Assembly (NCBI GenBank): GCA_032768795.1 | Contig: CP136499.1 | Coordinates: 310,001-374,000 of the forward strand | Origin: Tremella fuciformis | Taxonomy: Eukaryota > Basidiomycota > Tremellomycetes > Tremellales > Tremellaceae | Direction: 5' to 3' | DNA: 64,000 bases | Part shown: piece by piece, positions 1 to 64,000 of the stretch | How positions within the stretch are numbered: the first letter of the stretch is position 1 | Layout of the letters: every line of letters begins with the position of its first letter | The notes under the pieces: model-generated | What the model saw: only the letters and a program-made list of their open reading frames with translations | Database searches by the model: none | Told to the model about the DNA's origin: nothing | Position numbers and translations under genes: made by a program

Positions 1-3000
1 TGCGCTGAAAAAGAGATCATGGAGCACTGATTGTCAGAGCGAGGCGCGGGATCAACCCCGCAGATGGACGATTGAAGTAGCCTGGACAAGATGTTCCGCA
101 GAGTTCGAGAACCCCATGCTCCGAGGGGATGAGGCAGTGCGCGGTGACCTCCCTCTGATGGAGGAAGACTGTGACAAGCAGAGGGCCAGTGAATTGGGGC
201 TCAAGTAAATTGGTGAGGGCATAGAGCGGCGTGGCTTTATGCACAGATTGTCAGCGATGTCCTGGGAGGACCGACGAGAGCATATGGGCGTCGCGGACGA
301 CTGGTGAATAATCAGTAAGATCCACCTCGAAAAGACAATCGGTGGGATATAGTTACTCGGCATGACGATCTCTTAGCCATCCAGTAACCTCAAAGGGGTT
401 ACTCGTCAGCTCAGCTTGAGAGGGGGCAACGTAGACCAAGGGAAAAGCTACTCGCCTCAACTCGCATCTCGGGCATTGAATACCACTCACTGCGTAGCCC
501 ACTGTGCTCCAGCGGGATCGATCTTGGGGCTCTACCTCAGGGCATCGATGTCATGACGCTCTTGAAACAGTCTGAGGACGCAATGCTAGATGGCGATCGA
601 ACGGTGGGGCCATATTGCTCATCCATTGTTTCACGCCACGGCCCGGCGCTCGCTCACGTTCCGTGAGACTGCGAAGCATGTCTAGGCTTCGTTGCGGACT
701 TGATTAGACGAGGGGATTCCGCATGCATGTACAAGCAACAAATGATTGTTCGGCCCTTCTTCAATGATCTTTGTCAAGCACCCTAAAGTCCCATCGTCTT
801 GGTTGTTGCTTAATCTCATGTGAGATGCTGCTATTTGAGACCCCGCAGATATGCGGCTAGCCGTTCAGTCACGCCGTCAACTCGACCTATCGTGAGGGGG
901 GGTTTGCAGACCCTGCCGAGCCTAGCAATCTTGGACCGATGGCGGCACAAAAAGGCGGTCAGAAGCACAAGATCCTCGACTGCTTCGGCTGGATCTTCTC
1001 GTGGCGTGTCCCACAATGCAGGATCCTTGGGGGCTGACAGATTCGCGGGGCGATGGTGCGTGGCGACAGTGTCGCAGAATTTCTGAGCCCAACAAAACAT
1101 CAATCTGCATACATATCAGCCATGCCCACACGCAGAGAGACAGAGCTCGCAGGGGGAACGTGTTGTCCATTCTCTGCGTGACAGCCGATCGTATCATTGC
1201 CTCGTAGACCGTCAGCTCTCGTAGGTCAGCCACCGGGCTTGAAGATTGTAGGGCGTAAGTCCGCCCCCGTTACTCACGCCAGAAAATGTGTTCTTCATAA
1301 TAGAAGTCGTACATGAAAAATACAGTCGGTGCAAGTGTTAAGACGGCATGCGACCACCCTCCAGGAATCACGCTGCGCTGTCAACCTCTTGACTCGGCTT
1401 GAGGCGAGGCGCACTGGCCCTCTCTCACTCACATGGATTGTCCGGCCGTCACTTTGACGCGCTTGATGTTCTCGAACACTTGTAATGGGTGATGATCTAT
1501 AGATTTGTCCCGAGCTGTCGTCAAATCAGCCCTAAGCTCCATCGAATAGGCCACAAGCGGCACCTGAGGCCAGAGCTTCGATGATGGGGAGGCTAGGTGG
1601 GACAACAAGGATTATCTGCGTGTCAAAAATGGGACAGGAAAGATACAGAAACATGCCTTGTGGCCGCCCTTCAGTCCGATCGGCGAAGTCCACGCCACCG
1701 ACGAGATGACTGCGTTACTTGGGATGTCGGCTCTGTGACGGTGTTGTGACGGTGTAAAGATGTAATGGCCTGCTGGCCGCGAGGCTGTAGTATCAGAGTC
1801 TGTTATTGGGTGGCGGGGAATGAATCGAGCAGTCACCGTCGATGCGCCGTCAAAGAACTGACGGTGAAATGGAGCGAGGTCCAACGGCGTGCAGACTTGA
1901 AGCTCACGCACTCAGAGGGCGATGTATGCGTTTCAGCGCGGCAGGTTTGCCTGGCCGATCAGTACCTCAGCTTTGCATTAGCAACGGGCACATGATGAGA
2001 TATCAGCCAGAGGCGGCAAGGAGTATCCTCTGCCTGCGCACAAGCTACATAGCGTCGAGTCGGCAAGAGGAACCATGACTCCCCTCCGACAAGTCAAGAC
2101 CGAGCCAAGGATCCAGCTGGCCCTTTGAGCGAGCAGGCCAAGCGTCCGCGCCCAACAACGACACCCGCTCCATCCATTTGCCCGCAACCTCTTGAGACGT
2201 AGTATTCTCTTGTAGGCCAGCTTGCGCCACGGGTTGATCGCTGTTGACTCGAAAGTCGGAAGATGGTAGTGAGCCAATGGCCGACACTTGACGATGCAGG
2301 AGCAGGGCGTTGTCAGTCAGGGAGATAATCTCTGGCGGGCAGCGGAGGATGACGGGCGGTCGGGTGATAATCGATTGGGAGAGAGGGGATGTGCTGCAGC
2401 GTGTCGGCAGCTCGGGGCTGTTGGGATGTATTGAAGCCGAGGTCGACGAGAACAAGCTGATAGGGAAACCCTCCGACCTCAGAACCTCAAGGTCACCCAA
2501 CGATGGAGGTTATGCGGGCAAGCTCTACCTCGTCAGCTCCCCCACGAGCCTGATCAAGGTCATGCGAGATGGCACCTATGTCGGCATTGGTCGTGACTCT
2601 GCTGAGGGTCGCCGGGGCAGTGGGGAGGGGAGACGGCCTCGGTGTGGGACGTCGGGGTTGACGGTTATCGACATTGTGTCGTGCGGGCTGCTCGACCCTC
2701 GCTTCTTGCTCGCGGTTGCGGCGGCCGACCCAGGCTCATGTACGCCGGATCGTCCTCGAGGACGACGACCAGCCGTGCTGTAGCCCAGCCCTCTTTGCTT
2801 GCGATCTGGTCGTCCGTGAGATCTCTTCAAGAGGGTGGCCAGAGGGCAAATGTTGCCTTCAAAGGGGTCGCCTCGTCAACACGTTTCTTTCGTATCTCCT
2901 CTCTTGCTTCTTCCATCTGCGAGCTGCGACATCCACCATGCCTCTTCTCCTTGATTGGCAGTGGATAAAGTGGTTCTCCCTCGTTCCTGCCCTTCATGCC

Positions 3001-3260
3001 ACCTATCCTCCCAGTACATCTAGCGAACATCCATCTACCTCGGTCCGACGTCTCTCAACCCTGCCCCGTACAGTCGCCCTCGCACCCGACGCCGACCTCT
3101 TGCCCGAGCCGCACGCCGTCTTCCACGTAGCCCTTTCAGCTCGATCTATCGCGCCTCCTCCCAGTCTTCGTTTCGTCTAGACCCTGCACCATGACACCAT
3201 GAGACGACACGTCATAGCTGGAGAGCCCGGGCTCTCTCTCTCTCTCATGTCCTCTAAAAC
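1..3260. other. No confident gene; possible upstream part of the kinase-like locus
   Basis: Short overlapping open frames occur on both strands but none shows a recognisable motif. The longest, about 150 codons on the minus strand at 2045-2500, has no ATG near its start. A plus-strand frame from an ATG at 2938 to 3180 could be a 5' exon of the kinase-like locus that follows, but I cannot link it. A short CT tract lies at about 3233-3246. No repeat or element boundary was recognised. Confidence 0.4.
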
Positions 3261-5922
3261 TCCCTCTTCGCCCTCGTCAATGAGGTGCTCGCCGAGCGCT
3301 TTTTGCCCTTTGCGCGGATCACATACGAGCTTGCTACGGTCGACGAGTGGACGGCAGAGATAGCCCGCCGCACAGACTGAATGCTTGCCCGTCCAGACCT
3401 GGACGGCGGCGATGGCAACGTCTACGAGGAGAACCCAGAGGTGGTGCACCTGTTCGAGCTCAAGGCGCCCGGCCTGCACCACGAGCAGATGTGGCAATTC
3501 TACACACTCTTCAGATACGGAGCAATCGTCAGTCATTAGCAGCGCGGCGCGACAGGACCTGCCGGAATCTGGACTCAAGATGCCCAAGGAGGGACGATCT
3601 CTGGCATGACCAGACACCTGCTCATCCAGGTGGGTTGCTCTCCTCGTGGTCCTCGGATCATACCAAAGTCGCTTGGCGCTTGGCTTGGCATATGCTCATG
3701 TCGTAGATCTTGGGCGAAATGAATGCTAGCCGGCGTGTCCCCAGCATCCTGACGAATTACAACTTGTGGATGTGCGTCTCGTACGACCAGCAGCTCGACC
3801 GCCTCAAGTGCACCCTGCCCGTCAGACGATCTGGGGGCTTCTCCTCATCGCCTACTCACTCAAAGCCGTGAACCAACTGCCATCGCCGGACGGCTTAGCA
3901 TCCCATTATCCACCTTCCTGGCCTTCGCAGCTCTATCCCTAGGGGCCGCGCAACGCCTGCCATACAAGCCCATCGCACGATCAGCACAGAAGGGCAACAT
4001 TCGGCGGGCATACCCCATGTCGATCGACTCGTACGCTCTCGAGCCAGGCCGCGGACCTGTTACCGGCACATCCAACCGCCATGCAGTCGGCGACGAGCAG
4101 GCCACGATCGCTGCCGACATCAACTCAATAGCCGCTACCGCTACCCTTGAGCTGGCCAGGGCGCTCAGCACCGGCACTGTAGGGACGAGCTTGTTGCTGG
4201 ACATCGTGATCGGGGGTCAGCCGGAGGGAAGACCCGAGTCTGCGGACCAGATCGGAAACGGCAGCTTCAGCAGCGCGGAAGCCCTCGGCAGAGCAGACGC
4301 GGATACCTCCCCGAGATCGAACAAGGTGAGTCAAAAGTGTTCCGTTGGTGTTCGTTTGACGGCGGACAGCCGGGTGACGGGTACCAGGTCGAACCAAAGC
4401 TGAGACTCAGACGCACACCATCCCTCCCTCGTCGGTGGACGAACCGAGCTCGGACAGCTTCTATGTCAAGGTGAGGCGACTGCTGTCTTTTGAGAAGTGG
4501 GCGCTGATATAGGTACAGGATCGGGACTACAGAGACCGGTCCAGTTTCTTGGGGCCGACCTTTTCGTCGATGGCGTTGATGCTCGACATGTCAGTTTACC
4601 CCAACAACTTGGATGAGAAAATGGATTGGAGCGACTCTTGTTCGAGCCTCTCGAGCTCGCTAGGCTTTCCCAAAGCCCAGCATGCCGCTTTGACCAGCAG
4701 CGGGAATCTCGCCTGGAACCCTGGCCAGAAATGGACATGGTCAGCCTGCCGCCCCGCATCTCCGTGATCCGGGGTCGGTGCAAGCAAAGGCGGTTTGGCG
4801 GTTTGGTCTCGGCGAGCGACACGGTAGAGGGTCCACCTGGAACGTGTACGATCTGATACACACGGCGGAGACTGCCAATGTCGGGAGTAAAGCGCAAAAG
4901 GTCAACGTCGATGCGCTCCCAGCCACCCAGCCGACTCGACTTGTCATCAAGCTGTGTGTCTGGCCAACCCCCAAGACAACGCGAGCAGATCCTCCGCGAG
5001 GTCCGGCTGTTGGTTCGGCTCGGACGATGGAACGACGGCGGCGGCGATGTGCACCACGATCTGCTTGGCAAGTCGCTCACCGAACACGGGTGTCCAAACG
5101 AAGGCAACCCGGCCATTTCGAACGCGGCGATTCCAGAAGCCTGTGGGCTATGGTCGGCTCGCGTCGCGTTTGAACCGAGCAGGCGATCTGGGAGCACAGT
5201 GGCTGTGTGGGCAATGATTCAAGAGGATGCGGGACAGCCAATTCGGACGCTCAAGGGCTTGGACTTCAAGTATGTCCCGGTGGCAGCCGGTATTGATATC
5301 GATCGGATTCAGATGCAAGCTGATGCACAACAGGTCCCAGATCGGCGAAACCTACTTGACGTTGGGCCGCACTGGCGTATTTCACGGCGACGCCCATCCT
5401 CGCAACTGGTTCTTGTATAGAAGGACGCGGCGATATCGCTGGTCGACTTTGGAGACGCCCATTGGCCAGGTGCACAAGGGCCTCAAGGTGAGTGGCGATC
5501 TACCTTGCCCCGTCCCTCCCATCTGTGTCCATCTCTGTCTCCAAGGAGGACAAGCGAAGAGTCGATGCCAAGTGGGGCATGCGACTAGGGCTCCCTTCGA
5601 GGTGTTGTCATTTCGACACGCGCGGCGCGGGGGAACGGGTTGAGGAGATTGGACCCACGCTGATGTATGAGCTTTTGATACACACCATCAGGGCGAAGCA
5701 GCCAACGAGGACCCGTGACAAGCCAAACTCGATGGGTGCTCGGAGGCTCTTTGACTGGAGGATCTCTTTCAGCTTGTCACCGATACCTATTTGACCATCA
5801 CGGGCGGGGACGTGGGCTATTGGAGCAGGGCGAGGGAGACGGAGCGGGTTGTGACGGAAGCCGAGCTTTTTAGGGAGCAGCGTAACTACTTCCATGTCAT
5901 TTACACCTCCCAGCCATTTTGA
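3261..5922 (+). pseudogene. Decayed nuclease-like plus protein-kinase-like gene
   Basis: The N-terminal part (3261-3870) has an E-x-K segment (FELKAP) and, after a probable 77 bp intron at 3630-3706, the stretch ILGEMNASRRVPSILTNYN. This resembles the PD-(D/E)XK-like region that precedes a kinase in a large fungal family. The kinase part then appears in pieces: glycine loop GRGSTWNVY (about 4823-4850), VIKL, an alpha-C-like REQILREVRLL, a hinge-like MIQEDAGQPI, catalytic loop HGDAHPRNW (5383-5409) and metal-binding DFGDA (5445-5459). The C-terminal frame ends at TGA 5920-5922. Breaks are clear: in-frame stops at 3378-3380 and 3537-3539 and one-base frame changes near 4955 and 5415. A probable intron near 5270-5311 joins hinge to catalytic loop. 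The kinase reading is firm as homology; activity is unlikely. Sequencing errors could explain single breaks but probably not all. Confidence 0.6.
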
Positions 5923-6873
5923 GCCACCGCTGTCACAATCTAAGCCAAAGCCACACGAAACTTCTCTGCAGATGGTCTCGCTGCTCACTCATCTTCTGCA
6001 AGCCCTTGAACACCTCGCGAACAATGTGTTTTGTCCGATCATTATTCACGTCTGCGACGACGCTTCGAGCCTCGCGGTGGACAAATGGAATAAAGCATTG
6101 ATCGCGCAGCGACACTTCCGCTTGGTGTGTCCAGCCAGCACCAGATCAGGCATGCCATGCTGGACAAAAAAGCAATATCACGAGGGTATGGTGAGCGATC
6201 AGCGAAAGCAGTCATTCCCATCGTCGATGCTTGTTCATCACCGGCCTCCCTCGAACGCTCCCACTTAGCCCAACCTGTATGCATATCTCGCAATCGGGTC
6301 TGTGAGCGAAAAGCACAAGATGTGATGCCTGTGGCATCATCACAGTCACTTGCTGTTGCAAGGCCTGCGCGGCGAGGGCAAAGCTGGTGTTGCGGCCAGA
6401 GGTGTTGCCCTGCCCATGGGCTGGCGAGATTGGGGTCGTACGTATCAGCCATGGGCGGGCCTGCCAGCTGACGGTGGGCTAGCAAAAGGCAGAAGAGCGC
6501 CACGGAGCCCGCAGCTCGAGGGTCTCGCTGTCTTGCATGACGAGCGCACCGAGCGCCGCCTTCTGTGAGAGCGACGGTGCCGGCGAGGGACGTGTCGGCG
6601 GGCATGTGGCTGCCTTGGCGGGAAGCATGGCTGCTATTCGTGAATAGGTTGATGGACGAAGAGAAAGGGCCCACCCGCCGTCTTCTGCTTGGTCGCTGTC
6701 GATCATCCAGTGGTCGCCGCCGAGCACGTATGAGAGACAAGAGACGAGAAAAGCTCACCATTGCCCTCACCCTTGCCCTCTGGTCGTGACCAAAGCGACG
6801 TCGGCACTTGTCCTTTCTGTTCTCTCGAATTGACGATGATGAGTCTTCCACGAAAAGCACTCGTGTTGCTGTC
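5923..6873. other. No confident gene
   Basis: A 295-codon open frame lies on the minus strand (6042-6929), but its composition is arginine- and serine-rich without motifs and it has no recognisable relatives. It overlaps the start of the plus-strand frame that follows. I treat it as chance. Nothing else is supported. Confidence 0.35.
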
Positions 6874-7270
6874 ATGACGATGTTTCCTGCTGCGAATGCA
6901 GGAGTGGCAGGACCATCCTCTGCGACCATTCCCCTAGGTCAGATGGGCGACAACGATGACGAGCCCATGGAGACACCTGATCCCTCGCTGTCGCGACCTC
7001 AGCGCAGCCGGAGTCAGATCGAGTTCGATGGCACTGATGACCATATCGAGCTGCTAGAGGGACCGCCAGACACCATCCGCTTCCACGAGCCGGATGTCGT
7101 CTTCCTCCCCAGTCTGAAGCCAGTCAGAACCTTCAGTCGCCAAATCATCATCCGTCGTCGTGTCTCGAGACCTGGCACACACCCTAATAGTCCGCTGGGA
7201 CGTCGCCTTTCAGCAGCCTCAAGAGGAAGCGTCGGTCCACCCTGGCCTGAGTGACCCTGGTCCGTATGTC
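6874..7270 (+). CDS. Hypothetical protein, 5' fragment upstream of copia A
   Basis: An open frame runs from ATG 6874 to a stop at 7254. It encodes an acidic, low-complexity N-terminus followed by SRPQRSRSQIEFDG and a more regular segment (TIRFHEPDVVFLPSLKPV). An alternative frame over 7160-7275 also stays open into the insertion point, so an intron between about 7120 and 7250 is possible. Copia A sits 17 bp past the stop, and a plus-strand open segment continues on its far side at 12323. The two parts may be one interrupted gene, but I cannot prove the exon joins. Family not recognised. Confidence 0.35.
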
Positions 7271-7275
7271 GACGC

Positions 7276-7594
7276 CGACGGAATCTTAGCTCTGAGGCAA
7301 TGGGATTCCGGTCACCTGTTGCCCGCTCAGCACTTGCTATGAGTGATGCATTCGGACTTACCTGTTGCCCGCTCAGCACTTGCTATGAGTGATGAGGAGG
7401 GCAACAGGCGGCGGCATTCTACAAGGTCGTCGAGGGTGTCGGCGTTATATGCGGAGTTATCGTTGTGGCAGCTTTCCCCTGCCTCGTCGAGGATGAACCT
7501 CGTCGAGGCACAACCTCGTCGAGGATGTGTGTGCCTCGACGAGGCTACTCGAGGCTGAGTCAAGCTCATGTGAGCGTACTACCTATTTCCGTCG
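7276..7594 (-). repeat. Copia A 3' LTR
   Basis: 319 bp. Contains two tandem copies of a 34 bp segment at 46 bp spacing near the U5 side, a TATA-like TTATAA on the sense strand, and several CTCGACGAGG-type short inverted repeats. It is directly preceded, in element orientation, by the purine tract GCGAGGGGAGG. Confidence 0.93.
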
Positions 7595-7605
7595 CCTCCC
7601 CTCGC
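7595..7605 (-). promoter_or_regulatory. Copia A polypurine tract
   Basis: On the minus strand the sequence GCGAGGGGAGG abuts the 3' LTR. This is the expected primer site for plus-strand DNA synthesis in LTR retrotransposons. Copia B has the same tract in the same place. Confidence 0.8.
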
Positions 7606-7613
7606 GAGCATGT

Positions 7614-10600
7614 CTATTGACTCTGCTGCTCTGCTTCTCCTTGTCTTCCCAAGCCCAGTAGCTGCCGAAGCTGTCTCGTCTTCTCGGCCGAAAGGTTCTT
7701 GGTCAGGATGTCGGCTCGGTTGCTGTCCGTTGGTGTGTATTTGAGCTCAAGCAGTCCACCAGCTTGATGCTCTCGTATCCACTGGGCTCGCATGTCGAAT
7801 GCTTTGTTCAGCTTGAACCCGTGTTGATGTTTGGCCAGTTGAATGGCTCCATTGTTGTCGTTGTAGATGGGCACTGCCCCATCTATACCGAGGTCGAGGT
7901 CGTTCAATAATTGCCTGAGCCATATTGCCTCTTTGCCCGCTTCTGTTGATGCTAGGAGTTTGGCCTGTGTCGTCGAGAGTGCGACTGTCGGTTGTCGCCT
8001 GCTTTTCCATGACACAATGCCCCCGTATGTATTGAAGACGTAGCCGGTTGTAGATCGACGTGTGTCGAGACATCCACCCCAGTCTGCGTCTGCCCAGCCT
8101 AGCAGTGCTCTTCTTCCTGCATGTGCGTCAAAGGTGAGTGCGAGATCTGATGTTCCTCGCAGGTACCTTAATAGGTGCTTTGCGGCCCTCCAATGTGCGA
8201 GTGACCATTTGCTGATGAAGCGACAGAGCAGTGATGCTGCGTAGGCGATGTCGGGTCGGGTGATCGTGGCAATATAGAGGATTGACCCGGCGAGTGCTGG
8301 AAATGGTTTATCTCGAGCCTCGTCGACCTCCTTTGGCGTAGCCTCGACGAGCTTTGCGTCAGGCAAGATTGTCTTGCAGGCTTTGCCGGGTTCACCGAAG
8401 CGTTGAAGAACTGCCTCGATGTAGTGCTCTTGTGACAGGTACATCTTCTTGTTTGACCTATCTCGGTAGATGTTGATACCGAGGAAGTAAGAGACCGGTC
8501 CTTGGTCCTTGCACTCGAGTTCCTTGTTGATCTTCCGTTTGATCTCGTCAATTGTTGATCGATCGTTGCCGGCTATGAGCATGTCGTCAACGTGGACTGA
8601 GATCATGCACCGCTTGTGTCCTTGTCGCAGCGAGTAGATGCATGGATCCGCTAGGGTCGGTTTGAAGCCTAGCTCCCGTAGGAACTCGTCGAGGCGCTTG
8701 TTGAACAAGTGCGGTGATTGTCGGAGACCGTATAGTGATTTCCGGAGGTGCAGAACGTGTCCGGCGGCGATGTCGCTGCCTTCTGGTGGCTCGATGAAGA
8801 TGTCCTTGTCGATGTTGGCCTTGAGGAATGCTCCAATGATATCTATTTGGTCGCATTCCCAGTCGAGGTAGTTGACGATGGAGAGGAACAGGCGGAATGA
8901 TGACTTGTGGGTGACCGAAGCAAAGAGTTCGTCGAAGTCTCGTCCTGAGACTTGTTGAAATCCTCTCACAACGAATCTGGCCTTGTGCTGACTCGCTTTG
9001 CCCGTGTCCCCGTCGATCTTGCGGGTGAATACCCATTTGCCTGTAAGAGTGCGGTGATTCTCCTTGGGAACCATCTCCCACACTCCGTACTTCTCCATCT
9101 TTCCCATCTCCTCGTCCATGGCTGATTTCCAATCCTCCCAGTCTGCGGCTCGACGAGCTTCGGTGTACGACTGGGGGTTGTTGAGTGACTGGGCTGATAA
9201 CGCGTGCTCTATGGCTACTCGGTTATAGTCCATGTCGATGTCGTGCAGAGGGTGATGACTAGGTTCTTGGCCCGCTAGTCTCCCCGACCGTCTTGGCTCA
9301 TCTGCATCGGCCGCTGTGAGCTCGTTTAGTCGACGATCGGGATCCTCTGGTCCGTCGTCGGGATTCGGTTCCGGGCTCGGTGCATCCTCTCGGATGTACT
9401 CATTGACCCAGCCTCTTCCTTGCCTGGGTACGGCTTGGGGAGGTATGTCGTCCATCTCTTCCCCTTGTTCCTCTTCTTCTGGTGCCTCCCCTGCCTCGAC
9501 TATCTCGTTCAGCTCGATGGATGTATCGTCATCCTCGTCGAGGCTCGTCGATGGTTGTCGAGGTCCAGGTTGAGGCGGCTCCAGGATCTGTCGTGGTTCA
9601 TCTGAACTGGGCGTTGTCTTCCTGCCCGTGATGAATGTGACGTCTCGGCTTGCGATGACCCTGTTGGATTGGGTCAACACCTTGTAGCCCCAGCTCCCTT
9701 CTGTGTACCCCAGCAGTTGACCGCATTGTCCCCGCTCGTCGAGCTTCGATGCGGGGTTCACAACTCGATAGATGCAGTGATGGCCGAATGGCTGCATCCC
9801 CTGGTACTGCAGGTCGATGTCGTGGTTTGGTCGGAAGAGCGTTATCGGGATTTTCGCGTGGGAGCCTGGTAGCCTGTTCCGAGTGAAGACTACATATCGC
9901 AGTGCATCTACCCAGAACTGGGTTGGCAAGTTCGAGTCCGCAAGACATGTCCGGATGTCATTGAGGATGGTGAGATGGACGCGCTCGACTCGGCTGTTTT
10001 GGTTGTGTGCGTCGGTCGGCGTAAGGGTGTGCTCAATTCCCTTGCTTTTGCACCAGTGGCTGAATTCCTTGCTCGTGAATTCGCCTCCTTGGTCTGAGCG
10101 GATGGTCTTGACTGTTCGATCAAGCTGATTCTCTGCCAACTTGATATAGTCTTGCAGTGCTTCGGCTGCATCCGACTTCTTCTTGAGTGGTATGGCCTGC
10201 ACGTATTTGCTGTGGTCGTCATAGCAGGTGAGGAAGTATTGGAAGCCTTCTCTCGACTGGACGGTCGCTGGTCCCCATAGATCGACTGATACCTCGACGA
10301 GGGGCTTGCTGGCTCGACGGGGGTTAGGTAGAGATGCCGAGCGCGTTGCCTTCCCTTTCAGGCAATCCATGCATTCGACTCTCCGAAATGACCCTGTCCA
10401 CTTTGCGCCTAGCTTCCCCTCTTTCCCGAGCTCCCACACCTTCCTCATGTTCGAGTGACCTAGACGTTTGTGCCAGGTGAGGAGGCGAGTGTCTTCGGCT
10501 TCAGTGTTTTCTATTGCCTGAAGTGCTCGGTGAATGCGCGAGGTGGTGCGTACCGGTGTGTCGTCTACAACCCATAGGTTGCCAAGTTTCTTTCCCCGGA

Positions 10601-11906
10601 GGATGACCTTCCCTTTCTCGACCAATGTAGCCGAGTCCTTCGAGAAGCGCCAGTGTGTCCCTGTGTACGGACCGAGGCGCTGTGTTGAGAGGAGGTTGTG
10701 CGAGAATGATGGAACGTAGAGGGCGTTGTTGTACCATACGTTGTTGAAGGTGAGGCGGCCGGAGTGTGTAGCTTCGACAATCGATCCGTCTCCAATTTGG
10801 ATCTTGACGGCCTTGTCGAGTTTGGTGAGATGTGAGAGAAGGTGCTTGTCCTTGATGAATGGACTGGTGGCACCGCTGTCGATGATGATGGAGGTGGATG
10901 GGAGGTTGTCGTTGGCGTGTAGTGCAATCTCCGTCGCATAATAGCCTTCCTCCTTTGTCTCCCTCGACGAGCCTCTCTTGTTCTCACTCGATGAGTCATC
11001 CCCTGACTCCATCTGCTCTCTTGCCTTCTTCGCTTGTCCTCCCTGCTTCCTTCCCTTGGCTGCTTCCCTGGCCGACCTTTGCTCCTGGATGTGCTTCGGC
11101 ACTCCAATCACTTTCCAGCACTCATCTGTGGAGTGCCTCCCCTGATCCGGATGGTGGATGCATCTCTTGCTTGCCGGTTTCTGCAGAGATTTGCTGAGCA
11201 TCCCCATCTCGTTTACGCTCTCGCCCTTTTGTTGACGTCTGCGATGTTCATCGGCGACCCTATCGATAACCTCGTCGAGGTGGATCTTGTTCGACGAGGT
11301 CCCTGAGTAGAAGGTCGATGCGAGGAGGCCGTATGAGGACGGTAGGCGACGGATGGCGGCGTATGCGCCAATCTGGTTGGCGAATTGCTCAAGGGTGAGC
11401 TTGGAAGTGATGGCGGAGGAGGTGATTTCGGCCAGTTGCGACCGGATAGCTGTGAGATGAGGTTCGGGGTCCTCATTCTCTGGGATGGTCTCGCCAAATA
11501 TCGATGACCATAATTCGGCTAGGCGAGATCCGTTGTCGGCCCCATATGTGGTGACCAGATGATCGTAGAGCCCCTTCGGTTGAGGATTCTCGAAGTCGAT
11601 CAGGTTCGAGGGAAGCTTGTTTTGGACAGTCTCTGTCAGACTGCCGTAGAGAGTGGAGAGGGCGGTGGACTGCTCCTTCTCATGCTCGTATAGAGCAACT
11701 GCTCTCTTTGATGTCTCGGCTGCTGTCGCCGGACTTGACACTGGATATCGAGCCTCGACGAGTGCCCGAATCGCTGACGCGTCCTTGGTGATGTGGGGTA
11801 CGAGACCGGCGGATCCGAGGACGACTCGAATCTCGCGCACCCACTGGGCGTAGTTGTCGCGCCCGTTGAGCTTGCGCTCCTCTTTCACCGTCTGCACAGA
11901 TGGCAT
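7614..11906 (-). CDS. Copia A Gag-Pol polyprotein, 1430 aa
   Basis: A single frame encodes all copia functions in the order gag, protease, integrase, reverse transcriptase, RNase H. Gag carries a non-canonical C-x2-H zinc knuckle (CIHHPDQGRHSTDEC, about residue 249). Protease has IIDSGAT (about 347). Integrase has the H-H-C-C zinc domain (WHKRLGH, CMDC) and D-D-E residues in VDLWGP, IRSDQGGEF and NSRVERV. Reverse transcriptase has KARFVVRGF, QIDIIGAFL, SLYGLRQSP and the catalytic VDDM. RNase H has WADADWGG, but the conserved glutamate of the STTQAEL block is lysine (residue 1316, codon at 7959-7961). No frameshift separates gag from pol. It closely resembles the copia B product but with scattered substitutions, so they are sister copies. 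Confidence 0.95.
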   Translation of the reverse strand: MPSVQTVKEERKLNGRDNYAQWVREIRVVLGSAGLVPHITKDASAIRALVEARYPVSSPATAAETSKRAVALYEHEKEQSTALSTLYGSLTETVQNKLPSNLIDFENPQPKGLYDHLVTTYGADNGSRLAELWSSIFGETIPENEDPEPHLTAIRSQLAEITSSAITSKLTLEQFANQIGAYAAIRRLPSSYGLLASTFYSGTSSNKIHLDEVIDRVADEHRRRQQKGESVNEMGMLSKSLQKPASKRCIHHPDQGRHSTDECWKVIGVPKHIQEQRSAREAAKGRKQGGQAKKAREQMESGDDSSSENKRGSSRETKEEGYYATEIALHANDNLPSTSIIIDSGATSPFIKDKHLLSHLTKLDKAVKIQIGDGSIVEATHSGRLTFNNVWYNNALYVPSFSHNLLSTQRLGPYTGTHWRFSKDSATLVEKGKVILRGKKLGNLWVVDDTPVRTTSRIHRALQAIENTEAEDTRLLTWHKRLGHSNMRKVWELGKEGKLGAKWTGSFRRVECMDCLKGKATRSASLPNPRRASKPLVEVSVDLWGPATVQSREGFQYFLTCYDDHSKYVQAIPLKKKSDAAEALQDYIKLAENQLDRTVKTIRSDQGGEFTSKEFSHWCKSKGIEHTLTPTDAHNQNSRVERVHLTILNDIRTCLADSNLPTQFWVDALRYVVFTRNRLPGSHAKIPITLFRPNHDIDLQYQGMQPFGHHCIYRVVNPASKLDERGQCGQLLGYTEGSWGYKVLTQSNRVIASRDVTFITGRKTTPSSDEPRQILEPPQPGPRQPSTSLDEDDDTSIELNEIVEAGEAPEEEEQGEEMDDIPPQAVPRQGRGWVNEYIREDAPSPEPNPDDGPEDPDRRLNELTAADADEPRRSGRLAGQEPSHHPLHDIDMDYNRVAIEHALSAQSLNNPQSYTEARRAADWEDWKSAMDEEMGKMEKYGVWEMVPKENHRTLTGKWVFTRKIDGDTGKASQHKARFVVRGFQQVSGRDFDELFASVTHKSSFRLFLSIVNYLDWECDQIDIIGAFLKANIDKDIFIEPPEGSDIAAGHVLHLRKSLYGLRQSPHLFNKRLDEFLRELGFKPTLADPCIYSLRQGHKRCMISVHVDDMLIAGNDRSTIDEIKRKINKELECKDQGPVSYFLGINIYRDRSNKKMYLSQEHYIEAVLQRFGEPGKACKTILPDAKLVEATPKEVDEARDKPFPALAGSILYIATITRPDIAYAASLLCRFISKWSLAHWRAAKHLLRYLRGTSDLALTFDAHAGRRALLGWADADWGGCLDTRRSTTGYVFNTYGGIVSWKSRRQPTVALSTTQAKLLASTEAGKEAIWLRQLLNDLDLGIDGAVPIYNDNNGAIQLAKHQHGFKLNKAFDMRAQWIREHQAGGLLELKYTPTDSNRADILTKNLSAEKTRQLRQLLGLGRQGEAEQQSQ

Positions 11907-12003
11907 GACGGAGGACCACTTCGAGGCTGGCGGTGCGTAGGCAAGGTCGACGAGTTTGTTGACGCGTTCTATCTACCGCGACTTGTCGAACGAGACGTTA
12001 CCA

Positions 12004-12322
12004 CGACGGAATCTTAGCTCTGAGGCAATGGGATTCCGGTCACCTGTTGCCCGCTCAGCACTTGCTATGAGTGATGCATTCGGACTTACCTGTTGCCCGC
12101 TCAGCACTTGCTATGAGTGATGAGGAGGGCAACAGGCGGCGGCATTCTACAAGGTCGTCGAGGGTGTCGGCGTTATATGCGGAGTTATCGTTGTGGCAGC
12201 TTTCCCCTGCCTCGTCGAGGATGAACCTCGTCGAGGCACAACCTCGTCGAGGATGTGTGTGCCTCGACGAGGCTACTCGAGGCTGAGTCAAGCTCATGTG
12301 AGCGTACTACCTATTTCCGTCG
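12004..12322 (-). repeat. Copia A 5' LTR
   Basis: 319 bp, same sequence as the 7276 LTR by eye, both with the 46 bp unit duplicated. It supplies the promoter for the minus-strand transcript. The 18 nt that follow it in element orientation begin TGGTAACGTC (11987-12003), the expected place for a tRNA primer-binding site; I could not match it to a particular tRNA. Confidence 0.93.
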
Positions 12323-12889
12323 GACGCCGGGACCATGGTCATCGCGTTCTTTCGACGAGTGTCTATTCTCTTGTCAGCTCCGCAGTCTCGTCGACATTGG
12401 CTACGGCGACAACATTAGCCAGAGGTCATGTTGTGCTCCATGAACCGAACGATCCGACCTTCCTATCCGATCTCCCCAGGCCCCCGAAAAAGCCTACTAC
12501 CACACCCGCACGCGCTCACACGAGCCCGTCAAGACGTGCTGTCATGGAGCTTGATCAAGCCCGCGCGGCAAAGGTCTCGTACTCTCGCGACCAGTCAAAT
12601 GGGGTGAACTCACCCTGTCCAAGGCGCCTCTCTTTGATTATCCACTACACTGTACTCCATCGATATCGACGATGTCGTGGCGTCGAAGAGCACCCGAGAG
12701 AAGGCTGTCTTCAACGCCTTTGAGAAGCGCTACGGGGAAAAGGATAGAATCGTCGGTATTGTCGAGGAGGAACTCTGGGACCATTACTGTCGCCGGGGTA
12801 TGTGGCTGGATGGATCAGAGCCAGAACAATTTGCAGAAGACCCTAAGCGCGCATCAGATTGGGCCTACTTGTTTCAAGCCTGTTGATAT
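12323..12889 (+). CDS. Hypothetical protein, 3' fragment downstream of copia A
   Basis: Beyond the target duplication, plus-strand frames remain open. The best-looking exon is about 12655-12889: a regular, charged sequence around AVFNAFEKRYGEKDRIVGIV and a tryptophan-rich end, stopping with TGA at 12887-12889. Upstream, 12360-12600 is open in another frame, so at least one intron is needed. Family unknown. It could be the C-terminal half of the gene whose start lies at 6874, split by copia A, or a separate locus. Confidence 0.4.
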
Positions 12890-12914
12890 GCATGCCATGG
12901 GTGCACGCTGAATG

Positions 12915-13250
12915 TCAGAAGAGGAAGCCAGCAAAATTCGAAGGCGAAGGCACAATGCTCACTTGGCCACATACCCAACGCTCATCATACTGAGCCCCTC
13001 TGTACGCAATGAACATGCCAGTTTCCATCCAACAGCACCTCTTTCCCAGGTCTCGTCCATCGTAGAGCCAAGCCGCCTCGACCGCCACCTCTCTGGCCGC
13101 TCTCGCCAAATACTTGGTCGCGCACCAAGGATCCGCAATGTCGGAAATGATAATCGTCAGGACTCGGCGCATACGAGGTTGGATCTCTGGTGGAGATGGG
13201 GAGGGCGGAGCAGTAGAACGACCGGACAGTAGCATGCACGCAAGACACAC
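12915..13250 (-). CDS. Hypothetical protein fragment
   Basis: A 111-codon minus-strand frame ends 26 bp past the stop of the plus-strand exon, so the two are convergent. The segment VLTIIISDIADPWCATKYLA followed by EAAWLYDGRDLGKRCC looks protein-like, but no family is recognised and the 5' end is undefined. It may be antisense noise. Confidence 0.25.
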   Translation of the reverse strand: MCLACMLLSGRSTAPPSPSPPEIQPRMRRVLTIIISDIADPWCATKYLARAAREVAVEAAWLYDGRDLGKRCCWMETGMFIAYRGAQYDERWVCGQVSIVPSPSNFAGFLF

Positions 13251-13446
13251 CGGACAACTTGAGGGCAGCGCAAGAGCCGAGTGGATGCATTGTTGGCTGT
13301 GAGCATATCACCCAGAGGAGTATGGCTCTGGCTAACGGCAACAGGTCATTACATTATCAAGGCGTAACGTTACAAGTCTTTCTTCCACCTTCCACAATCA
13401 AGTACGGAGTCCTCGTGCAATCTCCTCTTTCTCTGCTCTAGCTCAG

Positions 13447-14231
13447 ATGCTTTCCGTACCAAGCTCATCACTGGGACCGGCCAATGGCTCACAGGAGACG
13501 ATCACCACCTCCAGCAGTCAGGCCACAACAACCGCTTCCGAAAACGACAAAGACGTGTCTGCAGCTGCCGCACGCCTCATCGCCTCTTTGAACGAGCTCG
13601 TGGGGAGAGATGGGCGACTAGTCATGGGTTGGCGAGTGATCGGAAAACTGGTCGGTTCTCTCAGCGACGCGGACGATCGGGTCTTTGACGACATCGTCAA
13701 AAATGACCAGATGAAGGAACACCGACAAGTGTTGGAGCAGATGGCGGAAAGCTTGGAGGTGGTCAGCAGCAAGATGAGACTTGCTGAGAAGCGGAGGGTC
13801 GACCGCGAATCAGCTCAGTCTAAGAAGCGTGCGGAAGAGCTCGATAACGAGATGAGGCAAGCCCGTCAAGCGTGGGAGAAGCGAAGGGAGGAGATGCAAG
13901 AAGAGTTGAATGATGCCATCGTAAAAAGAGATCAATTGACCGGAGACCTGACAACCGTCAAGGCGGCCAAGCGCAAGCTGGAGGCCGACGGCAAAATGCT
14001 GCAAGCGGAAAAGGCAGACCTTCAAAAAAGGACGAAAGTATTGGAAAAGGAAAAGGCCGATTTACAAGTCGCACTTGACGGGAAGAAGTCGGAGTTTGAC
14101 GCGCTGGAAACTGAAGCAGCGCAGGTAAGTGATGCTTCGTCCTTTTCCCTGCCTCACGCGCTGGTGCCCGAGTGTCGGCGAGGAAGAAGCAGGTCTTGCA
14201 GAGAGAGGGATACGCAGAATGGAGGAGATGA
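13447..14231 (+). CDS. Coiled-coil protein, about 238 aa, one intron
   Basis: ATG at 13447 opens a Ser/Thr-rich N-terminus (residues 1-40), a short globular-looking segment (about 41-85, LIASLNELVGRDGRLVMGWR), then a long heptad-rich coiled coil (about 90-225) full of Lys, Glu and Leu. A canonical intron, GTAAGT to CAG, spans 14125-14192. The second exon adds 12 codons and stops with TGA at 14229-14231. Without splicing the frame would run to 14334 with atypical composition, which supports the intron. Probably a structural or scaffold protein; no specific function can be assigned. Confidence 0.7.
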
Positions 14232-14832
14232 CAATGTAGGAAAGAGACAGCTGACAAGACTTCAGGTCGCATCGGTCGCAGCTCCATTCTTCGAGCGATT
14301 TGGGCGCTCGACTCGTCGTTCACAGCGCGGCTAGGAGCTCCCCGCCCGCCCCTCTCCTCCTTCCCATCCCTTCTTGTTACACAACGATGAGAGCTATGCA
14401 TTCGTCCATCTCTGCAGTTCTGTATATATGAGCATCGCTCTGGCGGCCTGTGCGTGGCCGCTCGCTCATGGTCTTCTGGTCCTACTCCGCATCCTACCCA
14501 AAGAGGCAATTCTCTGACCCTATGAGGCCTCCTCGGGGCCTATTGTTCAACACTTCTCCCCGAGTACAGCACGATGATCTCCCTGTCGCCTTCTGACCAC
14601 CTCGACTACAAAAGCCGCGATGACGGCGACCGGTCCTCTCGCCATGATTCTTCCCACAACAATCTGCACGGCACCCCAGTATTTGAGTACACGGCAGCCG
14701 CAATCGGACTGTAACTCTGACCCGACATGTCTACAAGTGGTCCGAGCTGAAGCCAGCGCCTGAAACGTCATTCCCAGTCGCTTCACGCCGAACGTTGTCC
14801 ATCTGAACTCACCGGACAAACAGTCGACCTTC
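14232..14832. other. Intergenic, nothing recognised
   Basis: Small open frames on both strands overlap one another and show no motif. It lies between the convergent ends of the coiled-coil gene and the minus-strand gene that follows. Confidence 0.4.
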
Positions 14833-15096
14833 TCATCTTAACGAAAGCGCCAGCCTTGGGAAATCCAACATGAGATTGGCTCTGCTCTGCGATCCGATCT
14901 GTGATATTCCGGTCGGGGCAATCAGGCCGACTAGTTGATCACCATCAGCACGGCGTCGCAAGTATGTGGGTATGAACGAACATTGTAAAGGAGACGTAAG
15001 AACATGTCCTTTCCCTGAGTTACCGGATGCGATGGAAGGTTGCCCATGGATTCGCCCATCGATATCCTGGACCGTTGCCACCAGCAGCTCCAGAAC
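14833..15096 (-). pseudogene. C-terminal part of minus-strand host gene, cut off by solo LTR
   Basis: The frame ends at 14833. Read toward the LTR it begins VLELLVATVQDIDGRIHG. When the solo LTR and one copy of AGAAC are set aside, this frame is contiguous and in phase with the large minus-strand frame at 15501-16216 (its end is PYKSVL). The LTR therefore landed inside coding sequence or a very late exon. An intron after about residue SIASGN cannot be excluded. Family unknown. Confidence 0.55.
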
Positions 15097-15500
15097 TGTC
15101 ACGGGGCCAGGCCGGTCGTCGACTGATAGGCCCTCTCACACGTGCTGTCTGTTGATCTGTCTCTGTCCTCCACAAGAAGGTGTGTCCTACAGCCTCTCGT
15201 GCGTCGACAACACGGCTGCGCCGTTACTTTCTATCCATGGGACTCAATACCACGGTGCTAAGGACGGTCTACGGGTGAGGACTTGTATATATATCACCCG
15301 TGCCCTCCTCTGCACCGCCTTGGGCTTTCTCCTTGAAACACCATCGACGAGGCTCGAGCTCTAAAGTCGTCGAGGCTACTCGAGCGTCGTCGAGGCTACT
15401 CGAGGATCGACGATAGGCTCACGTGTTTGACAGGCGTGCTGGGCTGGAACGAGGCTCGTAGGCGTGCTTTGGTGATCATGGAGGCGTGGCCGACGTGACA
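15097..15500 (-). repeat. Solo LTR of the Ty3-1 family (LTR1)
   Basis: 404 bp, bounded by TGTCACG/CGTGACA and flanked on both sides by AGAAC (15092-15096 and 15501-15505). It is therefore a bona fide solo LTR formed from an earlier insertion. It is almost identical to the three other 404 bp LTRs at 17414, 19731 and 27870. Confidence 0.92.
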
Positions 15501-16388
15501 AGAACGCTCTTGTACGGGACGACGGTGGAGGCTGAAGGGACTGAGGAACAGGAGGTGAGTGTTGCATCCGATATGCCTGTTGCGCGGGCTGGGCACGTGG
15601 TAGGAGAGGCATTGATTGTAACACGCAAGGGAACGGGGGTATCCTTGCGCTCAATGATGATATCTTGCTCCAAGCTAGGCGGTGTCCTCGCCCTCGGCTG
15701 CTGAAGCTCTTCCGTCGCCTCTAGCGTGTCCTCATGGATCGTCTCGATAGGGAATAGCACTGTGTCGTGTCTGTTCAGACCTTCCCTAGTCTCCGCCCTG
15801 GGCCCGTCCACTTCTAGATCCTCGGCACTCCCCGCCTCTTCCTCCTCTCGCACCATATTGACTTCTAGAGCTCGTCCCTTTCTCTCCCGGGCGGTAATTC
15901 TCAACTCCTCTGCCACGGTGCCATCGATGGGCTCTTCTTCACCCTCCGTGTCGTTGACCCTTGCCCTCTTGGACGCGCTGCCTGGCGCTCCCGTAGATCC
16001 ATCCGGCTCTACCACCGACCTCTTGTTCTTCTTAGGTCGACCGATGGGCATGCCGTTACCCATTCCCTTGTCTCGGCTCACGCCGGTTCTGATCTCCGAA
16101 GGACAGCGTCGACGGATGCTGGTATCCGTAGGAATTGGACGGTCGTAACCCGGTAAGCGGTACGGACCGTTTCGTAGACGAGGCATGGGTTGGAAGCACT
16201 GGTCGAACACGGTCAAACCTTACGAATGCCGGGCAATAAGGGCACCCGCACGCCGTGATCGGTTGTAACGGTCTGATCGCATTAGGATTTTCACACCTAG
16301 TCCAGTTCTTTTTCAAGAGGGCCGCCTCATAATTACTTTCTGAGTGGCGATTTTTGCCTTTCCATTCAGACTTGTCTTCAGTTCCCAT
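15501..16388 (-). pseudogene. Unknown nuclear-type protein, duplicate copy 1, truncated by LTR1
   Basis: ATG at 16388 begins a short exon with the cysteine cluster RCENP...CGCPYCPAF, followed by a GTAAGG donor-like site at 16223. The larger frame (16216-15501) has a basic GRPKKNKRS segment that could be an AT-hook or nuclear signal, then a long acidic, disordered region. The splice joining the two frames is unresolved. The 3' end runs into LTR1. It is divergent from the integrase-core relic. Copy 2 at 17818-18705 appears identical. Confidence 0.5.
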
Positions 16389-16862
16389 TTCTACGCGTCA
16401 TATGCATGCTACGGCCCTTAAACCAGCACCAAACGACTCGATGTATTCGTATACGCGTCGAGAGACCCCAAGAATGCCCCTGGACGACGTGTAAAACAAT
16501 CTTGAAAGGTGAATTGTATGATCGTTCGGGAACCGACGAAGACTGACATCCGAGACCGACACATCGTCACTTTCTGAGCATGAAATCGCCTGTATGCAGC
16601 AGAACATTGCTCACTATGCCTCCCAGGCCATTCTCTGAGTCCACAGGAGCTCCCCGCAGCGCGGCCAGACCGCTTTACCTCATCTCATCGCCTCTATCAC
16701 CTCCCTCATCACGGATCTTCGGGCTGTCGAGATGACCCCTCCTACTCAGGTATTTGTGCCGCGGCCCATCCGCCCGACACACGTGCAGGACATGTTTGAG
16801 AATGCCTAGAGGTCCGCAGACACCCTGCTGGGCAGGGATTCCATGCGGACGGCAATACGCTG
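16389..16862. other. Spacer between divergent genes
   Basis: No coding signal is convincing. It should hold the promoters of the minus-strand gene and of the plus-strand integrase-core relic. The same sequence recurs at 18706-19179. Confidence 0.4.
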
Positions 16863-17413
16863 GAGTACAGCCGCGTCGCCGGCCGTCCAAGGATCGTCTG
16901 CTCAGAGCAGACGATGATCGACCTACATGAGCTTGATATGTCCGAAAGGCAGCTTGCAAGGCATCTACACATTTCTAGGGCTAGCTACCTTACAGAGGCG
17001 CAAACATGCCCCCGGCTTAAGCAGCAAGCCCCAGGATGCTTTATCGGACTTGCCAGTACATGCGGTGAGCATCACCTTCTGGTCTCCTTCGATCGCGACG
17101 TGACATCAAAGCGTTTCTGACGCGCAGGAAGTTGATAGGTGCTCTTAGAGGGCGGTCGCATGGAGGAACATCGTCTGGTGATGGTGGCATTCGACAAAAA
17201 AACCGCCTAACAGCCACGGAGCACAGATCCGACAGGCGATCCATGACCTGGACTCAAGATGAGGCTAGACCCCACTTTGCTAAAACTACCACCAGGAGGG
17301 TCTACATCGTCCCATCTGCCAACAGCCTGTGGCATATCGACGGCCATCACAAGCTCATTGACGCCAAGATCGTCGTACACGACGGGATCGATGGTAAGTC
17401 CCGAAAAGTCGTC
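16863..17413 (+). pseudogene. Integrase-core transposase-like gene, 5' part, duplicate copy 1
   Basis: From 16863 the frame reads VAGRPRIVCSEQ followed by a helix-turn-helix-like segment (DMSERQLARHLHISRAS). A probable intron spans 17065-17127 (GTGAGC to CAG). Next come KLIGALRGR and SANSLWHIDGHHKLIDAKIV plus HDGIDGKSR. The WHIDGHHKLI block with a following GIDG is diagnostic of the fungal integrase-core DDE family and supplies the first catalytic aspartate. The copy stops at LTR2. The continuation with the second D and the E lies at 28274-28738, beyond Ty3-1. Confidence 0.7.
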
Positions 17414-17817
17414 TGTCACGGGGCCAGGCCGGTCGTCGACTGATAGGCCCTCTCACACGTGCTGTCTGTTGATCTGTCTCTGTCCTCCACGAGAAGGTGT
17501 GTCCTACAGCCTCTCGTGCGTCGACAACACGGCTGCGCCGTTACTTTCTATCCATGGGACTCAATACCACGGTGCTAAGGACGGTCTACGGGTGAGGACT
17601 TGTATATATATCACCCCTGCCCTCCTCTGCACCGCCTTGGGCTTTCTCCTTGAAACACCATCGACGAGGCTCGAGCTCTAAAGTCGTCGAGGCTACTCGA
17701 GCGTCGTCGAGGCTACTCGAGGATCGACGATAGGCTCACGTGTTTGACAGGCGTGCTGGGCTGGAACGAGGCTCGTAGGCGTGCTTTGGTGATCATGGAG
17801 GCGTGGCCGACGTGACA
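17414..17817 (-). repeat. Chimeric LTR of the Ty3-1 family (LTR2)
   Basis: 404 bp. Left flank TCGTC, right flank AGAAC, so the two flanks do not match. At position 78 of the LTR it shares G (17491) with LTR3 (19808), against A in LTR1 (15174) and LTR4 (27947). It lacks the private A of LTR3 at 19907 and has a private C at 17617. This fits a crossover with LTR3-type sequence on the left and LTR1-type on the right. Confidence 0.88.
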
Positions 17818-18705
17818 AGAACGCTCTTGTACGGGACGACGGTGGAGGCTGAAGGGACTGAGGAACAGGAGGTGAGTGTTGCATCCGATATGCCTGTTGC
17901 GCGGGCTGGGCACGTGGTAGGAGAGGCATTGATTGTAACACGCAAGGGAACGGGGGTATCCTTGCGCTCAATGATGATATCTTGCTCCAAGCTAGGCGGT
18001 GTCCTCGCCCTCGGCTGCTGAAGCTCTTCCGTCGCCTCTAGCGTGTCCTCATGGATCGTCTCGATAGGGAATAGCACTGTGTCGTGTCTGTTCAGACCTT
18101 CCCTAGTCTCCGCCCTGGGCCCGTCCACTTCTAGATCCTCGGCACTCCCCGCCTCTTCCTCCTCTCGCACCATATTGACTTCTAGAGCTCGTCCCTTTCT
18201 CTCCCGGGCGGTAATTCTCAACTCCTCTGCCACGGTGCCATCGATGGGCTCTTCTTCACCCTCCGTGTCGTTGACCCTTGCCCTCTTGGACGCGCTGCCT
18301 GGCGCTCCCGTAGATCCATCCGGCTCTACCACCGACCTCTTGTTCTTCTTAGGTCGACCGATGGGCATGCCGTTACCCATTCCCTTGTCTCGGCTCACGC
18401 CGGTTCTGATCTCCGAAGGACAGCGTCGACGGATGCTGGTATCCGTAGGAATTGGACGGTCGTAACCCGGTAAGCGGTACGGACCGTTTCGTAGACGAGG
18501 CATGGGTTGGAAGCACTGGTCGAACACGGTCAAACCTTACGAATGCCGGGCAATAAGGGCACCCGCACGCCGTGATCGGTTGTAACGGTCTGATCGCATT
18601 AGGATTTTCACACCTAGTCCAGTTCTTTTTCAAGAGGGCCGCCTCATAATTACTTTCTGAGTGGCGATTTTTGCCTTTCCATTCAGACTTGTCTTCAGTT
18701 CCCAT
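17818..18705 (-). pseudogene. Unknown nuclear-type protein, duplicate copy 2, truncated by LTR2
   Basis: Second copy of the 15501-16388 gene, with the same open frames including the GRPKKNKRS segment and acidic tail. Its C-terminal frame also runs into an LTR, here LTR2. Because the true C-terminal part exists only once (14833-15096), this copy is incomplete by construction. Confidence 0.5.
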
Positions 18706-19179
18706 TTCTACGCGTCATATGCATGCTACGGCCCTTAAACCAGCACCAAACGACTCGATGTATTCGTATACGCGTCGAGAGACCCCAAGAATGCCCCTGG
18801 ACGACGTGTAAAACAATCTTGAAAGGTGAATTGTATGATCGTTCGGGAACCGACGAAGACTGACATCCGAGACCGACACATCGTCACTTTCTGAGCATGA
18901 AATCGCCTGTATGCAGCAGAACATTGCTCACTATGCCTCCCAGGCCATTCTCTGAGTCCACAGGAGCTCCCCGCAGCGCGGCCAGACCGCTTTACCTCAT
19001 CTCATCGCCTCTATCACCTCCCTCATCACGGATCTTCGGGCTGTCGAGATGACCCCTCCTACTCAGGTATTTGTGCCGCGGCCCATCCGCCCGACACACG
19101 TGCAGGACATGTTTGAGAATGCCTAGAGGTCCGCAGACACCCTGCTGGGCAGGGATTCCATGCGGACGGCAATACGCTG

Positions 19180-19730
19180 GAGTACAGCCGCGTCGCCGGC
19201 CGTCCAAGGATCGTCTGCTCAGAGCAGACGATGATCGACCTACATGAGCTTGATATGTCCGAAAGGCAGCTTGCAAGGCATCTACACATTTCTAGGGCTA
19301 GCTACCTTACAGAGGCGCAAACATGCCCCCGGCTTAAGCAGCAAGCCCCAGGATGCTTTATCGGACTTGCCAGTACATGCGGTGAGCATCACCTTCTGGT
19401 CTCCTTCGATCGCGACGTGACATCAAAGCGTTTCTGACGCGCAGGAAGTTGATAGGTGCTCTTAGAGGGCGGTCGCATGGAGGAACATCGTCTGGTGATG
19501 GTGGCATTCGACAAAAAAACCGCCTAACAGCCACGGAGCACAGATCCGACAGGCGATCCATGACCTGGACTCAAGATGAGGCTAGACCCCACTTTGCTAA
19601 AACTACCACCAGGAGGGTCTACATCGTCCCATCTGCCAACAGCCTGTGGCATATCGACGGCCATCACAAGCTCATTGACGCCAAGATCGTCGTACACGAC
19701 GGGATCGATGGTAAGTCCCGAAAAGTCGTC
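19180..19730 (+). pseudogene. Integrase-core transposase-like gene, 5' part, duplicate copy 2
   Basis: Second copy of 16863-17413 with the same HTH-like and WHIDGHHKLI blocks. This copy is the one adjacent to Ty3-1. Its last codons (SRKVV) continue in frame into TTT CTG CAG at 28274 once the element and one TCGTC are set aside. Ty3-1 therefore split this gene directly. Confidence 0.7.
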
Positions 19731-20134
19731 TGTCACGGGGCCAGGCCGGTCGTCGACTGATAGGCCCTCTCACACGTGCTGTCTGTTGATCTGTCTCTGT
19801 CCTCCACGAGAAGGTGTGTCCTACAGCCTCTCGTGCGTCGACAACACGGCTGCGCCGTTACTTTCTATCCATGGGACTCAATACCACGGTGCTAAGGACG
19901 GTCTACAGGTGAGGACTTGTATATATATCACCCGTGCCCTCCTCTGCACCGCCTTGGGCTTTCTCCTTGAAACACCATCGACGAGGCTCGAGCTCTAAAG
20001 TCGTCGAGGCTACTCGAGCGTCGTCGAGGCTACTCGAGGATCGACGATAGGCTCACGTGTTTGACAGGCGTGCTGGGCTGGAACGAGGCTCGTAGGCGTG
20101 CTTTGGTGATCATGGAGGCGTGGCCGACGTGACA
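19731..20134 (-). repeat. Ty3-1 3' LTR (LTR3)
   Basis: 404 bp, bounded by TGTCACG/CGTGACA, with a private A at 19907. Left flank TCGTC is the target duplication. It is the downstream LTR in element orientation. Confidence 0.92.
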
Positions 20135-20135
20135 C

Positions 20136-20152
20136 TCTGCCCCCCTCTGAAA
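20136..20152 (-). promoter_or_regulatory. Ty3-1 polypurine tract
   Basis: On the minus strand, AGAGGGGGGCAGAG lies immediately upstream of the 3' LTR, the expected plus-strand primer. Confidence 0.7.
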
Positions 20153-20754
20153 TCGAGCTCCTGCGAGATGGCGGGCGAGGCGGGGCAGCTTGTATGGCCT
20201 GAGCCTTTGCTCCCGCCTCGCGCTAAGCCGTATCTTTTGGTCATTCCTCGCAGGGCTGATCCCGAGGGTCTGTGGGTGTGTAAGCAGGGCCTGGTCTCGT
20301 CGACGGTCCGTCCTTCTTGGTCGCTCGAGGTCTCGCGCAGCTGGTGCTATCTTTCTAGGCGCTAGTCGGGGCGTAGGCTGTGTTGCCGTCGTGGAGTGAC
20401 TAACGGGCACAGGTAGTGTGCAGCCCGCATGTGTCCCGACGCGCGTGGTGTCGAGGGTGATCCCTGTGCTGGATAGCCCGCCCGTTGCTGAGCTATAGGC
20501 GTCTCATGCTGGAATTTGCGCGTATGTAAGTCGACCTCGAGTCGACCTCGGCCACGAGGCCGGGGTCAGATTGCCCAATGCGGCAGTCGCCGCGAGATAA
20601 CCGGTGATTGCCGCTCCGCGCTACGCCCTTCTGTCGATCATGTTGCTCGTTGCTAGGCAACAAGTCGCCAAACTGTCGTGAAAAGTCGTGTTGCCTGCTC
20701 TCGTCGTCAAGTGCCCTCTCGTCCCTCGTCCCCGCCATGTCCCCTCCAAAAGGT

Positions 20755-20760
20755 ATAAAC
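20755..20760 (+). promoter_or_regulatory. TATA box of the antisense gene in Ty3-1
   Basis: TATAAA in the context AAAGGTATAAACCCC lies about 60 bp upstream of the first ATG (20820) of the plus-strand gene. The element therefore appears to carry a dedicated promoter facing away from the 3' LTR and opposite to gag-pol. The remainder of 20153-20754 shows no convincing frame. Confidence 0.5.
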
Positions 20761-20819
20761 CCCCTCTCGACGAGGCTACTCGTCCCGTCCATTCCAAACT
20801 CTCCACTCCAACGCATCAT

Positions 20820-22612
20820 ATGTTCTCCAACGCCACCGATCCCTCCCTCAAAATCGTCCTCCAAGGACGACCTCTACGCCTGGTCACGATGACCAAAACC
20901 CCTTCCCCCAGCCCCACGACGCCGCCATCCTCCCCCGAGTCGGCTGTCGACGCTCCCCCTCCTCGACTGTTCCCTCGATGGGCGGTCCGTCCTCGAACTC
21001 CGGAGCCCACACCGGTCGAGGAGATCGACGAGCTCGTCGATGAGCTCGACTGGTCGGATGCGGCCAGTGCTGCGCCAAGCGGTGAGTGATTGTTGAGTCA
21101 CCCTACTGCTTGTATTGATGCCCAGGGCGTACAGCGATTCTGCGCTCGCTAGCAGACATACACGCCGAGATCCGTCGGCACCAGGGGACCGTCAGAGCCG
21201 CTAGGGAGAGTAGCTGTGCTACCTCCTCTACGTCCAGCGGCTACTCAGACGCCTCGCCCCCGTCTTCCCAGGCTTCCGACGCGGCTTTCGCTGGCGAGAG
21301 TCGCTATCGAGAAGCCCACTCCTTGCCGTTCGAGCCGGCCTCGCCTCGGCCTCTTCGCCCCTACATTGGTGGTGGGACCGGATCCCCCATCATACCGCCC
21401 TATCCCCTCGTCCCCCTCGGCTCGCCTATCCTTCTCCTTCCCCCGCCTTCTATGCCTCCGCCATCCCGCTCTCCAACTCCGCCAATCAACCCACGCCGCC
21501 GGCGTCGAGTCGAGTCGCCCGGTTCCCCAGGCAACACTCCCCTGCCAACGATACCGCCTCCCCTCTCCCCAACCCCAAAGCGTCGTCGCGTGTTGCCTGT
21601 TGGCGGCATGTACTCCTCTCGCCTGCGTTCAGCCTCAACCCGGTATCTTGGGGTGTCTGAGGTAGCCGATGCTCTCCCGGCCGCCGTGGACAACGCAGGT
21701 GTAGGAGAAGACGTCGTGGAGGGGAGCATCTCGACGGGAGACGGATCCGAAGCGGGCAGCGAAGGATCCGTTGGGGAATCCGAAGCGGGCAGTGGAGGAT
21801 CCGATGGGGAGGGAAGCGAGGCGTCGTCGAGGCGACTCGAGGCTGGCCCTCGAGTCCGGTGTAGGAATGCGCTGGACCGCGCCTTTTTCGGTACGTCCGC
21901 CATCTGTTGAGGTCCCCGCTCATTCCCAGGGCCATTCTACCCGACGTTCGGCCGGGGATCGAATAGGACCCTCCCATGGGCCCTGGTGCGTTGTTGTCTT
22001 CTACTCTCCAGCCTCTCACGCTGATCTTGCAGGCTCAGGCAAAAGGGCGACCTCTCCGCACGCTCAACGGCCGCCAGCGATGCCAGCGGTGTCGTTCGGA
22101 CAACTTGCCGTGTAGGGTCCTAGATGGAGGCGGGCCGAAGTTGAAGTGCTACACCTGTGGCACAGCCTCAGGTTGCTCGTTCAACTCCAGCCCGACTCCT
22201 CGACGACCCGCCAGCTCGTCCTCGACACCCAGAGCTCGCCGGGCTGTGAGCTTCGCGGATGTCGACCCGCCTTCGCCGACTCCCGCCCCCACGCCTGTTG
22301 TCGGCCCGGCCGCCTTCACCGACCGACTTCGCCGGTCGGTTCGTCAACCCGTGCCGGCTCCCGTGCCGCCTCCGGTGTCGACTCCTGCCCGCCCATCCGC
22401 GCCAGCTCCCTTGTCGTGGACTCCCTCGACGAGGCTCGACATCGGTGTCCTTCAGCACCATGTCACGCTGGCCCAGTCAGTCCCTCCCGGCGGACAGGGC
22501 GTACCACGTCGAGGAGGCGAGGCGGCACGCGAGGCTCCTGGGGCTGGACCTTAGGGCGATGGTCGGGCCCATGTTCGACGACGTGGCGGAGGCGAGTGGT
22601 TCGGGGTCGTGA
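20820..22612 (+). CDS. Antisense accessory gene in Ty3-1 with Zn2Cys6-like module, spliced
   Basis: This gene is on the strand opposite gag-pol and converges with pol (stops 119 bp apart). Exons by canonical sites: 20820-21081, 21126-21890, 21930-21985 and 22033 onward; introns of 44, 39 and 47 bp keep one open frame. The protein is largely disordered (Pro, Ser, Glu rich; basic PRRRRRVESP and PKRRRV stretches that may be nuclear signals). It then has six cysteines, CQRCRSDNLPC and KCYTCGTASGC, spaced C-x2-C-x6-C-x11-C-x2-C-x5-C, close to the fungal Zn2Cys6 pattern. A helical tail (YHVEEARRHARLLGLDLRAM) ends at TGA 22610-22612. It lies in another frame, so a further intron or a one-base shift near 22440-22480 is required and unresolved. 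Function unknown; DNA or RNA binding is an inference. Confidence 0.65.
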
Positions 22613-22731
22613 ATGTAGATAGTGTACATAGTTCTTTCTTAGCTCATGTTCATATGCCGTGTTGTTCATGTTGTACAGGGGATGCAGGGATAGGACTCAG
22701 CTTGGGTGACGAATCTCGATCCAGATCATCG

Positions 22732-23676
22732 TCACCGCCAGTAGTCCATGCGTTTTATTCCTCTTGGTTTCCCTGGGTTCCTTTTGTGGAAGCTCTCGAC
22801 GCTTTCGAGAGCACCAGTAATGTTCTCCACTGGTTCCCAGGTCGTCTCCTCATCTGTTCCTTCGTACCCCACCCACTCGACGAGGTACTCCACCTTTCTG
22901 CCCCTTTTCCTCGAGTCGACGACGTTCTTCACCTCATAGCTAGGGCCCTCGTCGTCGACCTCCACTGGTGGCGGAGGGTCGTAGGTCTGTCCAGGGATCC
23001 TCGGCGGGTGGTATGGCTTAAGACGGAGGACGTTGAAGACCGGGCTCACCCTCATCGTCGCCGGCAGCTCCAGCTTGTACGTTGATGGACCCGTCTTAGC
23101 GAGGATTTTGTATGGTCCCCCCCATTTGATGTCGAGCTTCTTCGAGGGTCGACGAGTCTTGATGTTCTCCATCGACAGCATGACCATATCATCCACCTTC
23201 AACACTGGCGCATCCCTTCTCTTTGCATCGTAATACTTGGCGTACCGCTCATTGGCTTGCTGTATGGCTTGTTGGCAAGATCGGTGCACCTCGTCGAGGG
23301 ACCCAAGCTTTTCCTTGACCGACGGTATCTCCGCTCGCTCGGCGCTCTCTCTCAAGTCATCAGTCCATCGCGGCGAGTACCCAAAGTTCGCCTCGAACGG
23401 GCTCATCTTGATCGCCGAGTGCTGGGTATTGTTATAGGCGAAGGCTGCTCTCTGCAGCAGACTCGACCAATTGTCTTGTCTGTGATCGCAGAATACCCGT
23501 AGGTACTGCTCGAGGACCTGATTGACTCGCTCCGTCTGCCCGTCGGTTTGGGGATGGAAGGCTGTCGACAGGCTGATCTTGATCCCCAGGGCCCCACACA
23601 GTGCTCCCCATAGTCGACTAGTGAACTTGCTCCCTCGATCAGATACGATGGATCTTGGCAACCCATGCTGCGCCAC
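22732..23676 (-). CDS. Ty3-1 Pol, integrase C-terminal half and chromodomain (frameshifted part)
   Basis: Contains the integrase second aspartate (IVSDRGSKF) and glutamate (TDGQTERVN), the GPY/F-like region (KWGGPYKI) and a C-terminal chromodomain (YEVKNVVDSR...YLVEWVGYEGTDEETTWEP). Chromodomains direct integration to particular chromatin in other Ty3 elements. The frame differs from the upstream pol frame. The overlap at 23639-23676 reflects a small deletion with frameshift rather than a programmed site. Confidence 0.9.
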   Translation of the reverse strand: MAQHGLPRSIVSDRGSKFTSRLWGALCGALGIKISLSTAFHPQTDGQTERVNQVLEQYLRVFCDHRQDNWSSLLQRAAFAYNNTQHSAIKMSPFEANFGYSPRWTDDLRESAERAEIPSVKEKLGSLDEVHRSCQQAIQQANERYAKYYDAKRRDAPVLKVDDMVMLSMENIKTRRPSKKLDIKWGGPYKILAKTGPSTYKLELPATMRVSPVFNVLRLKPYHPPRIPGQTYDPPPPVEVDDEGPSYEVKNVVDSRKRGRKVEYLVEWVGYEGTDEETTWEPVENITGALESVESFHKRNPGKPRGIKRMDYWR

Positions 23677-26600
23677 GACATTGTCGATGATGAGGTCGAC
23701 GAGTCCCGCCGTTGTGAGGCGAGTGGCGGTCTACCACGACGAGGATGGAGTTGAAGCCCTGGCTGCCGGGGAGCTCCTCGATGAAGTCCATGGAAATTGC
23801 TTGCCACGGGCCTTCCGGGACTTCGAGACTCTGGAGGAGACCATGAGGGCGCTGCCTGCTTGTCTTTGTCCTCTGGCAGATGGCACAACCCTGTACGTAG
23901 GCCTCAACATCGCGCCGCAGCCCCAGCCAACAGACGTCCCTCCTGAGCAACTCCAACATCTTGGTGATTCCCGGATGTCCCGCTAGGATCCCCTCATGTC
24001 GATCCCTTATGGCTCGGAGCCGCCCATCGCCCTTGCCAGTGAGGTATAGCCGCCCATTGAGTCGCAGGGCCCCGCCAGGCTCTACCTTGGCTCGTGTGGG
24101 CTCGTCGAGGCCCATCCTTTGAACCAACCCAAACAGCTTGGGGAATCCCGCCGCATCAATCACCACTCCGTTCTCCTCCTTCTTGATCCTCTCCAACTCT
24201 TCTCCAGCGTGCTCGAACTCCTCATCCTCCTCCCAGGTGCTCCGAGTACCCGTCTGCGGATCCTCTCTTGCCTCTGGATCTGGACTCGACGAGCCTCGTC
24301 GAGGCTCCTCGATGAGTGCCCGAAGCATGTACCCCAGCGACGTCTCGACCTTGCTTTCTTGGTCAAACCCAGGTAAGGCCTGCACTCGTTGCTCCTCCAG
24401 GTCCAATCCATCAGGCTTGTAGTCGGGCCTCCTCGACAGAGCGTCTGGGTAAGCCGCTTTGAGCCCGGGACAATACACGATTCGGAAGGAGAATCCTGCC
24501 AGGGCGTCGACCCATCGCGCAACCCGCCCACTCAGTTTCCTCGGCTCCATCCAATAGCTGAGGTTGTGGTGATCCGTGAGGACCGTGCAGCTTACTTGCA
24601 GAAGGAGATGTCGCTTCCGCTTGAACGCCATCACTATCGCCAGGAACTCCTTCTCTGTAGTCGTCCAGTTCAACTCTGCCCCCGAAAACGACCCAGACTC
24701 TATGGCCACCGGGTGCTCGAGGCTCGTCGAGGGGTTAATCTGTGATATCACAAATCCCCACCCGTAGAGCGAAGCGTTGGTCTGCACGATGGTCTCGAAT
24801 GCAGGGTCGAAATGGGCTAATACAGGGGGCTCGCTCATTCGCCTCTTGATCTCTTCGAAGGCTCTTGCCTGCGCGTCTCCCCAACCAAACGGGACTCCCT
24901 TCTTTGTCAGCAACACTAGGGGGAGCGCTACCTTGGCAAAGTTGGGTACGAAGCGGCGGTAATAGTTTGCCAGACCCAAGAACCGGCGTACTTCGAGGAG
25001 GTTGCTTGGTGCTGGGAAGTCGACGACGCCTTTCACGTACTCCGGATTCGCTTCCACGCCTTCTCGGGAGATGACAAAGCCCAGAAAGTCGACCTTCCTC
25101 TTCTCGAACTCGGATTTCGACGCTTTCACATACAGTCCCGCCTTCCGCAACGCCTCGAGTACCGCCTTTGTGAGGGAACGAAGCTCGTCGAGGCTCTTGG
25201 CGTGGACCAAAATGTCGTCGATGTAGATCACCACTCCCCGCCCAACAAACTCTCTGAGCACCTCGTTGAGGAAGTGCTGGAAGACTGCTGGCGCGTTCTT
25301 CAAGCCATCTCGCACTACCAGGGACTCGAACATCCCCAGAGGCGTCCTAAAGGCGGTATAGGCTTCGTGTCCTGGCGCCATGCGAAGAAGCTGGTAGGCT
25401 CCCGGTAGGTCGAACTTGGTGTACCACTCTGACTCCGCCAGATCAGCCGTGACTTGGGAAATCAACGGCAAGGGGTACGCGTCCGACACTGTTGCCTCGT
25501 TGAGCTTCCGGTAATCGACCACCATTCGCCATTCGCCGGCAACCTTCTTAGGGACGAAAAAGCTCGGCGACCCATACGCCGCGTTCGATGGCCTGATCTT
25601 GCCCGCTGCTTGCTCTTTGGCGAGGAGCTCCCTGAGTGCTCTCATTTGATCCGGCGACAGTTGGTAAAGCGGTGCGACCCGTAGTTCTGCGCCCTCCTTC
25701 AGTCTGATCCGCAGGTCGTATTCTCTACTCGGCGGAAGCGTGTCGGCGGGTCGACGAGGGTGGAACACATCGAGGAACTCATGGTAGTACTCCGGAACGA
25801 TCCTTCGCACCGCCTGGGACTCCTCCTCTGACAGAGTGTACTCGTCAAACCCAAGATGCCCGTCCAAACGCCCCACCACTTCCTCGAGCTCGTCGGTGAC
25901 AGTCCCTCGCAGCCGCTCTGCGGCGAGCCTGTTCTGCTCCCACCGATTGATCCGCAAGGGGATATGGTTCGGGGAGCTCCTACGGGACTGCCCCGCGTGT
26001 TTTCCTCTCTCTCTTCTTGCTCTGGTAGCCAAAATGGCCAGATCACTTGAAGCAGCCTCGACGACCGTCGACGAGGCCACCTTTTCTTCTCCACGGGTGA
26101 CTTCCATAGCTCCCATGTCCATGACTACTCTCTTCTCTTGCATCCAGTCGTACCCTAGCACGACGTCTGCACCTGCGAGCCGCGTAACCGCTAGCCGTTC
26201 TTCACTTGTTTCCCCAAGCGTCTCCACCGGGGCCACCACTTCGTGGGTGATTTCGCCCGCGGATGACGGTTCGCCGTCGAACAGGAGGACATTCCTGGGT
26301 CGCTCCAACTTCTGTTGGGTCAAGCCCTGGCCTTCGGCGTAGTCCTGATCAATGAAGGTCCCGCCTGCGCCTGTATCTAACAGTATGCAAGCGGCCGTCC
26401 CGTCCACTTTTCCTGCTACGACAGCTTGATGCCTTCCCAGCCTGCAAGCCTCACCGCTCATGCATTCCTCGGCATCACTAGCACTCTGTACAGACTCCTT
26501 CTCGGACTCCAGGTCCTCTGCTTCTTCTTCATGTTGATCTTCCTCGACGAGGGAAGCGGACCCCGTCGGTGGGTGAGTGGGCGTCGGATTAGAGGATTTG

Positions 26601-26788
26601 AGAGGTGAAGTCGGTTGTTCAGGAGGCGTGAGGGCGGAGAGTGTGTATGGAGCGGGGCCTCGAGTTTCTCCTTGTAGCTCGGGACCCCTCAGGCTTCCCC
26701 CTGCGGCTCCTGCTTCACGCGTTGGCCGGGGTTGAACGAGCCTGGGCAGTCGCGCGCAAGATGCCCAGCGTTTCCGCACTTGAAGCAA
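23639..26788 (-). CDS. Ty3-1 Pol: protease, reverse transcriptase, RNase H, integrase N-terminal part
   Basis: Protease has LLDTGAGGTFID. RT has the YIDDILVHAKS catalytic block and FVPKKVAGEWRMVVDYRKLN. RNase H retains TEKEFLAI and LTDHHNL, but its first catalytic block reads IVQTNAS where TDAS is expected, an Asp to Asn change near 24777. Integrase begins with the HHCC domain (CAICQRTKTSRQRP) and the first catalytic Asp (SMDFIEELP). The frame then loses the usual LTKMAHFIP-type segment and ends out of frame. The pol frame is -1 relative to gag and overlaps it by 100 nt. I see no canonical slippery heptamer; a GGGGG run lies just before the gag stop. Confidence 0.92.
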   Translation of the reverse strand: MLQVRKRWASCARLPRLVQPRPTREAGAAGGSLRGPELQGETRGPAPYTLSALTPPEQPTSPLKSSNPTPTHPPTGSASLVEEDQHEEEAEDLESEKESVQSASDAEECMSGEACRLGRHQAVVAGKVDGTAACILLDTGAGGTFIDQDYAEGQGLTQQKLERPRNVLLFDGEPSSAGEITHEVVAPVETLGETSEERLAVTRLAGADVVLGYDWMQEKRVVMDMGAMEVTRGEEKVASSTVVEAASSDLAILATRARRERGKHAGQSRRSSPNHIPLRINRWEQNRLAAERLRGTVTDELEEVVGRLDGHLGFDEYTLSEEESQAVRRIVPEYYHEFLDVFHPRRPADTLPPSREYDLRIRLKEGAELRVAPLYQLSPDQMRALRELLAKEQAAGKIRPSNAAYGSPSFFVPKKVAGEWRMVVDYRKLNEATVSDAYPLPLISQVTADLAESEWYTKFDLPGAYQLLRMAPGHEAYTAFRTPLGMFESLVVRDGLKNAPAVFQHFLNEVLREFVGRGVVIYIDDILVHAKSLDELRSLTKAVLEALRKAGLYVKASKSEFEKRKVDFLGFVISREGVEANPEYVKGVVDFPAPSNLLEVRRFLGLANYYRRFVPNFAKVALPLVLLTKKGVPFGWGDAQARAFEEIKRRMSEPPVLAHFDPAFETIVQTNASLYGWGFVISQINPSTSLEHPVAIESGSFSGAELNWTTTEKEFLAIVMAFKRKRHLLLQVSCTVLTDHHNLSYWMEPRKLSGRVARWVDALAGFSFRIVYCPGLKAAYPDALSRRPDYKPDGLDLEEQRVQALPGFDQESKVETSLGYMLRALIEEPRRGSSSPDPEAREDPQTGTRSTWEEDEEFEHAGEELERIKKEENGVVIDAAGFPKLFGLVQRMGLDEPTRAKVEPGGALRLNGRLYLTGKGDGRLRAIRDRHEGILAGHPGITKMLELLRRDVCWLGLRRDVEAYVQGCAICQRTKTSRQRPHGLLQSLEVPEGPWQAISMDFIEELPGSQGFNSILVVVDRHSPHNGGTRRPHHRQCRGAAWVAKIHRI

Positions 26789-27831
26789 AGGCCCTGGCTG
26801 CCTCGCCTCTCGTGCTCGTCCGGAGTGAGCCTAGGGCGAGGAGGGTAGACTCGTCGAGGGGCTGCAGCGGAGTTGAGACTCGACGAGGTTGTCGGGCCAG
26901 GTGAGGGTCTGGGGTTCGTCGCCGCCGCTCCAACCTCTGACGTAACCGCTGTAGATCCGCCGTTGTTGCCGCCCAGGACAGTCTTCTTCTTCTCTCGCCT
27001 GTTCTCCGCCTTGTTCTTCTCTGCCTCCCTTGCTCGCAGACTGTTGTCGAGGCGGACCACAAACGCCTGCAGCTCGGCAAAGGTCTCGAACTCTTTGGGG
27101 TGCCTGGCCACCTCGTCCTGAAGCACGTCGGAGAGCCCTTCCTTGGCACGAGCCGTTGCTTGCTCGTCGAGCTCCCATGAGAGGACTGACGTGTACTCCC
27201 GAATCTTGGCGAAGTATTCGGCTGCCGATCCCGTCTGCCGCAGCGAGAAGTACTTGCGTCGAGCAGTCCCCTTCGCGTCGGGATCCCCAAAGTTCTCGCG
27301 CAGGTAGCGACGAAGCCCAGCGTAAGTCCGAATTTTCTCGTCGAGGTAGTCGCCAGCCTCGACATGCTCTCCGTTCTCGTTCAAATCGCTGTCTCGCCCT
27401 GTCGCCAAGGGCTGAATCGCGTCGAGCACGAATCCCCTGAGGAACGAGATCACATACATGACCTTGTGCGTGTCGCCAGAGAACTTCGACGGCTGCAGCT
27501 TGAAGACCGTCTCGCACTGCATGATGAACCGCTCCAAAGCGGCTGGGTCCTTGCCGTTAAACGTGTCAGGCGGGTTCGCCTTCGGCTCGGACGGGTTCCC
27601 AACGCCTGGCGAGCCCTGTCGTTGCTGCGCCTGCTGCTCGACGAGGGCCGCCTGAAGCTGCACGATTTGCGCGAGCAACTGCTGCACAGACGGCTGATCA
27701 CCCAATGGTTGGGCCATGTTGGTCGCGGCGGCTCTCAGTCGAGTGTCCACCGGTAGTCGTAGGTTTGTGGGTAGAGCAATGTGCTGATGCTCAGGATCTG
27801 TCGACGTGGTTCGTCGAGTCGATGGTGCCAT
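26689..27831 (-). CDS. Ty3-1 Gag, 380 aa
   Basis: Starts with ATG at 27831, 38 nt inside the 5' LTR boundary. It contains a Ty3-type capsid region (ERFIMQCETVF, FVLDAIQPLA) and ends with a CCHC zinc knuckle, CFKCGNAGHLARDCPG, and a basic tail. The capsid packages the RNA in cytoplasmic particles. It overlaps the pol frame by 100 nt. Confidence 0.93.
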   Translation of the reverse strand: MAPSTRRTTSTDPEHQHIALPTNLRLPVDTRLRAAATNMAQPLGDQPSVQQLLAQIVQLQAALVEQQAQQRQGSPGVGNPSEPKANPPDTFNGKDPAALERFIMQCETVFKLQPSKFSGDTHKVMYVISFLRGFVLDAIQPLATGRDSDLNENGEHVEAGDYLDEKIRTYAGLRRYLRENFGDPDAKGTARRKYFSLRQTGSAAEYFAKIREYTSVLSWELDEQATARAKEGLSDVLQDEVARHPKEFETFAELQAFVVRLDNSLRAREAEKNKAENRREKKKTVLGGNNGGSTAVTSEVGAAATNPRPSPGPTTSSSLNSAAAPRRVYPPRPRLTPDEHERRGSQGLCFKCGNAGHLARDCPGSFNPGQRVKQEPQGEA

Positions 27832-27853
27832 GAACTAGTCGTGTGAGAGGTAG

Positions 27854-27867
27854 TAGCACCGTGGTAT
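27854..27867 (-). promoter_or_regulatory. Ty3-1 self-priming primer-binding site
   Basis: On the minus strand, ATACCACGGTGCTA begins 2 nt after the 5' LTR. Its exact reverse complement, TAGCACCGTGGTAT, lies in the LTR (28020-28033), about 33 nt downstream of the TATATATA box at 28059-28067, where the transcript should begin. No TGG-starting tRNA site is present. This matches the Tf1 mechanism, in which the mRNA 5' end folds back and primes. Confidence 0.8.
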
Positions 27868-27869
27868 AC

Positions 27870-28273
27870 TGTCACGGGGCCAGGCCGGTCGTCGACTGAT
27901 AGGCCCTCTCACACGTGCTGTCTGTTGATCTGTCTCTGTCCTCCACAAGAAGGTGTGTCCTACAGCCTCTCGTGCGTCGACAACACGGCTGCGCCGTTAC
28001 TTTCTATCCATGGGACTCAATACCACGGTGCTAAGGACGGTCTACGGGTGAGGACTTGTATATATATCACCCGTGCCCTCCTCTGCACCGCCTTGGGCTT
28101 TCTCCTTGAAACACCATCGACGAGGCTCGAGCTCTAAAGTCGTCGAGGCTACTCGAGCGTCGTCGAGGCTACTCGAGGATCGACGATAGGCTCACGTGTT
28201 TGACAGGCGTGCTGGGCTGGAACGAGGCTCGTAGGCGTGCTTTGGTGATCATGGAGGCGTGGCCGACGTGACA
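27870..28273 (-). repeat. Ty3-1 5' LTR (LTR4) with promoter
   Basis: 404 bp. Right flank TCGTC is the target duplication. The minus strand carries TATATATA and the predicted start at about 28033. It also carries the short motif CTCGAGTAGCCTCGACGA twice, in overlapping versions, a motif shared with the copia LTR. Confidence 0.92.
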
Positions 28274-28738
28274 TCGTCTTTCTGCAGGCTAGCACGAAAA
28301 TCGAGCTGCGACGGTCTTCGAGGGCGTCCAGGCCGCGTCGATCGCTGTGGGCTGCCCCTCAGAGTCTGCGGGACTATGTGTAGGAGAATATTGGGGGCAA
28401 AGCGTTCATGGAGGCCAAGCGAGGTAGGTCTACCGGGCCAAGGCTGGGCTGATTGTGACAGGCCGCGAACATCATGCTTTCATGCCATGCCCATCTACTA
28501 GAGACCAGAGGATAGAACGCTTCTATGTAGACCTGCAGCGACGATGTCCATTCCGATATAGCCTGCTCTTCGATCAGCCCAAGGAGAACGCCATCTTGAG
28601 CGTCGACAACACCTTTGCTCTTTGGTGTCTACACCTGTGCCGCTCCAAATCCCAAGTAGCCCGCCTGCAACAGAGCGGCTTACATCCTGGCTTGCCTTGG
28701 GGACGAAGCTGCCCCTTTACAGCCTGGGGGCACTCGTA
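28274..28738 (+). pseudogene. Integrase-core transposase-like gene, 3' part
   Basis: Continues the gene split by Ty3-1. Recognisable pieces in order: FLQAST, then in another frame ATVFEGVQAA, then in a third DYV-stop-ENIGGKAFMEAKRG (second catalytic Asp). After a probable 38 bp intron (GTAGGT to ACAG) come STRDQRIERFYVDL (catalytic Glu in RIER) and ILSVDNTFALWCLHL. One stop and at least one frameshift show it was already dead or decayed after the insertion. The frame ends at TAA 28736-28738. Confidence 0.68.
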
Positions 28739-28921
28739 ATATTGTGCTCGAGATATCACGCCCACCCCTAAAGAGCAGGATTCCAACTAGGTAATTAGGC
28801 CTCGCGCATGAAGAGAGACATGACGTCGGACTGGATGACCTCCCTGGTCATATGCCTTGCGGCTGGATTAGCGCGTTGGACTTTCCCAGACCGACAAGAT
28901 CGAGCAGCTAGATTGATTCAC

Positions 28922-29619
28922 TGTCATGACCCAGTCCTGACACCTCAGCTCCCAGTGGCAACCTTCCACAACATTCCATGACCTTCCATGGATTTGCCAC
29001 TCAACCTTCCACCACCTTCCATGATCTTCCATGGCTTGCCACCCATGGAATCTTCCACCACATTCCGTACGACGCAATGTACAATCCAGGTACAAAGGTG
29101 TCAGGGTCAAATGACATCATGGGAGCGCTGAGTAAGCAAGGCTGTGCTAGAAGAGGAATCTGATTGGTTGATAAATCCCTCATGATGTGACATCATTGAG
29201 GCATTTATCTGATTGGACAGTTCATACTATTCCATAGTCTTCCATAGCCTTCTATGAGCTGGGTGGCAAACCCAGCTCAGGGGATAAATACCCCCACCTT
29301 GAGGCCCTTCTGACCTCAAGGATCCAATATCTCATTGTTACTCTCATCTCTTTGCCACCCATCATCAGTCTACCTGATCCTCAACTCAGGTCAGCAACCC
29401 ATCATCACCGGATACTTTGACTGGCTTGCTCTTCTATAGGCAAGTCCAGGATCCTCAGTCATCGTCCGGAGCTCTCCCACTATTCCCTTCATCATCATCA
29501 CTGCTTCCAGTTAGCCCTAGTGCTGCTGAAGAGTATCCGCGGCAATCACTTGCCACCCGTCAATCATCCACCCTTGCTAGCTTAACCCTTCTTGGGCAGC
29601 AGCTAGCCAGGCCGTAACA
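28922..29619 (+). repeat. Ty3-2 5' LTR with promoter
   Basis: 698 bp, TGTCATG to GTAACA. The U3 part is packed with TTCCA/TTCCACC motifs. A TATA-like GATAAATA at about 29283-29290 lies some 34 nt upstream of AAGGATCCAATAT (29318-29330), the predicted mRNA 5' end and self-primer. Confidence 0.93.
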
Positions 29620-29621
29620 GT

Positions 29622-29634
29622 ATATTGGATCCTT
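29622..29634 (+). promoter_or_regulatory. Ty3-2 self-priming primer-binding site
   Basis: ATATTGGATCCTT begins 2 nt after the LTR and is the exact reverse complement of AAGGATCCAATAT inside the LTR at 29318-29330. Spacer (GT), length and position match Ty3-1 although the sequences are unrelated, which supports self-priming in both. Confidence 0.8.
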
Positions 29635-29670
29635 CCATTAGTGGGAACTCCATTACTGGACTCCATCATC

Positions 29671-30834
29671 ATGCCGGTAACTCGATCAACTCAACACGAC
29701 ATCCAGCACCAGGCTGAGAACATCATCTCAGCTGATGCTGTCAACCCAACCAACACCCCTCTACCGGATGACGACAACACCAGTCTCACTCCTCCAAGAT
29801 CTGAGGCTGGGGACACCCAAGGTCATCATGAGTCACCAGCTCAATCTACCACTAGTGCCATCGAGGTACCATCCGGTAATGTGGTGATCTCAAATGATCT
29901 TCTTCAACAACTACTGCAACGTTTGGCTCAACCAATGATCACTCCACCACCTCGATCAACAACCACCCCAACACACACCTCAACCAAAGGCCCAAACATC
30001 CGAGCACCCGACACTTTCCATGGCACCGATACCACCAAGCTCAAGCCATTCCTCTCTCAATGCCGTCTGGCCTTCAAGGCAGACCCTCACAGGTATGCAA
30101 CAGAGGAGTCTAGAATCATGTATGCAGGTTCCTATCTGGACTCTGTGGCCAAGAAGTGGTTTGATCCCTTCTTGTTCCTGGAGCCTGGGATGAAGGACTA
30201 CCCTGCTTACTTGGACTCTTTTGCATCCTTTGAGGCGGAGCTCATCAAACTATTTGGTGACCCGGATGAGGAAGCTACTGCAGAATATCATCTCAGTAAG
30301 CTGAGGATGCGCGACAATCATCAAGTCTCTCGATACATCACCGATTTCAGGCGTTATCAGACCCTCCTTGATTGGGATGACAAGGCCCTTGCCTATCAAT
30401 TCCGCAAGGGGTTGCCCCCAAGGATCTTGGACGAGCTGGCACGCAGGGATGACAAGCCAACCGGTCTGGCCGACCTACAGCAGGTTGCTCTCAAGATTGA
30501 CCTCCGATACTGGGAGCGTCAGAGAGAGAAAGCAGACTTCTCCCATCCAGCTACAGACAAGCCTGTCAAGCCAGTAGTCAATCAAGTCACCACCAGGACA
30601 ACCTTCATCCGATCTTCAACACCCAAAACCGACAACAATTCCACCCTTACTCGAGAAGGACACATCAAGCCTGATGAATACCGCCGACGCAAGGAGAACA
30701 ACCTCTGCCTGTACTGCGGAGAAGCAGGCCATCCACGCGACAAGTGCCCCAAGTCCAAACCAAGGGAAGACAAACCCAAGGTTGAGCTGCGGGCGAGCAA
30801 CAAAAGCTCTTCTCCCCAGCAGGGAAAAGAGTAG
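29671..30834 (+). CDS. Ty3-2 Gag, 387 aa
   Basis: ATG at 29671 is the first in frame after the leader. The capsid-like core includes LKPFLSQCRLAFKAD and YLDSVAKKWFDPF. A CCHC knuckle (CLYCGEAGHPRDKCP) lies near residue 350. The stop TAG at 30832-30834 lies 3 nt after a -1 slippery heptamer. Confidence 0.92.
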   Translation: MPVTRSTQHDIQHQAENIISADAVNPTNTPLPDDDNTSLTPPRSEAGDTQGHHESPAQSTTSAIEVPSGNVVISNDLLQQLLQRLAQPMITPPPRSTTTPTHTSTKGPNIRAPDTFHGTDTTKLKPFLSQCRLAFKADPHRYATEESRIMYAGSYLDSVAKKWFDPFLFLEPGMKDYPAYLDSFASFEAELIKLFGDPDEEATAEYHLSKLRMRDNHQVSRYITDFRRYQTLLDWDDKALAYQFRKGLPPRILDELARRDDKPTGLADLQQVALKIDLRYWERQREKADFSHPATDKPVKPVVNQVTTRTTFIRSSTPKTDNNSTLTREGHIKPDEYRRRKENNLCLYCGEAGHPRDKCPKSKPREDKPKVELRASNKSSSPQQGKE

Positions 30835-30876
30835 GCTGTCAGCCATCACCGTCAAAAGCCCCAGGGGTTGACAGCC
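30822..30876 (+). promoter_or_regulatory. -1 ribosomal frameshift signal between gag and pol of Ty3-2
   Basis: The heptamer G GGA AAA (30822-30828) is in register with gag codons and fits X XXY YYZ. Five nucleotides later GGCTGTCA (30834-30841) can pair with TGACAGCC (30869-30876), a perfect 8 bp stem with an inner CCCC/GGGG pairing option. After a -1 slip the frame is open from here through pol, whereas gag stops at 30834. Confidence 0.82.
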
Positions 30877-31657
30877 AAACCACTGGGCACTCTTCATCAT
30901 CAACTCTGTCAATGGTCAACAATCAACAACGCTCAACTATCAACAAACAACGCGACATCACAATCCCAATCAAACTACCCAACAACTCTTCCACTCCCCT
31001 TGGCCTCATCGACTGCGGCGCAACGGACAACTTCATTGACAAAGCCTTTGTGGAAAGGCTACATATCCCCACTCAGCTCAAGGACAAACCAGAACCTCTT
31101 GCAATGTTTGATGGACGGCCATCAGTGGCTGGTCATATCACACGTGAGGTTGAGTTGTCCCTGTCTTTTGGCTGTGGGTTTGGAGAACAATCAGTTCTCT
31201 TCAAAGTCACTCAATTGGGATCTCATCCAATTGTTCTTGGCTTGCCTTGGCTTACAGCCAACAAGCCTGTCTTCAACTGGGATACCCTCACCATTCATCC
31301 ATCCCAGCCACCCATCATGGCGTCACCAGCCACTACATCTCAGGACAAAGCTCCTCTGGTGTCGATTCTGTCTCCCGAAGACTTCTTCCAAGAGTCAAAG
31401 GACAACCTCATCTGTCTTCTCCGGTCCTCTATCTTGTCAGGGTCTGAGTGTGAGGAGCTTGCAACACTCTCTCAGATGATACCTGTGGCATACCACAACT
31501 ATCTGGATGTGTTCAGCAAGGCCAATGCTGATCAGCTTCCACCCCATCGACCATACGATCATCACATCCCACTACAGCCTGGGACAACACCGCCATTTGG
31601 ACCAATCTACTCCCTCTCAGAGGCTGAACAAAAGGCCCTGAAGGACTATCTGGAGGA
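30835..31657 (+). CDS. Ty3-2 Pol, protease and start of reverse transcriptase (left of Helitron)
   Basis: The pol frame is open from the frameshift site; its first ATG is at 30912. It holds the protease (LIDCGATDNFID, with C for the usual T) and the LGLPWL segment, then the RT N-terminal HRPYDHHIPLQPGTTPP region. It is cut at A31657 in the codon following LE. The frame resumes exactly in phase at 38082. Confidence 0.93.
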
Positions 31658-31687
31658 CTAGAGTCTGCACCCGTGAAATTCACGGGT
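31658..31687 (-). terminator. Helitron 3' end hairpin and CTAG
   Basis: The palindrome ACCCGTGAAATTCACGGGT (31669-31687, 9 bp stem) lies 7 nt before the terminal CTAG (31658-31661 on the minus strand). This is the standard Helitron replication terminator. Confidence 0.88.
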
Positions 31688-31843
31688 CGAGTGGGTGGTG
31701 AATTTAGAGTCAATGGGCATTCATGTATTAATTCAGTGGAGCCCCCAGCACATGCATGATGAAAGCTTGAACTACGGGCGTCCCCGCAGCCAAGACTATA
31801 CACAATTCTACGTGATAATTAGCTACAAATTAGGTACAGAGTA

Positions 31844-34800
31844 CTATGTATGATCTACGGAAGCTGCTCTCAACACGTCCTTATACACAATGTTCACTGT
31901 TTCTCCCCGCTTCCCGCGCTCAGACTCCTCCAATAGCACCTTCAGCCCATTCTTGAAGCGTGCGCGTGACAGACCCACATATAATTGCCCATGTGTGAAG
32001 ACCGGCTTTGGCAGATAGAGACCAATTGTTGCAAGTGACTGACCCTGGGCTTTATTGATTGTAAGAGCCAGCCCTATGCGAATGGGGAACTGAGTACGGC
32101 GAAGCGTGAACGGAAGATTTGCCGATCGAGGGGAATCAAGCTTGATGCGGGGAATAAGACACTCGTTTGTATGGTAGTCACCGCCAAGAATCCGACCACG
32201 TATGACGTTTGAGTGCAACTCAGTCACATAGATCCGCGTGCCATTGCAAAGGCCAGCCGAAGGGTCGAGATTCCGTAATAGAAGTATTGTTGTTCCAACC
32301 TTGACGCGGGTCTTATGCAAAGGGAATCCACCAAAAGTGATTGAATTGAGATATTCGATAGGCCACAGTTGTTGATTGCTCAGTCGTCCCCGGCCTGGCT
32401 GAGAGCCATCGTTTTCCACAATATAGTCGGCACTGAGATATGTACGTGACTCCCCAGGCAACTCGTCCAGTAAGCTGATATTCAGGCCGTCCACTTCCGC
32501 ATTTGTTGGTGCCAAGATAGCTCGATCCTTGAAGTACTCCATTGCCGTCTCATTGTCTCGATACCTGCCCAAGTTTGGGTACACATGCCGGCGGAGATCG
32601 TCCACATTGTTGACCAATAGTTCTGGCGGGATATGCACCGTGTCCTTCTCCCTGCCATCACATTTCCCGTCCCCAATTTCTAACAACCATTGAGCAAATG
32701 TCTCAGCTTCGGCAAATTCCCTCGGGCTCATTGATGCACTGCGTAATCGCATGTTGACTGTCAATCGAAGTCGGATGACGTCACTCCACAGTGAGGAGCT
32801 TGTGAGACAGGCATTTCGAATCTGTGCTTGCGACCCTTTCGGTACCACCGGAAGGCATTGTCGGAAATCTCCAGCAAACACCATAACCACTCCTCCAAAA
32901 GGTGCATCAAAGTTGCGCACATCCCTAAGCATTCGGTCCACAGCTTCTGCCGCAAATCGATGTTGCATTGGTGCTTCATCCCAGACAATCAGATTTGTTT
33001 TTCTGAACAGTTCCGCCAGTGTTGACTGCTTAGACACACTGCATTTTGAATCACCATGAAGGTCAATCGGTATTTTGAAACGTGAGTGCGCTACCATGTC
33101 AGTCAAATGCTTCAACAATCTCAGTTTCATTCTCACCTGTACGGCCACCTTTGAGCAGGATTGCACAAATACCGGATGACCCAACCATGAGGACAATCTG
33201 TCCCTCTCCCCTTAGCACTGCGGCTACCGTGTTCTCCACAAACGTCTTGCCGCAACCTCCTGGTCCGTCCAAGAAGAACACAGTCGGTGTCTGCTGTCGT
33301 GCTGCCAAAAGGATGCTCTGAATGATAGCCTTCTGCTCGCCATTTGCACTCTCAAGATTTGTGCTTCCCACTCTCGCCAAATCGGTCCTATCGTATGACG
33401 TTTCCTCAAGGATCAAACGTCCTTCGGCTGATGTATCGAAACTGATCGTAGGTGTAGGCAAGCCAAAGTCGTCCAACTTCTTTCCCCTCTCGTCAAGGAG
33501 GTCCCGTAACATACACAGTGCCAGGGATTGCCTCTGTTCAGCACTTGGTCGATCACAATGATATCTGTCTCGTAGAACCGGAATGAGATCATCGCTCAAT
33601 GCTTGCCAGTGATTTGCCCATAGTCGTGCCGGATCCGAAGGTTCACTCTCCATCAAGATAATCACAAACAACCGCCGCATTCCATTGCCTGATGCCATGA
33701 GTGATGCCTGCTCCAAGCATGTCTCAAGATCGGAGTCGTCGTCAAGTAGTCCAAGGGCAATGCATGCTGCCCTACATGTCGGATGCACAACCCCATCCAC
33801 AGTTCGCAAGTGCTCAAATGAGGTCGGGCATGCCACCTGGTAGAGAAGTAGTCGCAAATAATAACGCTCGCCAGCTTGAGGCCCGGCAAAGTATACTCGC
33901 CCAATGGTCCCACCTCGTCGTCGCAGCCCCCAGCGCCGATTCGTTTTGTTCCAAGTCAAATACTTCGGAGCTTCAGGGTAGACCACATCCCGCAGTATGT
34001 CGGGCCAGCGCTGACATGCGTTGAAGAAAGCTGTGAGTGTTGTGCCACGTGCCAAATTGCCCTGTGCCATCTGTGCCGCAATATCGTCCGTGGTATCGAA
34101 CATCACCATTTGCTGATCAGGTAGATGTAACTGCAATCGTACCACAGGGGGGGAATGTCCATGCATTGGCATCGAAAGCAATCGCCATGCCGCTGCTGAT
34201 CAGGCCCAACCAATAATAGCATCTCAGGACAACTTACCTTCAGAGGAGGCCACATAACGTGCATCTTCATAAGCCTCCACTTCATCAATGTCTGTTCCAA
34301 CAGGACAGACCGCCACATTCGCTCTATCATGACCCTTGTAGACATACTTGAAGAGGTACTTCACGGCTGTGATTGAAGTACAAACCTCAACATTGATATG
34401 GCACTCATAGCGTGCAGACAGGTATGGGTTGTAGGGGACGACGTCCCGATTGCTGAATGTCGTTCCTCCTTTCTCAAAGACTCGCCCATTATCGCTCCGT
34501 CGATACACCGGATATCCATCATTTTCAATTGAGGTCTCGGGCTGCCACGCTCGTGGATACTTCTTTGAACACTTTCCATCCTTGAGGCACTTTGGTCCAC
34601 ATGGCCCATGTACCATGCAGTTTGTGACAATCCGCCAAAGGGCCGGCTGTGTGTCTGGATCAGGCAACTCTGCGCATACAATTCTATCTATGTCGGCCGG
34701 TGTTTGTGGCTTGTCTGCTGGGTCCAAGCACAAAAGCATGTGACAGTGTGGCAGGCCTCGCTTTTGAAATTCGATAACCCAAATTTTGGAGACGACCTGT

Positions 34801-36534
34801 CACTCAATGTCCGCAAATCCTATATTCTTATTGCTCACTCACTGTACCAAAGACTCCTTTTTTGAAAATTTCATTCTGTAATGCGCCTAACTTGAGTCGG
34901 AAGACTCGTGCAACAATATCTGGTCGATCTTGAGCGGTCTGGCCCGTCTCCAAAGCGGATTGGATATCGTCCCACAGAGGATTGCAAGTCATCGTTATGA
35001 AGAGGTCGGGCTTTGTAGAATCGGCAACAATAGCCATTGCGTCTTGATATAAGGCATGCATCTGCCTGGGTGATCCGGCAAAGGTGGAAGGTAGGATCAC
35101 CCGTTGTCCAATGTCTGTAGGGTGCATCCCGATGTCCACTGCATCCATCACGCCCGCATAAGAATCTGCTCGAAGTGTGTCTTGATTGTTCCGTATGAAT
35201 CGCAACCGATTTGTCTCTGTTTGAGCCCAAAAGTCCACCAAGTACTCCTGAAACAATCGTCCGCAGAACAATATTGTATTGAAACAGGTCGCCCGCTTGA
35301 ACATGTAATATGACGCAAACTGGGCTTGGGAGACCCGTGTTGATCCAGCTCGGCCAGTACGCACCACTTGATCATCCCCATTATCATCACCGCCATCACC
35401 ACCATCAATACCATCGCCGCCGTCAAACTGCTCATGATTTTCGTTTGCTCCAGTGTTGTGTGCATCATTCGTGTTGTTTCCAGGAAGTGGTTGGCCTGCA
35501 AGAGGGATTCCAGGGTGCCAGCCAGGTTCACCGTAAGGGAACATGAGAGTGAAGTGGAGGGGCATGAAACTTGAATGCAGCTCAGACATGCGCTGCGGGA
35601 TACCACTGCCTCGTAGGTGAACAATAATCTCTCGACCTGCCGACTGTTCATCTTCATTCCCCACATAAAGACAGGCCACCTCTTGCGCTGTCGGCCGATT
35701 GTATGTTCGAGGGTCACGGTTCTTTGGATCCAGCAGTGACAATGTGCGATCGATTATGGTGCCATTCACATCGTTGTGCCGCTCCTTGAAAGTAGTGAAA
35801 GCGGCATAGTATGGGTTCTCTCGTCGAATCATTTGCTCCAATTTGACCAACATTGATAATTCAATCCGCGCAAAATGATGCTGCTGCCGAATGGATGCTC
35901 GCTCCATGGGATCCTCTGCCGTGAAATACACCTGAGCAAACTTGGGTTGATCACCCATAGGTGGCAGAATCGACCCAAGCAGGTGATAGCAACGTCCTTT
36001 AATCTTATATGTGTACACCCCCAACTGGCCGGCCACGGATTCGTCCTGCGTGCACCCAGTTGATGTGAACGCAAGGGCATTGTTATAGTTCCGCATGAAT
36101 AAGCGTCGAGTCTTGCCCACTTGTCTTGTCAGCACAGCCAAAATGTAATGAATCCTAACGTACCCCCGCTTTGATCTGTTAAAAGTTCTCGTAGCTCCAA
36201 TGGGGGATCTAATGGTTGAGGAAGAACCACCGCCCCATTTGTGCAGCATTGAGAGAATCTGGGGGAGGCCACCGTAGAATGCTCTCCCCCTGGCGCTCGT
36301 CCAACCGAGCGCTCATCTTTCCAGTGCAATGCGCCACATTTGACGCATTGAATGTCACAACTCCCAAGGCTATGGGGTGTCCATGACGTACTGTATGGCT
36401 GTAGTGCCTTCTTCGGGACTCTTCAGTTGTCAGCAGTGAAATTTAGACATGCTATTGTCAACCCACACATGCCCTTCTCTGTCTCTTCTCATTTGTTGCG
36501 CTGTTTGCCGCCTATTTTGTTCGGGTTGTTCCAT
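31844..36534 (-). CDS. Helitron Rep-helicase (RepHel), spliced
   Basis: Rep part: cysteine cluster QCVKCGALHW, RNYNNALAFTS, MFPYGEPGW, DLFITMTCNPLW, HUH motif in GLPHCHMLL and paired tyrosines in KYLFKYVYKG. Pif1-type helicase part: Walker A DGPGGCGKT, WDEAPM, GDFRQCLPVV, LRLTVNMR and the final LTINKAQGQS and YVGLSRAR motifs. Rep nicks and joins single strands; the helicase unwinds. Four introns of 44-46 bp with consensus sites restore one frame: 36120-36163, 34797-34842, 34193-34237 and 33091-33136. The stop is at 31844. The first exon is uncertain; ATG 36534 (MEQPEQNRRQ) is my best start. All catalytic motifs are present, so it may be functional. Confidence 0.9.
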
Positions 36535-36840
36535 TGCAATGGGGAGTCCGATAGGACTGTGAATAACGGGGAAATCCAACGTAAACTGCAATTGATAGGC
36601 CAAGATTTGTGTAAGGGGGACTTTTTCAGTCCGGCACTCCCTTACATAGGTGGCAGGGAGGTCCCTGTGCCAAAACATGTATCTTAAAAAAACAGTACAA
36701 CGAAAAATGGGACAAAAACGAAAAAAAATTGGTTTTCCCAGCCAAAATGGGATTTTTGGGGGATTTTGGCCGACGAATCGTCCGGTTCAAAATAGGTGTT
36801 TTTGGCAGTTTTGCTCTCGGGGCTCAAAAGACGTAGCCCC

Positions 36841-37810
36841 GGTCGACCCGATCTCGGGACTGGTCTCGGGACTTGTGTCGGGTCGACGGTTGGCCGGGAA
36901 AACGGCTCGGAAGTTGACGTGCTGGGGGCTCTGGTCCGAAAACGTTTTCGGTCGAGGACGTAGCCCCGGTTGACCCGAGCCCGGGACTGGTCTCGAGACT
37001 CGTGTCGGGTCGACGGTCGGACGGGAAAACGGCTCGGAAGTTCCGAGACCCGACGATTTTCGAGCGACCGAGCCCTCCCGAGCCTCCCCGAGCCGAGACG
37101 GTGACGTGCTGGGGGCTCTGGTCCGAAAACGTTTTCGGTCGAGGACGTAGCCCCGGTCGACCCGAACCCGGGACTGGTCTCGAGACTCGTGTCGGGTCGA
37201 CGGTCGGACGGGAAAACGGCTCGGAAGTTCCGAGACCCGACGATTTTCAAGCGACCGAGCCCTCCCGAGCCTCCCCGAGCCGAGACGGTGACGTGCTGGG
37301 GGCTCTGGTCCGAAAACGTTTTCGGTCGAGGACGTAGCCCCGGTCGACCCGAACCCGGGACTGGTCTCGAGACTCGTGTCGGGTCGACGGTCGGACGGGA
37401 AAACGGCTCGGAAGTTCCGAGACCCGACGATTTTCAAGCGACCGAGCCCTCCCGAGCCTCTCCGAGCCGAGACGGTGACGTGCTGGGGGCTCTGGTCCGA
37501 AAACGTTTTCGGTCGAGGACGTAGCCCCGGTCGACCCGAGCCCGGGACTGGTCTCGAGACTCGTGTCGGGTCGACGGTCGGACGGGAAAACGGCTCGGAA
37601 GTTCCGAGACCCGACGATTTTCAAGCGACCGAGCCCTCCCGAGCCTCTCCGAGCCGAGACGGTGACGTGCTGGGGGCTCTGGTCCGAAAACGTTTTCGGT
37701 CGAGGACGTAGCCCCGGTCGACCCGAGCCCGGGACTGGTCTCGAGACTCGTGTCGGGTCGACGGTCGGACGGGAAAACGGCTCGGAAGTTCCGAGACCCA
37801 ACGATTTTCG
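36841..37810. repeat. 187 bp tandem repeat array inside the Helitron
   Basis: Units start at 37101, 37288, 37475 and 37662 with exactly 187 bp spacing. A slightly divergent unit precedes at about 36913, with a partial one from 36841. Single units differ at a few bases. Each unit contains the palindrome CGAAAACGTTTTCG and GTGACGTGCTGGGGGCTCTG. Two more partial copies of the latter lie at about 37820 and 37885. It sits upstream of the RepHel start, between it and the 5' terminus. Long open frames across it are a by-product of the periodicity. Confidence 0.92.
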
Positions 37811-38061
37811 AGCCGTGTATGTGCTGGGGGCTCTGCGCCGTTGGCTCGGGGAGCGGCCGAGACTTGAGATTTGGGTGCGGGTGGTGACGTGCTGGGGGCT
37901 CTGCTCGGAAGTGACCGGTCGGCCCAGAGACGTCTTCGGTCGGATCGGGACGTGAGGGTAATCTCATTAGGAAAGCGGTGTAAGTGAGCCGTTTGGGTGG
38001 GCTAATGGGATTAGTGAAGCCGGCTCAGATGCCACGTGGCTGCCACATGGTTTGTCTATCG

Positions 38062-38081
38062 TGTTCTTTTATTATAGTAGA
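38062..38081 (-). other. Helitron 5' terminus
   Basis: On the minus strand the element starts TCTACTATAATAAAAGAACA, immediately after host A. The TC start and AT-rich run are typical of fungal Helitron 5' ends. Confidence 0.88.
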
Positions 38082-40851
38082 TGATAACCTTGCCAAAGGA
38101 TTTATTGCTCCATCCAAATCACCAGCTGCATCACCAATCCTCTTTGTGAAGAAGAAGGATGGCAGCCTCCGACTCTGCGTCGACTACCGCCGTCTCAACA
38201 ACATCACCGTCAAGAACCGGTACCCATTACCACTCATCAGCGATCTCTTGGATCGACTCCGACATGCCCGGTACTTCACCAAAATCGATCTCAGAGGTGC
38301 CTACAACCTGCTCCGCATAGCAGAAGGAGACGAATGGAAGACAGCCTTCAGGACCCGCTATGGCTTATTTGAATACAAGGTAATGCCATTTGGGCTAACT
38401 AATGCTCCAGCCTCCTTCCAACACCTCATGAACCATAACTTCCGGGACATGCTCGACGTCTTTGCCATTATCTACCTGGATGACATTCTCATCTACTCCA
38501 AGACCTTGGAGGAACATGAGGAGCAAGTCAAAAAGGTACTCCAGAGGCTGAGAGAGATCAATCTCTTTGCCAAAGGAGAGAAGTGCGAGTTCCACAAAGA
38601 ACAAGTGGAATTCCTTGGGTTTATCATCAACCATGATGGAATAGTCATGGACCCCAAAAAGGTCCAGACTGTCCTGGATTGGCCCACACCCAAGAAAGTC
38701 AAGGATGTTCAGGCATTCTTGGGCTTTGCAAACTTCTACCGCCGCTTCATTAGGGACTTTGCCAAACAATCGGCTCCCCTCACAAGGCTCACTCGCAAAG
38801 ACATCACATTCACCTGGTCAGAGGAATGTCAGCTTGCCTTTGACTCCCTCAAAGCAGCTTTCACTTCTGCTGATCTCCTACGGCACTTTGATCCCGCCAA
38901 ACCAATCATCATTGAGACCGACGCATCCGACTTTGCCATCGCCGCCATCTTGTCTCAACCATCGGAAGACACTCTCCACCCAGTGGCCTTCTACTCTCGC
39001 AAGATGGATCCAGCCGAGCTCAACTACGAGATTCATGACAAGGAAATGCTTGCCATTGTTGCAGCATTCAAGGAGTGGAGACACTACCTTGAAGGGGCAC
39101 AGCATACCATCACTGTCATGACCGACCACCGATCACTCGAATACTTCACCACTTCCAAGAAGCTGAATCAGCGCCAAGCCCGCTGGTCACTGTTCTTGAC
39201 CGCCTTTGATTTCAAAATCACCTATCGACCCGGAAAACAAGGTGCCAAACCAGACGCCTTGACCCGTCGACCCGACTATCGATCTTCACCAGACCTACCC
39301 AACACCGACCACCACAATTATCAACCTCTTCTCAAACCTGGTCAGCTCCTCATGGGCACCATTGGCACCACCACCATCACCTCTGATCTGAGCGACCAGA
39401 TCATTGCTGCCTACCCCCATGACCCTTACACTGCCAAACTCTACAAAGAGTTAGCAGAAAGTCCAGCTCCAAATGAGTCTACAATCACCCTTGACTCAAA
39501 AGGACTGCTTCACCATCATCAGGCCATCATCATACCAGATGCTGCGGATCTGCGTCTACAGTTGGTCAAGGAATGCCATGACAGCCCTGCTGCTGGTCAT
39601 CCTGGTCAACAAAAGACATATGACTTAGTATCCAGGAACTACTGGTGGCCTAAGATGAAGGACTTCATCCATCATTACGTCAACAGCTGTGACACTTGCC
39701 AAAGAACCAAGGTCCCACGTCACAAGCCCTATGGTCAACTCAAATCACTACCAGTCCCTCCATTCCCATTCTCCTCCATCTCCATGGACTTCATCGAACA
39801 ACTACCACCCTCCAACAACTACACGGCCATCCTAGTTGTTGTCGACCGACTTACAAAGCTAGCCACCTTCATTCCAACCACCAATGAAGTGACAGCAGAG
39901 GGATTGGCATCACTCTACCTTCACAATGTCTGGCGACATCATGGATTACCAGAATCAATCATCTCAGACCGCGGGTCTGAATTCAACTCTCGCTTTTGGA
40001 AATCCCTTACGCGATTACTCGACATCAACCAGATCTTCAGTACTGCCTACCATCCTCAGACAGATGGTCAGACAGAAAGAGTCAACCAAACATTGGAACA
40101 ATACCTCCGAACCTACACCAACTACCAACAATCCAATTGGTCCGACCTCTTGCCTTTGGCAGAGTTTGCCTACAACAACTCTGTCCATTCATCAACTGGC
40201 ATCACCCCATTCTTTGCCAACAAAGGCTACCATCCTCGAGCCAACCTGGCCCCGGCATCAATCACCACCAACTCGCCCCCAGCTGAGACTTACGTGGCCA
40301 AACTCAATGACCTTCATCAACTTTTGAGGGAGGAAATTGAGTATGCCAACACTCAGTCAGCCAAATTCTACGATCAAAAGCACCTCCCAGCACCAGACTT
40401 TCCTATCGGCAGTAAAGTCTGGCTATCACGGCGCAATATCACAACCACCCGTCCATCCAAGAAGCTTGATCACCGCTTCCTTGGACCCTTTGAGGTCATA
40501 GAGAAGATCTCTTCTCATGCCTACCGGCTCAATCTTCCAGCCAACATGAAGATACACAATGTCTTCCATGTCAATCTCCTGGAACCTTATCAACCCAACT
40601 CCATCCCCAACCGTGTTCAACAGCCTCCAGATCCTGTTGAGGTTGAAGGTGACGAGGAGTACGAGGTAGCTGCCATTCTGGACAGTAAACTGGACAGAAG
40701 GTACAGACCCCCACTCCGATACCTTGTGTCATGGGCTGGTTATAACAGTCCTACTGACAACACTTGGGAACCTCCAAGCAACCTGGAGCACTGTCAAGAT
40801 CTTGTGGCCAAGTTCCACAAAGACAATCCATCCAAACCTGGTCCACAATAG
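38082..40851 (+). CDS. Ty3-2 Pol, reverse transcriptase to chromodomain (right of Helitron)
   Basis: RT has [32 protein letters not shown] and [10 protein letters not shown]. RNase H has [22 protein letters not shown] and MTDHRSLEY, with all catalytic acids. Integrase has the HHCC domain ([15 protein letters not shown]) and D-D-E in [18 protein letters not shown] and TDGQTERVN, then GPFEVI. A chromodomain ([10 protein letters not shown]...[22 protein letters not shown]) closes the protein. Apart from the Helitron the frame has no lesion. The stop is at 40849-40851. Confidence 0.94.
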
Positions 40852-40910
40852 TGCAAGCTCTGCCTCAACCATTCTGCAAGCTTGACACAGGATCATACAT
40901 CTCACATCAT

Positions 40911-41402
40911 TCAGAGGACCTCATACATTTCAGTCAGGTCCTCCTCCACCCTCTCCATCTTCTCCTCCAACTTCTCAAACTCCTCCCAGTCCTCAACCAC
41001 AATGTCTGCCTTGACCTTGTCCACCTCAGTGAGCAAGGTCTCAAGGGAGCTTGTCAATTGGACTGCCCTTTCCTTCACCCTCAGGAGCTCTGCTTCCAGC
41101 TCCTTCTTGCTCATCTGCCTTGCTTTGGCCTTGCCAGTGTAAGGCTTGAGGGAGCAAAGCTTGCTGTCATGTGCACAAGAGTAGCACTTGTCACCAGGCC
41201 CAGTCCAGATGCAGGCCATGTGTCTCTTGACACAGGTGTCACAGCCAGGCTTGTGGATCTGCCCAAACTTGAGGATCCTCTGTGCTCTGGCAAGCCTTTG
41301 CCTCTTCTGTTTCAAGTCAGCTTTGCCACCACTCTCAGAGGAATCACTCACAGAGTATGACCAAGGCTTCTGCCAAAAAGTAGGAGTGTTGGTTGTGGTC
41401 AT
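40911..41402 (-). CDS. Antisense accessory gene in Ty3-2: Zn2Cys6-like coiled-coil protein, 163 aa
   Basis: An intact single-exon frame on the strand opposite gag-pol, convergent with pol (stops 59 bp apart). ATG at 41402; a GATATAAGG TATA-like element lies about 70 bp upstream. Residues about 54-90 hold six cysteines, CDTCVKRHMAC and KCYSCAHDSKLC, with spacing C-x2-C-x6-C-x8-C-x2-C-x6-C, which fits the Zn2Cys6 consensus. Basic residues flank the cluster (KQKRQRLARAQR). Residues about 98-163 form a charged coiled coil (KKELEAELLRVKERA). It lacks a Zn2Cys6 regulatory domain. Position and cysteine pattern match the antisense gene of Ty3-1. Role unknown; a nucleic-acid-binding regulator of the element is an inference. 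Confidence 0.8.
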   Translation of the reverse strand: MTTTNTPTFWQKPWSYSVSDSSESGGKADLKQKRQRLARAQRILKFGQIHKPGCDTCVKRHMACIWTGPGDKCYSCAHDSKLCSLKPYTGKAKARQMSKKELEAELLRVKERAVQLTSSLETLLTEVDKVKADIVVEDWEEFEKLEEKMERVEEDLTEMYEVL

Positions 41403-41857
41403 GTTGTGATTGTCTGAGTGAAAGTTGATTGATGAAAGGAAGATAAAAGCGACAGAGTAGCTTCCTTATATCCTCAACAATCACCCTCTTCCATCCATCC
41501 ACGGAACCCACCGGCACATACAACGACATCATCACGGAATCTACCACCAAAATCCGCCACATTCCGCCAAGTTCCACCATATTCCGCCAAATTCCGCCAA
41601 ATTCCGCATGGAATCCTCAGAAATCACTGGAACCTTCCGTCACCTTCCGGCAATTTCCACCACATTCTTCAACCTTCCGACAGGTTCCACCGCATTCCGG
41701 CACATTCTATCACAGTCCGCCACATTCCACCACATTCCATCAGATTCCAGCAACAACTAGCAACAACCAGCAAGTTCCAGCAACACCCAGAAGTACCCGG
41801 AACATTCCACAAGACTCTCAAGCTCACCGGAGTCTCGCCTTTTCAAGGGGGGGATGC
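41403..41857 (+). promoter_or_regulatory. TTCC-rich repeats and polypurine tract of Ty3-2
   Basis: 41530-41810 is built from degenerate repeats of ATTCCGCCA, TTCCACCACA and TTCCAGCAAC. They resemble TTCCA clusters in the LTR U3. The polypurine tract AAGGGGGGGA lies at 41845-41854, three bases before the LTR. The minus strand of the left half should be the promoter of the antisense gene. Confidence 0.7.
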
Positions 41858-42555
41858 TGTCATGACCCAGTCCTGACACCTCAGCTCCCAGTGGCAACCT
41901 TCCACAACATTCCATGACCTTCCATGGATTTGCCACTCAACCTTCCACCACCTTCCATGATCTTCCATGGCTTGCCACCCATGGAATCTTCCACCACATT
42001 CCGTACGACGCAATGTACAATCCAGGTACAAAGGTGTCAGGGTCAAATGACATCATGGGAGCGCTGAGTAAGCAAGGCTGTGCTAGAAGAGGAATCTGAT
42101 TGGTTGATAAATCCCTCATGATGTGACATCATTGAGGCATTTATCTGATTGGACAGTTCATACTATTCCATAGTCTTCCATAGCCTTCTATGAGCTGGGT
42201 GGCAAACCCAGCTCAGGGGATAAATACCCCCACCTTGAGGCCCTTCTGACCTCAAGGATCCAATATCTCATTGTTACTCTCATCTCTTTGCCACCCATCA
42301 TCAGTCTACCTGATCCTCAACTCAGGTCAGCAACCCATCATCACCGGATACTTTGACTGGCTTGCTCTTCTATAGGCAAGTCCAGGATCCTCAGTCATCG
42401 TCCGGAGCTCTCCCACTATTCCCTTCATCATCATCACTGCTTCCAGTTAGCCCTAGTGCTGCTGAAGAGTATCCGCGGCAATCACTTGCCACCCGTCAAT
42501 CATCCACCCTTGCTAGCTTAACCCTTCTTGGGCAGCAGCTAGCCAGGCCGTAACA
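41858..42555 (+). repeat. Ty3-2 3' LTR
   Basis: 698 bp, same sequence as the 28922 LTR by eye, followed by the target duplication TTCAC. Confidence 0.93.
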
Positions 42556-42635
42556 TTCACTTACAACGCTGAGCGATCGGCCGACAAAAAATTTACTACT
42601 CATCTCTTGAGTGCTTGTTTATCTCTCGAACAAGT

Positions 42636-45064
42636 ATGGATGACCCGACCATCAACGCTTGGTGCGATGCCAAAAGGGTCAGAGCAGCCCAACAGACATC
42701 TCTCGAACGGCTAGACCGGTCTGCCCTCTTCGTATCGTACAAGACGCGCGTCAAACCGAATCAGACCTTCAGTTAAGTGGCAATCGACTCGACTCTGGAC
42801 CAATGACGGCCAAAAGCCAATACGGTTTATCGAGCCATCTACCCTCTACTGTCCCACTTCGCAGATATTCATCGGTGTTGATACTTTCCTCGCGGCCATG
42901 CTTTCTCGCCAACACTCACCCGGGATCATCCTCTTCCGAAAACCCTACTACCCTATCCTCAACGGGGGCGCTCCCCTGCCTCGTGCGGATGGCGGCGGGA
43001 CCCTTCTAGACTCGGTCTGCCTCCATCTATCTCAGTGGTTTCTCCTTCCTCTCCCACTGGCAGTCTCACCATGCGCCAAAGACGTACACTACCCCACGGG
43101 CTGGATTTCCCGACACGCCGCCACGACCCAACGACGTCCGAGGATCGTTCAGAATGGTCAAGCCGGGATGCAGGCCCGATCTCACACGGACGACCTTGAT
43201 CCCGGCGCGGACCTGCTTCTCGATCCTCGGACGGTCGATCGAGGCCCTGTAGTCCCTGGTGGCAATCAGAGAACTTGGCGGGGCATGGATGTGTAAAGGG
43301 TGGCGGACAATCGGAATTCCGCTTGATCATCACCATCGGACCTTCCGAGTTAGGTGGAGACCTCATCGCGGCTGCCCCAACGGCATATGAGAGATCAGAG
43401 ATCGAAGTGCTCTTCTCTTCCATTAAACAAAGCAAACAAGACACTTCAAGCCCGAGGCAATGCAACTTGCATGTCCAACATGAGGGCAAAGATGAAGGAA
43501 GTGGTCGTGTCAACGGCATCAGTGGTGACGGGACGGAGGCTCGGGTGGGCCACGGGTCTCTCTTCAGAGGTATTTGTACATTGGTGATTTGCGCTTGACC
43601 GAAGAGCAATGCAACTCGTACTCGATCCTGCTCGCAAGGCGTGTCAGAAGCTTGTCACAGTGTGCGAATGGATCTGACGCCAATAAGCTACCGGGGTGTA
43701 TCAGACTGAAGCCGGGCGTGTGGTCGTAAATCGTTCCTACACACCCGGTCAACGTCCCTCCCTTCCGAACCGTTTTGCAGGATCTAGACAGCTATCCTGC
43801 AATTCAGCTGAGATCCGTTTGCCTCTCACCCAGACCCCGGCGGAGTCGGAGCTCCTGTTGTCCCAGTCGGTAAAGATTGACGTGGTCACGAGCACGCACA
43901 TTCTTGTGTCCGTCGTCTCTGGCGTCAGATGAGTCAGGAATCAGATTTATGTTCGTCAGAGGGAGATTGAGGAGTGGAAAGGTGGTATCGGGAGATGGGC
44001 GGAAGTAGATTGATACGTTCGACGTGCATGCCGATTGACGTTTTGTTTCTGGATCGCGGAAAAACCCAATGCTGATTCTTCCAAGTTCCGAAAACTTTTC
44101 AAGGTGATTCTCCCCACTCGTGCCCTAGTGCCTCTTCGTCCTTGCCCTTGTCTCCCAGTCGCCATCCCGATCCTTCTGACCCCTTTTCTCTCAGCACAGG
44201 GCATGGTATACGGACTGCTGATGCTGATATACAGATCGACGCTCAGGAAGGGCACAGAATCCCGACAAAGGCTATTTGCCCATATTTCACCTCCTTCGTC
44301 AAGCCGACAGCGAACCCCAAGCCCAATCGCAGTGGAAAGAGAAACGACGTTATCAATCGCTGCTCTCAACGCCAAACTCGGATCCCGTCGTCTTGCTCGT
44401 CTGCGTCAGCCCATTCTGTCAGGTTCAGTCGGACGGGTCACCCTGTCCGACTGGTACAATGTCCTCTCAAGCCTCGGATGGTCTGAGGAAACGATCGACA
44501 GTGTCTTGGGTACCCTCACGAGCGTTCTAATTCTGGGGGACAATATATCTCTGGCGGCGGCGGACTTGCGGTGGCATCCGGGACCCCCAACTCTGCTGAC
44601 TCAGATTCTCCCGAAGGGTCAGTTCGACGTTGGCAAAGTGCGCCGAAAGAGCTCAAAGCTAGGCCAAGCAGCGAGTCTTCACTCGGCCTTCTTCGATGTA
44701 AATCGACGACGAACGCCACGCTATGCTATGCAAATGGCCTCTCAGTTCGGTAAATCAACAAGCTAAGGATCTCTCATCCGACTCTGTCGACCCCGTCGTC
44801 AACGCTTTGCCGATGAAAGGACATGGCTGGGTTGGTTTTCTGGATATTGTGAGTGTTCCCTCGGCACTGGCCTCCCTTGTTCTTGGGTGATGAGTCCTTC
44901 TTGGGTGGTAGAGTCACGAGCTCAACTCACAGTCCGGCTTCGCAGCGGATGAAATAGTGAGTGAGAGTGAGTCATCTTTCTCAGAGGCGCAGTCTCGAGT
45001 CCGAATTCACTGACCCGTAGAACACGTTCGAGCAGTATTGTGTAAACTGGACCGACGCACAGCA
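42636..45064 (+). CDS. Hypothetical multi-exon host gene, incompletely resolved
   Basis: ATG 42636 opens a protein-like start (MDDPTINAWCDAKRVRAAQQ), and several open segments follow in changing frames, for example RLTEEQCNSYSILLARRV near 43600 and SDWYNVLSSLGWSEETIDSV near 44450. The 3' part is the clearest. An exon ending at 44848 (GHGWVGFLDI) is followed by an intron 44849-44911, exon 44912-44956 (SHELNSQSGFAADEI), intron 44957-45020 and exon 45021-45064 (NTFEQYCVNWTDAQ), all with consensus sites. The middle cannot be spliced with confidence and may be damaged. Family not recognised. The gene lies between Ty3-2 and a MULE relic. Confidence 0.4.
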
Positions 45065-45484
45065 GTAAGTCGTTCTGAGGTCTTGTTATGGATGTTGGTC
45101 AGACGGTACTTCAGCTGACAATACTTGCGCTCCACGAACGCTTTCATAAACCCAGTTGTGGGTTCATCGCCGTCCTCCTCGTCTTCCTCCCATCCTTCAG
45201 CCGGTGGCTTTTCGTCCAGCTCGTCTTACTTCTCTCTCTCGCCCGCTTGCGACTGACCAGCAGAATCACACCGACACGTTTCACGCCAAATGCGTTTTGA
45301 CCAAGTCCTGGTCGCCAGTGGTCGCCACGATCTAATCAACGATCTCGTCGGCAAGAACGACATCAACCAGATGTTAAACGACTGCAAGCCTAGTTCCCCT
45401 CCAGATCATTTCAAGCGTTTGCTTCGAGGAAATCCATCCCCAACCCCGCCGGTGGCAGTCCACGTCCGCCGACCCCTGGTGAAT

Positions 45485-46737
45485 CTAATAGTGAGCGAAG
45501 GTAATCGCAACCAACTCTGCATCCGACATTATGCGGGCGAGGCCTTGAGGTATCAGTACGAGGATTGGCCAGTCAAGAACCTGCTCAAACCTGACCCGCG
45601 AATTATCGAATGCTTTCCGCGAGAGAAGCTGCTGGGCTTCCGGGAAAACCGTCTTGGCCGTAGCCGCGATGCGTGGGCAGCGATCTTCCAGTATGAAGCG
45701 CACCGAACGTTTCGGACGTCCGGCTCCAGGGACGTAGGCTTCTAGGGCCTAGGTAAACAAATCTTTGGTTGAGCGGCTGATGACAATGGCGGCAGCGGTG
45801 TAGGTTTTGTCGGTCGCAGTGAAGCCAGCGAGAACTATATTGGTTGGTCGAGAAAGTATCATCGATAGATAAGACTGTCGGGAAACGATGAAAGAACTCG
45901 GGATGGAGGGGTCTCGTGACAGAAGCCCGCAATTGTCAGGCCGAGTTCGCGAAGCGGCGGCACATCTCTTTGTCGGCCTCGAGGCGTTTCATAAGGTACT
46001 GCGCGGCTGATAGGCCGCCCATCTTCCGATGATGTTATCGGACACGGAAATTGGTGATGTCTATCGGGCTCTGCAAGACTTCAGGATGCGTCTCGGCCAG
46101 AGCTGACAGGATGATGTCCTCATTCGAGAGGCGTTTATGGAGTAGTCTCTCGATCATGAGGGAGACCCCAGGCCACCTGGTCGCCCTGCTAATGCGCCCG
46201 ACTGAGGGTGTGTCGATAGACTCATAGTTATGAGCCTCACGGGTGATCTCGACCACGAATCGTGGTCCGAGCGCGTCCTCCGTGCGTCTGAGGGGAAACC
46301 ACTGCCTACATATTCTGTGCGTGCGTATCTCACGGTCTCGCAATCTGTCCACTCGTTCGGGCTTGCCTGTGAGGTGCTGAGAATGACACCACATATAGCG
46401 GATGCCCTTGGCCGGATAACTCGCTTTCGTGGTGACGCACACGCCGTGCTCTAGAGCAACCCAACAGAGCGCAGACACAGCCTCAGCCTCGGTCGGTTGA
46501 GGAGGGATGATGATTCGGGCGTGGGCGAGGTGTTGCCGGACGGACCTGTCCAAAGTTGTCCTCCTCGCTCCAGTAGCTGTCCTGAGTTTCGGGAACGATT
46601 GAGAAAGTGTCTTGGAGGGTCGAGGAAGGGGGAGAGGTAGTTCGCTCGGGTAGAGAGGGTATGGGGAACCATGATGTTCTGTCTGAAGTCGCGAGGACTA
46701 GATCTTCGCCTTTAACATGAGATGTGGGTGCGATCAT
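45485..46737 (-). pseudogene. MULE-type transposase relic
   Basis: From 46553 the frame shows a FAR1/MULE N-terminal zinc-type domain: YMWCHSQH, CRQWFPL, FVVEITREAHNYES. After a stop at 46035 come the transposase core pieces in shifting frames: FFHRFPTVLSIDDTFSTNQY, VLAGFTATDKTYTAAAIV and, at 45703-45485, FILEDRCPRIAATAKTVFP (the second-Asp region of the MULE DDE core) with AQQLLSRKAF. Upstream frames to about 46737 may be N-terminal coding. Several frameshifts show it is dead. No terminal inverted repeats were found. Confidence 0.6.
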
Positions 46738-47669
46738 CGGGCGAGAAGGCGGTAGGGATAGGGATCTCCTGCACCTGCACCAATTCGCCGTTCGAGTCGT
46801 CCGAGAGCGGCATCAGGTCCATGGAGTAGTCTGCGACAGCAGGAATTGGATTTATAGGACTGGGATATGATCCGACACGACCGGGCGGGTGTCCAAGCCT
46901 ACAGGAAGGTAAGATGATCCGGGCTGACCTGCTGGCAAGCGGGAGGGCCTTTCCGGCGCTAAGAAGGAGTGGGGTAGGGGATGCGCGGTCGGGGAACACG
47001 ATAGTGTGTGCTTCAGACCCGTTGCACGACTTCTGAGATGCCAAAGATGGTGGCGACGATGAGATGTTAGATGCTCACCAAAGCGTTGGTGAAAAGCCGG
47101 CACGTGGGCACGCTCTTCTCGGGCCACTCTTTCAGACGCGGTGGCGCAACTCGGCCGCGTCCGTGATGAAATCCGCCACGCACATGGAACAGCGACTGCT
47201 TCCGCCTCTGTCGATGCAGGACCCACTCGGACGGCAGGGGTGGTCAGGCGTTTCATGATGGCCGACCCCACACGTTTGTCCTTGCCGGCCTCGAGCATCC
47301 CGCTCCTTGGTGATGTATGGCGTCTGTTTATCGTTTGATGCTACGTTTTGGGCGCTTTCCGACCCGACCCTATCACGCGCCGAGCACGCAATCCACTTGG
47401 CAAGCATGCGGGAATGCAGTCATCCACAAAGCACAGCTACAGGAACAGCGGCGAGACATGAAAAGAGAGGCCTATACAATTCGAATAAAACTGCCAGGGA
47501 AGGGGAGATCAAAGATCCATATTGACCATGCATGGATGTACGCGGGTCATGTATGTACATGCCAGATGCCGAGACGTCTCAGCTTGAGGCCATGGAGGGA
47601 CTCTCTTGCCCTTGCTTCATACAAACGCCCGACCCTCGACTGGGATCTATCAGGTCTGCCAGATGTGAT
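46738..47669. other. No confident gene left of copia B
   Basis: Overlapping frames on both strands (for example minus 46852-47298, plus 47317 to the insertion) lack motifs. The minus frame may be 5' coding of the MULE relic. Copia B inserted at the right end. Confidence 0.35.
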
Positions 47670-47674
47670 TGTGG

Positions 47675-47946
47675 CGACGGAAATAGGTGGTACGCTCACA
47701 TGAGCTTGACTCATCTTCGAGTGACCTCGTCGAGGCTACTCGATCCTCGACGAGGTTGTGCCTCGACGAGGTTCACCCTCGACGAGGCAGAGAAGCTGCC
47801 ACCAACGATAACTCCGCTTATAACGCCGACACCCTCGACGACCTTGTAGAATGCCGCCGCCTGTTGCCCTCCTCATCACTCATAGCAAGTGCTGAGCGGG
47901 CAACAGGTGACCGGAATCCCATTGCCTCAGAGCTAAGATTCCGTCG
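47675..47946 (+). repeat. Copia B 5' LTR, short form
   Basis: 272 bp with inverted ends CGACGGAA/TTCCGTCG and TTATAA near 47819. It lacks the 46 bp segment that begins GTAAGT and ends CAACAG in the 3' LTR. TGGTAACGTCTCGTTCG follows directly (47947-47963), the primer-binding site position. Confidence 0.93.
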
Positions 47947-48043
47947 TGGTAACGTCTCGTTCGACAAGTCGCGGTAGATAGAACGCGTCAACAAACTCGT
48001 CGACCTTGCCTACACACCGCCAGCCTCGAAGTGGTCCTCCGTC

Positions 48044-51000
48044 ATGCCATCTGTGCAGACGGTGAAAGAAGAGCGCAAGCTCAATGGGCGCGACAACTAC
48101 GCCCAGTGGGTGCGCGAGATTCGAGTCGTCCTCGGATCCGCCGGCCTTGTCCCCCACATCACCAAAGACGCGTCAGCGATCCGAGCACTCGTCGAGGCTC
48201 GATATCCAGTGTCAAGTCCGGCCACAGCAGCCGAGACATCAAAGAGAGCAGTTGCTCTATACGAGCATGAGAAGGAGCAGTCCACCGCCCTCTCCACTCT
48301 CTACGGCAGTCTGACAGAGACTGTCCAAAATAAGCTTCCCTCGAGCCTGATCGACTTCGAGAATCCTCAACCGAAGGGGCTTTACGATCACCTGGTCACC
48401 ACATATGGGGCCGATAACGGATCTCGCCTAGCCGAATTATGGTCATCGATATTTGGCGAGACCATCCCAGAGAATGAGGACCCCGAACCTCATCTCACTG
48501 CTATCCGGTCACAGTTGGCCGAAATCACCTCCTCCGCCATCACTTCCAAGCTCACCCTTGAGCAATTCGCCAACCAGATCGGCGCATACGCCGCCATCCG
48601 TCGCCTACCGTCCTCATACGGCCTCCTCGCATCGACCTTCTACTCAGGGACCTCGTCGAACAAGATCCATCTCGACGAGGTTATCGATAGGGTTGCCGAT
48701 GAACACCGCCGACGTCAACAAAAGGGCGAGAGCGTAAACGAGATGGGGATGCTCAGCAAATCTCTACCAAAACCGGCAGGCAAGAGATGCATCCACCATC
48801 CGGATCAGGGGAGGCACTCCACAGATGAGTGCTGGAAAGTGAATGGAGTGCCGAAGCACATCCAGGAGCAGAGGTCGGCAAAGGAAGCAGACAGGAGGAA
48901 GAAGCAAGGAGGACAAGCGGGGAAGGGAATGAAGGCGAGAGAGCAGAGCGAGTCAGGAGACGACTCATCAAGTGAGGCCAAGAGAGGCTCGTCGAGGGAG
49001 ATAAAGGAGGAAGGCTATTATGCGACAGAGATCGCACTGCACGCCCACGATAACCTTCCCTCCACTTCCATCATCATCGACAGCGGTGCTACAAGTCCGT
49101 TTATCAAGGACAAACACCTCCTCTCCCACCTCACCAAGCTCGACAAGCCCATCAAAATCCAGATCGGAGATGGGTCAATTGTCGAGGCTACACACTCCGG
49201 CCGCCTGACATTCGAGAACGTATGGTACAAGAACGCCCTCTATGTCCCCTCATTCACGCACAACCTCCTCTCCACACAGCGCCTCGGTCCATACACAGGG
49301 ACCCATTGGCGCTTCTCGAGTGACTCGGCTACATTGGTCGAGAAAGGAAAGGTCATCCTCCGGGGCAAGAAGCTCGGCAACCTATGGGTTGTAGACGACA
49401 CACCGGTACGCACCACCTCGCGCATTCACCGAGCACTTCAGGCAAGAGAAAACACTGAAGCCGAAGACAACCGCCTCCTCACCTGGCACAAGCGCCTAGG
49501 TCACTCGAACATGAGGAAGGTCTGGGAGCTCGGGAAAGAGGGGAAGCTAGGCGCAAAGTGGACGGGATTGTTTCGGAGAGTCGAATGCATGGATTGCCTG
49601 AAAGGAAAGGCAACGCGCTCGGCATCTCTACCTAACCCGCGTCGAGCCGGCAAACCCCTCGTCGAGGTATCAGTCGATCTATGGGGACCAGCGACCGTCC
49701 AGTCGAGAGAAGGCTTCCAATACTTCCTCACCTGCTACGACGACCATAGCAAATTTGTGCAAGCTATACCAATCAAGAAGAAGTCGGATGCAGCCGAAGC
49801 ACTACAAGACTACATCAAGTTGGCAGAGAATCAGCTTGATCGAACGGTCAAGACCATCCGCTCAGACCAAGGAGGCGAGTTCACGAGCAAGGAATTCAGC
49901 CACTGGTGTAAAAGCAAGGGAATTGAGCATACCCTCACGCCGACCGACGCACACAATCAAAACAGTCGAGTCGAGCGCGTCCATCTCACCATCCTCAATG
50001 ACATCCGCACATGTCTCGCGGACTCGAACCTGTCAAGTCAATTCTGGGTCGACGCATTACGATATGTAGTCTTCACCAGAAACAGGCTACCAGACTCCCA
50101 AGGAAAAATCCCTGTCGCTCTCTTTCGACCACATCACGACATTGACATACGATATGAAGGAATGCAGCCATTTGGCCAACACTGCATCTATCGAGTTGTG
50201 AGCCCCGCATCAAAGCTCGACGAGCGGGGTCAATGCGGTCGACTGCTGGGATACACAGAAGGGACCTGGGGCTACAAGGTGTTGACCCAAACCAACAGGG
50301 TCATCGCAAGTCGAGACGTTACATTCATCACGGGCAAGAAGACAACGCCACGTCCAGATGAACCACGACGGATTCTGGAGCCGCCTCAACCTGAACCTCG
50401 ACAAGCATCGACGAGCCTCGACGAGGATGACGATACATCAATCGAGCTGAACGAGATAGTCGAGGCAGGGGAGGCACCAGAAGAAGAGGAACAAAGGGAA
50501 GAGATGGACGACATACCTCCCCAAGCCGTGCCAAGGCAAGGGAGAGGCTGGGCCAACGAATACATTCGAGAGGATGCACCGAGCCCAGAACCGAACCCCG
50601 ACAACGGACCAGAGGATCCAGATCGTCGGCTAAACCAGCCCATAGAGGCCGATGCAGATGAACCAAGACGGTCCGGGAGACTAGCAGGTCAAGAGCCCAG
50701 TCATCACCCTCTGCACGACATCGACATGGACTATAACCGAGTAGCCATCGAGCACGCGTTATCAGCCCAGTCACTCACCAACCCTCAGTCATACACCGAA
50801 GCTCGTCGAGCTGCAGACTGGGAGGAGTGGAACAGGGCCATGGACGAGGAGATGACAAAGATGGAGAAATACGGAGTGTGGGAGAAAGTCCCCAGAGAGA
50901 ACCACCGCACCCTTACAGGCAAATGGGTCTTCACCCGCAAAATCGACGGGGACACGGGCAAAGCAAGCCAATACAAGGCTAGATTCGTCGTGAGAGGGTT

Positions 51001-52345
51001 CCAACAAGTCTCAGGACGGGATTTCGACGAACTCTTTGCATCGGTCACCCACAAGTCTTCATTCCGCCTATTCCTCACCATCGTTAACTACCTCGACTGG
51101 GAATGCGACCAAATCGACATCATCGGCGCATTCCTCAAGGCCAATATCGACAAGGACATCTTCATCGAGCCACCAGAAGGTAGCGACATCGCTGCCGATC
51201 ACGTCCTGCACCTCCGGAAGTCATTATACGGTCTCCGACAATCACCGCACTTGTTCAACAAGCGCCTCGACGAGTTCCTACGGGAGCTAGGCTTCAAACC
51301 GACCCTAGCGGACCCATGCATCTACTCGCTGCGACAAGGACACAAGCGGTGCATGATCTCAGTCCATGTTGACGACATGCTCATAGCCGGCAACGATCGA
51401 TCAACAATCGACGAGATCAAGCGGAGGATCGACAAGGAACTTGAGTGCAAGGATCAAGGACCGGTCTCATACTTCCTCGGTATCAACATCTACCGAGACA
51501 GGCCAAACAAGAAGATGTACCTATCACAAGAGCACTACATCGAGGCAGTTCTTCAACGCTTCGGTGAAACCGGGAAAGCCTGCAAGACAATCTTGCCAGA
51601 CGCAAAGCTCGTCGAGGCTACGCCAAAGGAGGTCGAGGAGGCTCGAGACAAACCGTTTCCTGCACTCGCCGGGTCAATCCTCTATATCGCCACTATCACC
51701 CGACCCGACATCGCCTACGCAGCCTCACTGCTGTGTCGCTTCATAAGCAAATGGTCACTCGCGCATTGGAGGGCCGCAAAGCACCTACTGAGGTATCTTC
51801 GAGGAACCTCGGATCTTGCTCTCACCTTCGATGCTCATGGAGGGAGACGAGCACTGTTGGGATGGGCGGACGCAGACTGGGGTGGATGTCTCGATACACG
51901 CCGATCAACAACTGGCTATATCTTCAACACCTACGGAGGCATCGTATCATGGAAAAGCAGGCGACAACCGACAGTCGCACTGTCGACGACACAGGCAGAG
52001 CTCCTTGCATCGACAGAAGCGGGGAAAGAGGCAATATGGCTCAGGCAACTATTGAACGACCTCGACCTAGGCATAGATGGAGCAGTGCCCATCTACAACG
52101 ACAACAATGGGGCCATTCAACTGGCCAAACATCAACACGGGTTCAAGTTGAACAAAGCATTCGACATGCGAGCCCAGTGGATACGAGAGCATCAAGCTGG
52201 TGGTCTGCTTGAGCTCAAATACACACCAACGGACAGCAATCGAGCCGACATCCTGACCAAGACCCTTTCGGCCGAGAAGACAAGACAGCTCCGGCAGTTA
52301 CTGGGATTGGAAAGACAAGGAGAAGGAGGGCAGATGAGTCAATAG
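48044..52345 (+). CDS. Copia B Gag-Pol polyprotein, 1433 aa
   Basis: Same domain order as copia A: gag with CIHHPDQGRHSTDEC (about 249-263), protease IIDSGAT (about 345-351), integrase HHCC (about 482-518) and D-D-E (D546, D608, E644 approximately), RT with KARFVVRGF and HVDDM, RNase H with WADADWGG and intact STTQAELLAS (Glu about 1319). Start ATG 48044 lies 97 bp after the LTR. Copia elements cleave this product with their own protease. It differs from copia A by scattered substitutions and a few residues near 290-300, so the copies are not from the same burst. Confidence 0.95.
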   Translation: MPSVQTVKEERKLNGRDNYAQWVREIRVVLGSAGLVPHITKDASAIRALVEARYPVSSPATAAETSKRAVALYEHEKEQSTALSTLYGSLTETVQNKLPSSLIDFENPQPKGLYDHLVTTYGADNGSRLAELWSSIFGETIPENEDPEPHLTAIRSQLAEITSSAITSKLTLEQFANQIGAYAAIRRLPSSYGLLASTFYSGTSSNKIHLDEVIDRVADEHRRRQQKGESVNEMGMLSKSLPKPAGKRCIHHPDQGRHSTDECWKVNGVPKHIQEQRSAKEADRRKKQGGQAGKGMKAREQSESGDDSSSEAKRGSSREIKEEGYYATEIALHAHDNLPSTSIIIDSGATSPFIKDKHLLSHLTKLDKPIKIQIGDGSIVEATHSGRLTFENVWYKNALYVPSFTHNLLSTQRLGPYTGTHWRFSSDSATLVEKGKVILRGKKLGNLWVVDDTPVRTTSRIHRALQARENTEAEDNRLLTWHKRLGHSNMRKVWELGKEGKLGAKWTGLFRRVECMDCLKGKATRSASLPNPRRAGKPLVEVSVDLWGPATVQSREGFQYFLTCYDDHSKFVQAIPIKKKSDAAEALQDYIKLAENQLDRTVKTIRSDQGGEFTSKEFSHWCKSKGIEHTLTPTDAHNQNSRVERVHLTILNDIRTCLADSNLSSQFWVDALRYVVFTRNRLPDSQGKIPVALFRPHHDIDIRYEGMQPFGQHCIYRVVSPASKLDERGQCGRLLGYTEGTWGYKVLTQTNRVIASRDVTFITGKKTTPRPDEPRRILEPPQPEPRQASTSLDEDDDTSIELNEIVEAGEAPEEEEQREEMDDIPPQAVPRQGRGWANEYIREDAPSPEPNPDNGPEDPDRRLNQPIEADADEPRRSGRLAGQEPSHHPLHDIDMDYNRVAIEHALSAQSLTNPQSYTEARRAADWEEWNRAMDEEMTKMEKYGVWEKVPRENHRTLTGKWVFTRKIDGDTGKASQYKARFVVRGFQQVSGRDFDELFASVTHKSSFRLFLTIVNYLDWECDQIDIIGAFLKANIDKDIFIEPPEGSDIAADHVLHLRKSLYGLRQSPHLFNKRLDEFLRELGFKPTLADPCIYSLRQGHKRCMISVHVDDMLIAGNDRSTIDEIKRRIDKELECKDQGPVSYFLGINIYRDRPNKKMYLSQEHYIEAVLQRFGETGKACKTILPDAKLVEATPKEVEEARDKPFPALAGSILYIATITRPDIAYAASLLCRFISKWSLAHWRAAKHLLRYLRGTSDLALTFDAHGGRRALLGWADADWGGCLDTRRSTTGYIFNTYGGIVSWKSRRQPTVALSTTQAELLASTEAGKEAIWLRQLLNDLDLGIDGAVPIYNDNNGAIQLAKHQHGFKLNKAFDMRAQWIREHQAGGLLELKYTPTDSNRADILTKTLSAEKTRQLRQLLGLERQGEGGQMSQ

Positions 52346-52350
52346 ACATG

Positions 52351-52364
52351 CTCGCGAGGGGAGG
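52351..52364 (+). promoter_or_regulatory. Copia B polypurine tract
   Basis: GCGAGGGGAGG ends directly at the 3' LTR, as in copia A. Confidence 0.8.
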
Positions 52365-52682
52365 CGACGGAAATAGGTGGTACGCTCACATGAGCTTGAC
52401 TCATCTTCGAGTGACCTCGTCGAGGCTACTCGATCCTCGACGAGGTTGTGCCTCGACGAGGTTCACCCTCGACGAGGCAGAGAAGCTGCCACCAACGATA
52501 ACTCCGCTTATAACGCCGACACCCTCGACGACCTTGTAGAATGCCGCCGCCTGTTGCCCTCCTCATCACTCATAGCAAGTGCTGAGCGGGCAACAGGTAA
52601 GTCCGAATGCATCACTCATAGCAAGTGCTGAGCGGGCAACAGGTGACCGGAATCCCATTGCCTCAGAGCTAAGATTCCGTCG
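52365..52682 (+). repeat. Copia B 3' LTR, long form
   Basis: 318 bp with two 34 bp direct repeats spaced 46 bp apart. Otherwise matches the 5' LTR by eye. Followed by TGTGG. Confidence 0.93.
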
Positions 52683-52687
52683 TGTGG

Positions 52688-54411
52688 GACACTCTGAAAG
52701 GCTGGGTGTCAGTCAAGTTTCACACAAAGCGCTCCCTGTTCGACCCACAAGTAATCAGAATGCTCGGCTGAGTGCGTCAAGGAGCCGTAGCGAATAGCTG
52801 CCAACATCAGCTTGTCGCCACGGTCTCATCAGCACGAGAAGGGTGGAGCACGAGGTCTGACTATATCTGACTGCTCCCGGTGTGCCCATCCGTGGTGAAC
52901 CTTCTCGGTGGACCTCCGGAAGATCGATCACTCCAATATCGCTTTGCCGATTAGTGAAGCATATGACAAGCATGACTTTGTATCAGCACGATCAGTCTTT
53001 CGCGACGTTCAATGTAGCTCGCACATACTCCAGAATTTGCTCGGGCTTCCCCCATCGTAGGAGCAATCGCAACAACGGAGCGGAACACGGGTGAGCCGAG
53101 GTGAATGCAGTGAGGGGTGTCCAGGTACGATTACCCAGGTGAGTCGCGCACGTACTGACAGTGAGCGAGTGCATTCAAGTCAGTTACGATCCAGGGGTTC
53201 ATTTTAGGGAAGCGATTCGACTGACTGGTGTGGCCCTGTACATGTCGCCACCCGATATCCGTTTCACTTAGGTCTCGCCTCCCGAATGGGCGCAGACTCA
53301 AGGCTATGACGGTAGCGGGAATTAGAGCTTGGTGACCTCGGCCCTTTGACTGATGCCGATAATGGCGAGGAAGCGACAGGTCGTCCTATGTGGTTTCTTG
53401 TCGAATATTTCAGTCTCAGGAAGCCTGCGGATGGAGACCTGAGATATATGCCAAGCATCCGAACGGTGGTCTTCCGAGAGCCTGACTGCCCATTAGCATC
53501 AGGCCTCACATCGAACGCAAGAGCTCCAATACGGTAAATGTAGACTCACTGTCTTGTCTCTCGGGTCTCAGATTATCTTCGTCTCACAAACAGTATCTTC
53601 TTGCGCTCTCACCGCCATCCAACGTGGAACAACCTCCTTGACACTTCGACTGGGACATTGTCGCTCGCTCCCTTCGATCCGAGCTTGATCTCTTGCCACC
53701 CTACTCCTCGCGCAGCACAAAGACTTAGTGATCTAGCCGATAGGTCGCGTGCCCATCTCCCGGGCCAGCGCTATGCCCGGGGTCCCTCGACGCCTTCTCT
53801 CTCTCAAACTGTCTCTTGGACTTCGAAGCACCTCGTGTCCTCAGTATACCAGCTTTTCCCTCCTTGACTCGATGTTGGGATTTGAAAGTGTATTGCTATT
53901 ACCCATTAGGGAAATTAGCTCTCGCGCGCGGAGGCTATTCCATCAAGCGAGTGTGGCAGTGTGGCAAAGTTCACAATTCTGACATACTGTTCCTGCCAAT
54001 TGCTTCTGTCACTGCCGGAGCAGAGGGTACGAGTCTCGCAATGACATGGCAGACAACTAAGCTAAGCAAATGGCTTGTTACGGACGCCAGGAATCAGTCT
54101 CGTAGCGGACACACATGTCCAAAGGAGTCCGCGAGCCAACACCCGACCGGCACGTCTCCTCGGGCCATCCATTCACTCGGCGACCTGCACCCTCGTCCTT
54201 TCCGCCTTGCCTGAGTCGATCTCTGTACGATGAGCCGTGTCATGGTCAGGATGTGCAAGGCAAGGCGGCGGAGGAGACACACCCATCATCTCATCACTCG
54301 ATCGATTGAATTTTCCGCAGCACCGCCATCCCGGTCTTGGAGCGAGCGAACCCAGGTTTGGGTTGGAAGGCTGCCTGCGCGACAATCTCCACGAATCACG
54401 AATTGGACTAA
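52688..54411. other. No confident gene
   Basis: Plus-strand frames at 53346-53537 and 53816-54214 have protein-like stretches (YYPLGKLALARGGYSIKRVW), but I could not link them by splice sites or assign a family. Confidence 0.35.
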
Positions 54412-54624
54412 CTGGAATCAGCCACGGCGACCCCCTCCCACGAATTGGGTTCACGGGCCCATCGAGGTCCTCCACTTTGTCGCGGTATGTTCTGGTCCTG
54501 CCGAGCGGAACCTGTGCACGGCTTGTACACTCGCACGCACTTTGCAGTGAACTTCTTGCTGGATGAAGACTTGCAATTGGCCTTGGAATTGCTACTGGCT
54601 GATATGCACGCGCGGGACTTGTGA
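54412..54624 (+). CDS. Possible terminal exon of an unknown gene
   Basis: The frame after a TAA at 54412 ends with a strongly helical, acidic C-terminus (NFLLDEDLQLALELLLADMH) and TGA at 54622-54624. The composition is unlike the surrounding noise. No upstream exon could be connected. Confidence 0.25.
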   Translation: MESATATPSHELGSRAHRGPPLCRGMFWSCRAEPVHGLYTRTHFAVNFLLDEDLQLALELLLADMHARDL

Positions 54625-55471
54625 GAAGGAGCAGGGCTCGACGATCAGTATGACGACTCGTCCGAGGGGAAGAGGACGGGGGTTCGCATGAGGGGAGGGG
54701 GGGGGGGGGGGGGGACGGTGAGGGCGGCGAAGGAGATCGCCTGAATGGTGATAGACTCCGAGTACGGATCGTCCCGGAGCTTTTGGGTCGGAAGGGCCTA
54801 GTACGACTCCTGGAAGACTGAGGCTCGGACACCTCCTCCTTGGTGCTCGAGGTCGAGATCGGTCAAGGTGGAGGTCGAATTGCATCAAGCTGCGAGTGAG
54901 CGACGCAATCTCAGTGCGAAAGCCTGACTGACCTTCTCATCGGTCTTGACCTCCTCTGTCTTGGCGCCGATGACCTGTGCGACAACTTAGGAACTGTCCT
55001 CTCTGCCCTGTGACCACTGTTCCTCCTCCAAGGTCCGCCCTCATCCTCTCTCTCATGGGACTCGCCACAATCGTCGAGCGTGACTGCCGATCAAGTCCTC
55101 CATTCTCGAAAGAGAAGCGCCCACCACGGCTTTCTGACCAGTCGTGTACGGGTCTTACATGTGTGGCATACTGCTCCAGTGGTCACAATGGCAGCCCCTC
55201 GCAACTCGAAACTAAGAAAGGTCAAAGCGATGTGGAGGTCCACGGGTTGAGGCGCATGGGTCCACCACCTCGAAGAGTTCTTAGCCTCGGGCATTGGGAA
55301 GAGAGAGGGGCGGTATCAGGGCCGAAGGACATCGAGAGCGAGCGACAGTGCTGTGTGGAAGGAAGGTGGAAAATCCTCAAACCGACGCTAGCTAATACAA
55401 GGACCAATGGGCGGCGGAAAGTGTCACGTGAATGTGGCACTTTCGTTGTTGAGCAGCTGTCTGCCGATCTC
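54625..55471. other. Intergenic with an 18 nt G run
   Basis: A homopolymer of about 18 G lies at 54697-54714, so the exact length may be unreliable. Minus-strand Pro/Ser-rich frames across it are low-complexity. No gene is supported. Confidence 0.4.
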
Positions 55472-55517
55472 GACTAGGTAAATCGTGCAGAAAGGTGCAC
55501 GATAGGGCGTAGCACCG
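55472..55517. repeat. Dispersed hairpin repeat, copy 1
   Basis: ATCGTGCA (55482-55489) and TGCACGAT (55496-55503) form a perfect 8 bp stem with a 6 nt loop, inside a 42-46 bp block that recurs at 63943-63988. AT-rich sequence follows. Origin unknown. Confidence 0.6.
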
Positions 55518-55785
55518 TATTTTGATTTTATTTTAGGTTTTTAATTGTATTTTGTTGTTTGCCGGTTCTCAGGTAGTTTGCTAAGCCTCATACAATTCTT
55601 TGATCTTTGATTCCGTTAGATGGGAGGGGTGGGACAACCCCGCACCCCTGCCCTCCCCCTCCCTCCCTCTTACCCCCTTGTGCCTGACGGTGCATGTAGC
55701 TCAACCCTGACGGGTCGAGCATCCGGCTGCGCCAGATGTTGTTGTCATGTCAGCCATACCTGTGTGATGTCCATTGCATGCCTAC

Positions 55786-56188
55786 TGTCACGCCGGCCAC
55801 GCCTACATGATCACCAGCGCCTACCTACAACCTTCGTCCCAGCCCAGCACACGAGTCAGACACGTGAGGATATCATTGAGCCTCGAGTAGCTTTGACAAG
55901 CTTGAGTGGCCTCGACAACTCTAGAGCTCAAGCCTTGTCAACGGTGTTTCAAGGAGAAAGCCCGAGGCGGTGCAGAGGAGGGCATGGGTGATACATATAC
56001 AACTCCTCGCCCGTAGACCGTCCTTAGCGCCATGGTATTGAGTCCTATGGATAGAAAGTAACGGCGCAGCGAAGTTGTGGGCGCACGAGAGGCTGTAGAA
56101 TACACCTTCTCATGGAGAACAGAGATAGATTGACAGAGAGCACGTGTGAGAGGGCCCATCAGTTGACGACCGGTCTGGCCCAGTGACA
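55786..56188 (+). repeat. Old solo LTR related to Ty3-1, with CCTAC target duplication
   Basis: 403 bp, TGTCACG to GTGACA, flanked by CCTAC (55781-55785 and 56189-56193). It is a diverged relative of the Ty3-1 LTR in plus orientation: it retains TTTCAAGGAGAAAGCCC and a mutated self-primer region. Confidence 0.85.
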
Positions 56189-56193
56189 CCTAC

Positions 56194-57328
56194 TGTCACG
56201 TTGGCCACACATGCAACCTTTGTCTCAGCCCAGCACGCCTGTCAGACACAGGAGCACCTTGTCAGTGCTCAAATACCCTGGAAGAGCCTTGAGTAGCCTT
56301 GAAGACGGTGTTTCAAGGAGAAAGCCCGAGGCAGTGCAGAGCTGGGCGCGGGTGTTATATATACGAGCTCACACCAATAAACCGTCCTTAGCACCGTGGT
56401 ATTGAGTCCCATGGATAGAGTTTAATGGGGCAGCCATGTTGTTGACACACAAGAGGCTGTGGAAAGCACCTTCTTGCGGAGAACAGCACCAGATCAACAG
56501 ACAGCACGTGTGAGAGGGTGTCAGACCTGTACCCGGTGACCTGTTTTAGATCCAACTAAAGCTCACCTAAATCAATCTATCGGTTCAAGCTGCTAACTAT
56601 TAACGACTATTCGTAACAGATAGTAACGAACAAGAGTAGAGTGGAACCAAGCTGGGTGAGGAGCGATCAAGACTCACTTCACTTATCTATCTCTCGTCAC
56701 TGGTACGGTCGATTCTCTAAGTAGACGTTCTATCTAGAGGACTAGTTAACTAGATCGCTGAGGAACTTCCTCTGCGATCTTCCTTCTTAAGTATCTGCTG
56801 GCTCTCGCCCGCTCTCCCTCTGATCCTTCTAGCATCGTCCTTCGTGGATCGTTCCATCGTTCTCCTAGTCGCTTCTACTCGTTCCCAATACTCTCTAGTA
56901 TTCTCTCGTCGTCTCTCTTCTCTTCTATCGTCTTCTCTCCGCGCTGGCTTGCATCTAATCTCCTTGCGTGCCCGTCGTCGTCCTTATCGTCCTCGGTCTC
57001 CGCCCCGTGGCCCTGACTGTGAGATAACTCTATCCTCCGTTATCGTGGACCTGACTCTTGTCCTTGCGTGCGTTCCTATCTCAAATCGGCCGATGGCAGA
57101 CTGAGACGTATCCCTCTATCGTTCTCCAGGTTGTTCCAGCGCTTTCAAGAACAAGTCGTAGTTATTCGTGACTAATAGTGACAGTTCTACCGTACTCACG
57201 TTCTTCGGTTCGTAGGATCCTTTGGATGTTTCCGTCGGAAATTGCCTCGTGGTAGTCTCGTGGTCAGGATGCCGTGTCGGTTTCCTGACAGAGGGCCCAT
57301 CAGTCAATGATGGCCTGGGACGGCAACA
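56194..57328 (+). repeat. Second old Ty3-1-like LTR, split by another insertion
   Basis: Starts directly after the CCTAC of the preceding LTR. Left part 56194-56518, right part from about 57291 to 57328. It keeps TTATATATA and the exact TAGCACCGTGGTAT self-primer block. The right end is diverged and lacks a CCTAC repeat. Confidence 0.75.
56519..57290. repeat. 772 bp solo LTR (or LTR-like element) of a third family, nested
   Basis: Ends TGTCAG/CTGACA and target duplication GAGGG (56514-56518, 57291-57295). No coding frame. Size, ends and 5 bp duplication fit a solo LTR; a short non-autonomous element is possible. Confidence 0.75.
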
Positions 57329-59116
57329 GCAAGCAAGCCTCATCAGACTTGGCTTATTTTGACCCTAGTGGTGCAGTGATAGCATCTGGAGAGTGTAGTT
57401 GCTATGTAGGTGATTGGCCTTGTCACAGATGTCATTCCATCCATCAGCCTCATGCATGCATGTTTCTCTGCTGAAAGGGGAGAGGGGCAGCAAGGATGTC
57501 CGGAATTTTTCTATTTGATCCCCCCATTTGCGGTTTTTGGCACGTGTTTGGCACGTGGACCCGCAGAATTCACCCCCGTAAGAGCTACGCAAGCTACGCT
57601 GATAAGGATCGAGTCTCCGGTGAGTCTGCATGCGCAGTAGGGCGTTGAAGAGACATCTGGCTCACATCCAAAGGATCGATCCTACTGCCCAACGCGGCCG
57701 GACCCAGATATGCAGGACGAATCCCTGGTCGGCGCGTTGCGAGTGGTAGATGCGCGGGTTTTAGGTGCCGTCATACTGTAGTCATCTGGAATGGTCACTT
57801 CACTGGTCAGCCCCCGGACCACCGGGCACGGGATGTCCCCAACGGTCGGCGCAATCGGAGCGTCCATGTCGCAGCGAGCGCGCAACAATCCCGAAACTGT
57901 GACCTGTCGCGATCTCGTCAACTGACGAGTGGTCCTGATTTGAATTGTACGCAGATTGGCGATCATCACCAGGCTAGAGTCGGCGTGCGGGTCGGATCGA
58001 ATCAGGCTGACACATGGACACGCTCGACTCCCCTGACAGGTCTCGGCGGGCAGAAGAACAGGGGAACGGGGCGATGACTGGGGTTACGAGGAGCGACGAT
58101 CGAAGAGGTGACAGTCTCTTCGAGTCCGCCTTGTTGAACTCGTGATGGCCACTGCGATGAAGGCGGCGGAGACGGTACTAAACGCGTATAATCATTGTAG
58201 ATTTTTGACGCGCGTTCCCCGGGCAGGCCGATCCCGTAGGCCAGAGGCTTGAGAAAGAGCAGACCCAGGGGGTAATCATGGCTCTGCAGTCCGACCAGCT
58301 ACTGATTACCTGACAGCCTGAGAGCTTGGCGCCAACGGCGCCAACGTCGATGCCGGCGGATCGACGATAGCCAACCAAGGGGAGATGTATCCCGGCGTGA
58401 CGTGGTTCGTCATATCCGCCCTAAATCGGTATTGTTAGGCCAAGGCATCACGGGAATTCACTGCTCCGTCAGCTCCGGATGAGAGGTGTTCATACTTGTA
58501 TGGGAGACAGGCTGTACATACATGACTGATTGACTCACTGAAATGGTGAAACGAACGGTCATGTCGAGATAGGATGCAGTCAGGCAGGATCGTAGATATG
58601 CTGAGCTGACGCTTCGCCTGCAGAATGCTCACTGGTCGGCAGTCTGGCGACTGCTGCCAAATTGTTTCGATCGAACATGCGGTGAGCTTCGCCTCACTCT
58701 ACCGGCCACCCGCGCGGTTCAGTGTGCGAGCAAGCCGTGGAATACATATGTACCAGATTGATAGAGTGCGGTTGTATTCGGTCCCCTCCGCGCCTCTGTC
58801 ACTCCCCATTCGCTCCTCGTGCTCGCACTGCTTCGAGCGCGGAAAACTAAGAGGTCGATCCATAGTGCCCCCATGGTCGCCGTCTTCATGAAGCTCCGAG
58901 ACGTACCTCCCGCGCCTTTGGCATAACGACCTAGAGCCCTCGCTGCTGATCCCAAGCCGCTACACTACATGTCAGGTGATCAGTCAAGCATTGACTGTCG
59001 ACCCGAAACCTGCCAGAACTCCGGACCGATGAGTACATGTATGCATAAGACCAGAGTAATAGACAAGATACCTGACGTGAACTTGATTTGGTGCCTCTCG
59101 GACAGTTCTTGGGCGC
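57329..59116. other. No confident gene
   Basis: A minus-strand frame at 57682-57969 (96 codons) has ordinary composition but no motif or partner. Nothing else is supported. Sequence near 59116 is downstream of the next gene. Confidence 0.35.
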
Positions 59117-61954
59117 CTACACATTGGCCTGGGCTGCTGCTGCTGCCGCTTCCTCCAGGATGGCCTTGCCTGCTTCGATAATCAGGCTGGTCATTTCCTC
59201 TCGACTAATGATGGCCACTTTCGTCCATCCCGCCGCTTCCATGGCTCGCACAGCGCATGGCAAGAAGAACTCCTCATCAGAGGGATCGACGTGGGCCTCT
59301 TCCGATGAGTCAGTGAGTCTCGCGGGGCTGACCTCAGAGAATCTGTCCGGGAAGTCAAGATCGGGGTCCGAGCCCTTCCAATGCGCTCGAGATCCGGTGT
59401 CAGAGGCTCGCGCAAAGTCGGAATGGGGGTATTTGAGGTCGGGATCATCAGAATGATCGTCTTGGTCATCAGACCCAAGCTCTTCGTCCGCCAAGGAAGC
59501 CCGCTTTTGATTCTCGGACCGGGAGCCAGGTGGACGATGAAGCCGATGCGCAGGCCGATCGGACATGAGCGAGAGACCATCCGTCTCATCGGAGCTGAGG
59601 GAGCGGGACAAGGGGGGTACATCTTGAGATAGAAAGCGTCCGCCTGCGGCTGCAAACCCATAAGACTCTAGCGTGCTGCCGAAAGATGGAAGTTCGGATC
59701 CTGCACAAGGCATCAGTCCGCGTAAACCAACAGCAATAGTCGACTCACGCTCTGAAGGCTGCTCGTCACCGCCCAAGGGCTGAACAGACGCCTGGCGATT
59801 TCTCCCGCTGCCCGTGGCTTGAGAATTGCCATGATTTCCGCCGTTGTGACTACCCTCACCGCCTCCCTCATGATCACGACTTGGTCCGCCTCCCCTACCG
59901 TCGTGCGATCCATTGCCTCCGCCACCTCCATTGGTCCCGCCGCCACCGCCCTGTTCATTGCCACCGCCACCGCCGCTACCGCCACCGCCACCGCGACTAC
60001 CGCCATCGCCGCCTCCTCCTCTGTCCTCTCGTCGGGCGCGGCGAGAGGCATTCCCGCGCTGTGCCCTCGTCTCTTTGTCGACCGCGCGACCGTATAGCGA
60101 GGGCTTGTGTTTAGGCTGGCGAAGCCGCTCGTCGATTGCATGTAGCGCCTCATCCTCGCCAGCGTCCGGCTGAAGCAAGACTGCGGTTGAGGAAGATCCA
60201 CGATACCTGTCTCTTACGGCTGGTTGCAGATATGCACGAGCCGCACCCGCTGCCATCATCATGGCTCCGTCGTCGTTCCCGGAAGCGTGCACAACACCCG
60301 CCTCTACAGTGGAAGAGACGGAGAAAGCCGCCCAGAGCTTCTTCCATGTGGGTAGCTTGTCGACATCCCTGTGCCCTTCGAGCTGCTTGGGGTGTACGAG
60401 GGGCTTCAAAGGACTGTCGTACCTCTCGAATGCAACAATTTGGTGAGCGGTCATCACCACGCTCCGAATAGCAGCTACGGCGGCGTTATCGACATTGTTT
60501 CCGGAGCGATCCCGTGCGTCCAGCTCCCTCTCAATATCCCAAGCAAGAGTGGTGTGATCGACCCGATCCAGAAAATCGGGGATGTCGGTGATAGCCCGCG
60601 AGAAACCCTGGCCAACTTCGATCGCAAGTGTTCTCTCGTCCGGATCAAGGACAACGATACGGGAGAAACGAGTCATACACGCCAGGTGGCCCATCCAGGT
60701 GCCGCATATCTCGTTGGCCTGTTGAATATACAACATCGCTTGTCCCCATCCAGTAGTGAGGCGAGCCTTGAGCGCGGCGGGGACATCTCCTGGAGCAGAT
60801 GACCGGAGGAGTCGCTCATATTCTGGCCAAGTCATGCTGAAAGCCTTGTCCTCGCCGACGAGGAGAGCGCATTGAGTAGCCGGTTTCGCGATTGAGGATG
60901 TTGAAGGTAATGGGGTATCGTCTGCAGATTCATCGAGATTGAAAGCTGACTGCTTTGTGGTCGAGGGTGCAGTGACCGTCCGGAAATGCGTGACCGACTG
61001 GATTCTGCGGAGCATCCTGGCAGCGAGTCCGCCCTTGACGTCCTGAGTGCGGGTATGATTGACGTCAGGTGATCCGTTGATGCCCATCGGAGGATCGGAT
61101 GAATGCGCGAGACGGGACTGTTTCCCTGGATTCGAGGTCGAGGTCGAGGTCGGGACGGGAAGAGAGCGCACTGCCGGTCCGCGGATGGATAGGGTGTGAT
61201 CCGGGATACGAATACCTGCTCTCGGGGCGTCCGTTTGTCCCTCCGTGTGCAAGCTGTGTGACCGCTTTGTGCTCATGCTGCTACGGTTGGCGGTGTGGTC
61301 GACCAAGGCGTTCACTCGTGTGTGGTAGGGGGATGAAGGAAAGACCTGTGGAGAAGCGGAAGCAGAAGCGGGTCTCGCGGTCGAGATGTCCGCGGGCAAG
61401 GGGGAGATCTGAACTGATGTCGTTGCTGCTAAGTGTAGTCAGCTTTAAACTCCGTCATCTCTGTACATCTACTCACACCCCGCCTGTGAGCAGCTCGTCT
61501 TTCGCCGCTTTTGAGACCCCGTCATCGCCTTGTAATGCTCGTACAGCTTGCAGAATTCCTGGAAAGTCCAGGAATTCTCCAGTCGGAGCGAGTGCTGGGG
61601 TGGATGCGAGACGACCAGAAGCTTGTCCAAATCCTGCTCGGGGGTGTGGATCACGCTCGACGAACAAGGTCCCAATTTTGCCTGAATGCTGTTGGTGTCG
61701 TCGGTGAGACACAACAGCTCAAAGATGCTGCACCAGCGACGTTGGATCTCTGGCTCATGGTACGGTTGCCTGACAGTTGAGATGACAAGCCTCTCAAATA
61801 CAACGAACGTGTTGGGACGCTTGGCCCGCTCCGGATCATACAGGAAGCCATACGCGTTCGAAGGAAACTTGTTGACGGTGATCCACCGAGCGTCGTCATC
61901 GTGATGTGTTCCAGCGAACAAACGACCGAGAGAGAATGATTGCCGTGACGGCAT
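59117..61954 (-). CDS. Unknown large protein, about 913 aa, two introns
   Basis: ATG at 61954 (MPSRQSFSLGRLFAG). Exon 1 (61954-61477) encodes a globular, Trp/Phe-rich domain (WITVNKFPSNAYGFLYDPER, FQEFCKLYEHYKAM). Intron 61476-61429 (GTGAGT to TAG) joins it in phase to a long frame. A second intron of 48 bp, 59748-59701 (GTGAGT to GCAG), is a multiple of three, so the frame stays open if it is retained. The middle has a helical domain (AFSMTWPEYERLLRSSAPGD, GTWMGHLACMTRFSRIVVLD), then a glycine-rich stretch (about residues 620-700) and an acidic tail ending in EEAAAAAAQANV. No transmembrane segment or known family was recognised. A host gene outside the transposon cluster. Confidence 0.7.
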
Positions 61955-62462
61955 GATGAGAGCGATGTGAAGAGAAGGTTGGGGACAGAATCGATCAACG
62001 CTGCTCGGACTAAACTTTGCCACGGCGGTTCTAATTTTGATTCCGTGTTACGAGTACTACGAGTACATGTGCAACTCTTGTCCGACCGCACAAAAAGAAA
62101 ACCTATTTCTTCAGTCGTCTCCCCTTCGCACCGGACGATGCAGAGTCCCGCAAGCCATGTGCAACAAGTATGGGTAAGGCTACCCAGCTGGTGGGAGCAG
62201 CCCAACTCCGCCTCACGAGGGCCGGCGGGCGGCCGCCTTGATGATGATGACACCAGGCTTGAACCATACGACGTGCATCAACCGTGCATTTTCAAACGTA
62301 AGTTATTACAGCTCGTAGATTCGTTCATTAGTCCCGGCAGCAGCCACCCGAGCCCGATTCACTCTCCGCTCTGTAGGTCGACCCCATTGCTCTCCACAGC
62401 AATATCCGCTTTGTCGCATGGCAGGATTCGACCCCAACAAACAAGACCCTTCAGGACGGACA
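61955..62462. other. Intergenic between two minus-strand genes
   Basis: Should contain the promoter of the 913 aa gene and the 3' end of the next gene. No frame or motif is convincing. Confidence 0.4.
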
Positions 62463-63486
62463 CTAGTCTTTACTTGCACCTTGTCGTCCTCGTCGTTTTA
62501 TCAAGACGCTGCTCACTTTCTTCTGTAATCGGCCGAATGGCCCGACCTTGATATCAGTTCGAGGCTGATCAGAAGGCGTGAAATTTGAGATGCTCTCATG
62601 GGTGGGACGAGCTGAACGAGCGGCTGGCGGTGGCGAATATGGAGATGACGAGGTAAAGCCAGGGATGTTTTTCTCGAAAGATTGGCTGCGGCGATCATTC
62701 GCCATTGCAGCATGGTGGGACCGCTCTTCGAGATCGTCAGAGGCGGCTGTAGTATCGGGAACCGTAGGCAAGGCGTACGGGTTGTGTGACCGGTCCATCA
62801 AATGACTCGCGCTCCGGGTCGGAATGTGATCATCAGAGAATCGCGTATCCCGTCTGGCTGTGGCGTTGCCTCGGTCCGTCTGATCGTGCTCGTAACGGAC
62901 GAGTCTGGGTGGTTTTCTGATCAGGTACCTTTCCCTGAAGCGCTGGTCCAACATGCTGGACGAACCGAACAGAAGATTGTCCCGGTAAAGCACGAAATCA
63001 AAAGGGGTGAGCTTGTCCCGGAAAACGTAGAGATGAGTCGGATGCACCGTTTCGTGGTAGAGGAACTGAATGATGCTTCGCCGTTCCAGTGTCGACAGGC
63101 GGTTGAGCGAATCAGCGGTCCATCGAGGAGGCAAAGGGGCTCGAATATTGGTCTGCAGGGAGGACAACGGCGTCAGCTCATTCTAGGCGCAGGCGGGACG
63201 CCTAGAGATACCAAGCACGGTATTAGAACCGGACCAGGTCAAGGTCTAGGTCGACAACGAGACACAATTGCCCACTCACCAGAACCAAGTGCTGACCGTT
63301 TCCGCAGTCCAGCAAAGCTGATTTGTAATTCGATTCATTGGGAGCTTGACAGCCTTTGACGAGGTCGAAACATGTGTCCCAGGCATCTTGGACGTCGACA
63401 AGCTCCAAATCGTCCAGTTGGTCATCGTCCGGCACATACGAGCTGTAGCCCCGAGTCAGCAAACCTCCCGGCGAGACATCCGCCAT
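62463..63486 (-). CDS. Unknown protein, about 298 aa, one intron
   Basis: ATG at 63486 (MADVSPGGLLTRGYSSYVPD). Exon 1 (63486-63280, 69 codons) is acidic and ends in the regular QAWDTCFDL-like and SALLDCGNGQHLVL segments. A 127 bp intron (63279-63153, GTGAGT to TGCAG, phase 0) leads to exon 2: NIRAPLPPRWTADSLNRLST, then RSIIQFLYHETVHPTHLYVF and a basic, Ser/Pro-rich tail with KRRGRQG near the end. Its intron is the longest I could define in the window. Not recognised; it shares the strand with the 913 aa gene. Confidence 0.6.
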
Positions 63487-63942
63487 GCCATTCCCCTCCC
63501 TCCTCCCTTGCCCTAGCAATGGAGTCAAACCCACAAGGCTAGACCCGCGTTGCAGCACTTTCTCAAAAACCGCAATCCCCTTTGGGCAGAGCCGGATGTC
63601 CCGTTGACCGTGTTGTGGGGGCCAGTGCCGGTGCCGGCGTCGGTGTGAAGGGAGGGAGGCCGGAGTCTACCGCAAGCCGTGGCAGATTGGTCAATCAGTT
63701 CGAGATAGACAATCACGTCAATGGGTCTGAGGTGATCAGAGAAGAGACCAACATGGCACGGGCCCGGCGCGGCCCGGCCCGGCGCGGACGGCAGCAGACT
63801 CACAATGCCTGGACGAATGACGCCGTGTGAGCTGCCATCAGGTCGATATATGTGATCCAGAGCTGGTCGTGCGTGGTGTCTACCACCATATCGCCCGTGG
63901 TCGGTCTTTGGTTGGTCGAGAAAGAAAGCAAGATGTGTATAT
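63487..63942. other. Upstream region, nothing recognised
   Basis: Promoter side of the 298 aa gene. It contains a CGGCCCGG-type GC-rich direct repeat at about 63760-63790. No coding signal is supported. Confidence 0.35.
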
Positions 63943-63988
63943 GACTAGGTAGATCGTGCAGGAAAGTGCGCGATAGGGCGTAGCTCGT
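63943..63988. repeat. Dispersed hairpin repeat, copy 2
   Basis: Matches 55472-55517 with few changes. Stem ATCGTGCA/TGCGCGAT (63953-63960, 63967-63974). The right flank leaves the window, so extent is unknown. Confidence 0.6.
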
Positions 63989-64000
63989 TATTTCAATTCT

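Follow-up and report, generated by a model that had tools for sequence, protein, structure and literature searches.

Structure of the two elements

The window, i.e. the whole stretch of DNA that was analyzed (64,000 nucleotides of contig CP136499.1 of Tremella fuciformis), contains two chromodomain Ty3 elements, Ty3-1 and Ty3-2, and in each of them a frame for a protein with a six-cysteine module lies between pol and the 3' LTR, on the strand opposite pol. The features are as follows (window coordinates):

19731..28273, minus strand: Ty3-1, chromodomain Ty3 element (delimited by self-BLAST, LTR ends and flanks)
19731-20134 and 27870-28273: LTRs of Ty3-1, with the target duplication TCGTC on either side
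20754..20759, plus strand: TATA-like element of the Ty3-1 antisense gene, 66 bp 5' of the ATG
20820..21081, plus strand: Ty3-1 antisense gene, exon 1
21126..21890, plus strand: exon 2, with basic, NLS-like stretches (by eye)
21930..21985, plus strand: exon 3
22033..~22612, plus strand: exon 4, which includes the six-cysteine module (22081-22176) and a C-terminal segment that is conserved
22732..26830, minus strand: Ty3-1 pol, split in the window copy into overlapping frames (23639-26830 and 22732-23730)
28922..42555, plus strand: Ty3-2, chromodomain Ty3 element, with the target duplication TTCAC and a Helitron nested inside
28922-29619 and 41858-42555: LTRs of Ty3-2, identical
37984..40851, plus strand: Ty3-2 pol (RT, RNase H, integrase, chromodomain)
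40911..41402, minus strand: Ty3-2 antisense gene, one exon, 163 aa, with the six-cysteine module (41154-41243) followed by a heptad-repeat segment
41465..41470, minus strand: TATA-like element of the Ty3-2 antisense gene, 68 bp 5' of the ATG

The positions, strands and cysteine spacings that a preliminary description had given for both antisense frames all proved correct, as did their site in the pol-3' LTR interval and the TATA-like element upstream of each. Ty3-1 encodes RT, RNase H, integrase, a chromodomain, and a gag with a zinc knuckle; an open pol of its type (1368-1370 aa) was found elsewhere at L038, L039, L042 and L043. The end of the Ty3-2 antisense gene lies 59 bp from the pol stop. 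The same description had called the two families unrelated, which holds for their DNA, none of it alignable between them, but not for pol, which in both is of the chromodomain Ty3 type, with RT-RNase H 46% identical. On their sequences the two are distant relatives, and 'unrelated' is too strong.

Exon structure and copies of the Ty3-1 antisense gene

Splice-site reading divides the Ty3-1 antisense gene into four exons separated by three short introns. Thirty rows were read for this gene, corresponding to 28 places with the window copy included; GT/AG is conserved for intron 1 in all 26 rows where its two ends are present, and for introns 2 and 3 in every one of the 30. A complete frame of this type (545-556 aa) is present in 19 of the 28 places, all in the same genome; these places were located via the antisense gene itself, hence gene-less copies fall outside this count. 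Elsewhere in the genome there are places with an open Ty3-1-type antisense gene and with an open pol. Other copies thus carry the frame, as the preliminary description needed them to do, and so do other families (see below).

In the window copy a small tandem duplication shifts the reading frame close to the C-terminus; it is absent from five copies compared. An additional intron close to the end of exon 4 was considered and rejected in favor of the duplication, because of the five compared copies without it and the 19 full frames that run through.

Of the 12 rows that aligned at the TATA-like site (13 tried; the window copy is one of the 12), 10 have TATAAA or ATATAAG there, the exceptions being L036 (ATATTAA) and L034 (one substitution). 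L028 contains a decayed copy with no Ty3 pol match in its vicinity; at L032, a weak match (E 0.12), no convincing frame was seen.

Coding constraint

The dN/dS ratio (w) of the antisense gene was computed exon by exon with the window Ty3-1 copy as reference. For six diverged copies the values are 0.214 (L033), 0.219 (L034), 0.230 (L035), 0.262 (L036), 0.271 (L037) and 0.227 (L039), and for two closer copies 0.354 (L040) and 0.431 (L038). Six near-identical copies (L005, L007, L014, L019, L020, L022) were uninformative (4-14 changes; w 0.14-1.0 or undefined) and were left unused. Across these eight Ty3-1-type copies (0.21-0.43) substitutions are distributed as in a gene for a protein, not in the neutral way that would have spoken against the preliminary description.

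Five copies (L033, L034, L035, L036, L039) were tested further. Fisher p values range from 4e-15 to 7e-33 in all five pairs, and in a six-frame control w is lowest for the annotated frame in 14 of the 15 exon blocks examined; of the 75 non-annotated frames, 51 have a w greater than 1. The sense-strand mirror frame has a low w too, which in exon 4 of L033 (0.207) is below that of the annotated frame (0.266); the mirror frame contains stops in exons 2 and 4, and its exon 1 is stop-free in four of five diverged copies. Exon indels are all divisible by three in L034, L038, L039 and L040, and indels not divisible by three occur in L033, L035 and L036. For most of the diverged copies, though not for L039, divergence is greater in the introns than in the exons.

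In a second Ty3 type (L024-L027) dN/dS is 0.17-0.42 (five pairs), and in two short-type pairs 0.22 and 0.26, with dS saturated. Rough values for pol are 0.10-0.24 (L033, L034, L035, L037, L039, L040) and, resting on ten changes, 0.34 for L038; L036 was left out because pol there belongs to the adjoining element. The 163 aa frame of Ty3-2 occurs as one copy in the genome, so that constraint for Ty3-2 rests on its relatives.

Chance ORFs are ruled out by dN/dS, the six-frame control and a motif simulation (see below). By these sequence criteria the Ty3-1 antisense frame is a genuine protein gene, and the evidence supports the view that both window frames belong to an antisense gene conserved in the pol-3' LTR interval.

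The six-cysteine module

The motif is C-x2-C-x6-C-x11-C-x2-C-x5-C in Ty3-1 (plus strand) and C-x2-C-x6-C-x8-C-x2-C-x6-C in Ty3-2 (minus strand). A six-frame scan of the 64 kb for this motif class, the ranges of which were chosen after both motifs were known, returned just these two sites, and none in 60 simulated windows (order-2 Markov). The six cysteines are invariant in 10 of 10 modules, and profile comparisons (E 6e-10, 6e-7 and 4e-5) show that the modules are related to one another. In the heptad segment of Ty3-2 all eight a/d positions are hydrophobic, which was equaled by 10 of 1000 shuffles; the layout of a module followed by a coiled-coil-like tail was also seen, by eye, in several relatives and in copia.

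The Zn2Cys6 consensus is C-x2-C-x6-C-x5-12-C-x2-C-x6-8-C, and Gal4-like proteins contact DNA through basic residues of the first loop. The Zn2Cys6 proteins (PF00172; e.g. Gal4, Ppr1, Leu3, AlcR) have near-equal six-cysteine spacing, and Ty3-2 shares with them a coiled-coil-like segment after the module. The element proteins differ from them in the Ty3-1 type, where the last spacing (x5 in Ty3-1, x4 in two related types) falls outside this consensus and the first loop (RSDNLP, VADDLP) is acidic and without basic residues; several relatives have a first loop longer than six residues. The earlier proposal that Ty3-2 fits Zn2Cys6 stands for the spacing but not for the Pfam profile: the Ty3-2 protein and the exon-4 piece of Ty3-1 both failed to match Zn_clus (PF00172) even at E = 1, and among the modules the Zn_clus cut-off was not reached (best E 0.16 for two of ten members, 0.14 for one of ten segments).

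The best or sole sizeable Pfam match of three module members was DUF3716 (PF12511; E 0.008-0.047), with a top score of 16.5 bits against a cut-off of 22 bits. DUF3716 is a cysteine-rich fungal domain, and has two matches in the whole genome, one of them above the cut-off. Profile searches of the PDB gave no significant match; Mdm2, which is not a Zn2Cys6 protein, scored best (E 0.04), and the Zn2Cys6 proteins Ppr1, AlcR, Leu3 and Gal4 scored E 1.6-4.8. Searches of a protein database returned nothing at E up to 1 with the Ty3-2 protein, the exon-4 alignment or the module alignment, the length of the last limiting its reach to short proteins. No other domain was found in the element proteins beyond the module in the comparison with Zn2Cys6 proteins.

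Distribution among Ty3 families and copia

At 8 of 13 pol places related to Ty3-2 (at least 60% identity; Ty3-2 itself counted) a convergent zinc-cluster frame lies within about 0.7 kb behind pol; the C-terminal exon alone is kept at one, and no zinc-cluster frame was found at four. L045 keeps the C-terminal exon of the antisense gene. None of 35 pol places with 57% identity or less yielded such a frame; the first 1.6 kb of 3' flank at two pol places (L052 and L053; 57% and 55-56%) contained no six-cysteine frame, and at L046 and L049 copia sequence follows pol and a zinc-cluster frame was not found. Zinc-cluster matches 4-5.5 kb from other pol genes (near C5:440338, C1:5385695, C11:167427 and C10:758200) were counted neither way. 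Since these searches found no frame at four of the 13 and at all of the less similar places, some families may do without the gene.

The antisense zinc-cluster arrangement occurs in at least nine Ty3 families, with position and orientation fixed: frame and nearest pol end converge at every locus where both are visible. A related module is found in a Ty1/copia element (L041), where it is read in sense and forms the in-frame end of the polyprotein, which suggests an accessory gene able to move between the Ty3 and Ty1/copia lineages. Viral contigs searched with Ty3-2 pol held no relative.

Known antisense and accessory genes

In plants, and in a single fungus, antisense genes have been described that lie in the pol-3' LTR interval (PMC7264820, PMC11963269), the fungal one being brtn of the chromodomain Ty3 element Boty of Botrytis cinerea (PMC7264820, PMC8365987, PMC4227169). 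Boty thus resembles Ty3-1 and Ty3-2 as a fungal chromodomain Ty3 element with an antisense gene at the same site; brtn was compared by its description only, and could prove to be of the same kind as the zinc-cluster gene. Zhao et al. (2011) reportedly described it. The plant Ty3 element Retand carries an antisense TRP28 (PF04195) gene for a predicted DNA-binding protein with a proposed regulatory role; Retand is of a non-chromovirus lineage, and TRP28 is apparently restricted to flowering plants (PMC11963269). Retand therefore differs in host, domain and lineage from the two window elements, both with a chromodomain; PF04195 was not found in Pfam scans of the window sequences (exon 4 for the Ty3-1 antisense gene) and modules. 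The antisense gene23 of maize Grande has a promoter of its own upstream and a nuclear product, and no clear resemblance to further proteins in the databases is described for it (PMC7264820); it is alike in antisense placement and differs in being in a plant element. In bdelloid rotifers, ORF3 genes (GDSL esterase, exonuclease) are common to different retroelement types (PMC5408684), a parallel in that retroelements of unrelated classes share one kind of accessory gene, except that these are enzymes and that the abstract describes neither antisense nor zinc-cluster proteins.

Antisense accessory genes are known, then, since brtn and the Retand gene had already been named, and the earlier statement that no antisense Zn2Cys6-like gene was described for fungal Ty3 elements needs narrowing to the zinc-cluster kind, of which our literature search, with most subscription papers outside its coverage, found none in a fungal Ty3 element. 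A survey of fungal LTR elements (PMC3248453) does not contain the words 'antisense', 'zinc' or 'accessory'. What looks new is the zinc-cluster kind, how widely it is spread, and that copia shares it.

Proposed function and alternatives

The antisense zinc-cluster gene has been kept intact by selection, presumably for the element to regulate itself or the host response. The model that follows is inferred where it concerns transcription, the binding of zinc, location in the nucleus, the target and the direction of the effect. The gene would have a TATA promoter of its own, situated just within the 3' LTR, with transcription heading towards pol, and the Ty3-1-type transcript would be spliced. The element is copied via its sense RNA, so the antisense introns would never be removed in copying and the gene would travel intact as an independently switched unit, like those of plant Retand and Grande and HTLV HBZ. 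The product would be a small protein with the six-cysteine zinc-cluster module, joined in Ty3-2 to a coiled-coil-like tail in a Gal4-like layout, and in the Ty3-1 type to basic stretches and the conserved C-terminal segment. It would most likely enter the nucleus, bind to nucleic acid or chromatin where element copies lie, and there adjust element expression or silencing in trans. We hold with even confidence, from the sequences, that this is a true antisense accessory gene with its own promoter and a nuclear zinc-cluster product acting in trans in this way.

An anti-silencing factor, which blocks host RNAi, heterochromatin or other silencing and whose antisense expression works while the sense promoter is shut, is unlikely; it would suit a gene with its own TATA-like element that is present in many families, was not found in others, and evolves fast relative to pol (37% identity of the exon-4 protein between the two types, 78% of RT-RNase H between L024 and Ty3-1), but the layout of cysteines and coil is shared with ordinary regulators. 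A role in structure or replication, as an RNA chaperone, a packaging cofactor (in particles, like a second nucleocapsid) or an integration cofactor, is unlikely: the in-frame module at the end of the copia polyprotein (L041) is as expected of a polyprotein-derived replication factor, whereas Ty3-1 gag already has a zinc knuckle, the gene's own introns and TATA-like element set its expression apart from gag-pol, and the basic stretches (by eye) are NLS-like.

In yeast Ty1, antisense RNA limits copy number. The antisense RNA might here likewise be the functional product, pairing with sense RNA with the protein frame incidental, as the gene is convergent with pol, a read-through transcript would overlap pol, and a review proposes dsRNA effects of antisense genes (PMC7264820). 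We consider this very unlikely for RNA alone, from which codon-level constraint per exon block and mostly more diverged introns (not in L039) would be unexpected; RNA effects could exist alongside a protein role. The least probable reading is a passenger, i.e. a host zinc-cluster gene captured by chance. Zn_clus domains are plentiful in the genome (123 matches among 150 scored of 199 candidates), but the closest matches whose surroundings were read are element modules, except for a 74 aa frame (C3:10125), no match at E 0.01 or below coincides (by eye) with the partial Zn_clus list, and the constraint extends across diverged families with site and orientation fixed.

Significance

One genome contains many copies of varied divergence, several families that have the gene beside others that lack it, and a sense copia version, so that what such genes do is open to direct test. 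Antisense frames of this sort may also be listed by gene finders as host transcription factors. The chances are evenly balanced that these genes form a group of retroelement-specific zinc-cluster regulators, kept antisense, sometimes spliced and self-promoted in many chromodomain Ty3 elements and exchanged with Ty1/copia elements, where they stand in sense at the end of the polyprotein. If true, fungi would offer a counterpart to the antisense or regulatory genes that complex retroviruses carry, with one module in two expression strategies.

Element structure and surroundings

The genome of T. fuciformis comprises 28.1 Mb in 11 contigs, and the window lies at C10:310001-374000 (contig and position); numbers with the prefix L denote loci elsewhere in the same genome. 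The principal features of the window are as follows.

7276-12322, minus strand: Ty1/copia-like element
15092-20134: array in the order LTR, X, LTR, X, Ty3-1
19731-28273, minus strand: Ty3-1; LTRs of 404 bp, target duplication TCGTC
20820-21081, 21126-21890, 21930-21985 and 22033-22612, plus strand: exons of the Ty3-1 antisense gene
28922-42555, plus strand: Ty3-2; LTRs of 698 bp, both identical, target duplication TTCAC
31844-36312, minus strand: Helitron (Helitron_like_N and PIF1 helicase), nested in Ty3-2 between protease and reverse transcriptase (RT)
36830-37957: 187 bp repeat present five or six times, beside the Helitron and directly before the RT frame of Ty3-2
40911-41402, minus strand: Ty3-2 antisense gene, 163 aa
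47673-52684, plus strand: Ty1/copia-like element, inverted relative to the first

The pol regions of Ty3-1 and Ty3-2 each encode RT, RNase H, integrase and a chromodomain, and in both elements an opposite-strand frame oriented towards pol lies between pol and the 3' LTR. The preliminary description had claimed two antisense six-cysteine frames; these are the only two sites found by a pattern scan of the 64-kb window, and 60 simulated windows contained none. Antisense gene and pol are separated, stop to stop, by 59 bp in Ty3-2 and about 120 bp in Ty3-1; the antisense frames are free of pol overlap, and their constraint is therefore not borrowed from pol.

The LTRs of Ty3-2 are identical despite the nested Helitron. 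Most copies of the 187 bp repeat agree at 98%, with lower similarity in the outer ones. In the array, AGAAC flanks the first LTR on both sides and TCGTC flanks Ty3-1, while the middle LTR is preceded by TCGTC and followed by AGAAC; because the target duplications are distributed in this way, the array is consistent with the 1.9 kb in between having been duplicated in tandem, probably by unequal crossover between two LTRs. The two Ty1/copia-like elements are about 93% alike; a motif scan of the window found no six-cysteine module in either, and the domain scan of the pair covered the 7276-12322 copy only.

Copies and coding constraint of the Ty3-1 antisense gene

The Ty3-1 antisense gene has 63 matches (E up to 1) in its own genome; most show 90-100% or about 53% identity, and some have intermediate values. 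Thirty rows were read, representing 28 places (two read twice; the window copy is one place). Other copies do carry the frame: it is complete across four exons (545-556 aa) in 19 of the 28 places and incomplete in nine, window copy included. The introns are 39-47 bases long, with GT/AG in every row having both intron ends. A decayed gene of this type lies in L028 (C10:729000-738900), and no Ty3 pol match was found in the 9.9 kb examined around it.

Selection at the protein level is supported by dN/dS values (w) against the window copy of 0.214 (L033), 0.219 (L034), 0.230 (L035), 0.262 (L036), 0.271 (L037), 0.227 (L039), 0.354 (L040) and 0.431 (L038); copies almost identical to it are too similar to be informative. 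In L034, L038, L039 and L040 every exon indel has a length divisible by three. Indels of other lengths also occur in L033, L035 and L036, and L034, L035, L036 and L040 have one stop each, as decaying copies would.

As a control, w was computed in all six frames of exons 1, 2 and 4 (15 blocks) in five copies of greater divergence, L033, L034, L035, L036 and L039. The annotated frame had the lowest w in 14 blocks, and w exceeded 1 in 51 of the 75 other frames. The lone exception is L033 exon 4, where the mirror frame of the other strand has w 0.207 and the annotated frame 0.266. The mirror frame is low throughout because both frames have their free codon positions in common; it contains stops in exons 2 and 4, and its exon 1 is stop-free in four of the five copies. 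The control is mixed in the closer copies (w 1.13 in L038 exon 1, 0.80 in L040 exon 4). The tail at 22447-22612 is constrained in frame +2; comparison with other copies places a frame-shift there in the window copy, caused by a small duplication.

Distribution among Ty3 families

The same module as in Ty3-1 occurs in a second Ty3 type (L024-L026 and the more diverged L027), with RT-RNase H 78% identical to Ty3-1 in L024 and L025. Its antisense gene has two introns at corresponding places (by eye), a C-terminal segment in common with the Ty3-1 protein, and w of 0.17-0.42 in five pairs.

For Ty3-2-like pol, 48 of 402 candidate places were scored, 13 of them (Ty3-2 included) with at least 60% identity. 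A convergent zinc-cluster frame lies within about 0.7 kb of pol at eight of these 13, again with Ty3-2; at C2:1060262 the C-terminal exon alone remains, and searches found no frame at C5:2330355, C1:6242399, C2:2362992 and C3:1131052 (flank read at C1:6242399, L046, only). Searches found none near pol at the 35 places with 57% identity or less (three flanks read: L049, L052, L053). Two further families with the antisense module are represented by L030 and by an adjacent element in L037.

At least nine families, a biased sample located by following matches, thus carry the gene, antisense in all: Ty3-1, L024 type, Ty3-2, L044 type, C5:1496585 type, L047 type, L048, L030 and L037 type. L044 has an extra cysteine-rich frame with a coil-like tail (1152-1619, plus; 1152-1433, a stop, open again 1434-1619), on the strand of the antisense gene and about 1 kb more distant from pol. 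A 288 aa frame behind the Ty3 pol of 57% identity in L052 (736-1599, minus) has a putative ubiquitin-hydrolase signature.

Relatedness of the modules

All six cysteines are invariant in ten of ten aligned modules, and KCYxC-like motifs recur. Single profile comparisons, with scores boosted by cysteine-rich composition, gave 96.6% (E 6e-10) for a copia set versus the Ty3-2 group, 92% (E 6e-7) for this set versus the Ty3-1 group, and 71% (E 4e-5) between the Ty3 groups. The copia set comprises L041, L031 and L050 (the last without an assigned element). In L041 (5694-9866, minus) the module forms the last 176 residues of an RVT_2 (Ty1/copia) polyprotein, on its coding strand and in its reading frame. 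By visual inspection, L031 (2421-3881, plus) is arranged likewise; of pol it keeps a short remnant, in which a domain scan found no Pfam domain. Between these two modules w is 0.28 over the first 83 codons and 0.51 over the whole 147. L050 (C8:43169) holds a third candidate, with the module closing a 2023 aa frame.

Novelty and predicted function

Antisense accessory genes of LTR elements are already known from plants and Boty. Antisense ORFs in plants were reviewed by Vicient and Casacuberta, and Boty of Botrytis is mentioned (PMC7264820); antisense TRP28 genes, with predicted DNA binding, occur in 97% of Retand clusters (PMC11963269); brtn of Boty is cited (PMC8365987, PMC4227169); and some accessory ORFs are shared by unlike retroelements (PMC5408684). 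The earlier claim of novelty is narrowed by brtn, a fungal antisense gene; it would still hold for the zinc-cluster form in fungal Ty3, a variant so far undescribed within the literature searched, most subscription papers being outside its scope.

The Ty3-2 protein consists of a basic stretch, the six cysteines and a heptad-repeat segment with hydrophobic residues at eight of eight a/d positions (matched by 10 of 1000 shuffles). DNA-binding dimers of the Gal4 type have this layout too, though the Ty3-2 protein lacks additional domains. Ahead of the module, the Ty3-1 protein has basic stretches (by eye) that we presume to be NLS-like. The antisense protein may be a nuclear regulator, a reading held at about one half because the first cysteine loop is acidic in the Ty3-1 type, neither window sequence reached a Zn_clus (PF00172) match in the Pfam scan (the genome holds at least 123), and the best PDB profile matches are not Zn2Cys6 proteins. 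An anti-silencing role and a role in the particle are live alternatives.

A nuclear regulator would act on element copies, as is pointed to by the likely own promoter, the predicted splicing and the likely nuclear product. The presence of introns would be explained by the antisense layout: the element is copied through its sense RNA, in which the antisense introns are not spliceable, and they would hence be kept.
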